Source: Betaproteobacteria bacterium (GTDB lineage Bacteria > Pseudomonadota > Gammaproteobacteria > Burkholderiales > SG8-39). Taken from it: a stretch of 55,723 nucleotides of DNA. The notes under the pieces were generated by a model. It was not told the origin of the DNA. It saw only the letters and a program-made list of their open reading frames with translations, and ran no database searches. Shown in pieces: positions 1 to 55,723 of the stretch (position 1 is the stretch's first letter; the number at the start of each line of letters is the position of its first letter). A program made the position numbers and the translations under genes. The stretch spans positions 1 to 55,723 of the forward strand of contig CANJRC010000012.1 of the NCBI GenBank assembly GCA_947476535.1, written 5' to 3'.

Positions 1-203
1 ACCAGGCGCATCAGGCAGCGCGACAGCGTGCTCTTGCCGCAGCCGGACTCGCCCACGAGGCCCATGGTTTCGCCCGCAGCGATACTAAAGCTGACGCGAT
101 CCACGGCGTTGAAGGGCGCCCCGCCCGGCCCGCGCGCGCGATAGGTCTTGATGAGGTCGCGCACTTCCAGCAGGCCCGCTTCCGACAAACCTCTGTCCGG
201 CAT
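1..203 (-). CDS. Peptide/nickel-type ABC transporter ATP-binding protein, second ATPase (partial, runs off window)
   Basis: Only the first 67 codons are present; the gene continues beyond base 1. The peptide starts [17 protein letters not shown] and reaches a Walker A motif ([11 protein letters not shown]) followed by [10 protein letters not shown], the usual N-terminus of the OppF/DppF-type ATPase. It lies two bases after the stop of the first ATPase gene, so it is the last visible gene of the five-gene importer operon read on the minus strand. It should energise import together with the DppD-like subunit at the cytoplasmic face of the inner membrane. Which of the two ATPases is D-like and which is F-like is inferred from gene order and from the longer Cys-containing tail of the upstream protein. 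Confidence 0.9.
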
Positions 204-205
204 GC

Positions 206-1189
206 TCACCAGCCCTCCTCGTACTGCAGGCAACGCACGCCACGCTCGTTGCCTCGGTCCGCGAGTGCGCTCCACCGCGGCACCCGTGTGCTGCAGGCGG
301 GCCGCGCCAGCGAGCAGCGCGGCGCAAACGCGCAGCCTTCCATCACGGAACCGGGTGCAGGCAATTGACCCGGAATGTCGCGCAGCGCGCTCTTTGGTGC
401 AACACCCGCAATACCAGGGCTCGCCTCGATGAGGGCAGCGGTATAGGGATGCCGCGCCTCGGAAAAGATGCGTTCGGCCGGCGCGGCCTCGACGAGACGC
501 CCGGCATACATCACCATGACGCGATCGCAGCGCCCGCCAATGACGGCCAGGTCATGCGAGATCAGCAGCAGCGCCAGGCCGCGCTCGCGGCGCAGGCGGT
601 CCAGCAGATCGAGGATCTGGCTGGCGATGCGAGCATCGAGCGCCGTGGTGGGCTCGTCGGCGATCAACACCACCGGCTCGCCAGCCAGCGCCATGGCGAT
701 CATGGCGCGCTGTTGCATGCCGCCCGAGAGCTCATGCGGGTAGGCGCGCAGCACACGCTCGGCGTCCGTCAGCCCGACTTCAGCCAGCAGCTTTCTCAAC
801 TCGGCGTCCTGCGCAGCGCCCTTGAGCCCGCGATGGATCTCGAGTGATTCGCCAATCTGGCGCCCGATGCGCATCACCGGGTCGAGGCAGGCGCCCGGTT
901 CCTGGAAAATCATGCCGATGGCCCCGCCGCGCACGCGGCACAAGGCGTCCTCCCCTGCCCCGAGCAACTCCTCGCCGCGTAGCGTGACGCTGCCGCTGGT
1001 CACCTTGGCGCCGCGCGGCAATAGGCCGAGGATTGCCAGTGATGTCATCGACTTCCCGCATCCCGACTCGCCCACCAGGCCCAGGGCCTCGCCCGGCCTG
1101 ATGGCAAGCGATACGCCATCGAGCACGGTGGCACCCGCAATGTTGACGCCGAGCCCCTTGACCGCCAGCAGTTCGTCGCGTGTGCTCAC
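206..1189 (-). CDS. Peptide/nickel-type ABC transporter ATP-binding protein, first ATPase (DppD-like)
   Basis: A 327-residue ATPase of the OppD/DppD family. Visible motifs in order are Walker A (GESGCGKS), the Q-loop ([11 protein letters not shown]), the ABC signature (LSGGMQQR), Walker B ending ADEPTTALD and the switch histidine (ISHDLAV). The C-terminal extension has the spaced cysteines (GCAFAPRC, then further Cys) seen in oligopeptide-type ATPases. Translation starts at a GTG that overlaps the TGA of the upstream permease gene by four bases, so the two are translationally coupled. It works with the neighbouring permeases and binding protein to import a small organic solute. The substrate cannot be read from the sequence. 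Confidence 0.93.
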
Positions 1190-2037
1190 AGGAATCGCTC
1201 GCCGATGTCGAACACGTCGCGCAGCCCGTCGCCGAGAAAATTGAAGGCCAGCACTGCCAGCGTGATGGCGGTCCCGGGAACCAGCACCGTCCAGGGCGCG
1301 AGCTGGAAACCGCTCATGGCACTCTGCAGGTCACTGCCCCAGCTGGGCGCGGGCGGCGGCAGCCCCAAGCCCAGGAAACTGAGCGAGGCTTCGGCAAGGA
1401 TGGCAAAGGCTACCGACAGCGCCGCCATGATCAGCACTGGTTGGAAGCAATGCGGCAGCACGTGCATCGCCATGATGCGGCCTGAACCAAGGCCGCTCCC
1501 CTTGGCGGCCTCGATGAAGGGGAGTTGCGCCACGCTCAGTGCCTTGGCGCGGGACATGCGCGCAAAGAACGGCGTGAGCACCAAGCTGATCGCGATCACC
1601 ACGCTCAACAGCCCGTCGCCCAGCACCATCTTGGTGACGATGGCAAGCAGGATCACCGGGAACGGCAACAGGAGATCGACCACGCGGCTGATCACCCAGT
1701 CGGCAACACCACCGACATAACCCGCGAAGGCGCCGATGGGTACGCCAATGAGCACGGCCACCAATGTCGCCAAAAGGCCCACGGCCAGCGACAAGCGACC
1801 ACCATAGAGCACGCGGCTCAGCACGTCTCGCCCCAGCGCATCTGCCCCTAGGAGATAGTTACTGCCAGGTGCCGCGTAGGACGCCGCCGCATCGATAGCG
1901 TCGTAGGTGTGCGGCGCGATAAGGCCCGCGCCCACCGTGACAAGGAGCAGCGCCAGGATCAGAAAACAACTGTAGCGGATCTTGGCGTTGTTCCAGATCC
2001 GCCGCGACAGGCTGGCGCGCGCGCGTGCGTTACTCAT
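1186..2037 (-). CDS. Peptide/nickel-type ABC transporter permease, DppC-like
   Basis: A 283-residue inner-membrane permease. It has a short cytoplasmic N-terminus (MSNARARASLSRRIWNNAK), a first membrane helix near residues 22-42, the periplasmic stretch GADALGRDVLSRVLYG typical of DppC/OppC, several more hydrophobic helices and the cytoplasmic EAA-type loop (FIEAAKGSGLG) that docks on the ATPase. A much longer open frame extends upstream, but its extra residues are a shadow of the dppB-like gene. The chosen ATG overlaps the upstream stop by four bases (ATGA). It pairs with the DppB-like subunit to form the channel. Confidence 0.92.
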   Translation of the reverse strand: MSNARARASLSRRIWNNAKIRYSCFLILALLLVTVGAGLIAPHTYDAIDAAASYAAPGSNYLLGADALGRDVLSRVLYGGRLSLAVGLLATLVAVLIGVPIGAFAGYVGGVADWVISRVVDLLLPFPVILLAIVTKMVLGDGLLSVVIAISLVLTPFFARMSRAKALSVAQLPFIEAAKGSGLGSGRIMAMHVLPHCFQPVLIMAALSVAFAILAEASLSFLGLGLPPPAPSWGSDLQSAMSGFQLAPWTVLVPGTAITLAVLAFNFLGDGLRDVFDIGERFL

Positions 2038-3005
2038 GCGGCAGCCGTCCTCGGCCCGATGCGGATGCGCGGGTCCAGCCACACGTACAACAGGTCCACG
2101 ATGACGTTGGCCACGAGGAAAATCGTCGCCACCACCAGGATGAACCCCTGCACCGAAGGGTAGTCGCGAGCGAACACCGCGTTCAGACCATAGGCGCCGA
2201 CGCCCGGAATGACGAAGAGCTTCTCCACTACCACGGCGCCGGCCACCAGATAGCCGATCTGCAACCCGATGACCGTCACCACCGGGATGAGCGCATTGCG
2301 CACTGCATGCACGAACAGCGTGGCCTTGCGGCTGAGGCCCTTGGCGAGAGACGCCCGTATGAACGGACGCCCGAACACCTCCAGCAGCGAGCCGCGCATC
2401 AGGCGGCAGATGACGGCGGCGCGTGGCAAACCCAGCGCCAACGCCGGCAGCACCAGATGTGAAAAGTGCTCCCACGACCAGGCAAAGCGGCTGAAACCCG
2501 TCGCCGGCAGCAGTCGCCACTCCAGCGAGAAGGCCAGCATCAGCAAGGCGCCGACAAAGAATTCCGGCAGCGATATGCCAAGCAGCGTCGCCGTGAGCAA
2601 GGCATGGTCGGTGGGCCGGCCGTAGCGCCACGCCGCCCAGATGCCCGCACCGATGCCCACCGGCAACGCCACCAGCAACGCCAGCACGATGAGCTCAACT
2701 GTCACCGGAATGCGCCGCAGCAGTTCCTCAACCACCGACAGGTTGGTCAGCACCGAGGAACCCAGATCGCCCTGGAACAGGCGCTGCACCCAGACGAAGA
2801 ATTGCTGGCCGACCGGCAGGTCCAGTCCGTAGAAAGCCTTCAGGCGGTCGTAGTCCGCCTTGTCGTAGTTGGAGCCGAGCCAGTTCAATACCGGGTCGCC
2901 CGGGATAAGGCGCATCAGGAAAAAAACAACGGCCGCCACGACGAGAAGCGTCGCGACGGCCGTGGCTATGCGCGAGAGCGCGGTAAGGAAAAGCGCGTTA
3001 CGCAA
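2034..3005 (-). CDS. Peptide/nickel-type ABC transporter permease, DppB-like
   Basis: A 323-residue permease of the DppB/OppB family. The N-terminal helix (near residues 10-32) is followed by the family's RLIPGDPVLNWLG stretch, a large periplasmic loop, further helices and the EAA-type loop FIRASLAKGLSRKATLFVHA. It starts 33 bases downstream of the binding-protein gene and overlaps the DppC-like gene by four bases, so the order is binding protein, B, C, D, F, the classical Dpp/Opp arrangement. It forms half of the transmembrane pore. Confidence 0.93.
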   Translation of the reverse strand: MRNALFLTALSRIATAVATLLVVAAVVFFLMRLIPGDPVLNWLGSNYDKADYDRLKAFYGLDLPVGQQFFVWVQRLFQGDLGSSVLTNLSVVEELLRRIPVTVELIVLALLVALPVGIGAGIWAAWRYGRPTDHALLTATLLGISLPEFFVGALLMLAFSLEWRLLPATGFSRFAWSWEHFSHLVLPALALGLPRAAVICRLMRGSLLEVFGRPFIRASLAKGLSRKATLFVHAVRNALIPVVTVIGLQIGYLVAGAVVVEKLFVIPGVGAYGLNAVFARDYPSVQGFILVVATIFLVANVIVDLLYVWLDPRIRIGPRTAAA

Positions 3006-3038
3006 TCGGTCTTCCCGTGTTGCTCACCGATATCTTGT

Positions 3039-4577
3039 TCAGGGCGCGAGCCACACGTCGTCGAAATAGCTGACGTTGTAAGGCAGGTGCACATAGCCCT
3101 TCACCTTGTTGGACATCACGGCATTGCTTGGCACTTCCATCAGGGCCATCCATGCGGCTTCCTGCGCGCCCAGTTCCTGGATGCGATGGTAGATCTTCTT
3201 CCGCTCGGCTTCGTTGATCACGCCCTGCGCCTTGGGCACCAGATCAAACAGTTCCTGGTTGTTCAGGCTGACGAAGTTGACCGGGTTGTCCTTGGTCCAG
3301 AACATGACATAGCTGTTCGGCTCCGGGCCGCCCGTGCCACCCACCGTGGAAGCTTCGAAGTTGCGTTCTTTCAGAACGCGGGCAAGCCACGCCTGGTGCT
3401 CAAGCACCTGGTGGTCCACTGTGACGCCAATCTTTGCCAACTGCGCCTGGATCACCGTGGCCTCCTGAGCCAGCTGCGGCTTGACCGTGGATGAGTACAG
3501 GGTGAATTTCAGGTTGCTCTTGCCAGCATCGGCTAGCAGCTTCTTGGCCTTCTCCGGATCGTAGGTGAAGGTCGGCAGCTTCTTTGGGTGCGCGAACGAA
3601 TTGGCGCTGGCAATCTGCGAGGATGAGCCGCGCGTGCCCTTGCCGTACACCGCCACACCCAGCGCATCACGGTCGATCGCCATATTGATGGCCTGGCGCA
3701 CGCGCACATCATTAAATGGCGGCTTGGCCGCATTGAGCGCGAACCAGTCAAACGAATAGGCGTTCTTCACGCTCGGCACCAGGCTCTGCTCCTTCTCCAG
3801 CAGCGGCAGCAACTGGGTCGGGATGTCGCGCACCAGGTCAAGCTGACCGGTGCGCAGGCTGGTCGTCAGCGCCGTGGAGTCCGGGATTACCTTGAACTCC
3901 ACGCGATCAAGGTAGGGCATCTTGGCGCGGAAATAGTTCGGATTCTTGGTCAGCACAATCTTGTCGCCAGACTGCCAGTCGGACAACTGGAACGGCCCCG
4001 TGCCCACCGGTTTTCGAGCGAAACCCGCATTGCCGAGTGCCTTGACGGCCGTCGGCGACGGGATGCCCATGCCGCCCACGTAGACGAGCTGGTAGAAGAA
4101 GCCCGGCCAGGCGTTTGCCAGCACGAAGCGCACCGTGCCCGGATTGATCACCACCACCTGCTCTACCGGCTTGAAGAAGGTGCGGTAGGGCGAGGAGTTG
4201 GCCGGGTCGAGGATGCGATCGAACGCAAACTTGACGGCAGCGGCATCGAAATCGGTGCCGTCATGGAACTTCACGCCCTTGCGAAGAAAGAAGTCAACGG
4301 CCTTGCCGTCATTCTCCACCTTCCAGCTGGTGGCGAGGTCGGGAACAATCTGCATCTTGGCGTCGTATTTAACCAGCGTATTGAATATGCTGGATACGAT
4401 ATGGCCCGTCGCACCGTCGGTGATGACCAACAATGGGTCGAGGCTGCGGGGCTCCGACTGGATTCCCACACGCAATACGCCCCCCGATCGTGGCTGCGCT
4501 TGCTGGGCGGCAACCGGCCAGACGCTGCCAGCCAGCGACAGCGTCATTGCCAGCATCACGAAAGTTCGCTTGAGCAT
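3039..4577 (-). CDS. ABC transporter periplasmic binding protein, SBP family 5
   Basis: A 512-residue exported solute receptor. The signal peptide MLKRTFVMLAMTLSLAGS ends near AAQQAQPRSGG, after which the family-5 fold begins (LRVGIQSEPRSLDPL, then YDAKMQIVPDLATSWK, KFHDGTDFDAAAVKFAFDR, LTKNPNYFRAKMPYLDRVEF). The start is the ATG at 4577, placed just after AGGAGGAGCG; a longer open frame upstream has no such support. Family 5 receptors bind oligopeptides, opines, nickel chelates or sugars. Here the gene sits 116 bases after a UGSC-family selenoprotein gene in the same direction, so its ligand may be the substrate or product of that system (inference). Confidence 0.93.
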   Translation of the reverse strand: MLKRTFVMLAMTLSLAGSVWPVAAQQAQPRSGGVLRVGIQSEPRSLDPLLVITDGATGHIVSSIFNTLVKYDAKMQIVPDLATSWKVENDGKAVDFFLRKGVKFHDGTDFDAAAVKFAFDRILDPANSSPYRTFFKPVEQVVVINPGTVRFVLANAWPGFFYQLVYVGGMGIPSPTAVKALGNAGFARKPVGTGPFQLSDWQSGDKIVLTKNPNYFRAKMPYLDRVEFKVIPDSTALTTSLRTGQLDLVRDIPTQLLPLLEKEQSLVPSVKNAYSFDWFALNAAKPPFNDVRVRQAINMAIDRDALGVAVYGKGTRGSSSQIASANSFAHPKKLPTFTYDPEKAKKLLADAGKSNLKFTLYSSTVKPQLAQEATVIQAQLAKIGVTVDHQVLEHQAWLARVLKERNFEASTVGGTGGPEPNSYVMFWTKDNPVNFVSLNNQELFDLVPKAQGVINEAERKKIYHRIQELGAQEAAWMALMEVPSNAVMSNKVKGYVHLPYNVSYFDDVWLAP

Positions 4578-4693
4578 GCTCGCTCCTCCTGTAAGTAGTC
4601 CCGTTGAACTGCTGTTCGTAACGGGCAGTCGATTCACCCGATTGCAACTGCCAACATCCAAATGATCGATGTGGCGGTGCTGAGCGGAGGATT

Positions 4694-5278
4694 CTACTTC
4701 GACTCCCCGCTTTTCAGCACCGCACTTGTTGAGGCGCCACTCAAGATTATCGCGATTTCCCCTGCCAAGGCCTTGCCTGCGGCGTCGATCCATGCGTCGT
4801 TGCGCGTCCACACCGGGTGCTCAGCGACTACGAAAGCGAACCCGGGCAGCCCTGCCCCTTTGGCCGTCAGGCGTGCGAGCCCGCTGAAAGGCGCAGTCAC
4901 GACGGCCGTCGATGGCAATCCGGCTTCGGAGCAGTGCGTGGCGTCGAGCAAACTGTTCGACGTGCAAGCCCCTCAATCCCCGACACCGCTGACGACCAGA
5001 TGGGCGCGCGCGGCGATTTCCGCGCGCACCTCCTTCGTTATGGGATATGACGGACTCGGTTTCGAATACAGGAAAAAGGAGCCAACGACGCCGTGTGCAA
5101 CCAGGCCGCGCCCCACGGCCTCCAGCAAGTCGCGCGCCCGCGCCTTGGTATTGTCGATGAGGCACAGGACCGGGTTTGCAGGCAACGGTTTCCATGCATG
5201 CACTACCGTCGGCTTTTCAGCGGGTTTGCCACTCGCGCCATGAATCCGCGGAACGGGAAAGATCACTTCGATGCTCAT
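4694..5278 (-). CDS. UGSC-family small subunit, candidate selenoprotein (in-frame UGA at 4973-4975)
   Basis: If UGA is read as selenocysteine this encodes 194 residues with Sec at position 102. The N-terminal half (MSIEVIFPVPRI to LVVSGVGD) is followed by UGA, then GACTSNSLLDATHCSEAGL and STAVVTAPF, all in one frame, ending in TAG at 4694-4696. Sec-Gly-x-Cys right after a GVGD turn is the signature of the UGSC family, named for Sec-Gly-Ser-Cys; its function is not known to me. The start has a GGGGAG ribosome site. A six-pair hairpin follows the UGA. The upstream gene is the large UGSC partner and the downstream genes form an ABC importer. Alternatives are a nonsense mutation or a sequencing error, but three more such genes in this window argue against that. 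Confidence 0.85.
4942..4962 (-). promoter_or_regulatory. Candidate bacterial SECIS stem-loop of the UGSC small-subunit gene
   Basis: Read on the minus strand, CGTCGA and TCGACG form a perfect six-pair stem closing the nine-base loop ACAGTTTGC. The loop starts 16 nt after the in-frame UGA, at the edge of the distance accepted for bacterial SECIS elements. A G lies inside the loop but not in its first two positions, so this is the weakest of the four hairpins. Confidence 0.55.
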
Positions 5279-5311
5279 GTTGTTCTCCCCTCGGTTCTCG
5301 TCTCGTAGAGT

Positions 5312-5386
5312 CCGTTTCAGTATGAGGGGATACATCCCCTCATACCCCCCTACATCGGACGGTTGCAAAATGAGTATTGCAACCGG
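5312..5386 (+). repeat. Intergenic double-palindrome repeat, copy A
   Basis: The element holds two inverted repeats. The first has 12-base arms (GTATGAGGGGAT and ATCCCCTCATAC) around two bases at 5320-5345. The second has nine-base arms (CGGTTGCAA and TTGCAACCG) around eight bases at 5360-5385. A second copy in reverse orientation lies at 13665-13732 with nearly the same sequence and spacing. Copy A sits between the large and small UGSC genes, where a hairpin could stabilise or trim the transcript. It resembles a REP/MITE-like element more than an operator because the other copy is in an unrelated location. Confidence 0.8.
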
Positions 5387-5393
5387 TTCTTCG

Positions 5394-6497
5394 TTAGGCG
5401 AAATCCAGTTCCGAGCGAGCCGCATCTCGTTCGTGACGCGCCCTCCCCGGCACCTGGACCGCGCGGGTCACCGGGTGCTGCGTCAGCGCCCAGCTCCAGC
5501 AGGGAATTACCATCGACCAACCGGCACCAAAGCCGCCGGCCGTCAGTACCAGGATGTTTTCTGGGATCACCGTGGCCATGCGACCGCGCCCATCCGGCTT
5601 GCAATAGTTCGTGCCGGATGCATCGTACCTGATGCCGGCCGCGGCCAACTGTTCGATGCTCACCGCCGATATATCACTCAATGAAGCGCGCACGTCGCGC
5701 GGTTGCAGTCCCCCGTCCACCAGCACGGAGGCGTGCTCCGGCCCCAGCACCACGATGTACCAGGATTTGCTACCCGTGCCACTATGCGCCGGGTCGCGCA
5801 TCGCCGCGCCGACCACTTTCAACATGTCATCCGGGGTCGGCTGCCAACGGTGCATGACCTGGCGCGGCGCGTCGGCCGGCATCACCGACACCGTAGTGGA
5901 TCCCACGGGAAAGCCCAGTTGCTCGCGAATGCTGGGCCAGCCCTTGGGCGGCTCCGATTCGGCAAAATGAAAGCTGTACTTGCCGCCATGGCCGAAGCTC
6001 CCCGCATCCAGCTGCCCTGGAATGGCGTTCAAGGCGCTCATGCAGCCCAGGCGCACGGCGCGACCGATGGTGGCATTTGCGCGATTGCCCGGCCCGAACA
6101 CGCCGCTGCCTGAACGCATGCCGATCTCCTCAGCGTACGGTCCGGATACCACCGCGGCCAGCGCGGCCCCACCGGTGGAAGTTAGTGCGCCATCCAGGTT
6201 GAAGCGTGGCTCAAGAATGGCGTCCCAGGTTGCCAGCACCACCGGGAAATAATGTGGCAGGCAGCCTGCCATCACCGCGCAAGTGGCGGCCTGCCATACG
6301 TGAATGGAGAGATTGCGACCCTCAACGGTGCCAAGGCATTCGTTGCCTGGCCGACCGCCCGCAGTAATCATGTCATCCACTGCTTCTGGCGTGGGAAGCG
6401 TGACCGGCAGGCCATCCGACCACGGTTCATCGAAGAAGGCGCGCGCGGCCTCTACATAGGAACCGAATTTTTCGAGATTTCGAGGCGGAGATGTCAC
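5394..6497 (-). CDS. UGSC-associated large partner protein, function unknown
   Basis: A 367-residue cytoplasmic-looking protein. I recognise it as the kind of protein found fused or adjacent to UGSC domains. Features are a DGLPVTLPTPEAVDDM opening, ATCAVMAGCLPHYFPVV with two cysteines, a glycine/asparagine stretch GVFGPGNRANATIGRAVRL, HGGKYSFHFAESEPPKGW and a C-terminal VLTAGGFGAGW. The start is a GTG at 6497; an in-frame TAG lies just upstream, and no clear ribosome site is seen. The small UGSC gene follows after 115 bases, which contain the double-palindrome repeat. I infer that the two polypeptides form one enzyme, the Sec/Cys motif being supplied by the small subunit. The reaction is not known to me. 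Confidence 0.75.
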   Translation of the reverse strand: MTSPPRNLEKFGSYVEAARAFFDEPWSDGLPVTLPTPEAVDDMITAGGRPGNECLGTVEGRNLSIHVWQAATCAVMAGCLPHYFPVVLATWDAILEPRFNLDGALTSTGGAALAAVVSGPYAEEIGMRSGSGVFGPGNRANATIGRAVRLGCMSALNAIPGQLDAGSFGHGGKYSFHFAESEPPKGWPSIREQLGFPVGSTTVSVMPADAPRQVMHRWQPTPDDMLKVVGAAMRDPAHSGTGSKSWYIVVLGPEHASVLVDGGLQPRDVRASLSDISAVSIEQLAAAGIRYDASGTNYCKPDGRGRMATVIPENILVLTAGGFGAGWSMVIPCWSWALTQHPVTRAVQVPGRARHERDAARSELDFA

Positions 6498-6668
6498 GGT
6501 GTGCGGGTCTGGGACCCCGAACCAGGGCTTTGAAGTCTATAGCAAAAGACCCTGAAAGACCCGCTGTAGGGCGTTTGCGGCATATCTAGGATGTCCGCTC
6601 CCTGCCCTTCGGTTCCGGGAACCTGTGTGCGCATGGTCCCCGGCCAAGTGTCACCTCAGTTTCCTTGC

Positions 6669-7751
6669 TTAGTTAGACTCCTTGATCGTCCTTCCCATGC
6701 TGGCTTGCACGGGGCGCGCGTTCATCGGGTACATCCGCGAAAAGAGATCCAACTGGTCAGCAGTCGCCTGGACTGGTTGTTTCATGACCACCCAGAGCAC
6801 GTCCTCGCTGCAGGGCGGCGTTGTGAGCGAGCCCATGTAGGTGAAATAGCGGCGGCCCTGGGGAAGCATCTGGGAGAGGTCCAGGCTACTAGAGGTAACC
6901 GCCATTTCTTCGCCTTTCTCCAGCGGCAGGTTGTTGAGCACTGCCTGGATGACGGGTTGGCGCGCGCCGACCTCTACCAGCACAGCGACCACGGCCAGCC
7001 GCTCCTGGCTGTCCTTGTGCACCAGGTGGACCACCATTTCGAACTGCTTCCCATCGATCATTTCCTCGGACGGCCGGTGGAAGTGAAACTGGACCAGGCG
7101 GAACACGCGCCCCATCAAACGCATGGAGTTCCAGCCATTGACGCTGGCCTGGATGGTGTGTCCATTGTCGAGAACCTTGAAGCTGCTGGGCCGGTACTCG
7201 AATGTGATGGGTTCAAGTTCAAGCTTCATGCCCTCGCGTATGTCGATCGGCGATTGGCGCTGGCCGCTACCGCACTTGGAAAATTCCGGCGCGAGCTTGG
7301 CCCAGGCATGCGGGCCGGTTTCTCCCTCATAAGACCAGTGCAGGCTGTGCGGTTTGTGCTCTGCGACAGGCGCTGGGCTCTCGATCGCCTTCGCTACTTC
7401 GACCGGTCGCGCGGGCTCGGTTGCTGTCTGTGCGGAAACCGCTGCCGTGAGCAACGCGTTGCGGCGTGGCGCGGTTGCCGGCCTGCTGCGCACGGGCTCG
7501 GACGCCGGGGCAGCCGCCCGCTCTTTGACCGGCGCTTTGTCCAGCGCCAGTTCCTTGGCCTGGGCATGTTCGAACGTGGCAAAGGCCACGGGCGGTTTGG
7601 TGGGTGATGTTGCTGATTTGCTGGCAGTCGTCGCTGACTGACTTGCCGTGGCATGCTCGGACGCCGCCTTATGTTCTTCGGCAGCCGCAGCAACGCACAG
7701 GACAAGCCCCGGGACAAGCAGCCCGAAACGAAGGCGAACCGGGAGCATCAT
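6669..7751 (-). CDS. Alpha-type carbonic anhydrase, exported, with long Ala/Lys-rich linker
   Basis: A 360-residue exported carbonic anhydrase converting CO2 and bicarbonate, presumably in the periplasm. A signal peptide (RLRFGLLVPGLVLCVAAAA) is followed by about 100 residues rich in Ala, Ser, Thr, Lys and Pro with no obvious fold. The alpha-CA domain then begins near HWSYEGETGPHAW. The zinc ligands are visible as the two histidines of QFHFHRPSEE and the one in MVVHLVHKD; QSPIDI and TTPPCSE are also conserved. The start is taken at the ATG at 7751, after a GAGG. The linker makes the protein longer than the usual 220-260 residues. Confidence 0.92.
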   Translation of the reverse strand: MMLPVRLRFGLLVPGLVLCVAAAAEEHKAASEHATASQSATTASKSATSPTKPPVAFATFEHAQAKELALDKAPVKERAAAPASEPVRSRPATAPRRNALLTAAVSAQTATEPARPVEVAKAIESPAPVAEHKPHSLHWSYEGETGPHAWAKLAPEFSKCGSGQRQSPIDIREGMKLELEPITFEYRPSSFKVLDNGHTIQASVNGWNSMRLMGRVFRLVQFHFHRPSEEMIDGKQFEMVVHLVHKDSQERLAVVAVLVEVGARQPVIQAVLNNLPLEKGEEMAVTSSSLDLSQMLPQGRRYFTYMGSLTTPPCSEDVLWVVMKQPVQATADQLDLFSRMYPMNARPVQASMGRTIKESN

Positions 7752-7812
7752 GATGAGGGGCCTCAGGTGATGAGTTGGGGATGGCCTCTCAACGGCAGAA
7801 AACACTGATTCT

Positions 7813-8049
7813 TTAGCGCGGCCGGATTTTTCTCTCGGCGCTATACTTCGGCGAAAATCGCTTCATGAAGTCCGGATCGGCACACAGGGATGGATCGAGG
7901 GCCTTGAGAGCGACATGTCCTCCACTCTCCCCGGCTTCTGCAAGGCTGACCTTCGCTGTCGCACCTTCGGCGGAGGTCAGGCGAACGGGATTAAGATCAG
8001 CTCCGTCCGCGGCGCCCAGCCTGTGAGCAAGCAAAAATAAATACGCCAC
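7813..8049 (-). CDS. Small hypothetical protein, uncertain
   Basis: A 78-codon frame with a GTG start that encodes a short hydrophobic beginning (AYLFLLAHRLGAADG) and an otherwise featureless sequence ending KYSAERKIRPR. I do not recognise it and no ribosome site is clear. It fills the gap between the J-like protein and the carbonic anhydrase in the same direction. It could be a chance frame. Confidence 0.25.
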   Translation of the reverse strand: MAYLFLLAHRLGAADGADLNPVRLTSAEGATAKVSLAEAGESGGHVALKALDPSLCADPDFMKRFSPKYSAERKIRPR

Positions 8050-8083
8050 ACTGGAATGCCCGGCATCGCGCCAGGCATGCTAC

Positions 8084-8821
8084 TTACACCGCCATCTTGC
8101 GCGCCAGATCCCTCTTTCCAAAGCTCGCTTTTTTCAAGCGTAGGACGCTCCAGATCAACAATGACCCTGCAACGCAGAACAGCAGGGACAGCCAGGCAAC
8201 CGAACTGATGTCTGCCCAACTCTCGGGGCGCACCCAATCGATCGATTGATTGAAGCCGAATGACGCGGCCAGCGCGTCGAGTTCGAGCACATTCAGAAAA
8301 TTGAGCTTCGACTTCTCGTGAAGTCTGTCAACGCCGCGCTCTCGCGCAAGAGGAGCTGCAACAGTTGCAGCCTCGCGCCCTTCAGGCTCTCTCGTACCGC
8401 TCTTGTCAGTGCCTATCGCAGGCTTGCCCGGTTTAAAACGATTGTCATAGGCTTGACGCGCGTCGGCGTTGATCAGCGTGTCATGGATCCTTTCTATCTC
8501 GGCGTCGATGTCTTTCCACAACAGTGTCCGCCGCATCGGCTGGTACCGGTACCAGAGAGCCAGACAGGCCTGCTCTATCTCGTCTCGACTTGCGTCGCTG
8601 GAGATCCCCAGGAGTTGGTAATAGCAGTGTTCCCCATGTGCACGCATAGTGTCGAAACCATTGTTTGCGATCACTTTAGCCACTGATGTCATCGGCTGCC
8701 CCAGAAACCAATGCGAAAGAATACAGTAGCACGCACTTGTACATTGTCTTGTAAGGTGATCAAGACAGTTGCCATTCGGAGCGTAATCTACGTAGTCCTT
8801 CGCATGCGCTGTCGCAACCAT
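8084..8821 (-). CDS. J-domain-like membrane-anchored protein lacking HPD
   Basis: A 245-residue protein. Residues about 64-125 resemble a J domain (CYYQLLGISSDASRDEIEQA, then IHDTLINADARQAYDNRF). The invariant His-Pro-Asp of the loop is replaced by a YRYQPMRRT stretch, so stimulation of DnaK is doubtful. The N-terminus is cysteine-rich (CLDHLTRQCTSACYC). Near the C-terminus there is one membrane helix (VAWLSLLFCVAGSLLIWSVL) followed by a basic tail. The ATG at 8821 has a strong GAGGAAG ribosome site and lies inside the end of the MFS gene (34-base overlap), suggesting coupling. It may be a scaffold for a membrane complex; this is unproven. Confidence 0.7.
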   Translation of the reverse strand: MVATAHAKDYVDYAPNGNCLDHLTRQCTSACYCILSHWFLGQPMTSVAKVIANNGFDTMRAHGEHCYYQLLGISSDASRDEIEQACLALWYRYQPMRRTLLWKDIDAEIERIHDTLINADARQAYDNRFKPGKPAIGTDKSGTREPEGREAATVAAPLARERGVDRLHEKSKLNFLNVLELDALAASFGFNQSIDWVRPESWADISSVAWLSLLFCVAGSLLIWSVLRLKKASFGKRDLARKMAV

Positions 8822-9966
8822 TGCTTCCTCACGACATAGGTAACCGCAACCTGCGTTGCCGCGAGCGCCCAGAATATGGGGCTCAATCCCAATGCCGCCC
8901 CAATCGCTCCTGACAATAACGGCACGACTGTCTGCATGCTGTTTCCCATCAGGGTCCGCAAGCCCATCACTTCTCCAATACGGTTTGACGGGGCGATCTC
9001 ATACAGCATTGCCTGGGAAGTCGGAGTCGCCATTCCCAATCCCAATCCCAGGCAGAAGGACAAGACGGCCAGGGCCAGGAAGGTATGAACGAGGGCAAAG
9101 CCCGCAAAGCATAGCCCTGCAATGCAGCCCGAGATGATCAGCGTCTGCCAAGGTGTTAAATAGCGCGACATGGGCGCGACCATCATGCGAGACGTAATCG
9201 ACGCAAGCGCGTAGCAACCCACCACCACGCCGATGCTTGAGGCGCTGAGGCCGATCTCTATGCAATAGAGCGGTATGAGGAAGCTGAACAGGTTCCAGGT
9301 GATGTTCAAGACAAGGGACACGGCATAGATCCGGCGCAATTCCGGATTGCGCAACAAACGCCACACGCTCTTTTCGCCAGACCCCGTCCCGGTGCTTTTT
9401 TCATGCTTTTTCTTCATTGGGAATGGCAAGTGCCCGGAGCCGATCACGACCAGAGGGATCAGCGGCAGCATGGCCACCAGCAAAAACGTCTCAGGGTGGC
9501 CCAGGTGATCGATGGAAAATCCCGTTATCAGCGGCGCAATAAAGCTCGAAATCGAAATGCCGACCGAGGCGATACTGAAGTTCTTGACCCGCTCTGCTGG
9601 CGTGCCGTACTCACCGACGAGTGGCTGGTAGGCGATGAAATACACATTGAACAATGTGCCGACCACGGCACTGACGACATAAAGCGCGGCGATATCGCGC
9701 CATACGAATGCGAGGCCTGCACCGGCCACCATTGACGCCGATGCCACCAGCATGGGCGTGCGCGGCCCCACGCGATCGATCCACCTGCCAGCGCTCACCG
9801 ATGTGATCGCGCTCAGAAGCCCGAAAATCCCCATCAGAATGCCCACGGTTGCGAGCGAGGCATGCAGGTGCACTGCGTACAGGGCCACGCCCAATCGCAC
9901 GCTTGAAAAACACAGGTGATTGATCGCGGTCAGCGCAACGAGGCGAAAGAAAGGGGACACGCGCAT
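8788..9966 (-). CDS. Major facilitator superfamily permease
   Basis: A 392-residue inner-membrane transporter with about twelve hydrophobic helices. It shows the MFS loop motif near GRWIDRVGPRTPMLVASAS between helices 2 and 3 and a basic central loop (PFPMKKKHEKSTGTGSGEKS) separating the two halves. The start is the ATG at 9966; a TTG one codon earlier is less likely. It overlaps the J-like gene downstream. The substrate cannot be told. The set resembles sugar- or drug-efflux type MFS proteins of Proteobacteria. Confidence 0.87.
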   Translation of the reverse strand: MRVSPFFRLVALTAINHLCFSSVRLGVALYAVHLHASLATVGILMGIFGLLSAITSVSAGRWIDRVGPRTPMLVASASMVAGAGLAFVWRDIAALYVVSAVVGTLFNVYFIAYQPLVGEYGTPAERVKNFSIASVGISISSFIAPLITGFSIDHLGHPETFLLVAMLPLIPLVVIGSGHLPFPMKKKHEKSTGTGSGEKSVWRLLRNPELRRIYAVSLVLNITWNLFSFLIPLYCIEIGLSASSIGVVVGCYALASITSRMMVAPMSRYLTPWQTLIISGCIAGLCFAGFALVHTFLALAVLSFCLGLGLGMATPTSQAMLYEIAPSNRIGEVMGLRTLMGNSMQTVVPLLSGAIGAALGLSPIFWALAATQVAVTYVVRKQWLRQRMRRTT

Positions 9967-10012
9967 CAAGTCGACGGATGCATGGGATGCGCTGGCGTTG
10001 GCGCGACAGATG

Positions 10013-10834
10013 TCAATCGATCAACGCCCCAACCCAGTGCTTGCCAAAGACGCTGGCCGGATTCATTGCGTAGGTGTTGGGTAGATGATGAACGAAGCAG
10101 CGCTCGTCAATCATCTGGGAATCCAGATGAACCGGGACCACATAGCGGAACCGAAATCCCTCCGGCACACCGGAGAACGCCAACCCCTGGGATGCCCTCT
10201 CGCGGATTTTCCAGGTGCCGAAGTCCGGGTGACTGGACTCTCCGCCCAGGTGCTCGGCCATCGACTCTCGATCGAGAAAGTACATCGCCTGATAGCAGGA
10301 CCGGAGGTTGATGAAACCAATGGTACCGGGTTCATCCACGACAATCGAGCATGTTTCCATTGTTACGGCGCCAATCACATCCGTTGCATACCACTCTGCA
10401 CCCGTAGTCTTGCGCTCCACGCGCAGGATCGCAGGAAGCAATCCAGCGCCACGCAGAAATTCCCTCGCCTCCAACAAGTAGCCTACGGTTTGCTGCCTCA
10501 CCAGCAAATCGTCTTCCTGATACAGAAAATGCGTGAAAGACGGGTCGGCATGCTTTTCGCGCATGACCGGGAAATGCGACCAGGGCAATAGATATGGATG
10601 CCCCAAACCCACTGGAGAAAAAATAGACAGGGTCAATCCGTACTTGTTGCCGAGTCCGGAAATGGCAGCGATCTCCTCCATACCGGTCGCATTGGTGATG
10701 ATCGTGACATCAACCTGCCGGGCCAGGTTCGGGAAGTTGGCGCAAAGCGTTTCGAGGTACTGCAGGCGATCCGGCGCAAAGTGAAACGCCACGCAAATCG
10801 CAAGCTTGATGTCTGGTCGTGCGGAGACGGACAT
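10013..10834 (-). CDS. Glycosyltransferase-like protein, function uncertain
   Basis: A 273-residue soluble protein. The N-terminus (KLAICVAFHFAPDRLQYLETL) and the VDVTIITNATG strand suggest a nucleotide-sugar-type Rossmann fold, and FLYQEDDLLV supplies an acidic cluster like the metal-binding DXD of GT-A glycosyltransferases. The C-terminal half carries several aromatic and His residues (RCFVHHLPNTYAM). No signal peptide or membrane segment is visible. It lies alone between the MFS permease and a Bug receptor gene. Assignment rests on weak motif resemblance. Confidence 0.55.
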   Translation of the reverse strand: MSVSARPDIKLAICVAFHFAPDRLQYLETLCANFPNLARQVDVTIITNATGMEEIAAISGLGNKYGLTLSIFSPVGLGHPYLLPWSHFPVMREKHADPSFTHFLYQEDDLLVRQQTVGYLLEAREFLRGAGLLPAILRVERKTTGAEWYATDVIGAVTMETCSIVVDEPGTIGFINLRSCYQAMYFLDRESMAEHLGGESSHPDFGTWKIRERASQGLAFSGVPEGFRFRYVVPVHLDSQMIDERCFVHHLPNTYAMNPASVFGKHWVGALID

Positions 10835-10886
10835 GGCTAATCAGTGCCGCGGTATCGCATTGGAGTTCTCGTAATCCTGCATCGCA

Positions 10887-11882
10887 TCATTCAATCTTGA
10901 GGTTCTGCGCCTTGACCATGGTACGCCATGACTCAAAGTCGGCCGCAATGAATTGACCAAGCTGCGCCGGTGTTCCCGCCGCCGCCTCCAGCGCATCGCT
11001 TGCGAAGCGCTTGACCACGTCGGCATTTGCGACAATGCGATGCAGTTCCGTGTTCAACCTTGCAATGATTGCCGCTGGCGTTCCTACTGGGACAACGATC
11101 CCGAAATAATTCAGAACATCAAACCCGCGCAGCCCCGACTCCGCCATACTGGGCACATTGGGCAGCGCACTGGAGCGCTTCGCACTGGTGACTGCCAGAG
11201 CCTTCACGCGGCCTTCGCGAATGTGGCCGAGCAACGCCGGGATCGTGCCCGTCACCAACTGGATCTCTCCACTGATCATGTCCGTGGTTGCCGGCGCAAT
11301 GCCTCGGTAGGGAATATGCGTGATGTACACCCCTGCCTTGGCCTGCAATAATTCCAGCACCAGGTGGTTGACGCTGCCCGCCCCCGCCGAGCCGTAGTTA
11401 ACCCGGCCCGGATTCTTGCGCGCAAAAGCCAGCAGCTCGAGCATGGTGTTGGCGGGCACCTTGTTGTTGGCCGCCCATACCAGTGGCCCCGTGGCGATCA
11501 GCGACACTGGTGCGAACTGTGCCACCGGGTCATAGCCTGCATCGTTCACCGAGGCTGCGGTGGTCGTGAATGGAGAAGCGATCAACAGAAGCGTATAGCC
11601 ATCCGGTGCTGCCTGAGCAACCGAGCGTGCACCGATGGCGCCCGAGGCGCCAGTGCGATTTTCCACGATGACCTTTTCATTGAAGCCTTCCGCGAGCTTT
11701 GCACCGAGCAGCCGGCCCATGGCATCGGTGCCCGCCCCGGGGGCAAAAGGAACGACGAGGGTGATCGCTCGGTCCGGGTAATTGGTCGACTGCGCCCTGG
11801 CCTCTGGCAGTATCAGCGACGCACACACTACCGCGAGCATCAATGTTGCAACGAGCACTTGCCGGGAAACTATCGCTTTCAT
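10887..11882 (-). CDS. Tripartite tricarboxylate transporter receptor (Bug family), copy 1
   Basis: A 331-residue periplasmic receptor. A signal peptide (VLVATLMLAVVCASLILPEARA) is followed by the Bug signature YPDRAITLVVPFAPGAGTDA, the VENRTGASGAIG loop, APDGYTLLLI, and GRVNYGSAGAGSVNHL, which together build the ligand pocket for carboxylates. The family captures organic acids for TctAB-type permeases, but no tctA or tctB gene is in this window, so it must use a distant permease or serve in sensing. It is in the same direction as the glycosyltransferase-like gene downstream. Confidence 0.92.
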   Translation of the reverse strand: MKAIVSRQVLVATLMLAVVCASLILPEARAQSTNYPDRAITLVVPFAPGAGTDAMGRLLGAKLAEGFNEKVIVENRTGASGAIGARSVAQAAPDGYTLLLIASPFTTTAASVNDAGYDPVAQFAPVSLIATGPLVWAANNKVPANTMLELLAFARKNPGRVNYGSAGAGSVNHLVLELLQAKAGVYITHIPYRGIAPATTDMISGEIQLVTGTIPALLGHIREGRVKALAVTSAKRSSALPNVPSMAESGLRGFDVLNYFGIVVPVGTPAAIIARLNTELHRIVANADVVKRFASDALEAAAGTPAQLGQFIAADFESWRTMVKAQNLKIE

Positions 11883-12154
11883 GAATTGACTTTCTGCTGT
11901 TCAGGAAAAACACCTGAGAATAGAGCACGATTATTACGGCCGGAAGATCAAACTGTGCCGATCATCGCGATTATACGGTTCGACATTGACGGAGGCCTCG
12001 GGGTGACAGCGGGTGCCACTCTCACGGGCATCACGTAGGTCGGCTGCGAAGCGCAGGGACGCATGCTTTTCAGCGATGGGGGCAATTCGAAAGCCGTGCG
12101 AAAATGGCTTGCCCAGTAAGTCTACGAATTAGTATAGGGACCGACTGCCTGACC

Positions 12155-13636
12155 ATGACCAACGATTCCACAATTCACTGCGACGTCGCCGTTGCCGGTG
12201 GCGCCCTGGCAGGCCTGTCGGCTGCGCTCTTTGCCGCCGGCCAAGGCCGGTCAGTCGTTGTGCTCGAGGCCGGGCAGCGGACTGGCGGGACGGCACTGTT
12301 TTCCGGAGGCGCAATCCACATCGAAGGCAGGCAGGGTTGGGATGAGTATCAAGGCCTCGTGCCCCTCGCCGACCCTGTTCTCGGCAAGATGTTGGCCGAA
12401 CGTTACGAGGAATTCATTCAGTGGCTGGCCTCGACCGGAGCGCCGGGGCGAGTCGGGGAATTGGTCTACAGGGACCGCTCATTCTTCGGCTTCCAGATGG
12501 GTGGCACCTCCATGCCCGTGGGCAAGCTCAAGTTCTTCGACTACCTGCATCAAAGGGTCGAGGAACTCGGCGGCAAGGTCCTGCTCGGCGCTCGAGGCAC
12601 CCGGCTGATCGTCGAGAATGGCCAGGTGAAGGGCATTGTGGCCCATCAGGGCGCGCGCGAGATCACCGTCAGGGCAAGGAGCGTCGTCCTTGCCACTGGA
12701 GGATTCCAGGCCAATCCCGCACTGCTCGAGAAATTTGTCAGCCGCGCTCCGGACCATGTCGCCCAGCGCGCGACTTCCAATGCCCGGGGCGACGGGCTGC
12801 AGATGGCGCTTGATATCGGAGCCAAGCTCAGTCCCCGAATGGAAACATTCTACGGGCACCTGCTGCCGGCACCGCCCTGCAAGATCAATTGGACGCATGG
12901 CTACTACCTCGATCCAATCCTGCTGTCGTCCTACTATGCCAAACACGCCATCGTGGTGAACATCCATGGTGAGCGTTTTGCCGATGAAGGGCCAGGGGAA
13001 ACGAATGCGGTGCTGGCCAACGAGGCCAGCCGGCAGCCGACTGGCGGCCTGTGGGTCATCATGGACAGCACCATCAGGCAGAATTTTGCGCGCTACGAGA
13101 TTCCGCGCGACGCGCTGAAGCGACCGAGCAGCATTCGTCACATCGGCTTCCTGAAATATCTCGGGCTCCTGCGCACGGATGGACGCCTGGTCGTCGCCCT
13201 GGACAGCCTGAGGCTGGCGCGGGATCGTGGCGCCGTCGTCATCGAAGCCAATTCCGTAACTGAGCTTGCGGCGCGGCTAGGGCCTCACGGCGTCAACGAT
13301 GATGGGTTGCAGAAGACCTTGGCTGATTTCAACGCTAAGGTCACCCATGGTGCCGCGATGGAACTGCCAATTCCCAAGACGAAACTGGCCCACAAAATCG
13401 CAACGCCCCCATTCTTCGCCATCAAGGTCGTCGCTGGCGTCAGCCTCACGCACGGCGGGGTGGCAATCAACGCTAAGGCTCAGGTGCTCGACCAGAATGA
13501 TGCGCCAATCCCAGGGCTCTTCGCGGCCCCGGGGACGGCTGGGGGAATTCATCACCTGTATTACGGCGGATCGCATTCAACCTGCGGCGTATTCGGCATG
13601 ATCGCGGGGGAAAGTGCCTCGGCCGCGCTTGGCTGA
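12155..13636 (+). CDS. FAD-dependent oxidoreductase, fumarate reductase/ketosteroid dehydrogenase type
   Basis: A 493-residue flavoprotein. The N-terminal dinucleotide fold is seen as VAVAGGALAGLSAALFAA followed by VVVLEAGQRTGG, and the ATGGFQANPALL segment is typical of the FAD-binding-2 family. The C-terminus has THGGVAINAKAQVLD and GGIHHLYYGGSHSTCGVFG, the FAD-ribityl contact. Such enzymes reduce or dehydrogenate alpha,beta positions of acids, steroids or aromatic ketones. I take the ATG at 12155; an ATG 51 bases upstream is possible. It converges with the amidohydrolase gene, with the repeat copy B between their ends. Confidence 0.87.
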   Translation: MTNDSTIHCDVAVAGGALAGLSAALFAAGQGRSVVVLEAGQRTGGTALFSGGAIHIEGRQGWDEYQGLVPLADPVLGKMLAERYEEFIQWLASTGAPGRVGELVYRDRSFFGFQMGGTSMPVGKLKFFDYLHQRVEELGGKVLLGARGTRLIVENGQVKGIVAHQGAREITVRARSVVLATGGFQANPALLEKFVSRAPDHVAQRATSNARGDGLQMALDIGAKLSPRMETFYGHLLPAPPCKINWTHGYYLDPILLSSYYAKHAIVVNIHGERFADEGPGETNAVLANEASRQPTGGLWVIMDSTIRQNFARYEIPRDALKRPSSIRHIGFLKYLGLLRTDGRLVVALDSLRLARDRGAVVIEANSVTELAARLGPHGVNDDGLQKTLADFNAKVTHGAAMELPIPKTKLAHKIATPPFFAIKVVAGVSLTHGGVAINAKAQVLDQNDAPIPGLFAAPGTAGGIHHLYYGGSHSTCGVFGMIAGESASAALG

Positions 13637-13664
13637 TCCGACAACGCTCCCAATGACCAAGAAT

Positions 13665-13732
13665 TGGTTGCCAATTTCATTTGGCAACCGTCCAATGTGG
13701 GGGAGTATGAGGGGATGTATCCCCTCATATTG
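13665..13732 (-). repeat. Intergenic double-palindrome repeat, copy B
   Basis: This is the reverse-oriented partner of copy A. GGTTGCCAA and TTGGCAACC flank six bases at 13666-13689. GTATGAGGGGAT and ATCCCCTCATAT flank GT at 13705-13730. Read on the minus strand it matches copy A over about 75 bases with a few changes, several of them compensated between stem arms. It lies between two convergent genes, where it could act as a two-way terminator. Confidence 0.8.
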
Positions 13733-13740
13733 AAATGGCT

Positions 13741-14880
13741 CTAAATTTTTAGGCCGTACAGCGCCGCCGCATTTCCACAGACAATTTGCTGCCGGACCTC
13801 GTCCGGCAGGCCTCCGAACTGCTTGTCGATGTACATCTGCGAGTCGGGCCACACGCCGTCGGGATGCGGAAAATCTGATCCCCACATGAGCGAATTCGCT
13901 CCGAGAATGTCGATGAGCCGTAAGCCCGTGGCATCGAATTGGAACGTGGCCTTGCACTGTCGCCGCCAATAGTCCGATGGTTTCATGGGCAGGATGTCCC
14001 GATACTGCTCCTCCCATTGATAGTCCATGCGATCAAGCACATACGGTATCCAGCTCAGTCCCGTCTCGGCGAACACCATGCACAGCTTCGGGAATCGCTC
14101 CAAGGCGCCTCCGAAAATCATGCTGACCAGATGATCGACGGCGGCCAGCGGCATTTTCGTGACCATCAGCGCGTTGGCCGACCTTGCCTCCCGATGGGTC
14201 CAATGAGGCGCAATGGCGGGCGGAATCGGCGGCGTAATGTGAAGGTGGATGGGCAGCCCCGCATCCGACAGCATTTGCCAGAGTGGACCCCACTGTTGTT
14301 CGAATAACGGGATTGCGTTTCCGGACATCGACATTTCCACGCCGCGAATGCCGCCCTGAATCAGATTCTTCGTCTCCGCCAAAGCAGCCTCGACATTGTT
14401 ACCCGCAATCACTCCCAACCCGATCAGTCGCTCCGGATAAGCCTTGCAGAAATCGACCAGCCATTCGTTGTAAATGCGCGACATTTCAGCCGCGGCCTTG
14501 GCATCATTCACGCGGTTGACTGCACCGAGGATGCCGTAGAGAACCTCCGCCTGCACGCCGTCGCGATCCTGATCCTTGATGCGCTGTTGCGGGTCCGTGA
14601 CGCGGCGCGAAGTCCGGCTTTCGTCGCCGTACAGGCCGGTTGCAGCCATGCGGTCTGCGCGCGAGATCATGCCGGGCACGTACTTGCGGCCGAAGGATCC
14701 CATGCCGCACACAAAGCCGAATTGGCCTCCCTGCTTGTTCACCCACTTGCCCCCGTCGTCACCATCGACGATGCGCGGCATGAAGTCGAGCACATCCCTG
14801 GATGCGTTGCTGGTGAACAGATCAGGCGGCAGCCAGCTGAGGTCCAGGTGGCAGTCAGCGGAAATGCAGCGGTAATTCAT
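13741..14880 (-). CDS. Amidohydrolase family 2 (ACMSD-like) protein, copy 1
   Basis: A 379-residue TIM-barrel hydrolase or decarboxylase. The N-terminal metal site reads ISADCHLDLSW, with Asp-Cys-His in place of the usual Asp-x-His-x-His. The central histidines lie in LPIHLHITPP and the late aspartate in WGSDFPHPDGVWPDS, the hallmark of the ACMSD/amidohydrolase-2 group. The start is the ATG at 14880 behind AGAGGACC. In catabolic clusters such enzymes hydrolyse C-C bonds or decarboxylate ring-cleavage acids. Two binding-protein genes lie just upstream in the same direction. Confidence 0.87.
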   Translation of the reverse strand: MNYRCISADCHLDLSWLPPDLFTSNASRDVLDFMPRIVDGDDGGKWVNKQGGQFGFVCGMGSFGRKYVPGMISRADRMAATGLYGDESRTSRRVTDPQQRIKDQDRDGVQAEVLYGILGAVNRVNDAKAAAEMSRIYNEWLVDFCKAYPERLIGLGVIAGNNVEAALAETKNLIQGGIRGVEMSMSGNAIPLFEQQWGPLWQMLSDAGLPIHLHITPPIPPAIAPHWTHREARSANALMVTKMPLAAVDHLVSMIFGGALERFPKLCMVFAETGLSWIPYVLDRMDYQWEEQYRDILPMKPSDYWRRQCKATFQFDATGLRLIDILGANSLMWGSDFPHPDGVWPDSQMYIDKQFGGLPDEVRQQIVCGNAAALYGLKI

Positions 14881-14962
14881 GTGAGGTCCTCTTGAAAAAG
14901 GGTCTGCGGACGGACGCGTTTCGCTGCGTCGACTTGCATTCAATCGAGTGACGCGGATCTCA

Positions 14963-16021
14963 CTATTTCGAAAAAATCACGTCCCACTTCTTCTTGTAGT
15001 CGGCAATCGAGTTGGCGTTGTACACCGAGGGATCGAAGGCCTGGATTGAATTGACATCCGCGCTTCCCGGTATTTTGGGCAGCGGGCTCGCCGACTCTCC
15101 CCGCGAATGCCATGCCGTCTGGCCGCGCGGCGACATCAGGTAGTCCATCAGAACCTGCGATGCATTGGGGCGCCGGCTGCTTGCAATGATTCCGGCGCCC
15201 CAGCGAATGCCCAAGGCGGGGTTCGGGATCACCAGCTTCACCGGTGCGCCGGTTTCAATCAGCTGCATCACGGCTGCGGGGACGCTGAATGCGGTTGCGC
15301 CGATCTCGCCCGATGCCACCGCCTGGGCGTTGGGAACAGCCCCGGTATAGACGCGCGGTCCCTGGGAGGCCATCTTCGCCAGGAAGTCGCCGCCTTGGGT
15401 TTTCTCCAACCACTCGTACCAGGCGACGATGGAGAGCGCCTGCACTCCTGTCGTTCCGAGACGCCCCTTGAACTCCGGCCGCAGTAGGTCCTGATATCCC
15501 GTGACGGGCGATTTGGCAATCGAGGTGTTGTAGGCCATCACGAGTGGCTCAAGCGACAACACTGGAATCGTGTCGCTCAGCAGGTACCTTCCCGGCCAGG
15601 CTTGACGCGATGGCCCGACGGGCTTGCGCAGATTGCCTTCCTTCACGCGATCCTCGAGCCAGAGTAGCTCAACGGTGATCGCGACGTCGCCGCCATCCGA
15701 ACCGGACTGGCGTTCCTGGTCCAGCTTGGTCAGTATCGAATTCCCCGTGATGCGCACCACTTCCAATGTGATGCCCGGGTACGCCTTGGCGAAGTCTGCC
15801 TTGATGCGGTCGTTGATCGAGGGGACGATCTGCGTGTAGAGCGTGACGCTGCCCTCCTTGCGGGCCGCATCCAGGACCGCTGGCCACGAGGACTCCGGCG
15901 CAGTCCGCGCCGTCGCCTGTGCGAATGCCGCACCCGACAGCCCGGCCAGTAGTGCCATAAATAGCCCGACGATCGCGCTCGATCGCAACCCATTCACATT
16001 CCACTCAGCACCCGTGTTCAT
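14963..16021 (-). CDS. Periplasmic binding protein, iron/thiamine (SBP family 1-like) type, copy 1
   Basis: A 352-residue exported receptor. A signal segment (SAIVGLFMALLAGLSGAAFA) precedes WPAVLDAARKEGSVTLYTQI, the typical opening of the Fe3+/thiamine/polyamine-like receptor group. Further features are FAKAYPGITLEVVRITG, AYNTSIAKSP and QDLLRPEFKGRLG. The ATG at 16021 follows GAGGAGGAAGAGG; a TTG five codons earlier is not needed. No permease or ATPase gene is adjacent, so the partner transporter lies elsewhere. It is followed by the amidohydrolase gene, which suggests a shared substrate pathway. Confidence 0.87.
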   Translation of the reverse strand: MNTGAEWNVNGLRSSAIVGLFMALLAGLSGAAFAQATARTAPESSWPAVLDAARKEGSVTLYTQIVPSINDRIKADFAKAYPGITLEVVRITGNSILTKLDQERQSGSDGGDVAITVELLWLEDRVKEGNLRKPVGPSRQAWPGRYLLSDTIPVLSLEPLVMAYNTSIAKSPVTGYQDLLRPEFKGRLGTTGVQALSIVAWYEWLEKTQGGDFLAKMASQGPRVYTGAVPNAQAVASGEIGATAFSVPAAVMQLIETGAPVKLVIPNPALGIRWGAGIIASSRRPNASQVLMDYLMSPRGQTAWHSRGESASPLPKIPGSADVNSIQAFDPSVYNANSIADYKKKWDVIFSK

Positions 16022-16122
16022 CCTCTTCCTCCTCAATCCTCAGGCAGATGCCAGAGGCTCAATTCACATTCGTCTCACTTCATTCACATCGGCTGGCGCA
16101 AGCGCACCAGATGAGTAGCCAC

Positions 16123-17184
16123 CTATTCGTAGCCGAGCAGCTTCGCGATACGGGCCGTGTTCTTTTCCGCATCCGGACTCGGCGCCACATACTGCTTGGG
16201 CAGCGACATGCCGCCATAAACGGAAAGGCTGCCCGGATCGCTGTTCATGACGGCATTGCCCTCTTTCGAGAGCACGTAGTTCACGAACAGGCGGCCCGCG
16301 TTGGGGTTCTTCGACTTGGCCCTGGCTGTGAGCATGACGTGGAATTCGAGCCCGGTGTTGTAGTCCGGCATGACGCTGTCGACCGGGGCGCCCTTGGACT
16401 TTACCGACTGGGTCTGGGAGCCGATGGTCGGCAGATGCACAGCACCTTCGCCTGCGGCCAGTGCCTGCACCGCAGGCACGCCGCTCGCGTAACGGCGAGT
16501 CGACTGCGCACCGATTTGTGCCAGGAACGGTTCACCATATTTGTCGAGCATGGCCGTCCAGAACTCCTGATAGGTCACGGCGCCGCGCGGGTCACCCAGC
16601 AGGATCTGCCCCTTGTACTTCGGGTCGAGCAGATCGCGCCAGTCCTTGGGGAAGTCCTGAGGTTTTAGCTTCTCCGTGTTGTAGGAAATGAGCCACGGTG
16701 AAACCTGGGCAATCGCGGTGGTGCCCCTGTTGAAGCGGGCAGGAAACTCGCCGCTCTTGATGACGGGCAGATTGGCATTGGCGATGGGCTCCGCCCAACC
16801 CTTCTTGATGCTTTCCGCGGCGTAATTCACTGCGGTGGTGCCGCCGGTCAGGATCAAGTCGGCGGCAATGTTCCCCGAGTCGGCTTCGGAGGAATAACGC
16901 TGCAGCAGCGGCCCCGATGTCAATCGGACAAACCCGGCCTTGACGCCATACTTGGCATCGAATGCGTCGGCCACGCGCTTGGCAACCGGCTCGTTGGATG
17001 ACCAGTAGAACGTCAGTTTTCCTTCGGCCTTTGCAGCCTTGATCAGGGTGTCGAGTTCGGCCTGGGCATTCGGGCTTTGCGCGCCGGCAAGCGTCGCCAC
17101 GCCAAACAGCAGGCATGCCACAGTGCCGCGCGCGGCAGTCCTGTCGCCGGTCGATTTCGTCCATCCGAATAGATTCCAATTCAT
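16123..17184 (-). CDS. Periplasmic binding protein, iron/thiamine (SBP family 1-like) type, copy 2
   Basis: A 353-residue exported receptor with a signal region ending near GVATLAGAQ. The mature start ELDTLIKAAKAEGKLTFYW and the segments VRLTSGPLLQRYSSEADSG and LDPKYKGQILLGDPRG closely parallel the receptor at 52113-53147, so the two are paralogues; the copy at 14963 is more distant. The ATG at 17184 follows GGGGGAGCTTGAA. Again no membrane components are nearby. It sits between copy 1 and the TauD-type dioxygenase in one direction, consistent with an uptake-plus-oxidation operon. Confidence 0.87.
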   Translation of the reverse strand: MNWNLFGWTKSTGDRTAARGTVACLLFGVATLAGAQSPNAQAELDTLIKAAKAEGKLTFYWSSNEPVAKRVADAFDAKYGVKAGFVRLTSGPLLQRYSSEADSGNIAADLILTGGTTAVNYAAESIKKGWAEPIANANLPVIKSGEFPARFNRGTTAIAQVSPWLISYNTEKLKPQDFPKDWRDLLDPKYKGQILLGDPRGAVTYQEFWTAMLDKYGEPFLAQIGAQSTRRYASGVPAVQALAAGEGAVHLPTIGSQTQSVKSKGAPVDSVMPDYNTGLEFHVMLTARAKSKNPNAGRLFVNYVLSKEGNAVMNSDPGSLSVYGGMSLPKQYVAPSPDAEKNTARIAKLLGYE

Positions 17185-17224
17185 TTCAAGCTCCCCCATT
17201 CAGTCACTCCCGGTAGCGGTAATT

Positions 17225-18100
17225 TCATTCCAAATATTCCTTCGAGCTGTCGTAGACGCGGCCCGTAGGTGTCCCCCGCAATGTCGTGCGGCTCATATCC
17301 CGCACGTGGCTCATGTCGTAGTCAACAGGCGCCAGATGCATGGTGCAGCGGTTGTCCCACATGACAAGATCGTGCAGCTGCCACCGGTGCCGATAAACGA
17401 ATTCCGGCCGCACACAGTGCGAATACAAATACTTCAATACCCCCTCGCTCTCCTCGGGGGTCATGCCATGGATCTTCACCGTGACAGTCTCATTGCAGTA
17501 GATCGCCTTGCGGCCGGTCTCGGGGTGCACGCGCACAACGGGTTGCACGGTCGGCGGCCACTCGATTCGTTCCCTTGCGGCTTGTTCAGGGGGAATCCAA
17601 TGCAACTCAGGTGCCGCCAAACGATCGTTGACCACCTCCAGAGGGGCGATGAGCTTCCTGAGGCCTGGAGAGAGACGCTCATAGGCCATGTACATATTGG
17701 CGAACAGCGTATCGCCACCGACCTCGGGTAGTTCTTTGCAGTGCAGCAAAGAACCCATCGGCGGCACCAGGGCGAAGGCACTGTCCGAATGCCAGGTCCG
17801 CCCGACATTGCGCGAGATGGATGGCTTGCCATCGACAACGCGGTTGGTGACACGAACGATGCCAGGGTTCGCGGATTCGCGGTAGTGCTTTGTCAATCCA
17901 ACCTCGAGTTCGCTGAAACGACAACTGAAGGCGATGTGTTGTTCTGCGGTGATGTCGGCATTTGGAAACACCAGTACCTGATGCTCGAGCCACGCTGCGC
18001 GGATTTCAGCGATTGTCGCGTCGCTGATTGGCTTCGCCAGATCGACGCCGGTGATTTCAGCGCCCAGGGCGTACCCCAAACGTTTCACTCGAATAGTCAT
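17225..18100 (-). CDS. TauD/TfdA-family Fe(II)/2-oxoglutarate dioxygenase
   Basis: A 291-residue cytoplasmic oxygenase that should couple 2-oxoglutarate decarboxylation to hydroxylation of an organic acid. The iron ligands are His104 and Asp106 in RTWHSDSAF and the distal His255 in MWDNRCTMHLAP; the 2-oxoglutarate-binding arginine lies in SRTTLRGTP. The N-terminal LGAEITGVDL is also conserved. The ATG at 18100 follows GGGGGAGAAC. TauD acts on taurine and TfdA on 2,4-D; the true substrate here is open. The gene lies upstream of two binding-protein genes and an amidohydrolase on the same strand. Confidence 0.93.
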   Translation of the reverse strand: MTIRVKRLGYALGAEITGVDLAKPISDATIAEIRAAWLEHQVLVFPNADITAEQHIAFSCRFSELEVGLTKHYRESANPGIVRVTNRVVDGKPSISRNVGRTWHSDSAFALVPPMGSLLHCKELPEVGGDTLFANMYMAYERLSPGLRKLIAPLEVVNDRLAAPELHWIPPEQAARERIEWPPTVQPVVRVHPETGRKAIYCNETVTVKIHGMTPEESEGVLKYLYSHCVRPEFVYRHRWQLHDLVMWDNRCTMHLAPVDYDMSHVRDMSRTTLRGTPTGRVYDSSKEYLE

Positions 18101-18192
18101 GTTCTCCCCCTTAACTGATGAGCCTCGATAGCAGGTCTCTGCCCGATTATGGACAGATTTCTCGCGCCGGTGGCAAATAAAATGGGGCGGTA

Positions 18193-18618
18193 TCAGGCAC
18201 TCTTCGCGGGCTGCGGCAGGACCTTGCCCGCGTGCGGCGTCACGCGGCGCAGCTTGAACTTCCATTGGCCGTTGACCTTGACCAGGGTGTCGTCGTAGCT
18301 ACCCATGACATACGGCACCATGCCGCCGCCGTTGATGTTCCAGGCCATCACGTACATGCGCAGGGTGGCATTGTTGCCCTGGCCTTCGATGATGGTGTTT
18401 GAGGTGAAGTGTCGAATCTGCTGACCGCCCCTCGCAGACACCCGCATGTACTCCTCGAGGTCCGCGCGACCGGCCGCGCGCAGGTTGCCGTCCGACCAGA
18501 GTGCACCGTCATCGGTAAACACGTCGGCCCATTCCTCGGCTAGTCGGTTGTCGATGGCAAAGTTGTAGCGCGCGGTCAGTTCCATGATTTCCAGCTTGTC
18601 TTCCGTGGTCAGCGGCAT
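18193..18618 (-). CDS. SnoaL-like (NTF2-fold) protein
   Basis: A 141-residue protein with the cone-like SnoaL/NTF2 pattern. MPLTTEDKLEIMELTARYN is followed by DVFTDDGALWSDG, the strands FTSNTIIEGQGNNATLRMYV, and VMGSYDDTLVKVNGQWKFK. The start has a GGAGG site. Members are dehydratases, isomerases or binding proteins in aromatic and polyketide degradation. It directly precedes the dioxygenase gene on the same strand, so it may act on the same pathway intermediate. Confidence 0.8.
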   Translation of the reverse strand: MPLTTEDKLEIMELTARYNFAIDNRLAEEWADVFTDDGALWSDGNLRAAGRADLEEYMRVSARGGQQIRHFTSNTIIEGQGNNATLRMYVMAWNINGGGMVPYVMGSYDDTLVKVNGQWKFKLRRVTPHAGKVLPQPAKSA

Positions 18619-18732
18619 TGCACATCCTCCAGTACTGATGATGGGTTGATCATTCGTTGGTTATTGACGTGCCGGGACGTCCACACCCGACTGTGGGCGG
18701 GATCATGCATGGCCACTTCCGGTTGTGCTGCC

Positions 18733-19698
18733 CTACTGCAGCGGAACGCCGGCCTCCCGTACGATGCGGGTCCACTGCTCCACCTCGGCCGTAACGAGCT
18801 TTTGCATGTCCTCGGGTGAGGTCCATGCCGGGATGTAGCCGTATTTCTTAATGTATTCTTGAAAGGCATCACTGCGCAGCGCTTCGCGCGATGCGCTGTT
18901 CAGCCGCTCGATAGCGGATCTTGGCGTGGCAGCAGGAGCGAACATGCCGATCCAGAAGCCGACCTCGAGGTCGGGCCCACCGGCCTGGCTCACGGTCGGT
19001 ATATCCGGCAGGTTGGACGATCGTTCCTTCGACGCCAGCGCCAGCAACCGGCTCTTGTCACGGGGGATGGAAGCCGGATCAGTAACAAGGAACTGGATCT
19101 GCCCGGCCATCAGCGCGCTGGCCGCTTCCGCACCGCCCTTGTACGGAACGTGGACGAGATTGACGTTGCCGAGGCTTTTGAACAATTCACTGGACAAGTG
19201 GATCATGGAACCGACGCCGGACGACCCGTAATTCAGTTTCCCGGGGTTCTTGCGCGCATCGTCGATCAGGTCCCTCACCGAACGGTAAGGCGCATCGGCA
19301 GAGACGAACAGGCCCAGTGGCCCGCGCAGGATGAGTGCGACCGAAGCAAAGTCCCTGCGAATGTCGAAGTCCGGCTCCTTCAGGACGGTTTGCGCAATCG
19401 TCGAGCCGTTCGCATGCCACAGGAGGGTGTAGCCGTCGGGTGCCGACCCCTTGACCACGCGAAACGCCACGAGCCCGGGGCGGTTCTCCACCGTAAACGG
19501 CTGGCGCAGGCGCTGTCCCAGTTCACGTGAGAATGTCCGCGCGGAAATGTCCACGGTGCTGCCTGGCGTGAAGGGCACTATTAACGTGACGGGCCGGCTC
19601 GGATACTCGGCTTGCTGGGCGACGCAGGCGTCGCCCAGCAAGGTAGAGAGGATCGCGAAAAATACTCGCGCCAACCCTCTGCTCATCAAAATACCCAT
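18733..19698 (-). CDS. Tripartite tricarboxylate transporter receptor (Bug family), copy 2
   Basis: A 321-residue exported receptor. The signal segment ends near LLGDACVAQQ, then comes YPSRPVTLIVPFTPGSTVDI, VENRPGLVAFRV, APDGYTLLWHANG and GKLNYGSSGVGSMIHLSSE. The ATG at 19698 follows GAGGAGAACTGCA; the longer frame from 19749 lacks support. It is divergent from copy 3, sharing a 256-base upstream region that may hold both promoters, and lies upstream of the SnoaL-like gene. Confidence 0.92.
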   Translation of the reverse strand: MGILMSRGLARVFFAILSTLLGDACVAQQAEYPSRPVTLIVPFTPGSTVDISARTFSRELGQRLRQPFTVENRPGLVAFRVVKGSAPDGYTLLWHANGSTIAQTVLKEPDFDIRRDFASVALILRGPLGLFVSADAPYRSVRDLIDDARKNPGKLNYGSSGVGSMIHLSSELFKSLGNVNLVHVPYKGGAEAASALMAGQIQFLVTDPASIPRDKSRLLALASKERSSNLPDIPTVSQAGGPDLEVGFWIGMFAPAATPRSAIERLNSASREALRSDAFQEYIKKYGYIPAWTSPEDMQKLVTAEVEQWTRIVREAGVPLQ

Positions 19699-19954
19699 TG
19701 CAGTTCTCCTCGGTGGTTGCGGGCATCCCAGGAAAAGATTGTGATGCACAAAATCAACTCAATATGATTCTATTGAGTATTGGCTGCGCCTGCCGGTCCG
19801 TAAGTGTGTTCAACCCGCCCCTCGTCCCCTCTATTACCTGGTGGATTCCAGCATAGGATTTACTCACCAAGTGCTAGACTTCAAGCGCTCTTGGCGTCAT
19901 GCCAGCCAGCCCCTCAGCAGGACCTGGCGCCTTGCACAACAACAAGGAACTCAC

Positions 19955-20926
19955 ATGAAATCTCTGCGTACACTCGCCCTTGCGGCCGGCCTCCTCGCGC
20001 TCACTACCGCACCCACTGCATGGTCACAACAAAGCTGGCCGACCCGGCCCGTCAAGGTGCTGGTCGGTTTTGCCCCCGGTGGCGGCGGCGATATCCTGAC
20101 GCGTGCGTTTTCAGCTGAGCTAGAGAAGTCGCTGGGACAGCCGTTTGTCGTGGAGAACCGGCCAGGTGCGAATGGCACCATTGCAATCGATGCCACCGCA
20201 AAATCGGCGCCGGACGGCTACACGATGGTCCTGGTCATCTCGGCGAACATCATCGACGTCCTTGTACGCAAGGACATGCCTTTTGACCTGATGCGCGATA
20301 TTGCACCAATCTCGCTCATCGTGACCAATCCGCTGGTGCTCGCCGTCAATCCCAATTTTCCCGCCAAGTCGTTCAAGGAGTTCCTGGAGATCGCCAAGTC
20401 CAAGCCCGGCACAATCAACATCGGCACCCCCGGCAATGGCTCGACCAATGAGCTGCTCCAGGAGCTGATCAACTACCGTGCCGGCGTGAAGACCAATCAA
20501 GTGGCCTACAAGGGCGGGGCGCCGTCGCAGACCGCGGTCCTTACCAACGAAGTGGACGGGGCCTGGGTGAGCCCGACCCAGTCGATGCCACTGCTCAATG
20601 CCGGCAAGATGCGTCCGCTGGCCATCAGCACGGCGCAGCGTCTGCCACTTCTGCCCAACCTGCCCAGCGTCTCCGAGACGCTGCCCGGCGTCGCGGCAGA
20701 CGTATGGTTCGGCTATGGCATGCGCTCCGGCACGCCGCCTGCCATCGTGAACCGGCTGAATGCAGAAATCACCCGTATCAACAAGACGCCGGAGATGACC
20801 GACCGGATCAACAAGCTTGGCGCAATCCAGCTATTCACCACGCCGGCCGAGTTCGGCGCCTTCATCAAGGCGGAGATCGATAAATGGGGCGAGCTTTTGA
20901 AGAAAGTGCCGATCAAGTTCGAATGA
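19955..20926 (+). CDS. Tripartite tricarboxylate transporter receptor (Bug family), copy 3
   Basis: A 323-residue exported receptor with a clean signal peptide (MKSLRTLALAAGLLALTTAP), then WPTRPVKVLVGFAPGGGGDI, VENRPGANGTIA, APDGYTMVLVI and GTINIGTPGNGSTNELLQE. AAGGAA precedes the ATG at 19955. It is a single gene in its direction, divergent from copy 2 and followed by a 263-base gap. No TctA/TctB membrane genes accompany it. Confidence 0.92.
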   Translation: MKSLRTLALAAGLLALTTAPTAWSQQSWPTRPVKVLVGFAPGGGGDILTRAFSAELEKSLGQPFVVENRPGANGTIAIDATAKSAPDGYTMVLVISANIIDVLVRKDMPFDLMRDIAPISLIVTNPLVLAVNPNFPAKSFKEFLEIAKSKPGTINIGTPGNGSTNELLQELINYRAGVKTNQVAYKGGAPSQTAVLTNEVDGAWVSPTQSMPLLNAGKMRPLAISTAQRLPLLPNLPSVSETLPGVAADVWFGYGMRSGTPPAIVNRLNAEITRINKTPEMTDRINKLGAIQLFTTPAEFGAFIKAEIDKWGELLKKVPIKFE

Positions 20927-21189
20927 ACGTCGGAAAAAGTGAACCAGCATCGCGTCGCGGAAGCATCACCTGCCCTGATTAGAACATCGACTAGTTGTGA
21001 CGAGCCTTAGGTGGGTGTGCGGCCATCGATTTTTCGATTCTTGAGCTAGACGGCGATCACGGGCTTGCTCGCTCTACATCCAGCATGTACATAGATGTCA
21101 GGAAAGATGCTGTTTATTTCGTCTAATCGGATAGTTGTATAAGAAATTGTCAGTAATTTGTGTAGGCTAACTGAATGGGCAGCGGCCCT

Positions 21190-21411
21190 TCAGCTATCCT
21201 TCTGCGTCACCACCACCAGCCGGCCCGCACCCTCCAGCCGCCCCAGCGCGCGCTGGCGCTGCGCGGTGTACCAGACCGTGCAGTAGGGTGCCGGCGCCAC
21301 ATCGTGTGGCCCGGCGCCGGCGGGGACTTTGAAGTAGCGGACTTCCAGGGCAAACGCGGTGCCCGCGAGCAGGGCCAGAACTGCGAGGCTGAATTTGAGC
21401 AAGGTACGCAT
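21190..21411 (-). pseudogene. Truncated virginiamycin B lyase (Vgb)-like secreted protein
   Basis: A 73-residue frame with a signal peptide (LLKFSLAVLALLAGTAFA) followed by the opening blade of Vgb-like beta propellers: YFKVPAGAGPHDVAPAP, then TVWYTAQ and ALGRLEG. The usual protein continues with several more blades to about 300 residues, but here the frame ends after VVVTQKDS and no continuation is seen in the 263-base AT-rich gap downstream in its direction. I read it as a remnant. The assignment rests on the short PHDVAP and WYTAQ match. Confidence 0.6.
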
Positions 21412-21480
21412 GGGTTACTCCTTCCGGCTGATGGGGAGGCGCGCCTTTGCTACTGGAGCGCAGCCGCAGCTGTCGCAGTG

Positions 21481-22404
21481 CTACTTGGCTGCGGCCGGAG
21501 CGCGCAGGAATCCCTCCACCTGCGCCAGCACCACCCCGCCGATGATCAAGCCGCCGCCCAGGAGGTGGTAGGTCTCGACGCGTTCACCGAGGAAGGTGAC
21601 GGCGATGGTGGTGCCGATGAGCGGGATGAAGTTGATGAAGACGGCGCTGGCCACCGGCCCCACCGTTTGGATCGACTTCATCCAGAGGAACGGTGCCACC
21701 GCCGAGCCGAGCACGCCGGCGATGGCAACCAGGCCGGCACTGTACGCGGTGAGTGGGGACCATGTTCCGATCATTGGCGCGGGGGCGGTGGCAATCACCG
21801 CGATCAGCACCTGCGCGAAGAACAGCGTCGGCGTGGAGAGCGGCAGTTTCCAGTGGCGTAACAGGACGCCGTAGAGCGCGTACATGACCACGGCGACGAG
21901 CAGGTAGAGGTCCGCTATATCGGGCACGTGGGAGAACACGGCCGCCGGGTTGCCCTTTTGCACCAGTTCGACCGCCCCGACGAGGGAGATCGCGCAGCCC
22001 AGCAGCACCAGACAGCCCGGGCGATAGCTCAGCAACATGACCGAGAAAATCACCGAAATCATCGGGATGAGCGAATTGACGATGGCCAGTTGCGTGGCAC
22101 TGGTGCTCGCCGCCGCCACGTACACCAGCCCCTGGCAGACCACCATGCCGAGCATCGAGAGGCTGAACAACTGCCACAGGTGCCGCCGGACCACCGGCCA
22201 TTCCCTGATCAGGCCGCCGGTCAGGAAGGGCGCAATCACGACTGCGGCGACCAGCCAGCGGTAAAACGAAATGGTTTCGGGCGCGATCGCGGTCGCCGCG
22301 AGTTTCGACACGACGATGTTCCCGCCGTGGATCAGGACGAAAAAAATGGGCAGCAGCAGGGCCCATCCGCTGTGCCTAGGGCCTCTCTGAACTAGGGCTG
22401 TCAT
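21481..22404 (-). CDS. EamA/DMT-family transporter
   Basis: A 307-residue membrane protein with about ten helices in two EamA repeats. The first begins PIFFVLIHGGNIVVSKLAA and the second near LYLLVAVVMYALYGVLLRH. Such proteins export metabolites or amino acids. It is the last gene of the livF-AKR-thiolase-DUF35-P450 run, only 33 bases after the P450 gene, so it may expel a product of that pathway. No strong ribosome site is visible before the ATG at 22404. Confidence 0.88.
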   Translation of the reverse strand: MTALVQRGPRHSGWALLLPIFFVLIHGGNIVVSKLAATAIAPETISFYRWLVAAVVIAPFLTGGLIREWPVVRRHLWQLFSLSMLGMVVCQGLVYVAAASTSATQLAIVNSLIPMISVIFSVMLLSYRPGCLVLLGCAISLVGAVELVQKGNPAAVFSHVPDIADLYLLVAVVMYALYGVLLRHWKLPLSTPTLFFAQVLIAVIATAPAPMIGTWSPLTAYSAGLVAIAGVLGSAVAPFLWMKSIQTVGPVASAVFINFIPLIGTTIAVTFLGERVETYHLLGGGLIIGGVVLAQVEGFLRAPAAAK

Positions 22405-22437
22405 CCCGCCCCTACCGGGCGCGGTAGGCAGGCGCTG

Positions 22438-23649
22438 TTAGGCAACCTTCCACACCAGCGGCAACGCCTTGGGTGTCCACACCAGCCCCCCGCCTTCGGC
22501 CTCGATTGCCTGATTATTTTCGATACCCATAGTGGGAAAGGTTTTCGTCCACTCCTCGAGCAGGACGCGGATTTCCAGACGCGCAAGGTGTGAGCCGAGG
22601 CAGCGGTGCGTTCCGGCGCCAAAGATCCAGTGCTTGGGCATGGGCCGGTCGAAATCCATTTTGGAGGGATCATCCGTGACGCGATCATCCATACCGTAGA
22701 GTGGGGTGATGAACACCACACGATCTCCCTTCTTGAAGGGCACGCCGCGGTACTCGAAGTCATGGGTCACGCCGCGCTCGGGCTGCGACACGCCGCTCAG
22801 GCGCATCAGCTCTTCCATGGCCGTCTCGATCCTTGCGGGATCGTCAACCAGCCGCTGGTAGTGTTCCGGCGACTGCGCAAGGCGGGTGAAGATGAACGAC
22901 AGCGCCGATTTCACAGTATCCAGGCCAGCCAGGAACAGCAGCACGCACATTCCTTCGCGTTCGTCGTCATTCAACGGCCGGTCGCCTATCTTCGACTGGG
23001 TGACCATCGTCAGCAGGTCGCCACGAGGGCACGTCACCCGCTCGCGCAACTCATTGTTCAGGTACTGACCCAACCGCCGCACCGCATCCTGCCGATCCAC
23101 AAGCTCCGGCGAGCGGGTGTACTTGTCGGCCATGGACACCAGCATCTTGACGTCCTTCATGGGGGCGCCGGAAAGGCGCATGAAGATGGTGATGGGGTAG
23201 CGCAAGCCGACATCCTGCACGAACTCGCAGCGCCCTTTCGGATACAGGTCGTCGATGATCTCGCGCGCAAAGGCGCGGATGTCTTTCTCTAGCAGTCGCA
23301 CCGCTTCGGGCGACAGGCGCTCCCCCAGCGGCTTGCGATAGGCCGCGTGCTCGGGCGGGTCCGACTGGATGGGCAGCATGCGCGGCTTGAAGTCGCGGTG
23401 CTTGTTGTGCTCGGGCAGGCTGGAGAATTTATCCGGCTGGCGCAGCATGTCCACTGCCGCCTCGGCGCGTGCCACGATCCAGTGGCCGCCGTTGTAAGGG
23501 GAATAGAACACATCGGGGGCCTTGCTGTGCAGCAAGCGGCTCACCTCGCGCTGCGGATCGTGGCCGAGTTCCGGCGCACGAAACAGATCGTAATCGAACA
23601 CCAGAGATTTGGGAATGTGTGCCGGGATATCTGCGGCTTCAAAGCTCAT
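22438..23649 (-). CDS. Cytochrome P450 (class I bacterial type)
   Basis: A 403-residue soluble P450, the usual bacterial length. The I-helix reads VLLFLAGLDTVKSAL, the K-helix has EELMRLSG with the ExxR pair, and the heme-binding loop is FGAGTHRCLGSHLARLEI with the axial cysteine. The start has a GGAGG site. It should hydroxylate a hydrophobic substrate using electrons from a ferredoxin; no ferredoxin or reductase gene is close, so partners must be elsewhere. Its place behind the thiolase/DUF35 pair fits terpenoid, steroid or alicyclic acid catabolism. Confidence 0.95.
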   Translation of the reverse strand: MSFEAADIPAHIPKSLVFDYDLFRAPELGHDPQREVSRLLHSKAPDVFYSPYNGGHWIVARAEAAVDMLRQPDKFSSLPEHNKHRDFKPRMLPIQSDPPEHAAYRKPLGERLSPEAVRLLEKDIRAFAREIIDDLYPKGRCEFVQDVGLRYPITIFMRLSGAPMKDVKMLVSMADKYTRSPELVDRQDAVRRLGQYLNNELRERVTCPRGDLLTMVTQSKIGDRPLNDDEREGMCVLLFLAGLDTVKSALSFIFTRLAQSPEHYQRLVDDPARIETAMEELMRLSGVSQPERGVTHDFEYRGVPFKKGDRVVFITPLYGMDDRVTDDPSKMDFDRPMPKHWIFGAGTHRCLGSHLARLEIRVLLEEWTKTFPTMGIENNQAIEAEGGGLVWTPKALPLVWKVA

Positions 23650-23716
23650 GAGAATCGCCTCCGGAAGGTTTCGGCGGGAAGCAGACGACGCGCCCGCAAC
23701 AGGTAAGAGGGGCCGG

Positions 23717-24181
23717 CTAGCCCGGCACGAGTTCGAAATGCGGGACGGTCATGCCGTCCTTGTGGTCTTCCCATATCACGCGCACCTTGCCGCCGATGGC
23801 GATGTCGCCTACGCGCGCGCCGACGATGTTGCTCACCAGGCGCGTGCCGCCGCCCCCCTCCAGCGTGATCACGGCCGGCACATAGGGAATATACGGCTCC
23901 ACGGCCGGGGACATGGCTCGCGTGATGATGGTGTAGCTGTAGATGGAGCCTTCGCCCGACAGGTTTACCCAGTCGATTTTCTGCGAGTGGCATTTCGGGC
24001 ACATGGGCGACGGCGGCAGGCGGAACTTGCCGCAGTTGCCGCACTTAGCGCCCACCAGCTTGTGTTGTTTCGCCGCGTCCCAGAAAGGTTGCGTCCACTG
24101 GTCGGTGGCGATATGCACCATCTCCTCGGGCGGTGCCTTGCTGATGGCATCGGGCATTGAATTTGTTGCATGGGCGCTCAT
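23717..24181 (-). CDS. DUF35 Zn-ribbon/OB-fold protein, thiolase partner
   Basis: A 154-residue protein with a rubredoxin-like zinc ribbon (CGNCGKFRLPPSPMCPKCHS) and a C-terminal OB fold (GEGSIYSYTIITRA, ALITLEGGGG-type strands and DIAIGGKVRVIWEDH). These proteins bind thiolase-like enzymes and can form an acyl-CoA-binding channel, as in the ChsH2-Ltp2 steroid aldolase. AGGAG lies best for the ATG at 24181, two codons inside an ATG that overlaps the thiolase stop. The tight overlap points to a complex with that thiolase. Confidence 0.9.
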   Translation of the reverse strand: MSAHATNSMPDAISKAPPEEMVHIATDQWTQPFWDAAKQHKLVGAKCGNCGKFRLPPSPMCPKCHSQKIDWVNLSGEGSIYSYTIITRAMSPAVEPYIPYVPAVITLEGGGGTRLVSNIVGARVGDIAIGGKVRVIWEDHKDGMTVPHFELVPG

Positions 24182-24183
24182 CG

Positions 24184-25347
24184 TCATCTCCTAAGGATCA
24201 GGCCGCTCATGGGGATGTTGGACGGGCCGCCGGTCACGAGGCATAGCTCCGCATCCTTGACCTGGTTCACCGCCGTGCCGCGAATCTGCTCCACGGCCTC
24301 CTTCACGTGGCTCATGCCCCAGATGTAGGCGCAGGAGAGCTGGCCGCCGTCGGTATTGACCGGAATCGAGCCGCCCTTGTGGCGGATGGCGCCGCTGGCG
24401 ACGAAGGGCCCGCCTTCGCCGCGCTTGCAGAAACCGTAGTCCTCGAGCTGCATGATGACCTGCGAGGTGAAGTGATCGTAGATCTGCGCCACATCGATGT
24501 CCTTGGGGCCGACGCCTGCCATCTCGTAGAGCTGCTTGGCCACGGTGTTGTGCCCGGAGGACGTGAACAAATCATCGGGCATGTTGAACCAGTACAAGGA
24601 GCGGCCCCAGTTGCCGTCGCCACCGTGCGTGGAGGCCAGGATGTAGGCAGGCTTTTGTTTCAGGTCCTTGGCGCGCTCGGAACTCGTGACCACCGCCGCC
24701 ACCGCCCCGTCGGTCTCCAGGCAGAAGTCGAACAGGCAATGCGGGTCGGAGATCATGGGCGCGTTGAAGTAGTCCTCCTTCGTCATGGGCTTCTTCATCA
24801 GCGCGGCAGGATTCGACAGCGCGTTCAGGCGCGTGGACATGGCCACTTCGGCGAATTGCTCGCGCGTGGTGCCGTACAGGTGCATGTGCCGGCGCGCCAG
24901 CAGCGCGAAAGCCTGGCCTGGAGAAACGAGACCTGAGTAAAGATAGAACGAGCTGTACGGGTCGGCCGGGTGCGACGAGGAATAGGTGCCATAGCGCAAC
25001 ACCGCCTGCTGCACACCGCATACCACCACCACGGTCTTGGCGAGGCCGCCCACGATGGCAGAAGCTGCGAGGCCCAGCGCGCCCGCAGAGCCACCGCCCG
25101 CGCCAGTGAGCGTTGCGGTGAACCGGATCTCAGGTATGCCGAGGATTTCGGTCAGTAGCGAGGTGTCGTGCCCGCCGGCGAAGTAGGCGAAACCATCGAC
25201 ATCGGTGATCTTCAGGCCGGCATCGTCGACGGCCTTGAGCACCGCCTTGGCGATGAGTTCTTCCATCGTCTGAGGCGCGGATTGGCCGCGTTTGGTGTAC
25301 GGCGTGGCACCGATGCCGACGATAGCCGTCTTGTCCTTGATAGTCAC
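24184..25347 (-). CDS. Thiolase-like protein of the SCP2/Ltp2 type
   Basis: A 387-residue thiolase-fold protein. It has KTAIVGIGATPYTKRG at the start, GAGGGSAGALGLAASAIVGG at the nucleophile helix, DVAQIYDHFTSQVIMQLED and INTDGG-like and LCLVTGGPSNIPMSG segments near the end. No cysteine is seen at the position of the classical nucleophile, as in Ltp2-type retro-aldolases. Together with the overlapping DUF35 gene this suggests a C-C cleaving aldolase on an acyl-CoA rather than a plain beta-ketothiolase (inference). GGGGGAGAA precedes a GTG start. Confidence 0.85.
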   Translation of the reverse strand: MTIKDKTAIVGIGATPYTKRGQSAPQTMEELIAKAVLKAVDDAGLKITDVDGFAYFAGGHDTSLLTEILGIPEIRFTATLTGAGGGSAGALGLAASAIVGGLAKTVVVVCGVQQAVLRYGTYSSSHPADPYSSFYLYSGLVSPGQAFALLARRHMHLYGTTREQFAEVAMSTRLNALSNPAALMKKPMTKEDYFNAPMISDPHCLFDFCLETDGAVAAVVTSSERAKDLKQKPAYILASTHGGDGNWGRSLYWFNMPDDLFTSSGHNTVAKQLYEMAGVGPKDIDVAQIYDHFTSQVIMQLEDYGFCKRGEGGPFVASGAIRHKGGSIPVNTDGGQLSCAYIWGMSHVKEAVEQIRGTAVNQVKDAELCLVTGGPSNIPMSGLILRR

Positions 25348-25381
25348 TTCTCCCCCTCTCTTACGCAGTGAGCCCGCGCGA

Positions 25382-26431
25382 TCAGATGCGCTTGAGCTTG
25401 TCCGAACCTGCCGACGATCCGCCGGTCATGGCCGCCATGCGGCCTGCTGCCTGCGAGGCCGTCTCGGCGGTCCCGGCAATTTTCGATGGATCGACGATCT
25501 CGGCTATGGTCTTGAGCTCTTCCTTGCTGAGGCTGACATTCACCGAGCCGACGTTCTCTTCCAGGTATTTGATGCGCTTGGTACCCGGAATCGGAATGAT
25601 GTCATTGCCCTGAGCGAACAGCCACGCCAGCGCGATCTGGCCCGGGGTGATACCACGCGCACTGGCAATTGCCTTCACTTGATTGACGAGAAGTAGGTTC
25701 TTGTCGAGGTTGTCGCCCTTGAAACGCTCCACCGTGAGGCGCACGTCGTTGGCGGCCAGTTGCTTGGTGTCCTGCACTGCGCCGGTGAGGAAGCCGCGCC
25801 CGAGCGGACTGTAAGCCACCAGCGTCACGCCCAATTCACGGCACACCGGCAAAACGTCCTCTTCCGGCCGGCGGTGCCACAGCGAATACTCGTTCTGCAA
25901 GGCGGCGATCGGATGCACCTTGTGAGCGCAGCGCAATTGCTCGCCGGTGATTTCCGAGAAACCGATGGAACGCACCTTGCCCGCCTTGACCAGTCCTGCA
26001 ATGCTTTCCGTCACCTGCTCGATCGGGCGCGTGGTGTCGTAGCGATGCGCCGAGTAGACATCGATATAGTCGGTCCCCAGGCGTTTGAGTGCCGCATCGC
26101 AGGCCTGGCGGATGTATTCGGGCGAATTGTCGAGGTCGCGGTCGTGCGTGCTGCCGTCGGCGCCGTTCGGATCGCGCTTGAAGCCGAACTTGGTCGAGAT
26201 GATGACCTTGTCGCGCTTGTTTTTGATGAATTTTCCCAGCAATTCCTCGTTGTGGCCGCGGCCATACATGTCCGAGGAGTCGTAAAACGTGATGCCCAGC
26301 TCGAAGGCGCGCTCAAGGGTTTGCATCGACATCACGTCGTCGCGCGGTCCGTAAAACTCGGACATCCCCATGCAGCCCAGGCCGAGCACCGAGCTCTGGG
26401 TACCGGACCTGCCTAGCGGAATCTTGCGCAT
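25382..26431 (-). CDS. Aldo/keto reductase
   Basis: A 349-residue NAD(P)H-dependent oxidoreductase of the large-barrel AKR group (YajO/AKR13-like). The catalytic tetrad is visible: Asp51 and Tyr56 in YDSSDMYG, Lys81 in STKFG and His129 in DVYSAHR. The N-terminus MRKIPLGRSGTQSSVLGLG and the nucleotide-binding region IPGTKRIKYLEENVGSVNV are typical. The ATG at 26431 sits behind GGAGGTCCG. It opens the tight run with the thiolase, DUF35, P450 and EamA genes and could reduce an aldehyde released by the predicted aldolase. Confidence 0.93.
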   Translation of the reverse strand: MRKIPLGRSGTQSSVLGLGCMGMSEFYGPRDDVMSMQTLERAFELGITFYDSSDMYGRGHNEELLGKFIKNKRDKVIISTKFGFKRDPNGADGSTHDRDLDNSPEYIRQACDAALKRLGTDYIDVYSAHRYDTTRPIEQVTESIAGLVKAGKVRSIGFSEITGEQLRCAHKVHPIAALQNEYSLWHRRPEEDVLPVCRELGVTLVAYSPLGRGFLTGAVQDTKQLAANDVRLTVERFKGDNLDKNLLLVNQVKAIASARGITPGQIALAWLFAQGNDIIPIPGTKRIKYLEENVGSVNVSLSKEELKTIAEIVDPSKIAGTAETASQAAGRMAAMTGGSSAGSDKLKRI

Positions 26432-26520
26432 CGGACCTCCTAAAATGTGCCTGAAAGAATGCGCCACATTGTACACCGCACCCCTTGCCAAGGCACCGAA
26501 CCGCCGGGTACGAAGCTCAC

Positions 26521-27249
26521 CTAGACGCCGAGGTATTTCAGGTGCAGATCGGGGTTCGCGCGAAGACTTTCGGACGTGCCTTCATACTCGGTGCGCCCCT
26601 TGACCAGAATCTGCGATCGGTCGGTGATCGCCGAGACCGCGGCAAAATTTTTGTCAACGATGACGGTCGCAATGCCGTCTTCGCGAATTGCGTGAATAAT
26701 GCGCCAGATCTCGCGCGCGATCAGCGGCGCAAGTCCTTCGGTTGCTTCGTCGAGGATGAGCAGATCAGGATTGGTCATCAGCCCGCGACCGATCGTCAAC
26801 ATCTGCTGCTCCCCGCCCGACAGCTGCCCTCCCCCATGTGCGATGCGCTCTGCGAGCCGCGGAAAAGTTAACAGTACGCGCTCCAGTGTCCATGAGCAGG
26901 CACCGCCAGGGCCGGGCCTTGCCGCCATCACAAGGTTTTCACGCACGGACAGATTCGGAAAGATGCCCCGCCCCTCCGGGACATAGGCAATTCCCGCGCG
27001 AGCGATCAAGTGCGGTGCCGCCCGCGTCATATCCCGGCCATGCACGCGGACACTTCCTTCAACCCTTGCCTGTGGCGGCCGCAATAGCCCGAGTAGGCTG
27101 CGCAGCAGCGTCGTCTTGCCCATCCCATTGCGCCCCATCAGCGCCACGGTTTCGCCGCGCTGAATCGTGAAATCGACGCCGCGCACGATATGGCTCGCGC
27201 CATACCAGGCGTTGATATCTCGGGCTTCGAGGATTGGCGTGTCGGTCAT
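26521..27249 (-). CDS. livF: Branched-chain amino acid-type ABC transporter ATPase, LivF-like (orphan)
   Basis: A 242-residue ATPase with Walker A (GRNGMGKTTLLRS), the Q-loop region (IAYVPEGRGIFPNLSVREN), the signature LSGGEQQMLTIGRGL and Walker B ILDEATEGLAP; GRGIFPNL and EATEGLAP are LivF hallmarks. No livG, livH, livM or livK gene is adjacent. The window's other liv locus (47941-51970) has K, H, M and G but no livF, so this may be its missing ATPase. Alternatively it served a lost local transporter. It shares a divergent 147-base region with the ThDP enzyme gene. Confidence 0.9.
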   Translation of the reverse strand: MTDTPILEARDINAWYGASHIVRGVDFTIQRGETVALMGRNGMGKTTLLRSLLGLLRPPQARVEGSVRVHGRDMTRAAPHLIARAGIAYVPEGRGIFPNLSVRENLVMAARPGPGGACSWTLERVLLTFPRLAERIAHGGGQLSGGEQQMLTIGRGLMTNPDLLILDEATEGLAPLIAREIWRIIHAIREDGIATVIVDKNFAAVSAITDRSQILVKGRTEYEGTSESLRANPDLHLKYLGV

Positions 27250-27293
27250 TGCAGGGTTCGCATTTCAGGTACCGCCGGCAGATCCCGCCGGTC

Positions 27294-27364
27294 AGGCGCC
27301 CTATTGTAATCGGGGCGCCTCAAGGCACTTCCACCAAGCGCTCTTGGTCTTCGCGGAAGTGCCT
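27294..27364. promoter_or_regulatory. Tandem inverted repeats in the livF/ThDP-enzyme divergent region
   Basis: Two palindromic blocks lie in the 147-base region between divergent genes. AGGCGCCC/GGGCGCCT spans 27294-27320. A larger one has arms AGGCACTTCC (27323-27332) and GGAAGTGCCT (27355-27364) enclosing an inner ACCAAG-CGCT-CTTGGT hairpin. The last base of the second block overlaps the TATAAT box at 27364, so it is well placed for an operator or a regulated leader. Confidence 0.5.
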
Positions 27365-27369
27365 ATAAT
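27364..27369 (+). promoter_or_regulatory. Candidate -10 box for the ThDP-enzyme gene
   Basis: A perfect TATAAT lies 27 bases before the ATG of the ThDP enzyme, giving a leader of about 20 nt with its CAGGGAG ribosome site. The -35 region is weak (a CTTG-containing stretch inside the palindrome near 27343-27348), which fits an activator-dependent promoter. Confidence 0.4.
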
Positions 27370-27396
27370 GCGCGCTCCATCCTCAGGGAGTACGCC

Positions 27397-29076
27397 ATGA
27401 GCCAGAAACCCGTCTACCAAATACTCGCCGAAGACATCAAAGCCTTGGGCGTCGACTCCGTGTTCGGCCTGATGAGCGACGACATCTGCCAGCTCGTCGC
27501 CACGCTGGACGCCATCGGCGTGCGCTTCATCGGCGGGCGCCAGGAAAGCCACGCGATCATGGCCGCCGCAGGATACGCCGCGGCCTCGGGCAAACTGGGT
27601 GTGGCCCTGATCGGCCGCGGCCCCGCCATGGCCAACGGCATCCACGGCAGCGTCTCGGCCAGCCGCACCGGCCACCCGGTGCTGATCATTAGCGGCGAGG
27701 CGCCCATCATGCGCGGTGCGACCAACCTGCTCGGGCCGGACCTGAAGGCTTTTCCGGCCGCCAACGTGTTGCGCGACATCGGCATCGCCACCTTCGTTCC
27801 CACCAGCGCCGCGGCGGCACGCCAGACGCTGGCCGATGCGGTGGCCGAAGCGTCGCTAGGCCGCGCCGCAGCCCTCCTGTTGCCCACGGACGTCCAGACC
27901 GCATACACCGAAGTGGCCGACGGCCCATCTCCGGTGAAACTCTCCGTGCGGCCCGCGCCGCAGAAGGCGCGACAGCAGTCCATCGACACCGCGGTCGCCA
28001 TGATCAGGAATGCCAAGCGGCCGCTCATCGTGGGCGGCATCGGCGTGCATCGCGGCGGTGCGCGCGCGGCAGTCGACGCGCTGGCCGAGAAGATCGGCGC
28101 GCTGTGCGTCACCACCATCAAGGCCAAGGATCTGTTCCGGGGCAGTCCCTGGGACATGGGCATTCTCGGCTCCTCCTCGCATTCGCTCGCCCGCCGCCAT
28201 ATCGAGCAGGCCGACGTGGTCATCGCCATTGGCGGTGCGTTGAATTCGCTCACCATGAGCTCGGGCATCGCCCTGCCGGCGGTGCCGTTGATCCACATCG
28301 ACACTACACGCACCAACATCGGCCGCTGGTGGCATGCCGACGTGGCGGTGGTGGGCGACGCCAAGCTCACGGCAGAGCAGCTCGTCGCTGCCCTGCCCGA
28401 TCGCAGTGCAGCCGAGAAACCCTTTCACACCGACGAGATCAAGAAGGCCATCGCGGCCTTTGAGCACACCCAGGATTTCCAGCCCCAGCACACCGCGCGC
28501 ACCCTGGACCAGCGCTTGCTCGCGCTGGAGCTCTCCAAGATGCTGCCGGAGAATCGCCACATTGTTTTCGACGGCGGCAACTTCATGGCCAACTGGGCCT
28601 ATATCACCGTGCCCAACCCCGGTCACTTTACGCACACGCAGGACTCGGGCTCCGTGGGCCTGGGGTTCGGCACGACGGTGGGCGTCAAGCGCGCGCAGCC
28701 CGACCGCACCGTGGTGCTGTTCATCGGCGACGGCGGGATGCTCATGACCATGGGAGAGATCGAAACCTTCATCCGCGAAGACCTGCCCGTGATCGTGATC
28801 TGCATGAACGACGCCGCCTACGGGGCCGAGGTGCACATTCTCAAGGGCCAGAACATGCCGCCGGCCAAGGCGGCCTTCCTGGACGTGGACTTCGCGCCCA
28901 TGATGGAACCGCTCGGTTTCGATGCGCATACCATCCGCACCATGGACGAGCTGAAGAAGCTCGCGCCGCTACTGGCCAACCCCGACGGGCCGATCTTCAT
29001 CGACGCCAAAGTGAACGTGGATGTCATTGCGCCATTCATCGTCGAGTTCACACACAAGGACGAGAAGAAGAAGTAG
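27397..29076 (+). CDS. Thiamine-diphosphate-dependent enzyme (acetolactate synthase/decarboxylase superfamily)
   Basis: A 559-residue ThDP enzyme with the three domains of the ALS/benzoylformate/oxalyl-CoA decarboxylase family. The N-terminal pyrimidine domain carries the activating Glu50 (IGGRQESHA). The middle domain has RPLIVGGIGVHRGGA. The C-terminal ThDP-binding motif runs GDGGMLMTMGEIETF to CMNDAAYG. The start follows CAGGGAG. It probably decarboxylates or carboligates a 2-oxo acid or cleaves an acyl-CoA; the substrate is not evident. The neighbouring thiolase-like gene is convergent with it. Confidence 0.9.
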   Translation: MSQKPVYQILAEDIKALGVDSVFGLMSDDICQLVATLDAIGVRFIGGRQESHAIMAAAGYAAASGKLGVALIGRGPAMANGIHGSVSASRTGHPVLIISGEAPIMRGATNLLGPDLKAFPAANVLRDIGIATFVPTSAAAARQTLADAVAEASLGRAAALLLPTDVQTAYTEVADGPSPVKLSVRPAPQKARQQSIDTAVAMIRNAKRPLIVGGIGVHRGGARAAVDALAEKIGALCVTTIKAKDLFRGSPWDMGILGSSSHSLARRHIEQADVVIAIGGALNSLTMSSGIALPAVPLIHIDTTRTNIGRWWHADVAVVGDAKLTAEQLVAALPDRSAAEKPFHTDEIKKAIAAFEHTQDFQPQHTARTLDQRLLALELSKMLPENRHIVFDGGNFMANWAYITVPNPGHFTHTQDSGSVGLGFGTTVGVKRAQPDRTVVLFIGDGGMLMTMGEIETFIREDLPVIVICMNDAAYGAEVHILKGQNMPPAKAAFLDVDFAPMMEPLGFDAHTIRTMDELKKLAPLLANPDGPIFIDAKVNVDVIAPFIVEFTHKDEKKK

Positions 29077-29113
29077 CCGGCGCGCGCTGTCGCGCGACGG
29101 CCCCGGGCCCGGA

Positions 29114-30298
29114 TCACCTTCTCAGGATTACCATCGATCCGTGCGCGTGTCCGCCCCAACCGGTGACCACGCCGAGTTCGGCGTCTTTTACTTGGCGCTC
29201 GCCGCCGTCATGACGCAACTGCACCACCGCCTCAACGACGTGGTTCATCGCCACGCAGTGCGCCTGCGAGAGCAGGCCCCCGTGGGTGTTGACGGGTAAC
29301 TCACCACCCAGCTCAATGCGGCCGTTCTCGACAAACGGCCCACCCTCGCCCTTCTTGCAGAATCCCGCCGATTCGATCTGCAGGATGGTCTGTCCGGTGA
29401 AGCAGTCGTAGATCTCGGCAAAATCGATGTCCGAGGGTTTCACTCCGGCCATCGCATAGGCGCGTGGCGCTGAAAAATCGAGCCCGATTTTCAGGATGTC
29501 GGGGCGGTTGGGGATATCGTGGGGCGGGTACGGGTGGCCGGAAGCGATCCCGGTCACGTACACCGGCCGCCTCCTCAAGTCCTTTGCCCGCTCGGCCGTG
29601 GTCATGATGAACGCCCCCGCCCCGTCGGACTCCAGACTGCAGTCGAGCAACTTGTACGGCCAGGTGATCCACCTGGAGGCCATGTAATCGGCCATGGTCA
29701 TGGGCTTGCCACGCATGATGGCGTTCGGGTGCAGCTGCGCGTGCTTGCGCATGGCGACCGCAACCGCCCCCAGCTGCTCCTGGGTGGTGCCGTACAGGTG
29801 CATGTGCCGCTGCGCCATCCATGCGTAATGCTGCGGCGGCGCGCCGGCGCCGAATGGAATGTAGTAGTCGCGAATGGCTTCGGCCGATTGGGTGCCCAGG
29901 TTGGTGTTGGACGACATCTCGCGCGCCCGGGGGCCGGAATACAGCAGGCTGCAATGCGGGATCAGCGCAACCGTGGCACCACCACACGCCAGTGCAAATG
30001 CCGCCGCCTCAATGGCGGACACTGCCATTGCGCCCCCCATCTCCTGCAGCGAAACCGTAAATCGCAATTCCTCCAGACCGAGATTGGCGCAAAAGTCCCC
30101 CGCCGTGCCGCCACCACCAGCACCGGCCGGCAGCACCACTGCATCGATGTCTGAAGGCTTGAGCCCCGCGTCTTCGATAGCCATGACAGAAGCTTCCAGC
30201 GACAACTGGAGCGCGGTCTTCTGGGTACCGCGGGTGAATGCAGTCTCGCCAATACCGACAATGCAGGTCTTGTCCCGCAGTTCACTAAGAGCTGGCAT
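29114..30298 (-). CDS. Thiolase-like protein of the SCP2/Ltp2 type, second copy
   Basis: A 394-residue thiolase-fold protein similar throughout to the one at 24184-25347: KTCIVGIGETAFTRGTQ, QEMGGAMAVSAIEAAA, DFAEIYDCFTGQTILQIES and a C-terminal VVTGWGGHAHGS. As in the other copy no cysteine is seen at the classical nucleophile position. Unlike it, there is no DUF35 gene attached here. It could share the DUF35 partner of the first copy or act alone. The ATG at 30298 has no strong ribosome site. The Sec glutaredoxin gene ends 52 bases upstream on the same strand. Confidence 0.85.
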   Translation of the reverse strand: MPALSELRDKTCIVGIGETAFTRGTQKTALQLSLEASVMAIEDAGLKPSDIDAVVLPAGAGGGGTAGDFCANLGLEELRFTVSLQEMGGAMAVSAIEAAAFALACGGATVALIPHCSLLYSGPRAREMSSNTNLGTQSAEAIRDYYIPFGAGAPPQHYAWMAQRHMHLYGTTQEQLGAVAVAMRKHAQLHPNAIMRGKPMTMADYMASRWITWPYKLLDCSLESDGAGAFIMTTAERAKDLRRRPVYVTGIASGHPYPPHDIPNRPDILKIGLDFSAPRAYAMAGVKPSDIDFAEIYDCFTGQTILQIESAGFCKKGEGGPFVENGRIELGGELPVNTHGGLLSQAHCVAMNHVVEAVVQLRHDGGERQVKDAELGVVTGWGGHAHGSMVILRR

Positions 30299-30350
30299 CA
30301 GGTGTCGCGCATACGGTTTAGTCTCAATTGCGATTCAATTCACGGCCACG

Positions 30351-31109
30351 TCACAGGCCCTTCGGGATCGGCAACCCGGCCAGCAACTCGTCCGTCAGGG
30401 GCTCGGCTGGCATGACGCCCATTCCTGCGAGTAAGGCCTCCACTTGCCGGGCATGTTGCGCGCTATGCCACACCGAGCGTTCGAGAAACTCGTGCAGGGT
30501 CTGTTCACCGAAGTACGTTTCGAGCCTGGTCGTGAGCTGCGACTCGGCCCCCCCGCCCCACCAGGCAGACAAGCGCGCCATCGTGCGATTCGCGTAATCC
30601 ACAAACTCCTGCGGCGTCCGGTAGGACCCGGCATCCAGTTTGCGCTCGGAGTGTTCAAGCGTGGCCGGCGTGCCGTCTTGCGCCGATTCGACATACGACT
30701 CGGCGATCCTGAGTATGTGGTGCCCGACAATGCGAACCGTCCGGTCGTTGCCGGGCGTAATCGGCGTATCGAACCCTTCCAACGGAACCTGCGACAGGCT
30801 GCGGCTTGCTGAACGCAGCACCCTCAACCACTTGCCTACCAGCGTCGCCGCTGGCAGCAGCTGGTGCCGCTCTAACTCCAGCCCGACGAATTCAGCGATC
30901 TTCTGCAGGTCCACGGCGACCACCGATTCACCGCCGCGCGCCAGCACGGGCAACACCGCCCGCTTCAGGGCAGCGAGTCGCGATGCGCCTTCTGCGGAAA
31001 GCGCATCGACAAGTTCGAACGCCACTTGGTGTTGCGAAAGGAACTCTTTCGCTCTAAGGCAGGAACTTCAGCCGCCGCGAATGAATAGGGAATAGGGCGT
31101 TGTTGTCAT
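30351..31109 (-). CDS. Candidate selenoprotein: Sec glutaredoxin-like domain fused to DinB-like domain, copy 1 (UGA at 31068-31070)
   Basis: With UGA read as Sec the product has 252 residues, Sec at 14. MTTTPYSLFIRGG is followed by Sec-SSC, then LRAKEFLSQHQVAFELVDA and a cis-Pro turn (VLPVLARGG), a glutaredoxin/thioredoxin-like fold in which U-S-S-C replaces C-x-x-C. From about residue 100 a helical DinB-like domain follows with histidines in IVGHHILRI and VWHSAQHARQVEALL. The frame continues without break to TAG at 30351. A seven-pair hairpin follows the UGA. The gene lies 44 bases behind a Bug receptor gene. DinB proteins include thiol-dependent transferases and isomerases, so a selenol-dependent transferase or a redox-coupled one is conceivable (inference). 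No clear ribosome site precedes the ATG. Confidence 0.85.
31034..31052 (-). promoter_or_regulatory. Candidate bacterial SECIS stem-loop of Sec glutaredoxin-DinB copy 1
   Basis: On the minus strand GCGAAAG and CTTTCGC make a perfect seven-pair stem with loop AGTTC. The loop starts 22 nt after the UGA and has G in its second position, matching the usual bacterial SECIS rule. Confidence 0.75.
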
Positions 31110-31153
31110 GTTCGGTTTGGAACTGTGCTTTCGAGTAGATGCCCGGTTCGGGG

Positions 31154-32134
31154 CTATTGCGGCTGGATTCCGGCCGCCTTGATGATGCGCGTGAGCAGCG
31201 CGACCTCGTCGCCGACCCGCTTCGACGCGGCCTCGAGCGATGCGGACGCAGTCGGCGTCATCCTGGCCTTGAGCAGGCTGTCGCGGATGGACTGCTGTTG
31301 CATGACCGTGGCCACGGCGGAGTTCAGCCGCAGCAGTGCAGATGTCGGCGTACCGGCACGCGCACTCAGCGTAAGTATGGTGCCGCTCAGCATGTCGGGG
31401 AAACCCAGTTGCGCAAACGTCGGCACCTCGGGCAGCGAGCCTACCCGGCTGCCGCCGGTTACTGCAAGGATCCTTGCCTTGCGCTCCAGGAAGATCGGTG
31501 CCGCCGCCTCGACCGTGACGACCAACTGGACTTCGTTGGCGAGCAGGCCTGCGTTGATCTGCGCGGTGCCCTTGTATGGGATCGAGACAATGTCCAGGCC
31601 GTAGCGCTGCTTCACTGCCTCCACCAGCAGCATGCCGATACCGAAGCCCGAGCCGCCGAAATTGAACTTGCCAGGATTCGAGCGCACTGTGCTGACAAAC
31701 TCGTTGAAATTGCTCCAAGGCGCCTGGGGGGAGGATGCCAGCAGCAGCGGCGACTCCGAGACCACCGAGATCGGCGTGAGGTCGCGTAGCGGGTCGGCCT
31801 TGAGGTTCTTCGCGGTCAACGGCAGGATGAATACGCCCGGCGCGGAAATCAGCAGCGCATGCCCGTCAGCCGGCAGGCTGATGGTCAGGAACTCCAGTGC
31901 CACTGCTCCGCTTGCCCCGGGCCTGTTCTCCACGATGACCGGCTGGCCGAGCAGCTTCGCCAGTTCGGGCGCCATCAGCCGTGCCTGGAAGTCGGTGTTC
32001 CCGCCGGCAGCAAAGGTATCGATGATGGTGATCGGGCGGCTCGGAAACTCCTGTCCCGACGCGGCGAACGGATTGAACGCGGCCACTGCGACCAGACAAG
32101 CTCCCAGCCACTGACGGACCTGGCAACTCCCCAT
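31154..32134 (-). CDS. Tripartite tricarboxylate transporter receptor (Bug family), copy 4
   Basis: A 326-residue exported receptor. The signal peptide (WLGACLVAVAAFNPFAAS) ends before FPSRPITIIDTFAAGGNTDF, then VENRPGASGAVALEF, GKFNFGGSGFGIGMLLVEA and a C-terminal LLTRIIKAAGIQPQ. The ATG at 32134 follows AAGGGAGGAACCG; the longer frame from 32377 overlaps the upstream gene and is a shadow. It lies between an amidohydrolase and the Sec glutaredoxin-DinB gene in one probable operon, so its ligand may be handled by those enzymes. Confidence 0.92.
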   Translation of the reverse strand: MGSCQVRQWLGACLVAVAAFNPFAASGQEFPSRPITIIDTFAAGGNTDFQARLMAPELAKLLGQPVIVENRPGASGAVALEFLTISLPADGHALLISAPGVFILPLTAKNLKADPLRDLTPISVVSESPLLLASSPQAPWSNFNEFVSTVRSNPGKFNFGGSGFGIGMLLVEAVKQRYGLDIVSIPYKGTAQINAGLLANEVQLVVTVEAAAPIFLERKARILAVTGGSRVGSLPEVPTFAQLGFPDMLSGTILTLSARAGTPTSALLRLNSAVATVMQQQSIRDSLLKARMTPTASASLEAASKRVGDEVALLTRIIKAAGIQPQ

Positions 32135-32229
32135 CGGTTCCTCCCTTGATTTAGCTATCGCACACCACCGTCGCGTACGGGGGGAAAGCTGCGCCCCCGT
32201 TCTGCAGCATCGGTCCCGTTCAGAGGCTC

Positions 32230-33402
32230 CTACACGCCCTCGAACCCATACAGCGACTTTACGTTGTCGTGAACGATCTTGCGACGGTCCTCCTCGGACA
32301 CGCCTGCGAGGTTCTCCCCCATGATCTGGCGCGAGTTCGGGAACGTGCACGCATCGTGCGGGTAATCGGTCGACCACATGATGCGTTCGGTCAGCCCCGC
32401 CATGCCCTGCGTCTTCACGCCGAACGCATCGGTGATGAATGTGTGCCAGACGTGCCGCCTGACATACTCGCTCGGAAGCATCGCCAGGTTGAGATCGTGA
32501 CCGCGTCGCTTGCGCACCCCGTAGTAGCGGTCCGCGCGTTGCATCATCGCAGGCACCCAGGCGATGTCTGCCTCGCCCATGACCAGCCTCAGCTTCGGAA
32601 ACCGGTCGAGCACCCCGCTGAATATGATGTGCAGCAACGATCGCTGAAGGCTCGCGTTGCTATTGATCATCTCGCAGTAGATCAGCCCCCAGTTGCCGGC
32701 ATGCTCGGGCGACAGGAAGTTGTTCTCCTTTGAATAGGTGCCCAGGTGCAGGTGAAGCGGCATGTCGAGCGCCTCCGCCGCGCGCCAGAGCTTGTCGTAC
32801 TCCGGCACGAAATACGGCTTCGTCTCCGGCGGCAGGCCCCAGATCAGGGCACCCCGCAATCCCAGCTTCCTGCACCGCTCGAGTTCCCTCACCCCCTGGT
32901 CGATATCGAACAGGGATACCATGCCCAGCCCCGCGAACGCCCGGGGCGCGTGGCCGCAAAATTCGCTCAGCCAGCCGTTGTAGGCACCAAAAAGCGCGCG
33001 CTGCAGATCTTCCTTCTTGCTGCCGAACATGTGCAACCCGTAGGTGGGATAGAGCACGGTAGCCGCCACACCGTCGGCCGCCATGTCCTTGAGCCGCACT
33101 GCAGGATCCCAGCCGCCCCGCCGTTTCTCCGGGTCGAATCCGCCGCCGCCTTCGTTGGTCTCGGCAGCGCCGTCCTTGTCACGGGAAATCAGCATGGAGA
33201 ACGTGTCGAACACGGCCCACTTGCCCGGCTTGCCCTTGTAGTCCATGACCACGCGCGGGGCATCGTCGCGGAATTTTGCATCCATGCGCTCGGCCCACAT
33301 GCCAAACGGTTCGAGCATGTGCGAGTCGGCATCAATGAGGCTGTAGCCCGTTCCACCGCCCGCCTTCCCGCCAGCCTGTGTCAATTCGGAAACCTGATTC
33401 AT
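32230..33402 (-). CDS. Amidohydrolase family 2 (ACMSD-like) protein, copy 2
   Basis: A 390-residue TIM-barrel metal enzyme. The N-terminal site is LIDADSHMLEPFGMW, the barrel histidines are in MPLHLHLGTY, and the late catalytic aspartate is in WSTDYPHDACTFPNS. The ATG at 33402 follows AAGGAGGGCGA. It opens the run amidohydrolase, Bug receptor, Sec glutaredoxin-DinB. It probably decarboxylates or hydrolyses an organic acid brought in through the receptor (inference). Confidence 0.9.
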   Translation of the reverse strand: MNQVSELTQAGGKAGGGTGYSLIDADSHMLEPFGMWAERMDAKFRDDAPRVVMDYKGKPGKWAVFDTFSMLISRDKDGAAETNEGGGGFDPEKRRGGWDPAVRLKDMAADGVAATVLYPTYGLHMFGSKKEDLQRALFGAYNGWLSEFCGHAPRAFAGLGMVSLFDIDQGVRELERCRKLGLRGALIWGLPPETKPYFVPEYDKLWRAAEALDMPLHLHLGTYSKENNFLSPEHAGNWGLIYCEMINSNASLQRSLLHIIFSGVLDRFPKLRLVMGEADIAWVPAMMQRADRYYGVRKRRGHDLNLAMLPSEYVRRHVWHTFITDAFGVKTQGMAGLTERIMWSTDYPHDACTFPNSRQIMGENLAGVSEEDRRKIVHDNVKSLYGFEGV

Positions 33403-33715
33403 TCGCCCTCCTTTTTCATGGGCCCTCTTTGCCGGTCTTCACGCAGCGCACTGACTGTCCGGCCGCATCCGCGCAACTTGCAATCACCGGATAGCTCGGC
33501 ATTGTCCAGCCATCGATCGTCCACAAAACCGCCGCAAGCGATACTACTATATGAGCGGTGAACGGTTGTCAGGGGTGCTGGAAAAAAGCAATTGTCCATC
33601 GTCCAGCTCTGTGGGAGTATCTACCGGCACATGCAAAGTCCGCCGTGCGCAGTCGGTGGCCCACACCGGGCATGCCGGGCTCGAATCCATCCATCCGGGA
33701 AGTCACTCAGGCATC
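33403..33715. other. Divergent intergenic region without recognised gene
   Basis: These 313 bases separate two divergent amidohydrolase operons. I see no credible gene, RNA or strong palindrome. The stretch 33540-33600 is richer in A and T than its surroundings (ATACTACTATATGAG and GGAAAAAAGCAATTGTCC) and is the likely place for promoters. Confidence 0.5.
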
Positions 33716-34936
33716 ATGAAGATCAAGCACGGGCTCATCAGTGGCGATTCCCACGCGCAGGTCCACCGCGATGCATTCACCAGCCGGATGTCAGCTCGCA
33801 AGTGGGGCGACCGGATCCCCCATCTGGTAGAGACCAGCGACCGAAGCCACATGGCCGATGCGGTCGAGGGATCGGTACACCGATGGGTGATCAACGGCCA
33901 GATCATCGAACGGCGCGGCGTATCCAACTGCCCTGCGGCCATGGGCGACGAAAGCCGCAACCGCCACCCGCAGCGCTGGGAAGAAGTGCCGGCGGCGGCG
34001 TATGACCCGGTTGCCCGGCTGCGGATGCTCGATGCAGACGGGGTGGATGCCGAAGTGCTGTTCCCAAATCCGCCGGTGCAATCCGCTTCGTTCCTGCAAT
34101 GGGACGCAGCGTTTGAACTCGACTGCGTGATGGCCCACAACGATGCGATGGCCGAATGGCGCGAAGAAAGCGACCGCTACATCCCGCTTGCGCTGATTCC
34201 CTACTTGAGCGACGTAAGCGTCGCCATCAAGGAGGTGGAGCGCTCGGTACGCAGGGGGCACGCTGGCGTCCTGATGCTCGCAGAACCCATGCGGGTCGTG
34301 CAGGGCAAGGAGAATCTCTTCGGCAACGTGGGCAACAGCGCGCTCACCCACGACATCCCGTGCATCAATGACCGCTACTGGGACCCGTTCTGGGCCGCCT
34401 GCCAGGACCTCAATGCGCACGTCCACTGGCATGCAACCGGCGGCATTGGCATGCTCCCACCGCGATGGCCGAAATACAACCGATCGCAGGAATCGGTAAC
34501 CACGTTGCCGACCGGGCTCTCGGTGCTCAGCCAGTACCTGCCGACGCTGCTCTTCTCGGGTCGGCTGGAGCGCTTCCCGCGACTGAAATGGGTTTGTGCG
34601 GAAACCGGCATGGGCTGGTTTCCCTATGTGCTCGACGCCTGCGACCACGAATGGGAGCGCCGCCACCTCTGGACCGAGGGGTTGCGACGCCGCCCGAGCG
34701 AAGTCTTCCGCGAACAAGTCTACGTGTCGTTCTGGTTTGAACGGTCGGGCGTTCGACTGAGAGATGCGATCGGCGTCGACAGGATCCTCTGGCAGTCGGA
34801 CTTTCCGCACAACACCTCGACCTACCCGGATTCATGGAAACAGGTGAAGCGAACGATGGAAGGGGTTTGCGCGACGGAACAGGTGCGGATGCTGTACGCC
34901 AATGCCCTGCAGCTCTACGGATTGACGAGTGAATAG
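33716..34936 (+). CDS. Amidohydrolase family 2 (ACMSD-like) protein, copy 3
   Basis: A 406-residue TIM-barrel metal enzyme. The N-terminal site is ISGDSHAQVHRDAFTSR, the barrel histidines are in LNAHVHWHATGG, and the late motif is WQSDFPHNTSTYPDSWK with the catalytic Asp. FEGVCATEQVRMLYANALQLYG-type residues close the protein. I start at the ATG at 33716; the upstream extension shows no family character. It overlaps the next amidohydrolase gene by eight bases, so the two are translated together and may form a heteromer. Confidence 0.9.
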   Translation: MKIKHGLISGDSHAQVHRDAFTSRMSARKWGDRIPHLVETSDRSHMADAVEGSVHRWVINGQIIERRGVSNCPAAMGDESRNRHPQRWEEVPAAAYDPVARLRMLDADGVDAEVLFPNPPVQSASFLQWDAAFELDCVMAHNDAMAEWREESDRYIPLALIPYLSDVSVAIKEVERSVRRGHAGVLMLAEPMRVVQGKENLFGNVGNSALTHDIPCINDRYWDPFWAACQDLNAHVHWHATGGIGMLPPRWPKYNRSQESVTTLPTGLSVLSQYLPTLLFSGRLERFPRLKWVCAETGMGWFPYVLDACDHEWERRHLWTEGLRRRPSEVFREQVYVSFWFERSGVRLRDAIGVDRILWQSDFPHNTSTYPDSWKQVKRTMEGVCATEQVRMLYANALQLYGLTSE

Positions 34937-36089
34937 CCCGCCCCTGCCGGCATTCGGGGGGCATGGTTTCGTCAGCGCCGACGACCATGTAATGGAAGCC
35001 GCCGACGTATGGACGTCGCGCATGTCAAAATCCCGCTGGGGAGACAGGATCCCCCGCATCGCGGACCTCCCTGACGGATCGCAGCAATGGGTGATTGACG
35101 GCCAGCCGCTGCCCCTGAGGCTGGCCGGCCTCGCCGGTGCGATGCAACCGGACCGCACGCTGGAACCGCGCCGCTGGGACGAATTCGATCCTGCGGTGCT
35201 CCGGGCCGATGCGCGGCTAGGATCCATGGATGCCGACGGCACGAGCCACGCCGTGCTCTACCCCACTGTTGCCGGGCTGGCAGGCGGCACCTTCGGACGA
35301 GTGACGGATGCCGCCCTGGAACTGGCGTGCGTGCAAGCCTACAACGACTGGCTGGTTGAAGAGTGGGCTGGTGTAAGCAAGCGTTTCATCCCGCAGTGCA
35401 TCGTGCCGCTCGGCACGGTTGACGCGATGGTGACGGAGATCCGACGGGCGGTGAACATCGGCCACCGGGGCGTCGTCTTCCCGATGTTTCCGCAGCTCCT
35501 GCGCGACGTACCGCACATCAACGACCCCGCCTACGATGCCTTGTGGGCAACCTGCCAGGAGCTCGCAGTTCCGCTCTGCCTTCATGCCGGCGCGTCCAGT
35601 GAAATGCAGTACCCCGCAGACCCAACGCTGTCCCCAGTCCTCACCGATGCGCTCGACGCCATCACGCGCCCGCTAAGCAGCATCAGCGGCGTCTCGAACC
35701 TGCTGATCTCGGGAATCCTCAGCCGATTCCCAGGCATGAAAGTGGTGTTCGCGGAGAGCACCTTCGGGTGGGCCCAGTTCGTGCTCGAAACGGCCGACTA
35801 TCACCATGGCACCTTCCAGCTCGGGAAACAGGGCTACGATCTGATGCCGAGCGACCTGTTCAAGCGGCAGTGCTACCTGACCTCCTGGTACGACCGAACC
35901 GGCCTCAAGCATTCGGTCGAGCAGATCGGGGCAGGCAACCTGCTCTGGTCGAGCAATTTCCCGCAGGCGACTTCGCGGTGGCCCGACAGTAGGAGCACCA
36001 GCCTTGCGTGCTTCGGGGACATTGCGGGCCCGGACAGGGAGCGTATCCTTCGCGCCAATGCGTTGGAACTCTATCGCATCGAGGTTTAG
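34929..36089 (+). CDS. Amidohydrolase family 2-like protein, copy 4, altered active site
   Basis: A 386-residue relative of the preceding protein (shared FTSR/WTSRMSKSRWGDRIPRI region, AYNDWLVEEWAGVSKRFIP, VPLCLHAGASS). The late catalytic motif reads LWSSNFPQATSRWPDSR, where paralogues have SDFPH: Asp is replaced by Asn and His by Gln. The N-terminal metal site (VSADDHVMEA) is kept. It may be a non-catalytic partner of copy 3 or have a changed reaction. The GTG start at 34929 overlaps the end of copy 3 by eight bases. Confidence 0.88.
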   Translation: MNSPPLPAFGGHGFVSADDHVMEAADVWTSRMSKSRWGDRIPRIADLPDGSQQWVIDGQPLPLRLAGLAGAMQPDRTLEPRRWDEFDPAVLRADARLGSMDADGTSHAVLYPTVAGLAGGTFGRVTDAALELACVQAYNDWLVEEWAGVSKRFIPQCIVPLGTVDAMVTEIRRAVNIGHRGVVFPMFPQLLRDVPHINDPAYDALWATCQELAVPLCLHAGASSEMQYPADPTLSPVLTDALDAITRPLSSISGVSNLLISGILSRFPGMKVVFAESTFGWAQFVLETADYHHGTFQLGKQGYDLMPSDLFKRQCYLTSWYDRTGLKHSVEQIGAGNLLWSSNFPQATSRWPDSRSTSLACFGDIAGPDRERILRANALELYRIEV

Positions 36090-36170
36090 TCCGAGATCCC
36101 GAGCCGCCAGCTGCGCGAGGCTTCCTGCACCCGAATTCATACAACCAGAAGACAGAAACAGGAGAAGGCA

Positions 36171-37382
36171 TTGGAACCAGACCGGTCGCAATCGCTGCCA
36201 CTGAGCGGATTGAAGATACTCGAGGCCGCGACCATCATTGGTGGCCCCATGATCGCCGCGGTACTCTCGGACTACGGCGCAGATGTCATCAAGGTCGAGG
36301 ACCCCGGCGCAGGCGATCCGCAACGGAACGTCGGCCCCAAGAAGGAGGGCGTGCCGATCTGGTGGCAAATCAGCGGCAGGAACAAACGGTGCGTCACGCT
36401 GAATTTGCGGCACGCGAAGGGCCAGGAGATATTCCGAAAGCTGGCAAGCGAAGCCGACGTCGTCGTCAATGGATTTCGTCCCGGCCGGATCGAGAAATGG
36501 GGCCTGGGGTACGAAGACCTGCGCAAGATCAACCCCCGAATCATCATGGTCCACATTTCAGGTTTTGGCCAGACCGGACCATACGCGCATCGGCCGGGTT
36601 ATGGAACGCTGGCTGAGGCAATGTGCGGGTTTGCTTACACCAACGGACACGCTGACCGCCCCCCCTGCCTGCCGCAGATGGGGCTGGCCGATAGCGTGGC
36701 GGCGCTCTATGCGATGAACGCGGTGCTGACTGCGGTGTACGAACGGGACGTGAAAAAGTCCGGGCTCGGCCAGAGCATCGACGTCAGCCTGATCGAGCCT
36801 CTACTGACCTTCAACGCGCAGGTGACCTACTACGACCAGCTTGGAATCATTGCGCAGCGCTCGGGCAGCCGCACGCCCGAGGGCGGCCCGCGTGGGACGT
36901 ACCTGACTGCGGACGACCAATGGGTCGCATTCGCCGGGTCCAGCCCGTCGACGGCGAAGCGCATCCTGAATCTGATCGGCGGAAAGGCTTTGGTCGAAGA
37001 TGAACGCTTCGTCACCAACCCGGGGAGGGTGAAACATGCCGATGCGCTGGACAAAATCATCGGTGCATGGATTCGTGCGCGGCCGATCGCCGAGGTGCTG
37101 AGGGCCTTCGAGGAGGCTGATGCGCCGATTGCGCCCGTCTACGACTCGAAACAGATACTCGAGGATCCCCAATACATCGCGCGGGAAACCATGATCCCGA
37201 TGCCCCACCCGGTGCTTGGACAGATCAAGGTGCCGAATGTCGTGGCTCGACTGTCCCGCACGCCGGGAAGAATCAGGTGGCTGGGGCCTGACATGGGAGC
37301 GCACAACGACGAGGTTTACCGCGAGCAGCTCGGCTACTCGCCCGAGGAGCTTCAGGAACTGAAGAAGGACGGCGTCATCTGA
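36171..37382 (+). CDS. CaiB/BaiF-family (class III) CoA-transferase
   Basis: A 403-residue CoA-transferase moving CoA between carboxylic acids. Family features are LSGLKILEAATIIGGPMIAA, LSDYGADVIKVEDPGAGDPQ, NGFRPGRIEKWGLGYEDL, HISGFGQTGPYAHRPGYG and GLGQSIDVSLIEPLL with the likely catalytic Asp region. It begins at a TTG at 36171 preceded by GGAGAAGGCA; no ATG or GTG is better placed. It follows the amidohydrolase pair in the same direction and probably activates their substrate or product to the CoA ester. Confidence 0.93.
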   Translation: MEPDRSQSLPLSGLKILEAATIIGGPMIAAVLSDYGADVIKVEDPGAGDPQRNVGPKKEGVPIWWQISGRNKRCVTLNLRHAKGQEIFRKLASEADVVVNGFRPGRIEKWGLGYEDLRKINPRIIMVHISGFGQTGPYAHRPGYGTLAEAMCGFAYTNGHADRPPCLPQMGLADSVAALYAMNAVLTAVYERDVKKSGLGQSIDVSLIEPLLTFNAQVTYYDQLGIIAQRSGSRTPEGGPRGTYLTADDQWVAFAGSSPSTAKRILNLIGGKALVEDERFVTNPGRVKHADALDKIIGAWIRARPIAEVLRAFEEADAPIAPVYDSKQILEDPQYIARETMIPMPHPVLGQIKVPNVVARLSRTPGRIRWLGPDMGAHNDEVYREQLGYSPEELQELKKDGVI

Positions 37383-37416
37383 CCCTCCGTTTTCGGATCC
37401 GCCGGTCCCGTGACGC

Positions 37417-38430
37417 CTATTTCGCGACAATTCCCGATGACTGGGCGAGCGCGGTGTAGTGCTTCGTTTCCCTGGCAATCAGCGCCTGTATCTCGCTCGG
37501 AGTCGCCCTGAACGGATTGACGGCAATGCGCTTCATGAACTCCTTGGCCGCCGGCGTGTCCAGCCCTTCAGTCAGTTCCTTGTTGAGCCTTGCAACGATG
37601 TCGGCAGGAACTTTCAACGGGCCGTACAGCCCGAACCATGTCGAGGCAAGCATGTCCAGGCCCGATTCCTTGAGCGTCGGCACGTCCGGCAGCTGCGGGT
37701 CCCGGTCCGCCGAGCCGAACGCCAGGGGAATCGCCTTGCCTGAATCGATCATTGCTTTCGCGGTCGCCAGCGCAGTGACAAACATGTGTACATCGCCGCG
37801 CGCAAGTCCGCTCATCGCATCACCGCCGCCGGCATACGGGATTTCAACGATATCCAGATTGGCCAGCCGGACGAAGCCCAGTGTGTCTAGGTGGACAGTG
37901 TTGTTCGGCACGACACCATAGTTGAGTTTCTTGGGGTTGGCGCGAACATGCGCCACGAAATCCTTGATGTTGCGTGCCGGCATCGTGGCCGAAGAAAGCA
38001 CCAGCATCGGCACCTGTCCGATCGAGCCCATCGGTGTAAGACTGGTTGCGAGGTCGGTGGCCTGGCCCTTGATGAACATCCGTGCATACATGGTCGCACC
38101 GCCCAGAACGAGCAGGGTGTGGCCGTCGGGATTGGCCTTGGTGACGTGCTCGGCGCCGATGTACCCGCCGGCGCCCGCGCGATTCTCGACAATTACCGAC
38201 TGATTGAGCCGTGACTGCAGCGTGGATGCCACCAGCCGCCCGACCGCATCCACGGTTCCCGAGGGAGCAAAGGGAACAATCAGCGTTATTGGCCTGGAAG
38301 GATAGGTTTGGGCGGCAGCCGAAGCGGCCGCCGCGAGCAACACGATTCCCAGGCTCGCATTCCCCGCAAAAAAAACGCCCCTCGCCGCATGCCAAAGCCC
38401 CCTACACAACGACTTGAATGCCGATTGCAT
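37417..38430 (-). CDS. Tripartite tricarboxylate transporter receptor (Bug family), copy 5
   Basis: A 337-residue exported receptor. The signal region (NASLGIVLLAAAASAAAQ) is followed by YPSRPITLIVPFAPSGTVDA, VENRAGAGGYIGAEH, PDGHTLLVLGG and KKLNYGVVPNNTVHLDTL. GGGAGGAGAGT precedes the ATG at 38430. It lies 189 bases downstream of the second Sec glutaredoxin-DinB gene on the same strand and converges with the CoA-transferase gene. Confidence 0.92.
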   Translation of the reverse strand: MQSAFKSLCRGLWHAARGVFFAGNASLGIVLLAAAASAAAQTYPSRPITLIVPFAPSGTVDAVGRLVASTLQSRLNQSVIVENRAGAGGYIGAEHVTKANPDGHTLLVLGGATMYARMFIKGQATDLATSLTPMGSIGQVPMLVLSSATMPARNIKDFVAHVRANPKKLNYGVVPNNTVHLDTLGFVRLANLDIVEIPYAGGGDAMSGLARGDVHMFVTALATAKAMIDSGKAIPLAFGSADRDPQLPDVPTLKESGLDMLASTWFGLYGPLKVPADIVARLNKELTEGLDTPAAKEFMKRIAVNPFRATPSEIQALIARETKHYTALAQSSGIVAK

Positions 38431-38619
38431 ACTCTCCTCCCGTCACGATTCTTCTCCTGCTTCCGCGTTGAGCCTCGAATTGCCAAAGCACCCACACACC
38501 CCGCCCGGCCATTGGAGCAAGAACCGGGTTGATCCATCAGGACTGCTCAAGTTGACCATAGCTCATGCGTTGACGCAATGCCTCACCGCGCATGGCGCCT
38601 GGCGCGCCCCCCAACGCCT

Positions 38620-39498
38620 TCAGCCCCACACCACTTCAGGCAGGTTCAGTCCCTGGTAGGCAGCATCGGTCAGGGGCTCGTTTGGCTCGATGTCCATGGC
38701 GCGTAGCACATGCATGAGCTGGCGCGTGTGCTGCGCAAGTCCATACGTCATCCCCTGCAGCACCTCGTGCAGGCTGTTCTTTCCGAACAGGGCATGCACC
38801 TCGCACCCCAGGTCGCGCCCGCCGGTCTCATCCCACCATTGGCGGATCCCGTGGACGATCTGATCGACCTGCCTGGCCATTTCCGGCAGATCGGCATGCG
38901 TATCTGGCTCGCCGAGCGGCGCGAGTATCTCGATACGGTCGTATCCCGCTGCAGCCGGTGCTTTGGCAATGACCTCGAACTTTCTCCCGTGCCCGATGAT
39001 GTGCCGCACCAGCCCGATATTGGTATCGTGCGGGACATAAGGGGTACCGTCCGGGTGTCGGACCAACTCGCCATCTTTCGTTCTGAGTGGCTCACCCTTC
39101 ATGCCCGGGATCTTGTCGTCGTAGCGATCGCGCGGCAACTGCTGCGCGTAGCGGGTGGCTGCAGTCAACAGGAATATCGCACGGTCGACCAATTCAGGTC
39201 CGGGGATCAGCGCCTTCGCGGGCTCGCCCAGTCCAAGCAAGGAGTCAAGCTCACGGTACTTGGTGCTGAACGCGTCCACGTTGATGAAATGGTCGCCCAC
39301 CGAAATCGCGGGCAAGGTCCGCACGTTCCGCCCCTTGAGCTCTTCAAACCCTTCCGGGTTCGACTGCAGGTTGATGGCGTCGAACTCGACGCCGCGTGTC
39401 CTAAGGTAATCCTTTACCCGGACACACTGCGATCAGCCAGGCACCCAGTACACGCGAACGCCTTTATCCGATCCTGACTTGCCTTTGACGGTGTCCAT
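38620..39498 (-). CDS. Candidate selenoprotein: Sec glutaredoxin-like domain fused to DinB-like domain, copy 2 (UGA at 39433-39435)
   Basis: With UGA read as Sec the product has 292 residues, Sec at 22. MDTVKGKSGSDKGVRVYWVPG is followed by Sec-SQC, VRVKDYLRTRGVEFDAINLQ, the cis-Pro turn RTLPAISVGDHFINVD and then a DinB-like helical domain (LVRHIIGHGRKF and GLAQHTRQLMHVL), ending EPLTDAAYQGLNLPEVVWG. This tail matches copy 1 (EPLTDELLAGLPIP). The ATG has a strong AGGGAGG site, so translation of the short 5' part is clearly intended, and only UGA readthrough joins it to the rest. A two-tier hairpin follows. One DinB histidine of copy 1 is glycine here. Function is not known; it is divergent from a flavoprotein gene. 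Confidence 0.88.
39396..39425 (-). promoter_or_regulatory. Candidate bacterial SECIS stem-loop of Sec glutaredoxin-DinB copy 2
   Basis: On the minus strand a lower stem GTGTCC/GGACAC and an upper stem GGTAA/TTACC are joined by a small internal loop and close the tetraloop AGGA. The apical loop starts 19 nt after the UGA and has G in its second position. Eleven pairs in all make this the best of the four hairpins. Confidence 0.8.
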
Positions 39499-39645
39499 GC
39501 CATTCCTCCCTTGGTTGCACCGAGAATACCAAATACTGCCCGAACCCCGGGGAACGCGAGCACAGCGTGTCCGGATGAAATGTGGATTGACCTGAACGCA
39601 ATCCCGTCGCATGCTTCGCCAACACTGTCGCGGGGGATAGAACAC

Positions 39646-41097
39646 ATGGAGCAAAAGGCTTTTGACATTGTGGTCGTCGGGGCTGGGCCCGGAGGCATGT
39701 GCGCCGCCATTGCCGCGGCCGATGCGGGTGCGTCGGTGGTGGTACTGGAGGCACTGGACCAGATCGGTGGCAATGCGGTCTGGTCCACGGGCTACCTGGT
39801 GTTCTGCAATTACGACATGCAGGATGAGCGCGGACTGAAGGACAGCGAAGAGCACTTCATGAACGATGCGCGCGCCGAGGTGGCGCGGCAACAGGAGCTC
39901 TACGGCATCGTGTGGGACGAAGCCCTCACCCGCCTCTACGCCAAGGGGATGGCTGCCACCTACCGCTTTCTGAGGCGCTACGGCGTCACCTTCGAGCGGC
40001 TGATCGAACGCCCGTTGCAGCACACTGTGCATCGCATGGCCAAGCTCGACGACACATTCGCCCTGCGCCCCGCTTTCGAGCGCGCGTTTGCCGAGCGCAA
40101 CATTCCCGTGGTGTACAAGACGCGCGCACGGCGACTGCTGAGCGACCAGGGACGAGTGACCGGCGTGCGTGCGGCCAACACCGACGGAGTCGAAACCGAC
40201 TACATCGCGCGCCGTGGCGTTGTGCTTGCCACCGGCGGCTACCAGGCCAATGCGAAGATTCGCCGGCGCTACCAGCCGGAGCACCTTGCCAATACGCCCT
40301 ACCTCGGCGTGGAGACCTGTCGCGGCGACGGCCACCTCATGGGCCAATCGATGGGCGGTGACCTGATCAACATGACCATGGTGCAGCCGCTGGTGATGGT
40401 GGCCTCCCTGTTCGTGGAAGACGTCATTGCGGTGAACCTCGCCGGCGAGCGCTTTCACGACGAAGCCGGTCCCTACGACGATCGCGTGCACGCGTTACTC
40501 GCGCAGTCCGAGCGCAAGGCCTTCTACATCTTCGATGACGCGACTTTCAATGCCAAAAAACACCTCGTCAACGAAATGCCTGGCGAATTGCACAGCGCCG
40601 ACACCCTGGCCGAGCTGGCGGCAAAGATGGGATGCCCGGCGGGCACGCTGGAGAAAACCGTGGCGACATGGAACGCCATGCTGGCCTCGGATGCGACGCG
40701 CGACCCGCTGTTCGGGCGCGTGGTCATGCCGAGTGGCCGCAAGGGCATTACAGCCGGGCCGTTCCATGCCGCGCGCATGGTGCTGGGCGTGAATTTTCCC
40801 GCCGGCGGTTTTCGCACCACGCTGTCCATGGCGGTGGTCGATGTGCACGGCGATCCCGTTTCGGGCCTCTATGCTGCGGGCGACACCGTGGGCGGCGTGA
40901 ATCCCTGCCTGGGCCTCGGCGGCATCCACATTTCATCGGCAATGACGCTGGGCTTCGTCGCGGGCGGAGCAGCGGCCCGCCAGGAGACCGGCAGCGTTCA
41001 CGCGTTGCCCGAATCAGGCGACTTGCCGGCGACGCGGGCAAAGCAAAAGATCGCGATCGTTCACCTGCCCCAGGAACGAGCCGAGCCGGCCCGGTAG
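39646..41097 (+). CDS. FAD-dependent oxidoreductase, fumarate reductase/ketosteroid dehydrogenase type, second copy
   Basis: A 483-residue flavoprotein. FDIVVVGAGPGGMCAAIAAA is the FAD-binding fold, then VVVLEALDQIGGNAVWSTG, VVLATGGYQANAKIRRRYQ, NFPAGGFRTTLSMAVVDVH and NPCLGLGGIHISSAMTLG, the C-terminal FAD contact. The ATG at 39646 follows GGGGGATAG. It is divergently transcribed from the Sec glutaredoxin-DinB gene across 147 bases, so the two may be co-regulated. It probably dehydrogenates or reduces an organic acid or cyclic ketone. Confidence 0.88.
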   Translation: MEQKAFDIVVVGAGPGGMCAAIAAADAGASVVVLEALDQIGGNAVWSTGYLVFCNYDMQDERGLKDSEEHFMNDARAEVARQQELYGIVWDEALTRLYAKGMAATYRFLRRYGVTFERLIERPLQHTVHRMAKLDDTFALRPAFERAFAERNIPVVYKTRARRLLSDQGRVTGVRAANTDGVETDYIARRGVVLATGGYQANAKIRRRYQPEHLANTPYLGVETCRGDGHLMGQSMGGDLINMTMVQPLVMVASLFVEDVIAVNLAGERFHDEAGPYDDRVHALLAQSERKAFYIFDDATFNAKKHLVNEMPGELHSADTLAELAAKMGCPAGTLEKTVATWNAMLASDATRDPLFGRVVMPSGRKGITAGPFHAARMVLGVNFPAGGFRTTLSMAVVDVHGDPVSGLYAAGDTVGGVNPCLGLGGIHISSAMTLGFVAGGAAARQETGSVHALPESGDLPATRAKQKIAIVHLPQERAEPAR

Positions 41098-41197
41098 ATT
41101 GCACGGCGCGCGAGGTGATTTCGACGAGCGCCGTATGCCTGCCAACAGCTACACTGCTGCCTTATCCCCTGTCTGAACCGCCAAAGTGGGAACATCC

Positions 41198-41956
41198 ATG
41201 ACAACACTCCAGTATCTCCGTCTGCGACCGTATGCGGTGCTCATCGTATTCGCATTGCTTGCCGGCTGCGCCGGCATCAGCAGCGGACCCGCCATCGACT
41301 ACGCGGCCATCATCGCCGCCCCCGACCGCAGCGAGGCGGACCGCAGGAACGACGTGCGGCGCAAGGCCGTGGAACTGCTCGCCTTTACTGGTGTGCGCCC
41401 GGGCATGAAAGTACTCGATGTCGCCACCGGCGGTGGCTACAGCACTGAACTGATGGCACGGGCCGCCGGCCCGACGGGCACGGTGTACGGGCAGGACTCC
41501 CCCACCACCATTGCCGGCGCGCGCACCGCCTACGACAACCGCGCTAAGACACCGGCCATGAAGAACGTCATACGCCTGATGCGCAGCTTCGACGATCCGG
41601 TGCCCGCCGACGTGCGCGATTTCGACCTCATCACCTTCTTCTTCGAATACCACGAGATGCCCAAGGCCGGCATCGACTTCGCGAAAATGAACCGGCGCCT
41701 GTTCGAGATCCTGAAGCCGGGTGGCGTGCTGGTGATCGCCGACCATTCCGCACTGGCTGGCACCGGCGGCGAAGTGGGCCCGACCCTGCATCGCATCGAG
41801 GAAGCCTTCGTGCGCAAGCACGTGGAAGCCGCCGGATTTCGGTTGATCGAGGAAGGCAACTTCCTGCGCAGCCCCGCCGACAAGCGCGATGTCCCGGTGT
41901 TCAAGAACTCGGTGCCGAATGATGAATTCGTGCTGAAATTCCAGAAACCGAGGTAA
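41198..41956 (+). CDS. Lipoprotein with SAM-dependent methyltransferase-like fold
   Basis: A 252-residue protein. A lipoprotein signal (VLIVFALLAGCAG) gives a lipidated Cys, so the rest should face the periplasm. The body looks like a class I methyltransferase: GVRPGMKVLDVATGGGYSTE is motif I, FDLITFFFEYHEM motif II-IV, and EILKPGGVLVIADHSALAG motif V. SAM is not normally available outside the cytoplasm, so the activity is puzzling; related exported proteins occur in Proteobacteria. The ATG at 41198 is chosen over a GTG four codons upstream. Confidence 0.85.
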   Translation: MTTLQYLRLRPYAVLIVFALLAGCAGISSGPAIDYAAIIAAPDRSEADRRNDVRRKAVELLAFTGVRPGMKVLDVATGGGYSTELMARAAGPTGTVYGQDSPTTIAGARTAYDNRAKTPAMKNVIRLMRSFDDPVPADVRDFDLITFFFEYHEMPKAGIDFAKMNRRLFEILKPGGVLVIADHSALAGTGGEVGPTLHRIEEAFVRKHVEAAGFRLIEEGNFLRSPADKRDVPVFKNSVPNDEFVLKFQKPR

Positions 41957-42043
41957 TCGAGGCGGGTTACTCGATCACGCGGAAGCTACGTTGCCGGCAA
42001 CCGCAGCGATGAGGTTGCGCTCTCGCTCCAAGCGCCAGAGGGG

Positions 42044-43186
42044 CTACCTCGGCTTTCTTCCCTGGGGCGGACGCAACAGCCATGCCGAGCCCACGAGAAT
42101 TGCAGCCGTGGTCCACGGTGCGCCCGCAAAACCGATCAGCGAGGCGATGAAGCCCATCAGCGGGGGACCGGTGACGCGCGTGGCGCTGTTGGTCATCATG
42201 CGCAGCCCCATCGCCGCGCCCGGCTGCCCGGGCGTGGCGCGCTTGTACATCAGCATCGTGCTCAGCGCCTGCCCTCCTCCCATCCCCAGCCCGAACAGCA
42301 CGCACACCACGGCGAGCCACGCTGCAGCGGGCGCCAGGGGCAGCATCGAGAAGGCGAACGCGCTACCAAGGAAACACAGCCCGAGCAGGCGCTCCTCGCT
42401 GTAGCGCGCGGTCAGGCGCGGCAGCAGGAGGCACACCAGCACGGCGGCGATCGACGAGCTGCCCAGCAGCCAGCCGATGGTCGATGCCGGCAGCGCCAGC
42501 GCGTGGCCGAACAGCGGCACGAAAAACGGGAACAATTCCATGGACAGTTGCACCGCGCCGCTTGCCGCCAGCACCCGCAGCACCTGCCGGTCGGCGAGCG
42601 CACCCCTCAGGCTGGGCGCCTGCCCCGCGCACCGCGCGCCGCCGGGCAGGCGTCCACCCCACACTGCGAGCATCAGCACGGTCAGCAATGCAATGGGCAG
42701 CAGCACAAGACACGTGCTGGCGTGGCCGAAGGCATCGATCGAGTATCCGGCGATGAGCGGGCCGAACAACTGGGTCGACCACGCCCAGAGCGTGTAGTGG
42801 CTGAAGTTGCGCGCAAGCTCGCCCGGAGGACTCAGCATGCCCACCAACGCCTGCGTCTGCACGATCACGAACGCCGACCAGACGCCACAGAAGGCGCACG
42901 CGACATAAATCACCGGCATGCTCGGAAAGAAGTAAGGCAGGCTGATGCCAAAGGCGCCACTGCAGGCCGCGGCCGCCAGCAGCCACCTCGCGCCGAACCG
43001 GTCCTGCAGGACGCCCGCGGGATAGGACAGCAACAATGGAAAGATCTGCGTGGCCGTGGCCAACAGGCCCACGGCAAAGGGACTCGCGCCCAGATTGAGC
43101 GCATACAGGACGAACAGCACCCGAGCGCCGGTCATGGCCACGAACGGAACGAACATGGCGAAGTGGACAAACAGGACGAGGTTCAA
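42044..43186 (-). CDS. Major facilitator superfamily permease, second copy
   Basis: A 380-residue membrane transporter with about twelve helices. It has the cytoplasmic motif GVLQDRFGARWLLAAAACS between helices 2 and 3 and a central loop (GGRLPGGARCAGQAPSLRG). The frame opens at a TTG at 43186 without a clear ribosome site; an ATG ten codons in is the alternative. It converges with the methyltransferase gene and lies downstream of the small lipoprotein gene. The substrate is unknown. Confidence 0.85.
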   Translation of the reverse strand: MNLVLFVHFAMFVPFVAMTGARVLFVLYALNLGASPFAVGLLATATQIFPLLLSYPAGVLQDRFGARWLLAAAACSGAFGISLPYFFPSMPVIYVACAFCGVWSAFVIVQTQALVGMLSPPGELARNFSHYTLWAWSTQLFGPLIAGYSIDAFGHASTCLVLLPIALLTVLMLAVWGGRLPGGARCAGQAPSLRGALADRQVLRVLAASGAVQLSMELFPFFVPLFGHALALPASTIGWLLGSSSIAAVLVCLLLPRLTARYSEERLLGLCFLGSAFAFSMLPLAPAAAWLAVVCVLFGLGMGGGQALSTMLMYKRATPGQPGAAMGLRMMTNSATRVTGPPLMGFIASLIGFAGAPWTTAAILVGSAWLLRPPQGRKPR

Positions 43187-43225
43187 GGCGTCAGCCCGGT
43201 CGCGCGGGCTTGCGCAGCCCGAGGA

Positions 43226-43399
43226 TCAATAGCCTTCCTTGAGCGGGTCCGCTACGCGAGGCGCCTCGTCGGCCTTGCTCGACTTGCCGGGCTCGACTCT
43301 GAGCGCATTCCCGGGTGCGGTGGGCTCGGGCCCTTCCCTGCCACAGGCGGTCAGCGTGATGAACAAGCAAAGCATCAGGGTCAGCAGCGTTCTCTGCAT
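43226..43399 (-). CDS. Small lipoprotein, 57 residues
   Basis: A short gene with a clear GAGGTGATCC site before its ATG. MQRTLLTLMLCLFITLTACG is a lipoprotein signal with the lipidated Cys at 19, followed by a Pro/Lys/Glu-rich tail (REGPEPTAPGNALRVEPGKS) ending DPLKEGY. The Cys-Gly-x-x-Gly-Pro start of the mature part is reminiscent of LptM/YifL-type small outer-membrane lipoproteins, but the match is too short to name it so. It lies 42 bases after the VOC gene in the same direction. Confidence 0.75.
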   Translation of the reverse strand: MQRTLLTLMLCLFITLTACGREGPEPTAPGNALRVEPGKSSKADEAPRVADPLKEGY

Positions 43400-43441
43400 G
43401 GATCACCTCGCAATATAGCGCCGCATGGCGCATTCCTTTTT

Positions 43442-43858
43442 TCAGACAAACCACTGGATGCTGTCGCCGAGGTTCCAGTGCTTCTTGCCGTGGGCAATCC
43501 GCTTCGCCAGGTTGGACACCGCAATCTCCAGCTTGTGCCCGCTGGGATCGAGGAAGTAATACGACTCGCCTTCGCTCAGGTTGTCCATCCAAACTTTTGC
43601 GCCGAGTGCCGCCAGTTTTGTCTTGATCGCATCGAAAGTGGCTTGATCCACGGTCAGCGCAATGTGGGACAGGTCTCCCGCAGGAATCGCGCCGCGATCG
43701 GGCGAGCGCTCGATCACGAACCACAGGTCCCCCGCCGTTAGATACGCGCTCCTGGGATTCTTCTGGATCGGTTTGAAGCCGAGCACATCCGCGTAGAACC
43801 GGAACGACTCGTCCATGTCGTTGACCGACAAGGTGATGTGGTTGACACCTGAAATCAT
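43442..43858 (-). CDS. VOC-superfamily metalloprotein, FosA-like
   Basis: A 138-residue vicinal-oxygen-chelate protein. MISGVNHITLSVNDMDESFR begins the first beta-alpha-beta module and LSHIALTVDQATFDAI the second. The metal ligands expected for FosA (His7, His64, Glu110) are present here as His7, His65 and Glu111 (HKLEIAV). FosA adds glutathione to fosfomycin; close homologues in environmental bacteria may act on other electrophiles. GGGGAGCACG precedes the ATG. It follows a Bug receptor gene by 34 bases. Confidence 0.88.
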   Translation of the reverse strand: MISGVNHITLSVNDMDESFRFYADVLGFKPIQKNPRSAYLTAGDLWFVIERSPDRGAIPAGDLSHIALTVDQATFDAIKTKLAALGAKVWMDNLSEGESYYFLDPSGHKLEIAVSNLAKRIAHGKKHWNLGDSIQWFV

Positions 43859-43892
43859 CGTGCTCCCCTGCTCAAGTTGAAGATGAAGCCGC

Positions 43893-44873
43893 TCAATCGA
43901 CCCGCGCCCCCGAGGCCTTGACGACCTTGGCCCATTTCTGGATTTCCTCGCGCACGAATTCGGTGAACGCCTCTGGCGTATTGCCGACCGCCTCCGCACC
44001 CTGGCTGGACAGGCGCTCAGCCATGTCCTTCGATTGCAACGCCTTGGACACCGTGCCGTAGATCTTGTTGACGATGTCCTTGGGCGTGCGGGCCGGCGCG
44101 TGCAGGCCGAACCATGAGCTCGCCTCGTAGGCAGGCAACCCGGCCTCGGCGATGGTCGGCACCTCCGGCAGCGCCGGCGAACGCTTCGCCGTGGTCACCG
44201 CGATGGCGCGCAGCTTGCCCGCTTTCACGTGCGCCAGGGACGACGGCAGGTTATCGAACATGACCTGCACTTGCCCGGCCAGCAGATCCGTGATGGCCGG
44301 TGCGCTGCCCTTGTAGGGAATGTGCAGCATGTCCACGCCGGCCAGCGTCTTGAAGAGTTCCGCCGACAGGTGTATGGAGGTGCCACTGCCGCTCGATGCG
44401 TAGTTGAGCTTGCCGGGGTTCGCCTTTGCGTAGTCAATCAGCTCCTTCACGGTTTTCACCGGCACGCTGGGATGCACTTCGAGCAAGTTGGGCACCGCCG
44501 CAATTAGCGTGATGTGCTCGAAGTCGCGCATCACGTCATAGGGCAGGTCGCGATACAGCGTGACGTTGATGGCCTGCGGGCTCACCGCGCCCACCAGCAG
44601 CGTGTAGCCGTCGGGCGCCGCCTTGGCCACGATGTCGGACCCCAGATTGCCACCCGCGCCCGGCCGGTTCTCGATGGTGACCGACTGCCCCCATGCCTTG
44701 GACATTTCGGCTCCTACCGCGCGGGCCAGGATATCGGTGGTGCCCGCAGCCGGAAACGGCACCACGATGCGGATCGGTTTGGTCGGATAGTTTGCAGCGC
44801 CTTGGGCGAGTGCAGTCGATGTGGCGAATGCCAATGCCAGCGCGCGTAACAGTTGACTGCATAGGGATTTCAT
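43893..44873 (-). CDS. Tripartite tricarboxylate transporter receptor (Bug family), copy 6
   Basis: A 326-residue exported receptor with signal LLRALALAFATSTALAQ, then YPTKPIRIVVPFPAAGTTDI, IENRPGAGGNLGSDI, PDGYTLLVGAV and GKLNYASSGSGTSIHLSAE. The ATG at 44873 has a GGAGG site. It heads a short run with the VOC protein, the small lipoprotein and the MFS permease. As for the other copies no permease partner of the Tct type is present. Confidence 0.92.
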   Translation of the reverse strand: MKSLCSQLLRALALAFATSTALAQGAANYPTKPIRIVVPFPAAGTTDILARAVGAEMSKAWGQSVTIENRPGAGGNLGSDIVAKAAPDGYTLLVGAVSPQAINVTLYRDLPYDVMRDFEHITLIAAVPNLLEVHPSVPVKTVKELIDYAKANPGKLNYASSGSGTSIHLSAELFKTLAGVDMLHIPYKGSAPAITDLLAGQVQVMFDNLPSSLAHVKAGKLRAIAVTTAKRSPALPEVPTIAEAGLPAYEASSWFGLHAPARTPKDIVNKIYGTVSKALQSKDMAERLSSQGAEAVGNTPEAFTEFVREEIQKWAKVVKASGARVD

Positions 44874-44964
44874 GGCGCCTCCGCAAGAACAATGCAATTT
44901 CACGATCAGCCGGCTCGCATCATAACGTGATGCTGCGCTGCCGGTTCCCGACCAACCCTTCCGA

Positions 44965-45187
44965 GCGCCCGGGTCATTTGCCCGCCCCATGAGGCAGCTG
45001 CCGATGAGATGGTAGGAACTGGCCGCATGTTGCTTCGAATAGTCGATGAATTCGTCGTCGGTCTGCAGGTCTTGGCCGAGCAGCAGTTCGGCCGAGGCGT
45101 GCCTCGCGATCGGAGCAGAGGCGAACGCCTTTCGGCCCGGCGGAACACGGCGAGCAGCGCGCGGCGATCGCGCCTATCGGACAATAG
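44965..45187 (-). pseudogene. GMC oxidoreductase gene fragment
   Basis: About 220 bases match, with many scattered changes, the part of the complete GMC gene at roughly 46433-46655 that encodes LSDERDRRALLAAFRLGRKV to YHLIGSCRMG. Here the frame is broken by frameshifts and lacks both ends. It lies about 1.3 kb from the complete gene, with the Crp/Fnr gene between. It is the remnant of a duplicated or displaced GMC gene. Confidence 0.8.
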
Positions 45188-45266
45188 GGACAAGCTGATT
45201 GCCTGAAGCGCGTGTGCGCAGTTGCCGCAATGGCCTCCGCGGGCGAAACCTGCGAGCCGAGAGGAC

Positions 45267-45983
45267 CTAGCGCCGCGGCGCCTGCGCCTGACTGTAAAGG
45301 TCCTTTACCGTCTTGTAACACCCGCACGCCGCGGCCGTGAGGCCCTTTGCGTCGAGTATGGTGACGGTGCCACGAGAGTAGCTGATCAGCTTTCGCTTTT
45401 GCAGGGTGCCCGCTGCCTCGGTCACGCCAACCCGACGCACACCCAGCATGCGGGCAAGAAATTCATGCGTGATGCGAAACTGGGTGGCACTGACGCGGTC
45501 GCGCGTCGTCAGCAGCCACCGAGCCATCCGCTGCGTCACCACATGGAACCGATTGCACGCTGCAGTCTGCGCGATCTGCGCCATCAGCAAGTGGGTAAAG
45601 CGAAAGCACTCGCGCTGCAAGGCCACCGATTTCACGGACTCGCGGACCAAATCGGAAGCCTTCATCCGCATTGCGGTTCCCCCTCCTTGCACCACCGCGA
45701 GAAACGGCGACTCAAGGTGCCCCAGAACCACGGGAACCCCGACGATCCCTTCGGCGCCGACGAGCCCGACTTCCGCAACACGGTGATTTTCCACGCTCGT
45801 CAGCAGTGAAATCAGGCTGTCGTTGGGGAAATAGACATGGCGAATCCGGGTATGCGGTTCATGCAGAACCTCCGAATAGGTGAGGTCGACCATTTCCAGG
45901 TGTGGAAGCAGCCGCAGATAATCCTTGCGGGGCGAATTGGCCAGCAAGCGATTCTGAATCGCGACAACCTCGGCGCCAGCCAT
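45267..45983 (-). CDS. Crp/Fnr-family transcriptional regulator
   Basis: A 238-residue regulator with a cyclic-nucleotide-binding-like beta barrel (HVYFPNDSLISLLTSVENHR, EVGLVGAEGIVGVPVVLG), a dimer helix (LQRECFRFTHLLMAQIAQTA) and a C-terminal winged helix (FRITHEFLARMLGVRRVGVT). It lacks the N-terminal cysteine set of oxygen-sensing FNR. GGGAGCAGTTTT precedes the ATG, and the region upstream to 46130 is unusually AT-rich. It sits between the GMC remnant and the intact GMC gene on one strand and may control the liv/GMC genes (inference). Confidence 0.9.
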   Translation of the reverse strand: MAGAEVVAIQNRLLANSPRKDYLRLLPHLEMVDLTYSEVLHEPHTRIRHVYFPNDSLISLLTSVENHRVAEVGLVGAEGIVGVPVVLGHLESPFLAVVQGGGTAMRMKASDLVRESVKSVALQRECFRFTHLLMAQIAQTAACNRFHVVTQRMARWLLTTRDRVSATQFRITHEFLARMLGVRRVGVTEAAGTLQKRKLISYSRGTVTILDAKGLTAAACGCYKTVKDLYSQAQAPRR

Positions 45984-46254
45984 AAAACTGCTCCCTGTGC
46001 TCAGTCATGGGGACTCCTTCAACGGGAGCTTCTTCCAGACACGGAACATCCATCCTGAACAGGAAGGAGACCGAATAAAGCGTAGGGCGGAGTCTAGTTA
46101 ATATAATAAAAACAAGCAATTATGTACGGAACCGGACACTGTACTTGAGCTATGTTCTATAGCGCACACAAGACCCCCAGCCATTCGGCGCGCTACCGAA
46201 CATGCCGGTTCTTGGGCCCCGGCGACAACTGCATGCAAGAACGCCGCAGATGCC

Positions 46255-47898
46255 TTACGCAGGATGTTCCGCTGCCGGAAGCGGCGCCCGGCCGAGAATC
46301 ATGTCGGCGGCCTTCTCGCCCACCATCAGCGTCGGAACCATGGTGTTGGCCGAGGGCATCACCGGCATAACCGAGGCATCGGCCACATGCAGGCCCTCCA
46401 GGCCGTGAACGCGCAGCTCGGGGCTCACCACGGCGCCCGGGTCGTCCGAGCGCCCCATGCGGCAGCTGCCGATGAGGTGGTAGGAGCTGGCCGCATATTG
46501 CCTCGAATAGGCGATGAGTTCGTCGTCGGTCTGCACATCGCGGCCGGGCAGCAGTTCGGCATCGACGTACTGCGCGATGGGATCGGACGCAAACACTTTT
46601 CTCCCCAATCGGAACGCGGCGAGCAATGCGCGCCGATCGCGTTCGTCGGAAAGGTAGTTCGGGTTGAAGCGCGGCAGCACGCGCGCATCGCTCGAGGCAA
46701 TGCGGACGTAGCCGTGGCTCTCGGGCCGCTGCTGCTGCACGGCGCAGGTCATGCCCGGCACGTCGTCCAGGCGCCCGAAGAAGCCGGCCTTGAAGCTCGC
46801 CGGCATGAACAGCATCTGGATGTCGGGCCGCTGCAAAGCAGGATCGCTTTTCGCATAGGCGTGGCACAGTACCGCCGCCACCGCGAAGGCCGAAGGCCTG
46901 CCCAGCGCCCAGCGCAGGAACTCCAGCCCGAGCCCGAGACCGCGCACGCGGTCGTTGATGCTCTGAGCCCCCTTGGCGCGCAGCACGTACACCTGCCGGT
47001 AATGATCGCGCAGGTTGGCACCTACGCCCGGCAGGTCGTGCAGCACCGGGATGCCATGTTCTTGCAAGAGCGCAGCCGGCCCCAAGCCCGATAGCTGCAG
47101 AAGCTTGGGCGACTGCACGGCTCCGGCCGAGAGCACCACGCCGCGCCGCGCCGTCACTGTCTGCGTGCGGCCATCGCCGTCAACGTAGTCCACGCCCTTG
47201 GCACGCCTGCCTTCGAACAGGATGCGACTCGCCACGGCGCCCGTGCGGATGTCGATGTTGCCGCGCCGGGCCGCCGGCAAGAGGAAGGCGCGCGCCGCGC
47301 TGATCCGTTTGCCGCGATGGATGTTGCTCTGCAGGCGCCCGCTGCCCGCCTGGGTCGCGCCGTTGTAGTCGGGGTTCACCGGCACACCGCAGGCCGCGGC
47401 GCTGGCAATGAAGGCATCGCAAAGCTGGCTGGGAAAATTCGGCACCGCCGCCGGCATGCCGCCCGTGCGCCCGCGGTAGAAATCCTCGCCGGCGTAATCC
47501 TTGCTGTCGATGCGCCGCTCCAGGCGCTTGAAGTACGGCAGCACCTCGGCGTAGCTCCAGCCGGTGTTGCCCCGTGCGGCCCAGTCATCGTAGTCGTGGC
47601 GCTGACCGCGCACGAACACCATGCCGTTCATGGAGGTCGAGCCGCCCAGCACTCGCCCCTGCGCGATGGTAAGCGAGCGCCCGCCGGTGCCTTCGCAGGG
47701 GTCGCTCTTCAACTGCCAGGTCACGGAGGGGTCGAACAGCACCTTCACGTAACCTGCGGGCAGGTGGATCATCGGATTGCTGTCGCGCGGCCCGGCTTCC
47801 AGCACGCAGATGCGGTTCGCGCCGTCTTCGGCCAGGCGCGATGCCACCACGGAACCGGCGGCTCCGGATCCCACAACAATATAGTCATATTCTGACAT
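46255..47898 (-). CDS. GMC-family oxidoreductase (choline/alcohol dehydrogenase-like)
   Basis: A 547-residue FAD enzyme oxidising an alcohol to an aldehyde or ketone. The FAD fold reads YDYIVVGSGAAGSVVASRLA, followed by GGSTSMNGMVFVRG (GMC signature 1) and GVVLSAGAVQSPKLLQLSG (signature 2). Catalytic residues are expected at the His of SSYHLIGSCRMG and in VMPSANTMVPTLM near the C-terminus. It is the last gene after livG in the same direction, 42 bases away, so it probably acts on the compound the Liv-type transporter imports. Confidence 0.93.
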   Translation of the reverse strand: MSEYDYIVVGSGAAGSVVASRLAEDGANRICVLEAGPRDSNPMIHLPAGYVKVLFDPSVTWQLKSDPCEGTGGRSLTIAQGRVLGGSTSMNGMVFVRGQRHDYDDWAARGNTGWSYAEVLPYFKRLERRIDSKDYAGEDFYRGRTGGMPAAVPNFPSQLCDAFIASAAACGVPVNPDYNGATQAGSGRLQSNIHRGKRISAARAFLLPAARRGNIDIRTGAVASRILFEGRRAKGVDYVDGDGRTQTVTARRGVVLSAGAVQSPKLLQLSGLGPAALLQEHGIPVLHDLPGVGANLRDHYRQVYVLRAKGAQSINDRVRGLGLGLEFLRWALGRPSAFAVAAVLCHAYAKSDPALQRPDIQMLFMPASFKAGFFGRLDDVPGMTCAVQQQRPESHGYVRIASSDARVLPRFNPNYLSDERDRRALLAAFRLGRKVFASDPIAQYVDAELLPGRDVQTDDELIAYSRQYAASSYHLIGSCRMGRSDDPGAVVSPELRVHGLEGLHVADASVMPVMPSANTMVPTLMVGEKAADMILGRAPLPAAEHPA

Positions 47899-47940
47899 GG
47901 ATATCCGCCTTCCTTACCTATAGCTGCTTATTATTATCAT

Positions 47941-48706
<766 letters not shown>

Positions 48707-48714
<8 letters not shown>

Positions 48715-49723
48715 CGGTGCGCTCCGAGTCCTTTGCAGCGACACGCCGGCCCCACCAGGCAGCGACGGTCCCCAGCAGACCGTGCGGCAGCAGCAGGGCC
48801 ACCCCCACGATGCTGCCGCCCATCAGCAGCTGCCAATGCTTGGTCAGCCCCTGGAACAGCAATTCGAGCAGCATCATCATGAAGGCGCCCAGCGCCGCGC
48901 CGCCCAGCGTTCCCATGCCCCCCAGGATGACCATCATGATGGCGCTGCCCGACAGGTGCCAGCCCAGCATGTCCGGATTGACGAAGCCGAACTGCGCGGC
49001 GGCAAAGTATCCGGCCATGCCGGCCAGGGTGCCGGCGATCACGAAGCTGGCGAGCTTGTAGCGAAACGTCGCGTACCCGAGCGAGCGCATGCGCGGCTCG
49101 TTCACCTTGATGCCGGCAATGACGCGCCCGAAGGGCGAATCGATCACGCGCCGCAGGAAAATCCACGTGAGCACCAGCAGCACGAGCACCACGTAGTAGA
49201 GGTGGACGAAATTCTCCAGGTCGAAGGGCTTCCAGCCGCCCGCCCATTCGCCCAGCGCCGCATCGGGTCGCACGTAGATGTAGACGCCGTCCGTGCCGCC
49301 CGCCAGCTTGGTGTCGTGGAACACGAAGTAGAGCATCTGCGCGAAGGCCAGCGTCACCATGATGAAGTACACGCCGGAGGTGCGCAGCACGAACAGCCCG
49401 ATCACGAGCGCGAGCAGGCCGGACACGGCCATGGCCAGGGGCAGCGACACCCACAGCGAGGCCGCCTGGTACTGCGGTGCAGCGTAGGCGAGCACATAGC
49501 CCGCCACGCCGAAATAGGCCGCATGACCGAAGCTCACCAGCCCGGTGAAGCCGATCAGCAGGTCGAGGCTCATGGCGAACACCGCCATGATCATCATCTT
49601 GGTGACGAGCTGAACGTAAAACTTGTCCACCCCCAGCGGCATCAGCAGCAGCGCGGCCAGGCAAACAAGCAGCACGGCGACGCCGGCCACCGGCGCGCGT
49701 CGCCCGGGCGCCGCAGCGCTCAC
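48707..49723 (-). CDS. livM: Branched-chain amino acid-type ABC transporter permease, LivM-like
   Basis: A 338-residue permease with eight or so helices. The family stretch AMSLDLLIGFTGLVSFGHAA is near residue 50, then GLFVLRTSGVYFIMVTLAFA, and the EAA-like loop INEPRMRSLGYATFRYKLASF reads here as KVNEPRMRSLGYATFR. The GTG at 49723 overlaps the livH stop (GTGA). The upstream extension of the frame to 50170 is a shadow of livH. A cytoplasmic C-terminal tail ends RVAAKDSERTDG. Confidence 0.92.
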
Positions 49724-50661
49724 CGGCCGCGACTCCCGAACAATCCTTCGGGACGCCACAACAGGATCACCGCCATCATCAGGTAAACCGTCACGCCGGA
49801 CAGCTGCGGCAGCAGCTGGAAGCCCGCCACCTCGAGCGTGAGCACCTTGCCGAAGGTGTCCACCAGCCCGATCAGGATGGCCCCAATCATCGCGCCCTGC
49901 ACCGAACCGATGCCGCCGATCACGACCACCACGAAGCAGATGATCAGCACCTGGTTGCCCATGCCCGGGAACACCGACGAGGTCGGCGCCGCCAGCATGC
50001 CGGCGAAGGCGGCCAGCGCCAGCCCTGCGGCAAACACGATGCGATAGATGAGCGTGATGTCGATCCCCAGCGACTGCACCATGTCGCGATTCACGCTTCC
50101 GGCGCGGATGATCATGCCCAGTTTCGTGCGCCGCAGCACCCACCACAGCCCGAGGGCGAGCACCAGGCACACGCCGGACATCGCCAGGCGGTACACGGGG
50201 TAATTCAGGTTGTCGGTGAGGGAGATCGACGCTGCGAGCAACTCGGGCACCTTCACCCCATGCACATCGTCACCCCACAGGATGCTGCGCAGCTCCTCAA
50301 ACACCAGGATCAGGCCGTAGGTGAGCAGCACCTGGTAGAGATGGTCGCGTGCGTACAGCCGCTGGATTACCAGCCATTCGAGCGCCAGGCCGAACAGCAC
50401 TGACAGCACGATGCCCGCCGGAAGCGCCAGCCACAGGCTCCCCAGCCCCTCGGTAAGCGAAAACGCCAGGTAGGCGCCCAGCATGTAGAAGCTGCCGTGG
50501 GCGAGGTTGATGATGCCCATGATGCCGAAAATCAGCGTCAGGCCGCTGGCGATGAGGAACAGCAGCAGCCCGTACTGGACGCCGTTCAGCAGCTGGATGA
50601 GGAAGGTCGGAAAGTCCACGGCAGGCTCAAGGTACGGGAGAAAGGCATCCGGAAAAATCAT
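49720..50661 (-). CDS. livH: Branched-chain amino acid-type ABC transporter permease, LivH-like
   Basis: A 313-residue permease. FPTFLIQLLNGVQYGLLLFL opens the first helix, then LTLIFGIMGIINLAHGSFYM (the family hallmark), RTKLGMIIRAGSVNRDMVQ in the cytoplasmic loop and GGIGSVQGAMIGAILIGLVD. It begins the co-translated livH-livM-livG block. The binding-protein gene lies 88 bases upstream with a strong hairpin between them. Confidence 0.93.
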   Translation of the reverse strand: MIFPDAFLPYLEPAVDFPTFLIQLLNGVQYGLLLFLIASGLTLIFGIMGIINLAHGSFYMLGAYLAFSLTEGLGSLWLALPAGIVLSVLFGLALEWLVIQRLYARDHLYQVLLTYGLILVFEELRSILWGDDVHGVKVPELLAASISLTDNLNYPVYRLAMSGVCLVLALGLWWVLRRTKLGMIIRAGSVNRDMVQSLGIDITLIYRIVFAAGLALAAFAGMLAAPTSSVFPGMGNQVLIICFVVVVIGGIGSVQGAMIGAILIGLVDTFGKVLTLEVAGFQLLPQLSGVTVYLMMAVILLWRPEGLFGSRGR

Positions 50662-50672
50662 CCGCCAAAAAC

Positions 50673-50702
50673 AAAGCCGGCGGTGATCGCACCGCCGGCT
50701 TT
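50673..50702 (-). terminator. Intrinsic terminator/attenuator between livK and livH
   Basis: AAAGCCGGCGGT and ACCGCCGGCTTT form a perfect 12-pair GC-rich stem around six bases. On the minus strand the second arm ends in TTTGTTTTTGG, a U-rich run. It lies after the binding-protein gene and before the permeases, a common device to make more receptor than membrane components. Confidence 0.85.
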
Positions 50703-50749
50703 GGATTATCTCAGACCCGGCCGCCCCAAACCGGCGGCGCCCTTTCTTC

Positions 50750-51970
50750 CTATGCAGGCATCTTGCACGTGCCCGACGGCGGGTAGTCCAGGGCCTTCAT
50801 GGCCACGCCGGTGACGCGGTTTTCCTGGCCGACCACCTTGCGCAGGTACATATCCTGGATCGGGTTCTGCGATTTGGACATCGTCACCTTGCCGCGCGGG
50901 CTGTCGATGGTAGCGGCGCGCATGGCGGCGATGATCTCCTTCTTTTTCGAGATGTCGCCCTTCACCGCCTTCATGCCCGCCGCGAACAAGAGGCCCGCGT
51001 CATAACCCTGTACCGCGTACACGTCGGGCTGCAGCTTGAAGGCCTTGGCGTAGGCCAGGCGGAAAGCGCGGTTCTTCGGCGTGTCGATGCCGTCGCCGTA
51101 ATGCAGCGTGGTCTCGATGCCCTCTGCTGCGTCGCCCACGGCTTCCAGCACCCCTTCGGTCAGGAAGCCCGTGCCAAACAGGGGAATGCGACCCTTGAGC
51201 CCTGCCGCCTTCCAGTCGGTGAGGAACTTCGCTGCGCCGCCGCCGGCGAAGAACACGAAGACGGCATCCGGCTTGAGCGAGGCGATCTCGGTCAAGAGCG
51301 ACTGGAACTCCACGTTCGGGAACGGCAGCCACAGTTCCTTGACGATCTTGCCGCCGCCCTTGAGGAAGGAGTCCTTGAAGCCCGCGACGGATTCCTCCCC
51401 CGCACCGTAGCGCCAGGCCAGCGTCACCACGTTCTTCAGGCCGCGATCGGCCACCACCTTGCCCATCGGGTAGGCCGGCTGGCCATTGGCGAACGAGCTG
51501 CGGAAGATGTTGGGCGCGCACAGTTGCCCGGTGGCAGCTTCGACGCCGGCGTTCGGGATGATGTGCAGCACGCCCGACTCGCGCACGATCTTGACGATGC
51601 CCATCTGCACGCCCGAGTGCACCGTGCCCACCAGCAGGTCCACCTTGTCGCGCGTCACCAGCTGGTTGGCGCGGTCGGCACCCTTGGGCGGATCGGACTC
51701 GTCGTCCAGCGTGACGTACTCGACCTCGCGGCCGGCCAGGGTCTTGCCCTGCTCCGAGATCGCCAGCTTGAAGCCGTTGGCGATGGCCACGCCCAATTGG
51801 GCGAAGGTCCCCGTATAGGGAAGCATCAGGCCGACCTTGACCTTGGCGGATTGCGCCAAAGACAGGTTCGTCAGGCCGCCCCCGGCCGCCAGCAAGCCTG
51901 CCGCACCGGCCGCCTTGATCAGTTCGCGGCGCTTGGCGCCCTTCTTGTCGTTTTGCATGTCGTTCGGCAT
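50750..51970 (-). CDS. Branched-chain amino acid-type ABC transporter binding protein, LivK-like
   Basis: A 406-residue periplasmic receptor of the Leu/Ile/Val family. The leader has a twin-arginine-like start (KKGAKRRELIKAAGAAG) and a hydrophobic stretch ending near NLSLAQS. The mature protein opens KVKVGLMLPYTGTFAQLG and has NGFKLAISEQGKTLAGREVE and FFAGGGAAKFLTDWKAAG. AAGGGGAACTCC precedes the ATG. In catabolic clusters such receptors often bind aromatic acids, not amino acids; the GMC gene at the end of the operon supports a non-amino-acid substrate (inference). Confidence 0.92.
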   Translation of the reverse strand: MPNDMQNDKKGAKRRELIKAAGAAGLLAAGGGLTNLSLAQSAKVKVGLMLPYTGTFAQLGVAIANGFKLAISEQGKTLAGREVEYVTLDDESDPPKGADRANQLVTRDKVDLLVGTVHSGVQMGIVKIVRESGVLHIIPNAGVEAATGQLCAPNIFRSSFANGQPAYPMGKVVADRGLKNVVTLAWRYGAGEESVAGFKDSFLKGGGKIVKELWLPFPNVEFQSLLTEIASLKPDAVFVFFAGGGAAKFLTDWKAAGLKGRIPLFGTGFLTEGVLEAVGDAAEGIETTLHYGDGIDTPKNRAFRLAYAKAFKLQPDVYAVQGYDAGLLFAAGMKAVKGDISKKKEIIAAMRAATIDSPRGKVTMSKSQNPIQDMYLRKVVGQENRVTGVAMKALDYPPSGTCKMPA

Positions 51971-52112
51971 GGAGTTCCCCTTTTGGAATCAGAGGCCGAA
52001 GTATACCGGCGCAGGCAACCTTGTGGGGTCGAGTCCTCTTGCGCAAGGTTCGCTGGCGGCTGTCCCGTGACCTCCTTATACTCGGGTGGGGACTTTGGTA
52101 AGGAGCTACCGC

Positions 52113-53147
52113 ATGGCCATTTCGGGCATTTCACGCGCGCTACACATCGGCGCGCTTACCGCAATATTCACACTGTGCGCGGGTCAGTCCCTAGCACAGG
52201 CCGATCTGGAAGCGCTCGTCAAGGCGGCAAAGGCCGAGGGCCAGGTCCAGCTCTACTCCTCGCCCACCGAAAACGTGCCCAAGCGCGTAGGCGCCGCATT
52301 CACGGCCAAATACGGCATCACGTTCAACTATGTCCGTTTGTCGAGCGCGGTGCTGCTGCAACGCCATGCCGCGGAAATGGAGGCCGGCAGCGCAGGCGCG
52401 GACATCCTGTGGGCCTCTGGAGGCCTGGGTCCCTACACCGAGGGCGCGCTCAAGCGCGGCTGGATCGAGCCCGTGTCGCAGGCGGGACTCCCCGTGGTGA
52501 AGTCGGGTGAATTCCCGCGCACCCAGATGCGCGCCAATACCGCGGTGATCCAGGTCGTGCCGTTCATCATTGCCTACAACACTGACCGCCTGAAAGGGGC
52601 CGACATCCCGAAGGAAATCCGCGACATCCTCGCGCCACGGTTCAAGGGGCAGATCCTGCTGCCAGACCCCCGCTCTTCGGATGTCTACGTCGCCTTCTGG
52701 GGCATGGTGCTGGACAAGTTCGGAGAAGGGTTCTTCGCGCAACTGCGCGCCCTGGAGCCGCGCCACTACGCGAGCGGTTCGCCAGCCGTGCAGGCACTGG
52801 CGGCGGGCGAAGGCCTGCTCGAGTTGCCGACCATCACTGCGGCGATGCTGGCCACCAAGGGCACGCGCGGGCCCATCGACCAGATCATCCCCTCGCTCAC
52901 CACGGGGCTCGAGCACGAGGTAGTGCTCACCGCGCGCGCGCGCTCGAAGTTTCCGAATGCGGCGCGCCTGCTCGCCAACTACGTCATGTCCCCGGAAGGT
53001 AACAAGGTGTTCAACGACGATCCCGGGGGCACCACGATCTACGACGCCGGCGGACTGCCGAGCCAATACGTGCCGCCGCGCGAGGGCACGGGCGCGCAGA
53101 GCGCGACCAACCGGCGCGAGCTGCTCACCAAGCTCCTGGGGTTCTAG
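52113..53147 (+). CDS. Periplasmic binding protein, iron/thiamine (SBP family 1-like) type, copy 3
   Basis: A 344-residue exported receptor with a signal peptide (ALHIGALTAIFTLCAGQSLA), then ADLEALVKAAKAEGQVQLYS, VRLSSAVLLQRHAAEMEAG and LAPRFKGQILLPDPRSSD. It is a paralogue of the receptor at 16123-17184. AAGGAGCTACCGC precedes the ATG at 52113; a GTG nine codons earlier is not needed. Only three bases separate it from the esterase gene, so the two are co-translated. No ABC permease is adjacent. Confidence 0.9.
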   Translation: MAISGISRALHIGALTAIFTLCAGQSLAQADLEALVKAAKAEGQVQLYSSPTENVPKRVGAAFTAKYGITFNYVRLSSAVLLQRHAAEMEAGSAGADILWASGGLGPYTEGALKRGWIEPVSQAGLPVVKSGEFPRTQMRANTAVIQVVPFIIAYNTDRLKGADIPKEIRDILAPRFKGQILLPDPRSSDVYVAFWGMVLDKFGEGFFAQLRALEPRHYASGSPAVQALAAGEGLLELPTITAAMLATKGTRGPIDQIIPSLTTGLEHEVVLTARARSKFPNAARLLANYVMSPEGNKVFNDDPGGTTIYDAGGLPSQYVPPREGTGAQSATNRRELLTKLLGF

Positions 53148-53150
53148 GCC

Positions 53151-54092
53151 ATGCCGCTCGATCCCAAGGTCAAGGCAATGCTGGATGTCCGCGCGGCCCT
53201 GCCCTCCGTCGAGAAGCAGACGGTGGCCGAAGCGCGAGCCACGACCATTGCGCGCGTCGCGGCCGTCACGGCGACGGCACTGCCGGTGGCCTCCGTCACC
53301 GACCGGAGCATCCCCGGGCCCGGCGGCTCGCCGATGGCCGTGCGCATCTACACGCCCCTTGCGTCAGGGGGCACGGGTCCGCATCCGCTCATGGTGTTCT
53401 TCCACGGCAGCGGCTTCGTCATCTGCAACCTCGACACGCACGACGCCATGTGCCGCAACCTGTGCTCGGCGGCTGGCATCGTGGTCGTATCAGTCGATTA
53501 CCGCCTCGCGCCGGAACACAAGTTCCCCGCTGCGAGCGACGACTGCTTCGCCGCCACGCAATGGGCGGTCGCCCACGCGGCAGAACTCGGCGCCGATCCG
53601 GCGCGCGTGGTCATTGCCGGCGACAGCGCCGGCGGCAACCTCGCTGCGGTGACGGCGCTGCGCGCGAGGGAGAGCGGCGGCCCCGCCCTGCGCGGCCAGT
53701 TGCTGCTCTACCCGGTCACCGACTATCACACGCCGGGAACGCCTTCCTACCGCGACAATGCCGAGGGCTACGGCCTCACGCGCGAGGCCATGAAATGGTT
53801 CTGGGGCCACTATCTGGCCAGGGAAAGCGACGCGGACAACCCCTACGCATCGCCGCTGAAGGCCGCGGATTTCCGCGGGCTGCCGGCAGCGCTCGTGATC
53901 ACCGCCGAATACGATGTGCTGCGGGACGAGGGCGAGCGTTATGCCGAGCGACTGCGCGAGGCCGGCGTCCCGGTACAGATGACGCGCTACGACGGCCACC
54001 ATCACGGCTTTTTCAACTGCGTGGGCACGCTGCCGCGCGCCGACGACGCGCTGGCCGAATGCGCGGGTTGGCTCAAGGCGGTGCTGCGATGA
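53151..54092 (+). CDS. Alpha/beta hydrolase, hormone-sensitive-lipase (HSL) family esterase
   Basis: A 313-residue cytoplasmic esterase. The oxyanion-hole motif reads FFHGSGFVI (HGSG in place of HGGG) and the nucleophile serine is in VIAGDSAGGNLAAV. The acid is in AEYDVLRDEG and the catalytic His in GHHHGFFN. It hydrolyses short or medium acyl esters. Its start lies three bases after the receptor gene and the Bug receptor gene follows after 45 bases, so uptake and hydrolysis of one ester or its product may be linked. Confidence 0.93.
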   Translation: MPLDPKVKAMLDVRAALPSVEKQTVAEARATTIARVAAVTATALPVASVTDRSIPGPGGSPMAVRIYTPLASGGTGPHPLMVFFHGSGFVICNLDTHDAMCRNLCSAAGIVVVSVDYRLAPEHKFPAASDDCFAATQWAVAHAAELGADPARVVIAGDSAGGNLAAVTALRARESGGPALRGQLLLYPVTDYHTPGTPSYRDNAEGYGLTREAMKWFWGHYLARESDADNPYASPLKAADFRGLPAALVITAEYDVLRDEGERYAERLREAGVPVQMTRYDGHHHGFFNCVGTLPRADDALAECAGWLKAVLR

Positions 54093-54137
54093 TCCAATGC
54101 TTGATCACAATTCCATGATTTATTAGGAGCCAACCTG

Positions 54138-55097
54138 ATGCAAACCCTGAAATTGATCGTAATTGTCGCCCTGTCCGTGGTGGCAGCGGGCGCCCAAGCC
54201 CAGTCCTACCCCTCGCGCCCGGTGCGCGTCATCATCCCCTACGGGCCGGGCACCGGTGTCGATGTCGTGGCGCGCATGGTCACCGAAGCCATTTCGAAGA
54301 GCGTTGGCCAGCCCTTCGTCGCCGAGCAGCGCGTGGGTGCCGCCGGCACCATCGCCGCGGGCACGGTGGCCAATGCGCCCGCCGATGGCTACACCCTGCT
54401 CTTCGACTCCTCGGCACACACCTCGGTTCCGGCGCTGATGCAGAACCTGCCCTTCGATACGGCGCGCGATTTCGTCGGCGTGACCACCCTGATCGAGAAC
54501 CCGCTGGTGCTGGTGACGGCGCAGTCGCGCGGCTACAAGACGGTGGCGGACCTCGTTGCCGCCGGCAAGGCCAAGCCCGGGTCTATCAACTACGCCTCGG
54601 GCGGCCTGGGTACATCCACCCATATCAGCGCCGAGAAGTTCCGCATGGGCGCGGGCTTCGAAGCCGTGCACATTCCCTTCAAGAGCACCACCGAGGCGCT
54701 CACCGAAATCATGGGCGGGCGCATGGACTTCACCTACACCGCGCTCACCAGCGCCCTGTCGGGCATCCGCGACGGGCGCCTCGTCGCCCTGGCCATGTCC
54801 TCGCGCCGCTCGCCGGTGCTGCCCAATGTGCCCACCATCACCGAGGCCGGCGTCTCCAATGCCACCTACAGCAGCTGGGTGGGCATGATGGTGGCCTCGA
54901 AGACCCCGCGCGAGATCGTCAATCGCCTCTACCAGGAAACGCTCAAGGCCATGGCCACGGCCGATGTGCAGGAGCGCCTCGCCAAGATCGGCGCCGAGCC
55001 CGTCACCATGCCGCCGGATGATTTCGAAGCCCTGCGCCGGCGCGAGCTGGTGGAGAACGTGCAGCTCATGAAGACCATCGGCATCAAGGCGCAGTGA
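54138..55097 (+). CDS. Tripartite tricarboxylate transporter receptor (Bug family), copy 7
   Basis: A 319-residue exported receptor. The leader LKLIVIVALSVVAAGAQAQ is followed by YPSRPVRVIIPYGPGTGVDV, VAEQRVGAAGTIAAG, PADGYTLLFDSSAHTS, GSINYASGGLGTSTHISAE and a C-terminal LVENVQLMKTIGIKAQ. The ATG follows TTAGGAGCC. It lies between the esterase and the second UGSC gene; a strong hairpin separates it from the latter. Confidence 0.92.
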   Translation: MQTLKLIVIVALSVVAAGAQAQSYPSRPVRVIIPYGPGTGVDVVARMVTEAISKSVGQPFVAEQRVGAAGTIAAGTVANAPADGYTLLFDSSAHTSVPALMQNLPFDTARDFVGVTTLIENPLVLVTAQSRGYKTVADLVAAGKAKPGSINYASGGLGTSTHISAEKFRMGAGFEAVHIPFKSTTEALTEIMGGRMDFTYTALTSALSGIRDGRLVALAMSSRRSPVLPNVPTITEAGVSNATYSSWVGMMVASKTPREIVNRLYQETLKAMATADVQERLAKIGAEPVTMPPDDFEALRRRELVENVQLMKTIGIKAQ

Positions 55098-55176
55098 TCA
55101 ATGGGCGGGGAAGCGCTGACTCAGTCCGATAGGATGCCCAAGTCATTACAAGCTTCCCTCTGAAGTCGGGGGATTT

Positions 55177-55197
55177 ACAAGGGGGTAGCCCCCTTGT
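55177..55197 (+). terminator. Hairpin between Bug copy 7 and the UGSC gene, possible terminator
   Basis: ACAAGGGGG and CCCCCTTGT make a perfect nine-pair stem with loop TAG, followed five bases on by a run of five T. It could end transcription after the Bug gene, or protect the end of a processed message. The T run is not immediate, so termination may be partial. Confidence 0.55.
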
Positions 55198-55232
55198 TCC
55201 AAGTTTTTGCAGCAACCAACCGGGAGAATGTG

Positions 55233-55723
55233 ATGGACACCAAGCAATCCGCCAGCGACGGCCACTACGAGGTGCTTTGGCCGCGCAGTCCGCGCCAGAC
55301 CAAAAAGAAGACCCTGGCCCGGCGCCTCGACACCCTGAAGGGAAAAACCATCGCGCAGTTCTGGGACTTCGTGTTCTCCGGAGACAAGGTCCACGAGGCG
55401 CTGGAATTCTCGCTGAAGGAGCGCTTTCCCGGCGTGCGCTTCGTGAGCTGGAAGGAATTCGGCAACACCCATGGCCAGGACGAGCGCAAGATCCTCGAGG
55501 ACCTGCCCGCGCGGCTGAAGGCGCTGGGGGTGGATGCCGCCATCTCCGGCATGGGCGCTTGAGGCAGCTGCACGCCCGCCGTGTTGCGGGTCAGCGCAGT
55601 GTGCGAGGAAGCCGGCATTCCGGCGGCGACCCTCGTGAGTGAGGGATTCATCCGGCAAGCCGCCATGACATCGGTGGGCCTTGGCCTGCCCGGCATGCCG
55701 GTGGCGCTGGTGCCCGGGCACCC
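55233..55723 (+). CDS. UGSC-family protein, candidate selenoprotein (in-frame UGA at 55560-55562), partial at window end
   Basis: The gene starts at ATG 55233 behind GGGAGAATGTG and is still open at the end of the window. Residues 1-109 run from MDTKQSASDGHYEVLWP through TLARRLDTLKGKTIAQFWDF to VDAAISGMGA. Then UGA at codon 110 and Gly-Ser-Cys give the canonical Sec-Gly-Ser-Cys motif, followed in frame by TPAVLRVSAVCEEAGIPAAT and GLGLPGMPVALVPGHP. The latter parallels the small subunit at 4694-5278 (SEAGLPS, GAGLPGFAFVVAEHP). A hairpin with its loop 17 nt after the UGA supports Sec insertion. The large UGSC partner is not seen upstream and may follow beyond the window. Confidence 0.88.
55574..55591 (+). 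promoter_or_regulatory. Candidate bacterial SECIS stem-loop of the second UGSC gene
   Basis: GCCCGC and GCGGGT pair over six positions (one G-U) around the loop CGTGTT. The loop starts 17 nt after the UGA and has G in its second position. Confidence 0.7.

Follow-up and report, generated by a model that had tools for sequence, protein, structure and literature searches.

Predicted selenoproteins of a multiplied UGSC-Unknown_1 module and their frequent proximity to receptor genes

The 55,723-nucleotide window analysed here holds four genes with an in-frame UGA codon, each next to a gene for a solute-binding receptor, which raises the question of whether these genes encode selenoproteins and whether they are functionally linked to uptake. 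An earlier sequence-only reading had proposed both, in the form of a "selenium-dependent substrate-processing programme tied to uptake".

In-frame UGA codons and the selenocysteine machinery

All four in-frame UGAs were present at redox Cys positions, as the sequence-only reading had described, with homologous protein on both sides of each; homologues ending at a UGA, which it had named as evidence against selenocysteine (Sec), were not encountered, as homology continues past all four codons. The four genes belong, however, to two families rather than four. Two are UGSC-family members (PF24696): gene 1 (4694..5278, reverse strand; 119.6 bits) is a short form with a single in-frame TGA, the UGA of the motif UGAC at 4973..4975, and gene 4 (55233..55723, forward strand; 89.4 bits), which is cut by the end of the window (a complete contig), has one TGA, at 55560..55562 in the motif UGSC. 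Both carry the motif U/C-G-S/A-C (UGACT and UGSCT, respectively) and fall short of the NF041046 equivalog cut-off of 125 bits, gene 1 with 95.1 bits and the truncated gene 4 with 43.7.

Gene 2 (30351..31109) and gene 3 (38620..39498), both on the reverse strand, encode predicted glutaredoxin-DinB selenoproteins with UGAs at 31068..31070 (motif USSC) and 39433..39435 (motif USQC). Against gathering scores of 22.9 bits for Glutaredoxin (PF00462) and 24.8 bits for DinB_2 (PF12867), gene 2 reaches 23.0 and 29.9 bits, while gene 3, with one TGA, reaches 49.0 bits for Glutaredoxin, has no DinB_2 hit and aligns with gene 2 along its length at 25% identity. Alignment with Cys homologues, a check that the sequence-only reading had suggested, places the glutaredoxin-DinB UGA opposite Cys (TGC/TGT) in 20 homologous loci. 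A glutaredoxin-type UxxC is common to these genes and the UXX-star and Grx-like selenoproteins, from which they differ by their fused DinB-like domain and by scores far under the UXX-star cut-off (NF041212; 17.9 and 27.6 bits against 66). A literature search combining selenoproteins, DinB and glutaredoxin listed one paper, which by its listing concerns mercury stress in E. coli.

The stem-loop predicted downstream of each UGA was likewise seen at all four genes. SECIS-like hairpins lie at 4943..4961 (gene 1, reverse strand; columns 15-33 of alignment A5, with a covarying stem) and, by hairpin score, at 31034..31052 (gene 2, reverse strand) and 55574..55591 (gene 4, forward strand; a second hairpin type). 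The stem-loop of gene 3 (39390..39431, reverse strand) has the lowest simple score (13) among the genome's 22 Sec sites, and its full stem nonetheless reaches -23.3 kcal/mol. Covariance, which had also been proposed as a check, was found in ten UGSC copies of the first hairpin type, where five of seven pairs show compensatory changes, a number reached by none of 500 shuffles. Hairpin scores averaged 18.6 at the 22 Sec sites and 12.2 in 1121 same-frame windows (p 7e-12). Among glutaredoxin-DinB loci, Sec forms scored 17.2 (n = 11) and Cys forms, which lack the hairpin, 10.5 (n = 20; p 3e-6); this comparison excludes two of 33 matches (L259 and L262) that failed the motif pattern, each with one TGA.

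The selenocysteine genes whose presence the sequence-only reading had wanted checked were recovered in part. In the source genome selB (424 bits), selD (238 bits) and a selA cut by a contig end (358 bits) all score above cut-off, so the complete lack of sel genes that it had held to be decisive did not occur, but no match for selC (tRNA-Sec) above cut-off was found in the assembly, an 87% complete MAG. selC is present in four genomes of the same genus, and the copy in a sister species (G030) is located about 0.9 kb beyond the position at which the selA contig of the source genome breaks. Across 98 genomes of the family, 42 of which have UGSC, UGSC and selB co-occur with an odds ratio of 16.9 (p 2e-9); UGSC occurs without a SelB call in nine genomes, and SelB without UGSC in ten; several of these assemblies are incomplete, though completeness reaches 96% in G059 and 99% in G087. 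Almost all genomes compared here are draft MAGs. Because selA, selB and selD are present, the UGSC hairpin covaries and the glutaredoxin-DinB UGA aligns with Cys, Sec use in the UGA genes is well supported by these sequence comparisons.

A multiplied UGSC family and its partner domain

The sequence-only reading had regarded selenoprotein genes as rare, which does not hold for this genome, where at least 22 Sec sites were identified (18 UGSC and four glutaredoxin-DinB). For 22 genes of this kind spread over 4.12 Mb, the Poisson probability of four or more in a 55.7-kb window is 2.6e-4, a figure that is not a test because the window was picked by that reading. UGSC itself has 22 matches above the Pfam gathering score of 25 bits, 18 of which carry exactly one in-frame TGA, always at the motif; three copies have neither U nor C there. 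Sister genomes contain between one and at least 31 UGSC matches, the highest counts being lower bounds (at least 31 in G035, with 31 of 47 candidates scored, and at least 25 in G031, with 31 of 34 scored). A Chloroflexi MAG (G102) has at least 115, again a lower bound as 115 of 208 candidates were scored, and all of the 65 listed have a TGA. The largest published selenoproteome that we found in the literature numbers 63.

Directly beside gene 1 lies a gene for a stand-alone protein of 367 amino acids, termed Unknown_1 (5394..6497, reverse strand; cluster c1, alignment A1), which has no Pfam hit at E 0.001 and no NCBIfam hit at E 0.1. Unknown_1 is fused or adjacent to UGSC in all 16 uncut TGA copies of the source genome: each of the six short genes has an adjacent, codirectional Unknown_1 gene, and of the 12 long genes ten are seen fused to it and two are cut by contig ends. 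The same was true in four sister genomes for all 58 of the copies inspected (from 77 matches in G031, G035, G034 and G032; G030, G033 and one listed G032 copy were left out). In the Chloroflexi genome, four of 49 UGSC hits examined (from at least 115) had no Unknown_1 in view and one lacked the motif. Conversely, 80 named loci, the top-ranking ones out of at least 586, contain 99 Unknown_1 hits, and 90 of these are fused to UGSC or lie within 600 bases of it; more than one locus may stem from the same genome, the G102 record set contributing four.

The Sec position in these paired units is encoded by TGA in 87 of 90 and by TGC or TGT in three, with a gap at this column in one of 93 UGSC hits. 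Among the best stored UGSC homologues, 62 of 120 start at or after the Sec position, suggesting that gene callers stopping at UGA hide these enzymes. That the UGAs are instead true stops, with the genes broken or UGSC and its downstream part made as separate pieces, would agree with these start positions and with the missing selC match, but it is very improbable in the face of a UGA kept at one position across phyla, covarying hairpins, Cys at the UGA position in the 20 glutaredoxin-DinB homologues and the presence of selA, selB and selD.

Receptor genes beside the selenogenes

Profile matches identified a codirectional receptor gene beside each of the four UGA genes, as the sequence-only reading had stated: an SBP_bac_5 gene next to gene 1 (3039..4577, reverse strand; PF00496, 309 bits) and TctC/Bug genes (PF03401) next to gene 2 (31154..32086, reverse strand; 164 bits), gene 3 (37417..38253, reverse strand; 174 bits) and gene 4 (54138..55097, forward strand; 206.9 bits at 54267-55082). 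Genome-wide, seven of the 22 selenogenes have a TctC gene within 300 bases, compared with 0.84 expected; nine have one within 1.5 kb, leaving 13 without a scored TctC there, and the receptor-adjacent total rises to 12 when gene 1, C17 and C179, which adjoin receptors of other types, are included. No in-frame TGA occurs in the TctC matches listed for this genome.

How often such pairs recur in other genomes, a question also raised by the sequence-only reading, was determined with controls that keep receptor density. In the sister genomes, TctC lies within 300 bases of the UGSC unit in 34 of 58 copies, compared with 2.9% expected (the G031/G035 control stretch spans 220 kb, 200 kb of it from G035). 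Six cluster regions had been picked for their several UGSC copies; counted apart, the 40 other regions, not so picked, gave 22 of 41. In Chloroflexi G102 it is the other receptor family, SBP_bac_5, that lies within 300 bases, in 21 of 49 copies (20 on the same strand; 2.0% expected). The excess is small across the 80 named loci, where TctC accounts for nine and SBP_bac_5 for five of 132 near genes and TctC for two of 132 far genes (132 of 146 in each set, mostly long genes being left out; SBP_bac_5, absent from the 25 far families shown, has a far count of at most two). The proposed tie to uptake thus stands as an enrichment in the source genome, four sister genomes and Chloroflexi, but as a frequent association rather than a rule for every copy.

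These counts bear on the reading that UGSC proteins are general redox or detoxification selenoproteins that meet receptors by sharing catabolic islands with them. Receptors are indeed numerous, with at least 150 TctC genes in the 4.1-Mb source genome (150 of 169 candidates scored); CoA-transferases, amidohydrolases, SDRs and GMC oxidoreductases are among the neighbours; and three of the four glutaredoxin-DinB genes in the source genome adjoin TctC as well. We nevertheless regard this reading as improbable, as the density-keeping controls leave the adjacency far above chance with two receptor families in two phyla. Therefore, UGSC proteins likely constitute a set of selenium-dependent enzymes, each acting on one imported compound. 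The catabolic neighbour genes differ between copies and point to no one substrate.

Our preferred explanation, which we consider probable, is that the four UGA genes encode selenoproteins and that the UGSC pair belongs to a multiplied UGSC-Unknown_1 module acting selenium-dependently on the compound bound by the receptor. The module itself and its receptor link are held with high confidence. Of the programme originally proposed, Sec use and the tie to uptake are retained; substrate processing we only infer.

Weak similarity to Grd/Prd reductases and possible chemistry

Since 2008 UGSC has ranked with the more common selenoprotein families of water metagenomes, with no known function (PMC2398784). 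In the available text of that Global Ocean Sampling paper, Sec forms outnumber Cys forms (255 versus 21), a Trx fold is proposed and a UGSC/Unknown_1 fusion is reported, which is presumably the one seen here. The domain, the Sec motif and the predominance of Sec forms are the same in both data sets; beyond the text available, the present analysis adds per-genome counts of 22 to at least 115 matches, the pairing of unfused copies with the partner, and receptor linkage. Structure modelling suggests that the UGSC domain may be Rossmann-like rather than Trx-like.

When the 22 UGSC members were compared to Grd/Prd profiles across the Sec region, nine matched GrdB (best 2.5e-5), seven GrdF and six PrdB. 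This weak similarity to selenoprotein B of glycine/sarcosine/betaine reductase and to PrdB of D-proline reductase suggests that UGSC is perhaps a distant relative of these enzymes, which cleave amino-acid-like substrates reductively (PMC13188914, in the part available). Scores are, however, far below the cut-offs (18.6 against 602 bits for TIGR01917 and 12.1 against 65 for TIGR01918 in the first member), and the partner is Unknown_1: no pyruvoyl-type (Gly_reductase-type) domain was matched in the 22 members at E 0.1, where Pfam returned PF24696 in all and three further families in one member each. Grd-like chemistry for UGSC-Unknown_1 is a tentative and rather doubtful proposal. According to the same part of that 2026 review, selenium is also tied to transporter components in the SaoB/SaoX/SaoP set, but there Sec resides in the transporter subunits themselves, whereas here it is in the adjacent enzyme.

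Sec may act in UGSC as a nucleophile rather than a disulfide partner, as suggested by four UGSS copies in the named loci that lost the second Cys while keeping Sec and by the motif CGTST in 17 of 25 Cys-type homologues among the matches listed. Such dispensability of the second Cys would also suit a non-redox lyase, isomerase or hydrolase with Sec as covalent nucleophile, as would the weak Foldseek matches of Unknown_1 (class I fumarase, E 4e-4; cyclic amide hydrolases, E 1e-3), whose predicted fold gave no clear relative in that comparison. By analogy this alternative is conceivable, though we think it unlikely. On the Grd/Prd model, the receptor would deliver a small molecule such as an organic acid to its paired enzyme, where Unknown_1 would hold the substrate and the UGSC selenolate, modelled at a helix start of the Rossmann-like domain, would attack a leaving-group carbon or reducible bond. 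In most copies, resolution of the selenium intermediate would fall to the second Cys; where this residue is missing, an outside thiol would be needed, and the nearby glutaredoxin-DinB selenoproteins are candidates for supplying it. Substrates would differ from copy to copy, and the expansion would thereby represent a repertoire.

It is possible, albeit not the outcome we would count on, that UGSC-Unknown_1 forms a new class of receptor-coupled selenoenzymes, a cousin of Grd/Prd outside their known hosts that has multiplied in several phyla into dozens of substrate-specific modules. In that case the largest known selenoproteome, made mostly of one family, would be that of the Chloroflexi genome and its at least 115 copies. 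The partner domain, the adjacent receptors of two phyla and the high match counts per genome (22 to at least 115) open UGSC function to testing, because the ligand of a purified receptor would name the substrate. Large selenoproteomes have been credited mainly to anaerobes (PMC13188914, available part); that picture would change to include one family multiplied in the manner of a transporter or oxygenase family. If this is true, selenium would be the catalytic element of a whole repertoire for degrading organic matter.

Predicted selenocysteine genes and the decoding machinery

All four in-frame UGA codons that the sequence-only reading had placed in this 55.7-kb window, each where a redox Cys is expected, were recovered at the same positions, and a solute-binding receptor gene lies beside each of the genes that carry them. 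The window spans the whole of contig C12 of a 4.12-Mb draft genome (204 contigs, 87.4% complete). Genes 1 and 4 match UGSC (PF24696; 119.6 and 89.4 bits) and adjoin an SBP_bac_5 and a TctC (Bug) gene, respectively. Glutaredoxin is matched by genes 2 and 3, with an additional DinB_2 match for gene 2, with which gene 3 is alignable; both adjoin TctC genes. The final 150 bases of C12 (window 55574-55723) and of contig C79 (locus L058) are identical and fall inside near-identical UGSC genes, indicating that two such copies were broken at one place; contig C116 opens with the 3′ part of a UGSC gene like those cut at these ends. A eukaryotic-type (alpha) carbonic anhydrase gene lies near gene 1 (window 6669-7589).

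The sel genes expected of a selenocysteine (Sec)-decoding genome were found with one exception. Profile searches identified SelB (424 bits) and SelA (358 bits; gene truncated where the contig stops), and SelD (238 bits) is fused to a pyridine-nucleotide oxidoreductase domain; this fusion, at L019 4610-6877, is of the Ndh-SelD type. A search for selC (tRNA-Sec) returned nothing over the cut-off in the 87.4% complete assembly, and its eight sub-cut-off hits all lie on tRNA genes of other types as determined by ARAGORN. In the same-genus genome G030 the order is selB, selA and then tRNA-Sec. The selA-selB contig here matches this stretch at 74% identity over its full length, and the G030 tRNA-Sec sits about 0.9 kb beyond the point matching the contig's end. 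As ARAGORN also identified tRNA-Sec with anticodon TCA in four same-genus genomes, the lack of a selC hit most likely reflects a gap in the assembly.

UGSC copies, hairpins and the partner domain

There are 22 UGSC matches in this genome, 18 of them with exactly one TGA, located at the motif. The remainder are a 3′ fragment at a contig end and three fusions of UGSC with a partner domain, Unknown_1, in which the motif lacks both Sec and Cys (L064 6905-8542, L065 2691-4319 and L066 1493-3121). These three are possibly non-redox relatives; their surroundings are rich in TctC genes, and two directly adjoin MmgE/PrpD-type genes. A UGSC fusion is nearly identical on two contigs (L054 9561-18920 and L062 2904-9731), which have in common an FMN oxidoreductase, a cyclase-TPR gene and two small genes, a likeness that looks like a recent segmental duplication. 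UGSC was found in 42 of 98 genomes of the family and in none of 14 control genomes, with counts in the genus of at least 31 (a lower bound, 31 of 47 candidates having been scored), 25, 22, 14, 8, 7 and 1. UGSC and SelB co-occur in 33 genomes, with UGSC only in 9, SelB only in 10 and neither in 46 (odds ratio 16.9, p 2e-9).

The stem-loops proposed to follow the UGA codons were supported by covariation for one of two UGSC hairpin types and by their absence from Cys forms for glutaredoxin-DinB. Each of the 18 UGSC copies with TGA in this genome has one or the other hairpin type at a fixed distance 3′ of the Sec codon. Five of seven pairs of the first type show compensatory change (n = 10 copies), the remaining two being invariant, and the observed values were reached by 0 of 500 shuffles. 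Alignment of Cys homologues across the UGA showed TGC or TGT at the glutaredoxin-DinB Sec codon in 20 same-family genomes, and these versions have no hairpin. Among genomes whose glutaredoxin-DinB gene carries the TGA, SelB is present in 11 of 13, compared to 9 of 24 whose gene has no in-frame stop (p 0.014).

The partner domain, recognized by local clustering, comprises about 330-430 residues, with no match in Pfam at E 0.001 and none of its own in NCBIfam at E 0.1. A UGSC/Unknown_1 fusion is named in the accessible text of a Global Ocean Sampling paper (PMC2398784), and our domain is presumed to be that Unknown_1. It is the adjoining codirectional gene for all six short UGSC TGA genes, lies in the same frame in ten of twelve long forms (two are cut by contig ends) and is paired with UGSC in 58 of 58 cases in sister (same-genus) genomes. 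One homologue here (292 aa; L060 181-1059, contig C4) has no UGSC match nearby, the sole C4 match lying ~7 kb off.

To keep the Sec codon from biasing the outcome, Unknown_1 alone served as the query against 84,980 species, each represented by a single genome, and at least 586 relatives were recovered. Within the best 80 of these loci (Betaproteobacteria, Chloroflexi, Rokubacteria/Methylomirabilota, Binatota, Nitrospinota and others), UGSC is fused to or within 600 bases of 90 of 99 Unknown_1 hits, and the Sec-position codon in these 90 pairs is TGA in 87, TGC in two and TGT in one. Of the 120 protein homologues ranked best, 58 have Cys at the Sec position, where a Cys in the database can also stand for Sec, and 62 start at or past it. 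The motif is CGTST in 17 of 25 printed Cys-type homologues and UGSS in four UGSC copies of the named loci. A first position conserved as Sec or Cys, together with a dispensable second, argues that the first residue would act as a nucleophile rather than as part of a simple dithiol.

Copy number in a Chloroflexi genome

G102, a 5-Mb groundwater Chloroflexi MAG (locus L105, record JACPQD01; UGSC loci e.g. L263-L282), contains at least 115 UGSC matches over the cut-off, a lower bound with 115 of 208 candidates scored. All 65 listed matches have in-frame TGA (one in 63, two in 2). Among 49 examined copies, TGA is at the motif in 48, Unknown_1 is fused or adjacent in 45, and 11 and 9 copies cluster on single contigs of 359 and 350 kb, respectively; SECIS scores at the UGSC sites are 18.3 vs 11.3 (p 2e-23). 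Four further copies were met in control stretches. For 48 of the examined copies strain duplicates were ruled out as the source, since the highest identity among them is 80% and none exceeds 90%. Records titled as whole chromosomes, L151 and L159, have 8 UGSC matches each. The largest predicted bacterial selenoprotein set given in the accessible part of a 2026 review (PMC13188914) is 63 genes, likewise from a MAG; G102 would surpass this set, the largest published one found.

Linkage to receptor genes

The proposed tie between a selenium-dependent programme and uptake held as TctC enrichment near selenogenes both here and in sister genomes, but adjacency was partial, with TctC within 1.5 kb of 9 of the 22 selenogenes of this genome (18 UGSC, four glutaredoxin-DinB). 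For seven of them the nearest TctC gene is no more than 300 bases away, compared to a mean of 0.84 under random placement on the same contigs (maximum 5 in 5000 trials), and other receptor types adjoin three further selenogenes (gene 1 and those on contigs C17 and C179). The 4.1-Mb genome has at least 150 TctC/Bug genes. In the multi-copy regions of sister genomes, 12 of 17 UGSC units have TctC within 300 bases, as do 22 of 41 units elsewhere (binomial p 2e-23 for the latter); for randomly chosen positions in control sequence totalling 220 kb the figure is 2.9%. Receptor and UGSC genes alternate in several regions.

The UGSC regions retrieved from G102 yielded no TctC gene. There, SBP_bac_5, the type that adjoins window gene 1, accounts for 20 of 48 genes near UGSC and lies within 300 bases of 21 of 49 units, 20 on the same strand (expected, 2.0%). 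Across the best 80 named loci, TctC and SBP_bac_5 number 9 and 5 among genes near UGSC (n = 132), compared to 2 and at most 2 among far genes (n = 132), a smaller receptor effect than in sister genomes and G102.

The accessible open-licence literature on UGSC or related selenoproteins (covering UGSC; selenoproteins with DinB and glutaredoxin, Methylomirabilota, Rokubacteria or Chloroflexi/SAR202; and selenocysteine with receptors) yielded no report of receptor linkage or of a comparable UGSC expansion. The original observation is confirmed and its interpretation supported in part. The UGSC family was already known, and the arrangement and scale are new: the larger finding is a multiplied, receptor-linked module of a predicted selenoenzyme, whose function we infer.
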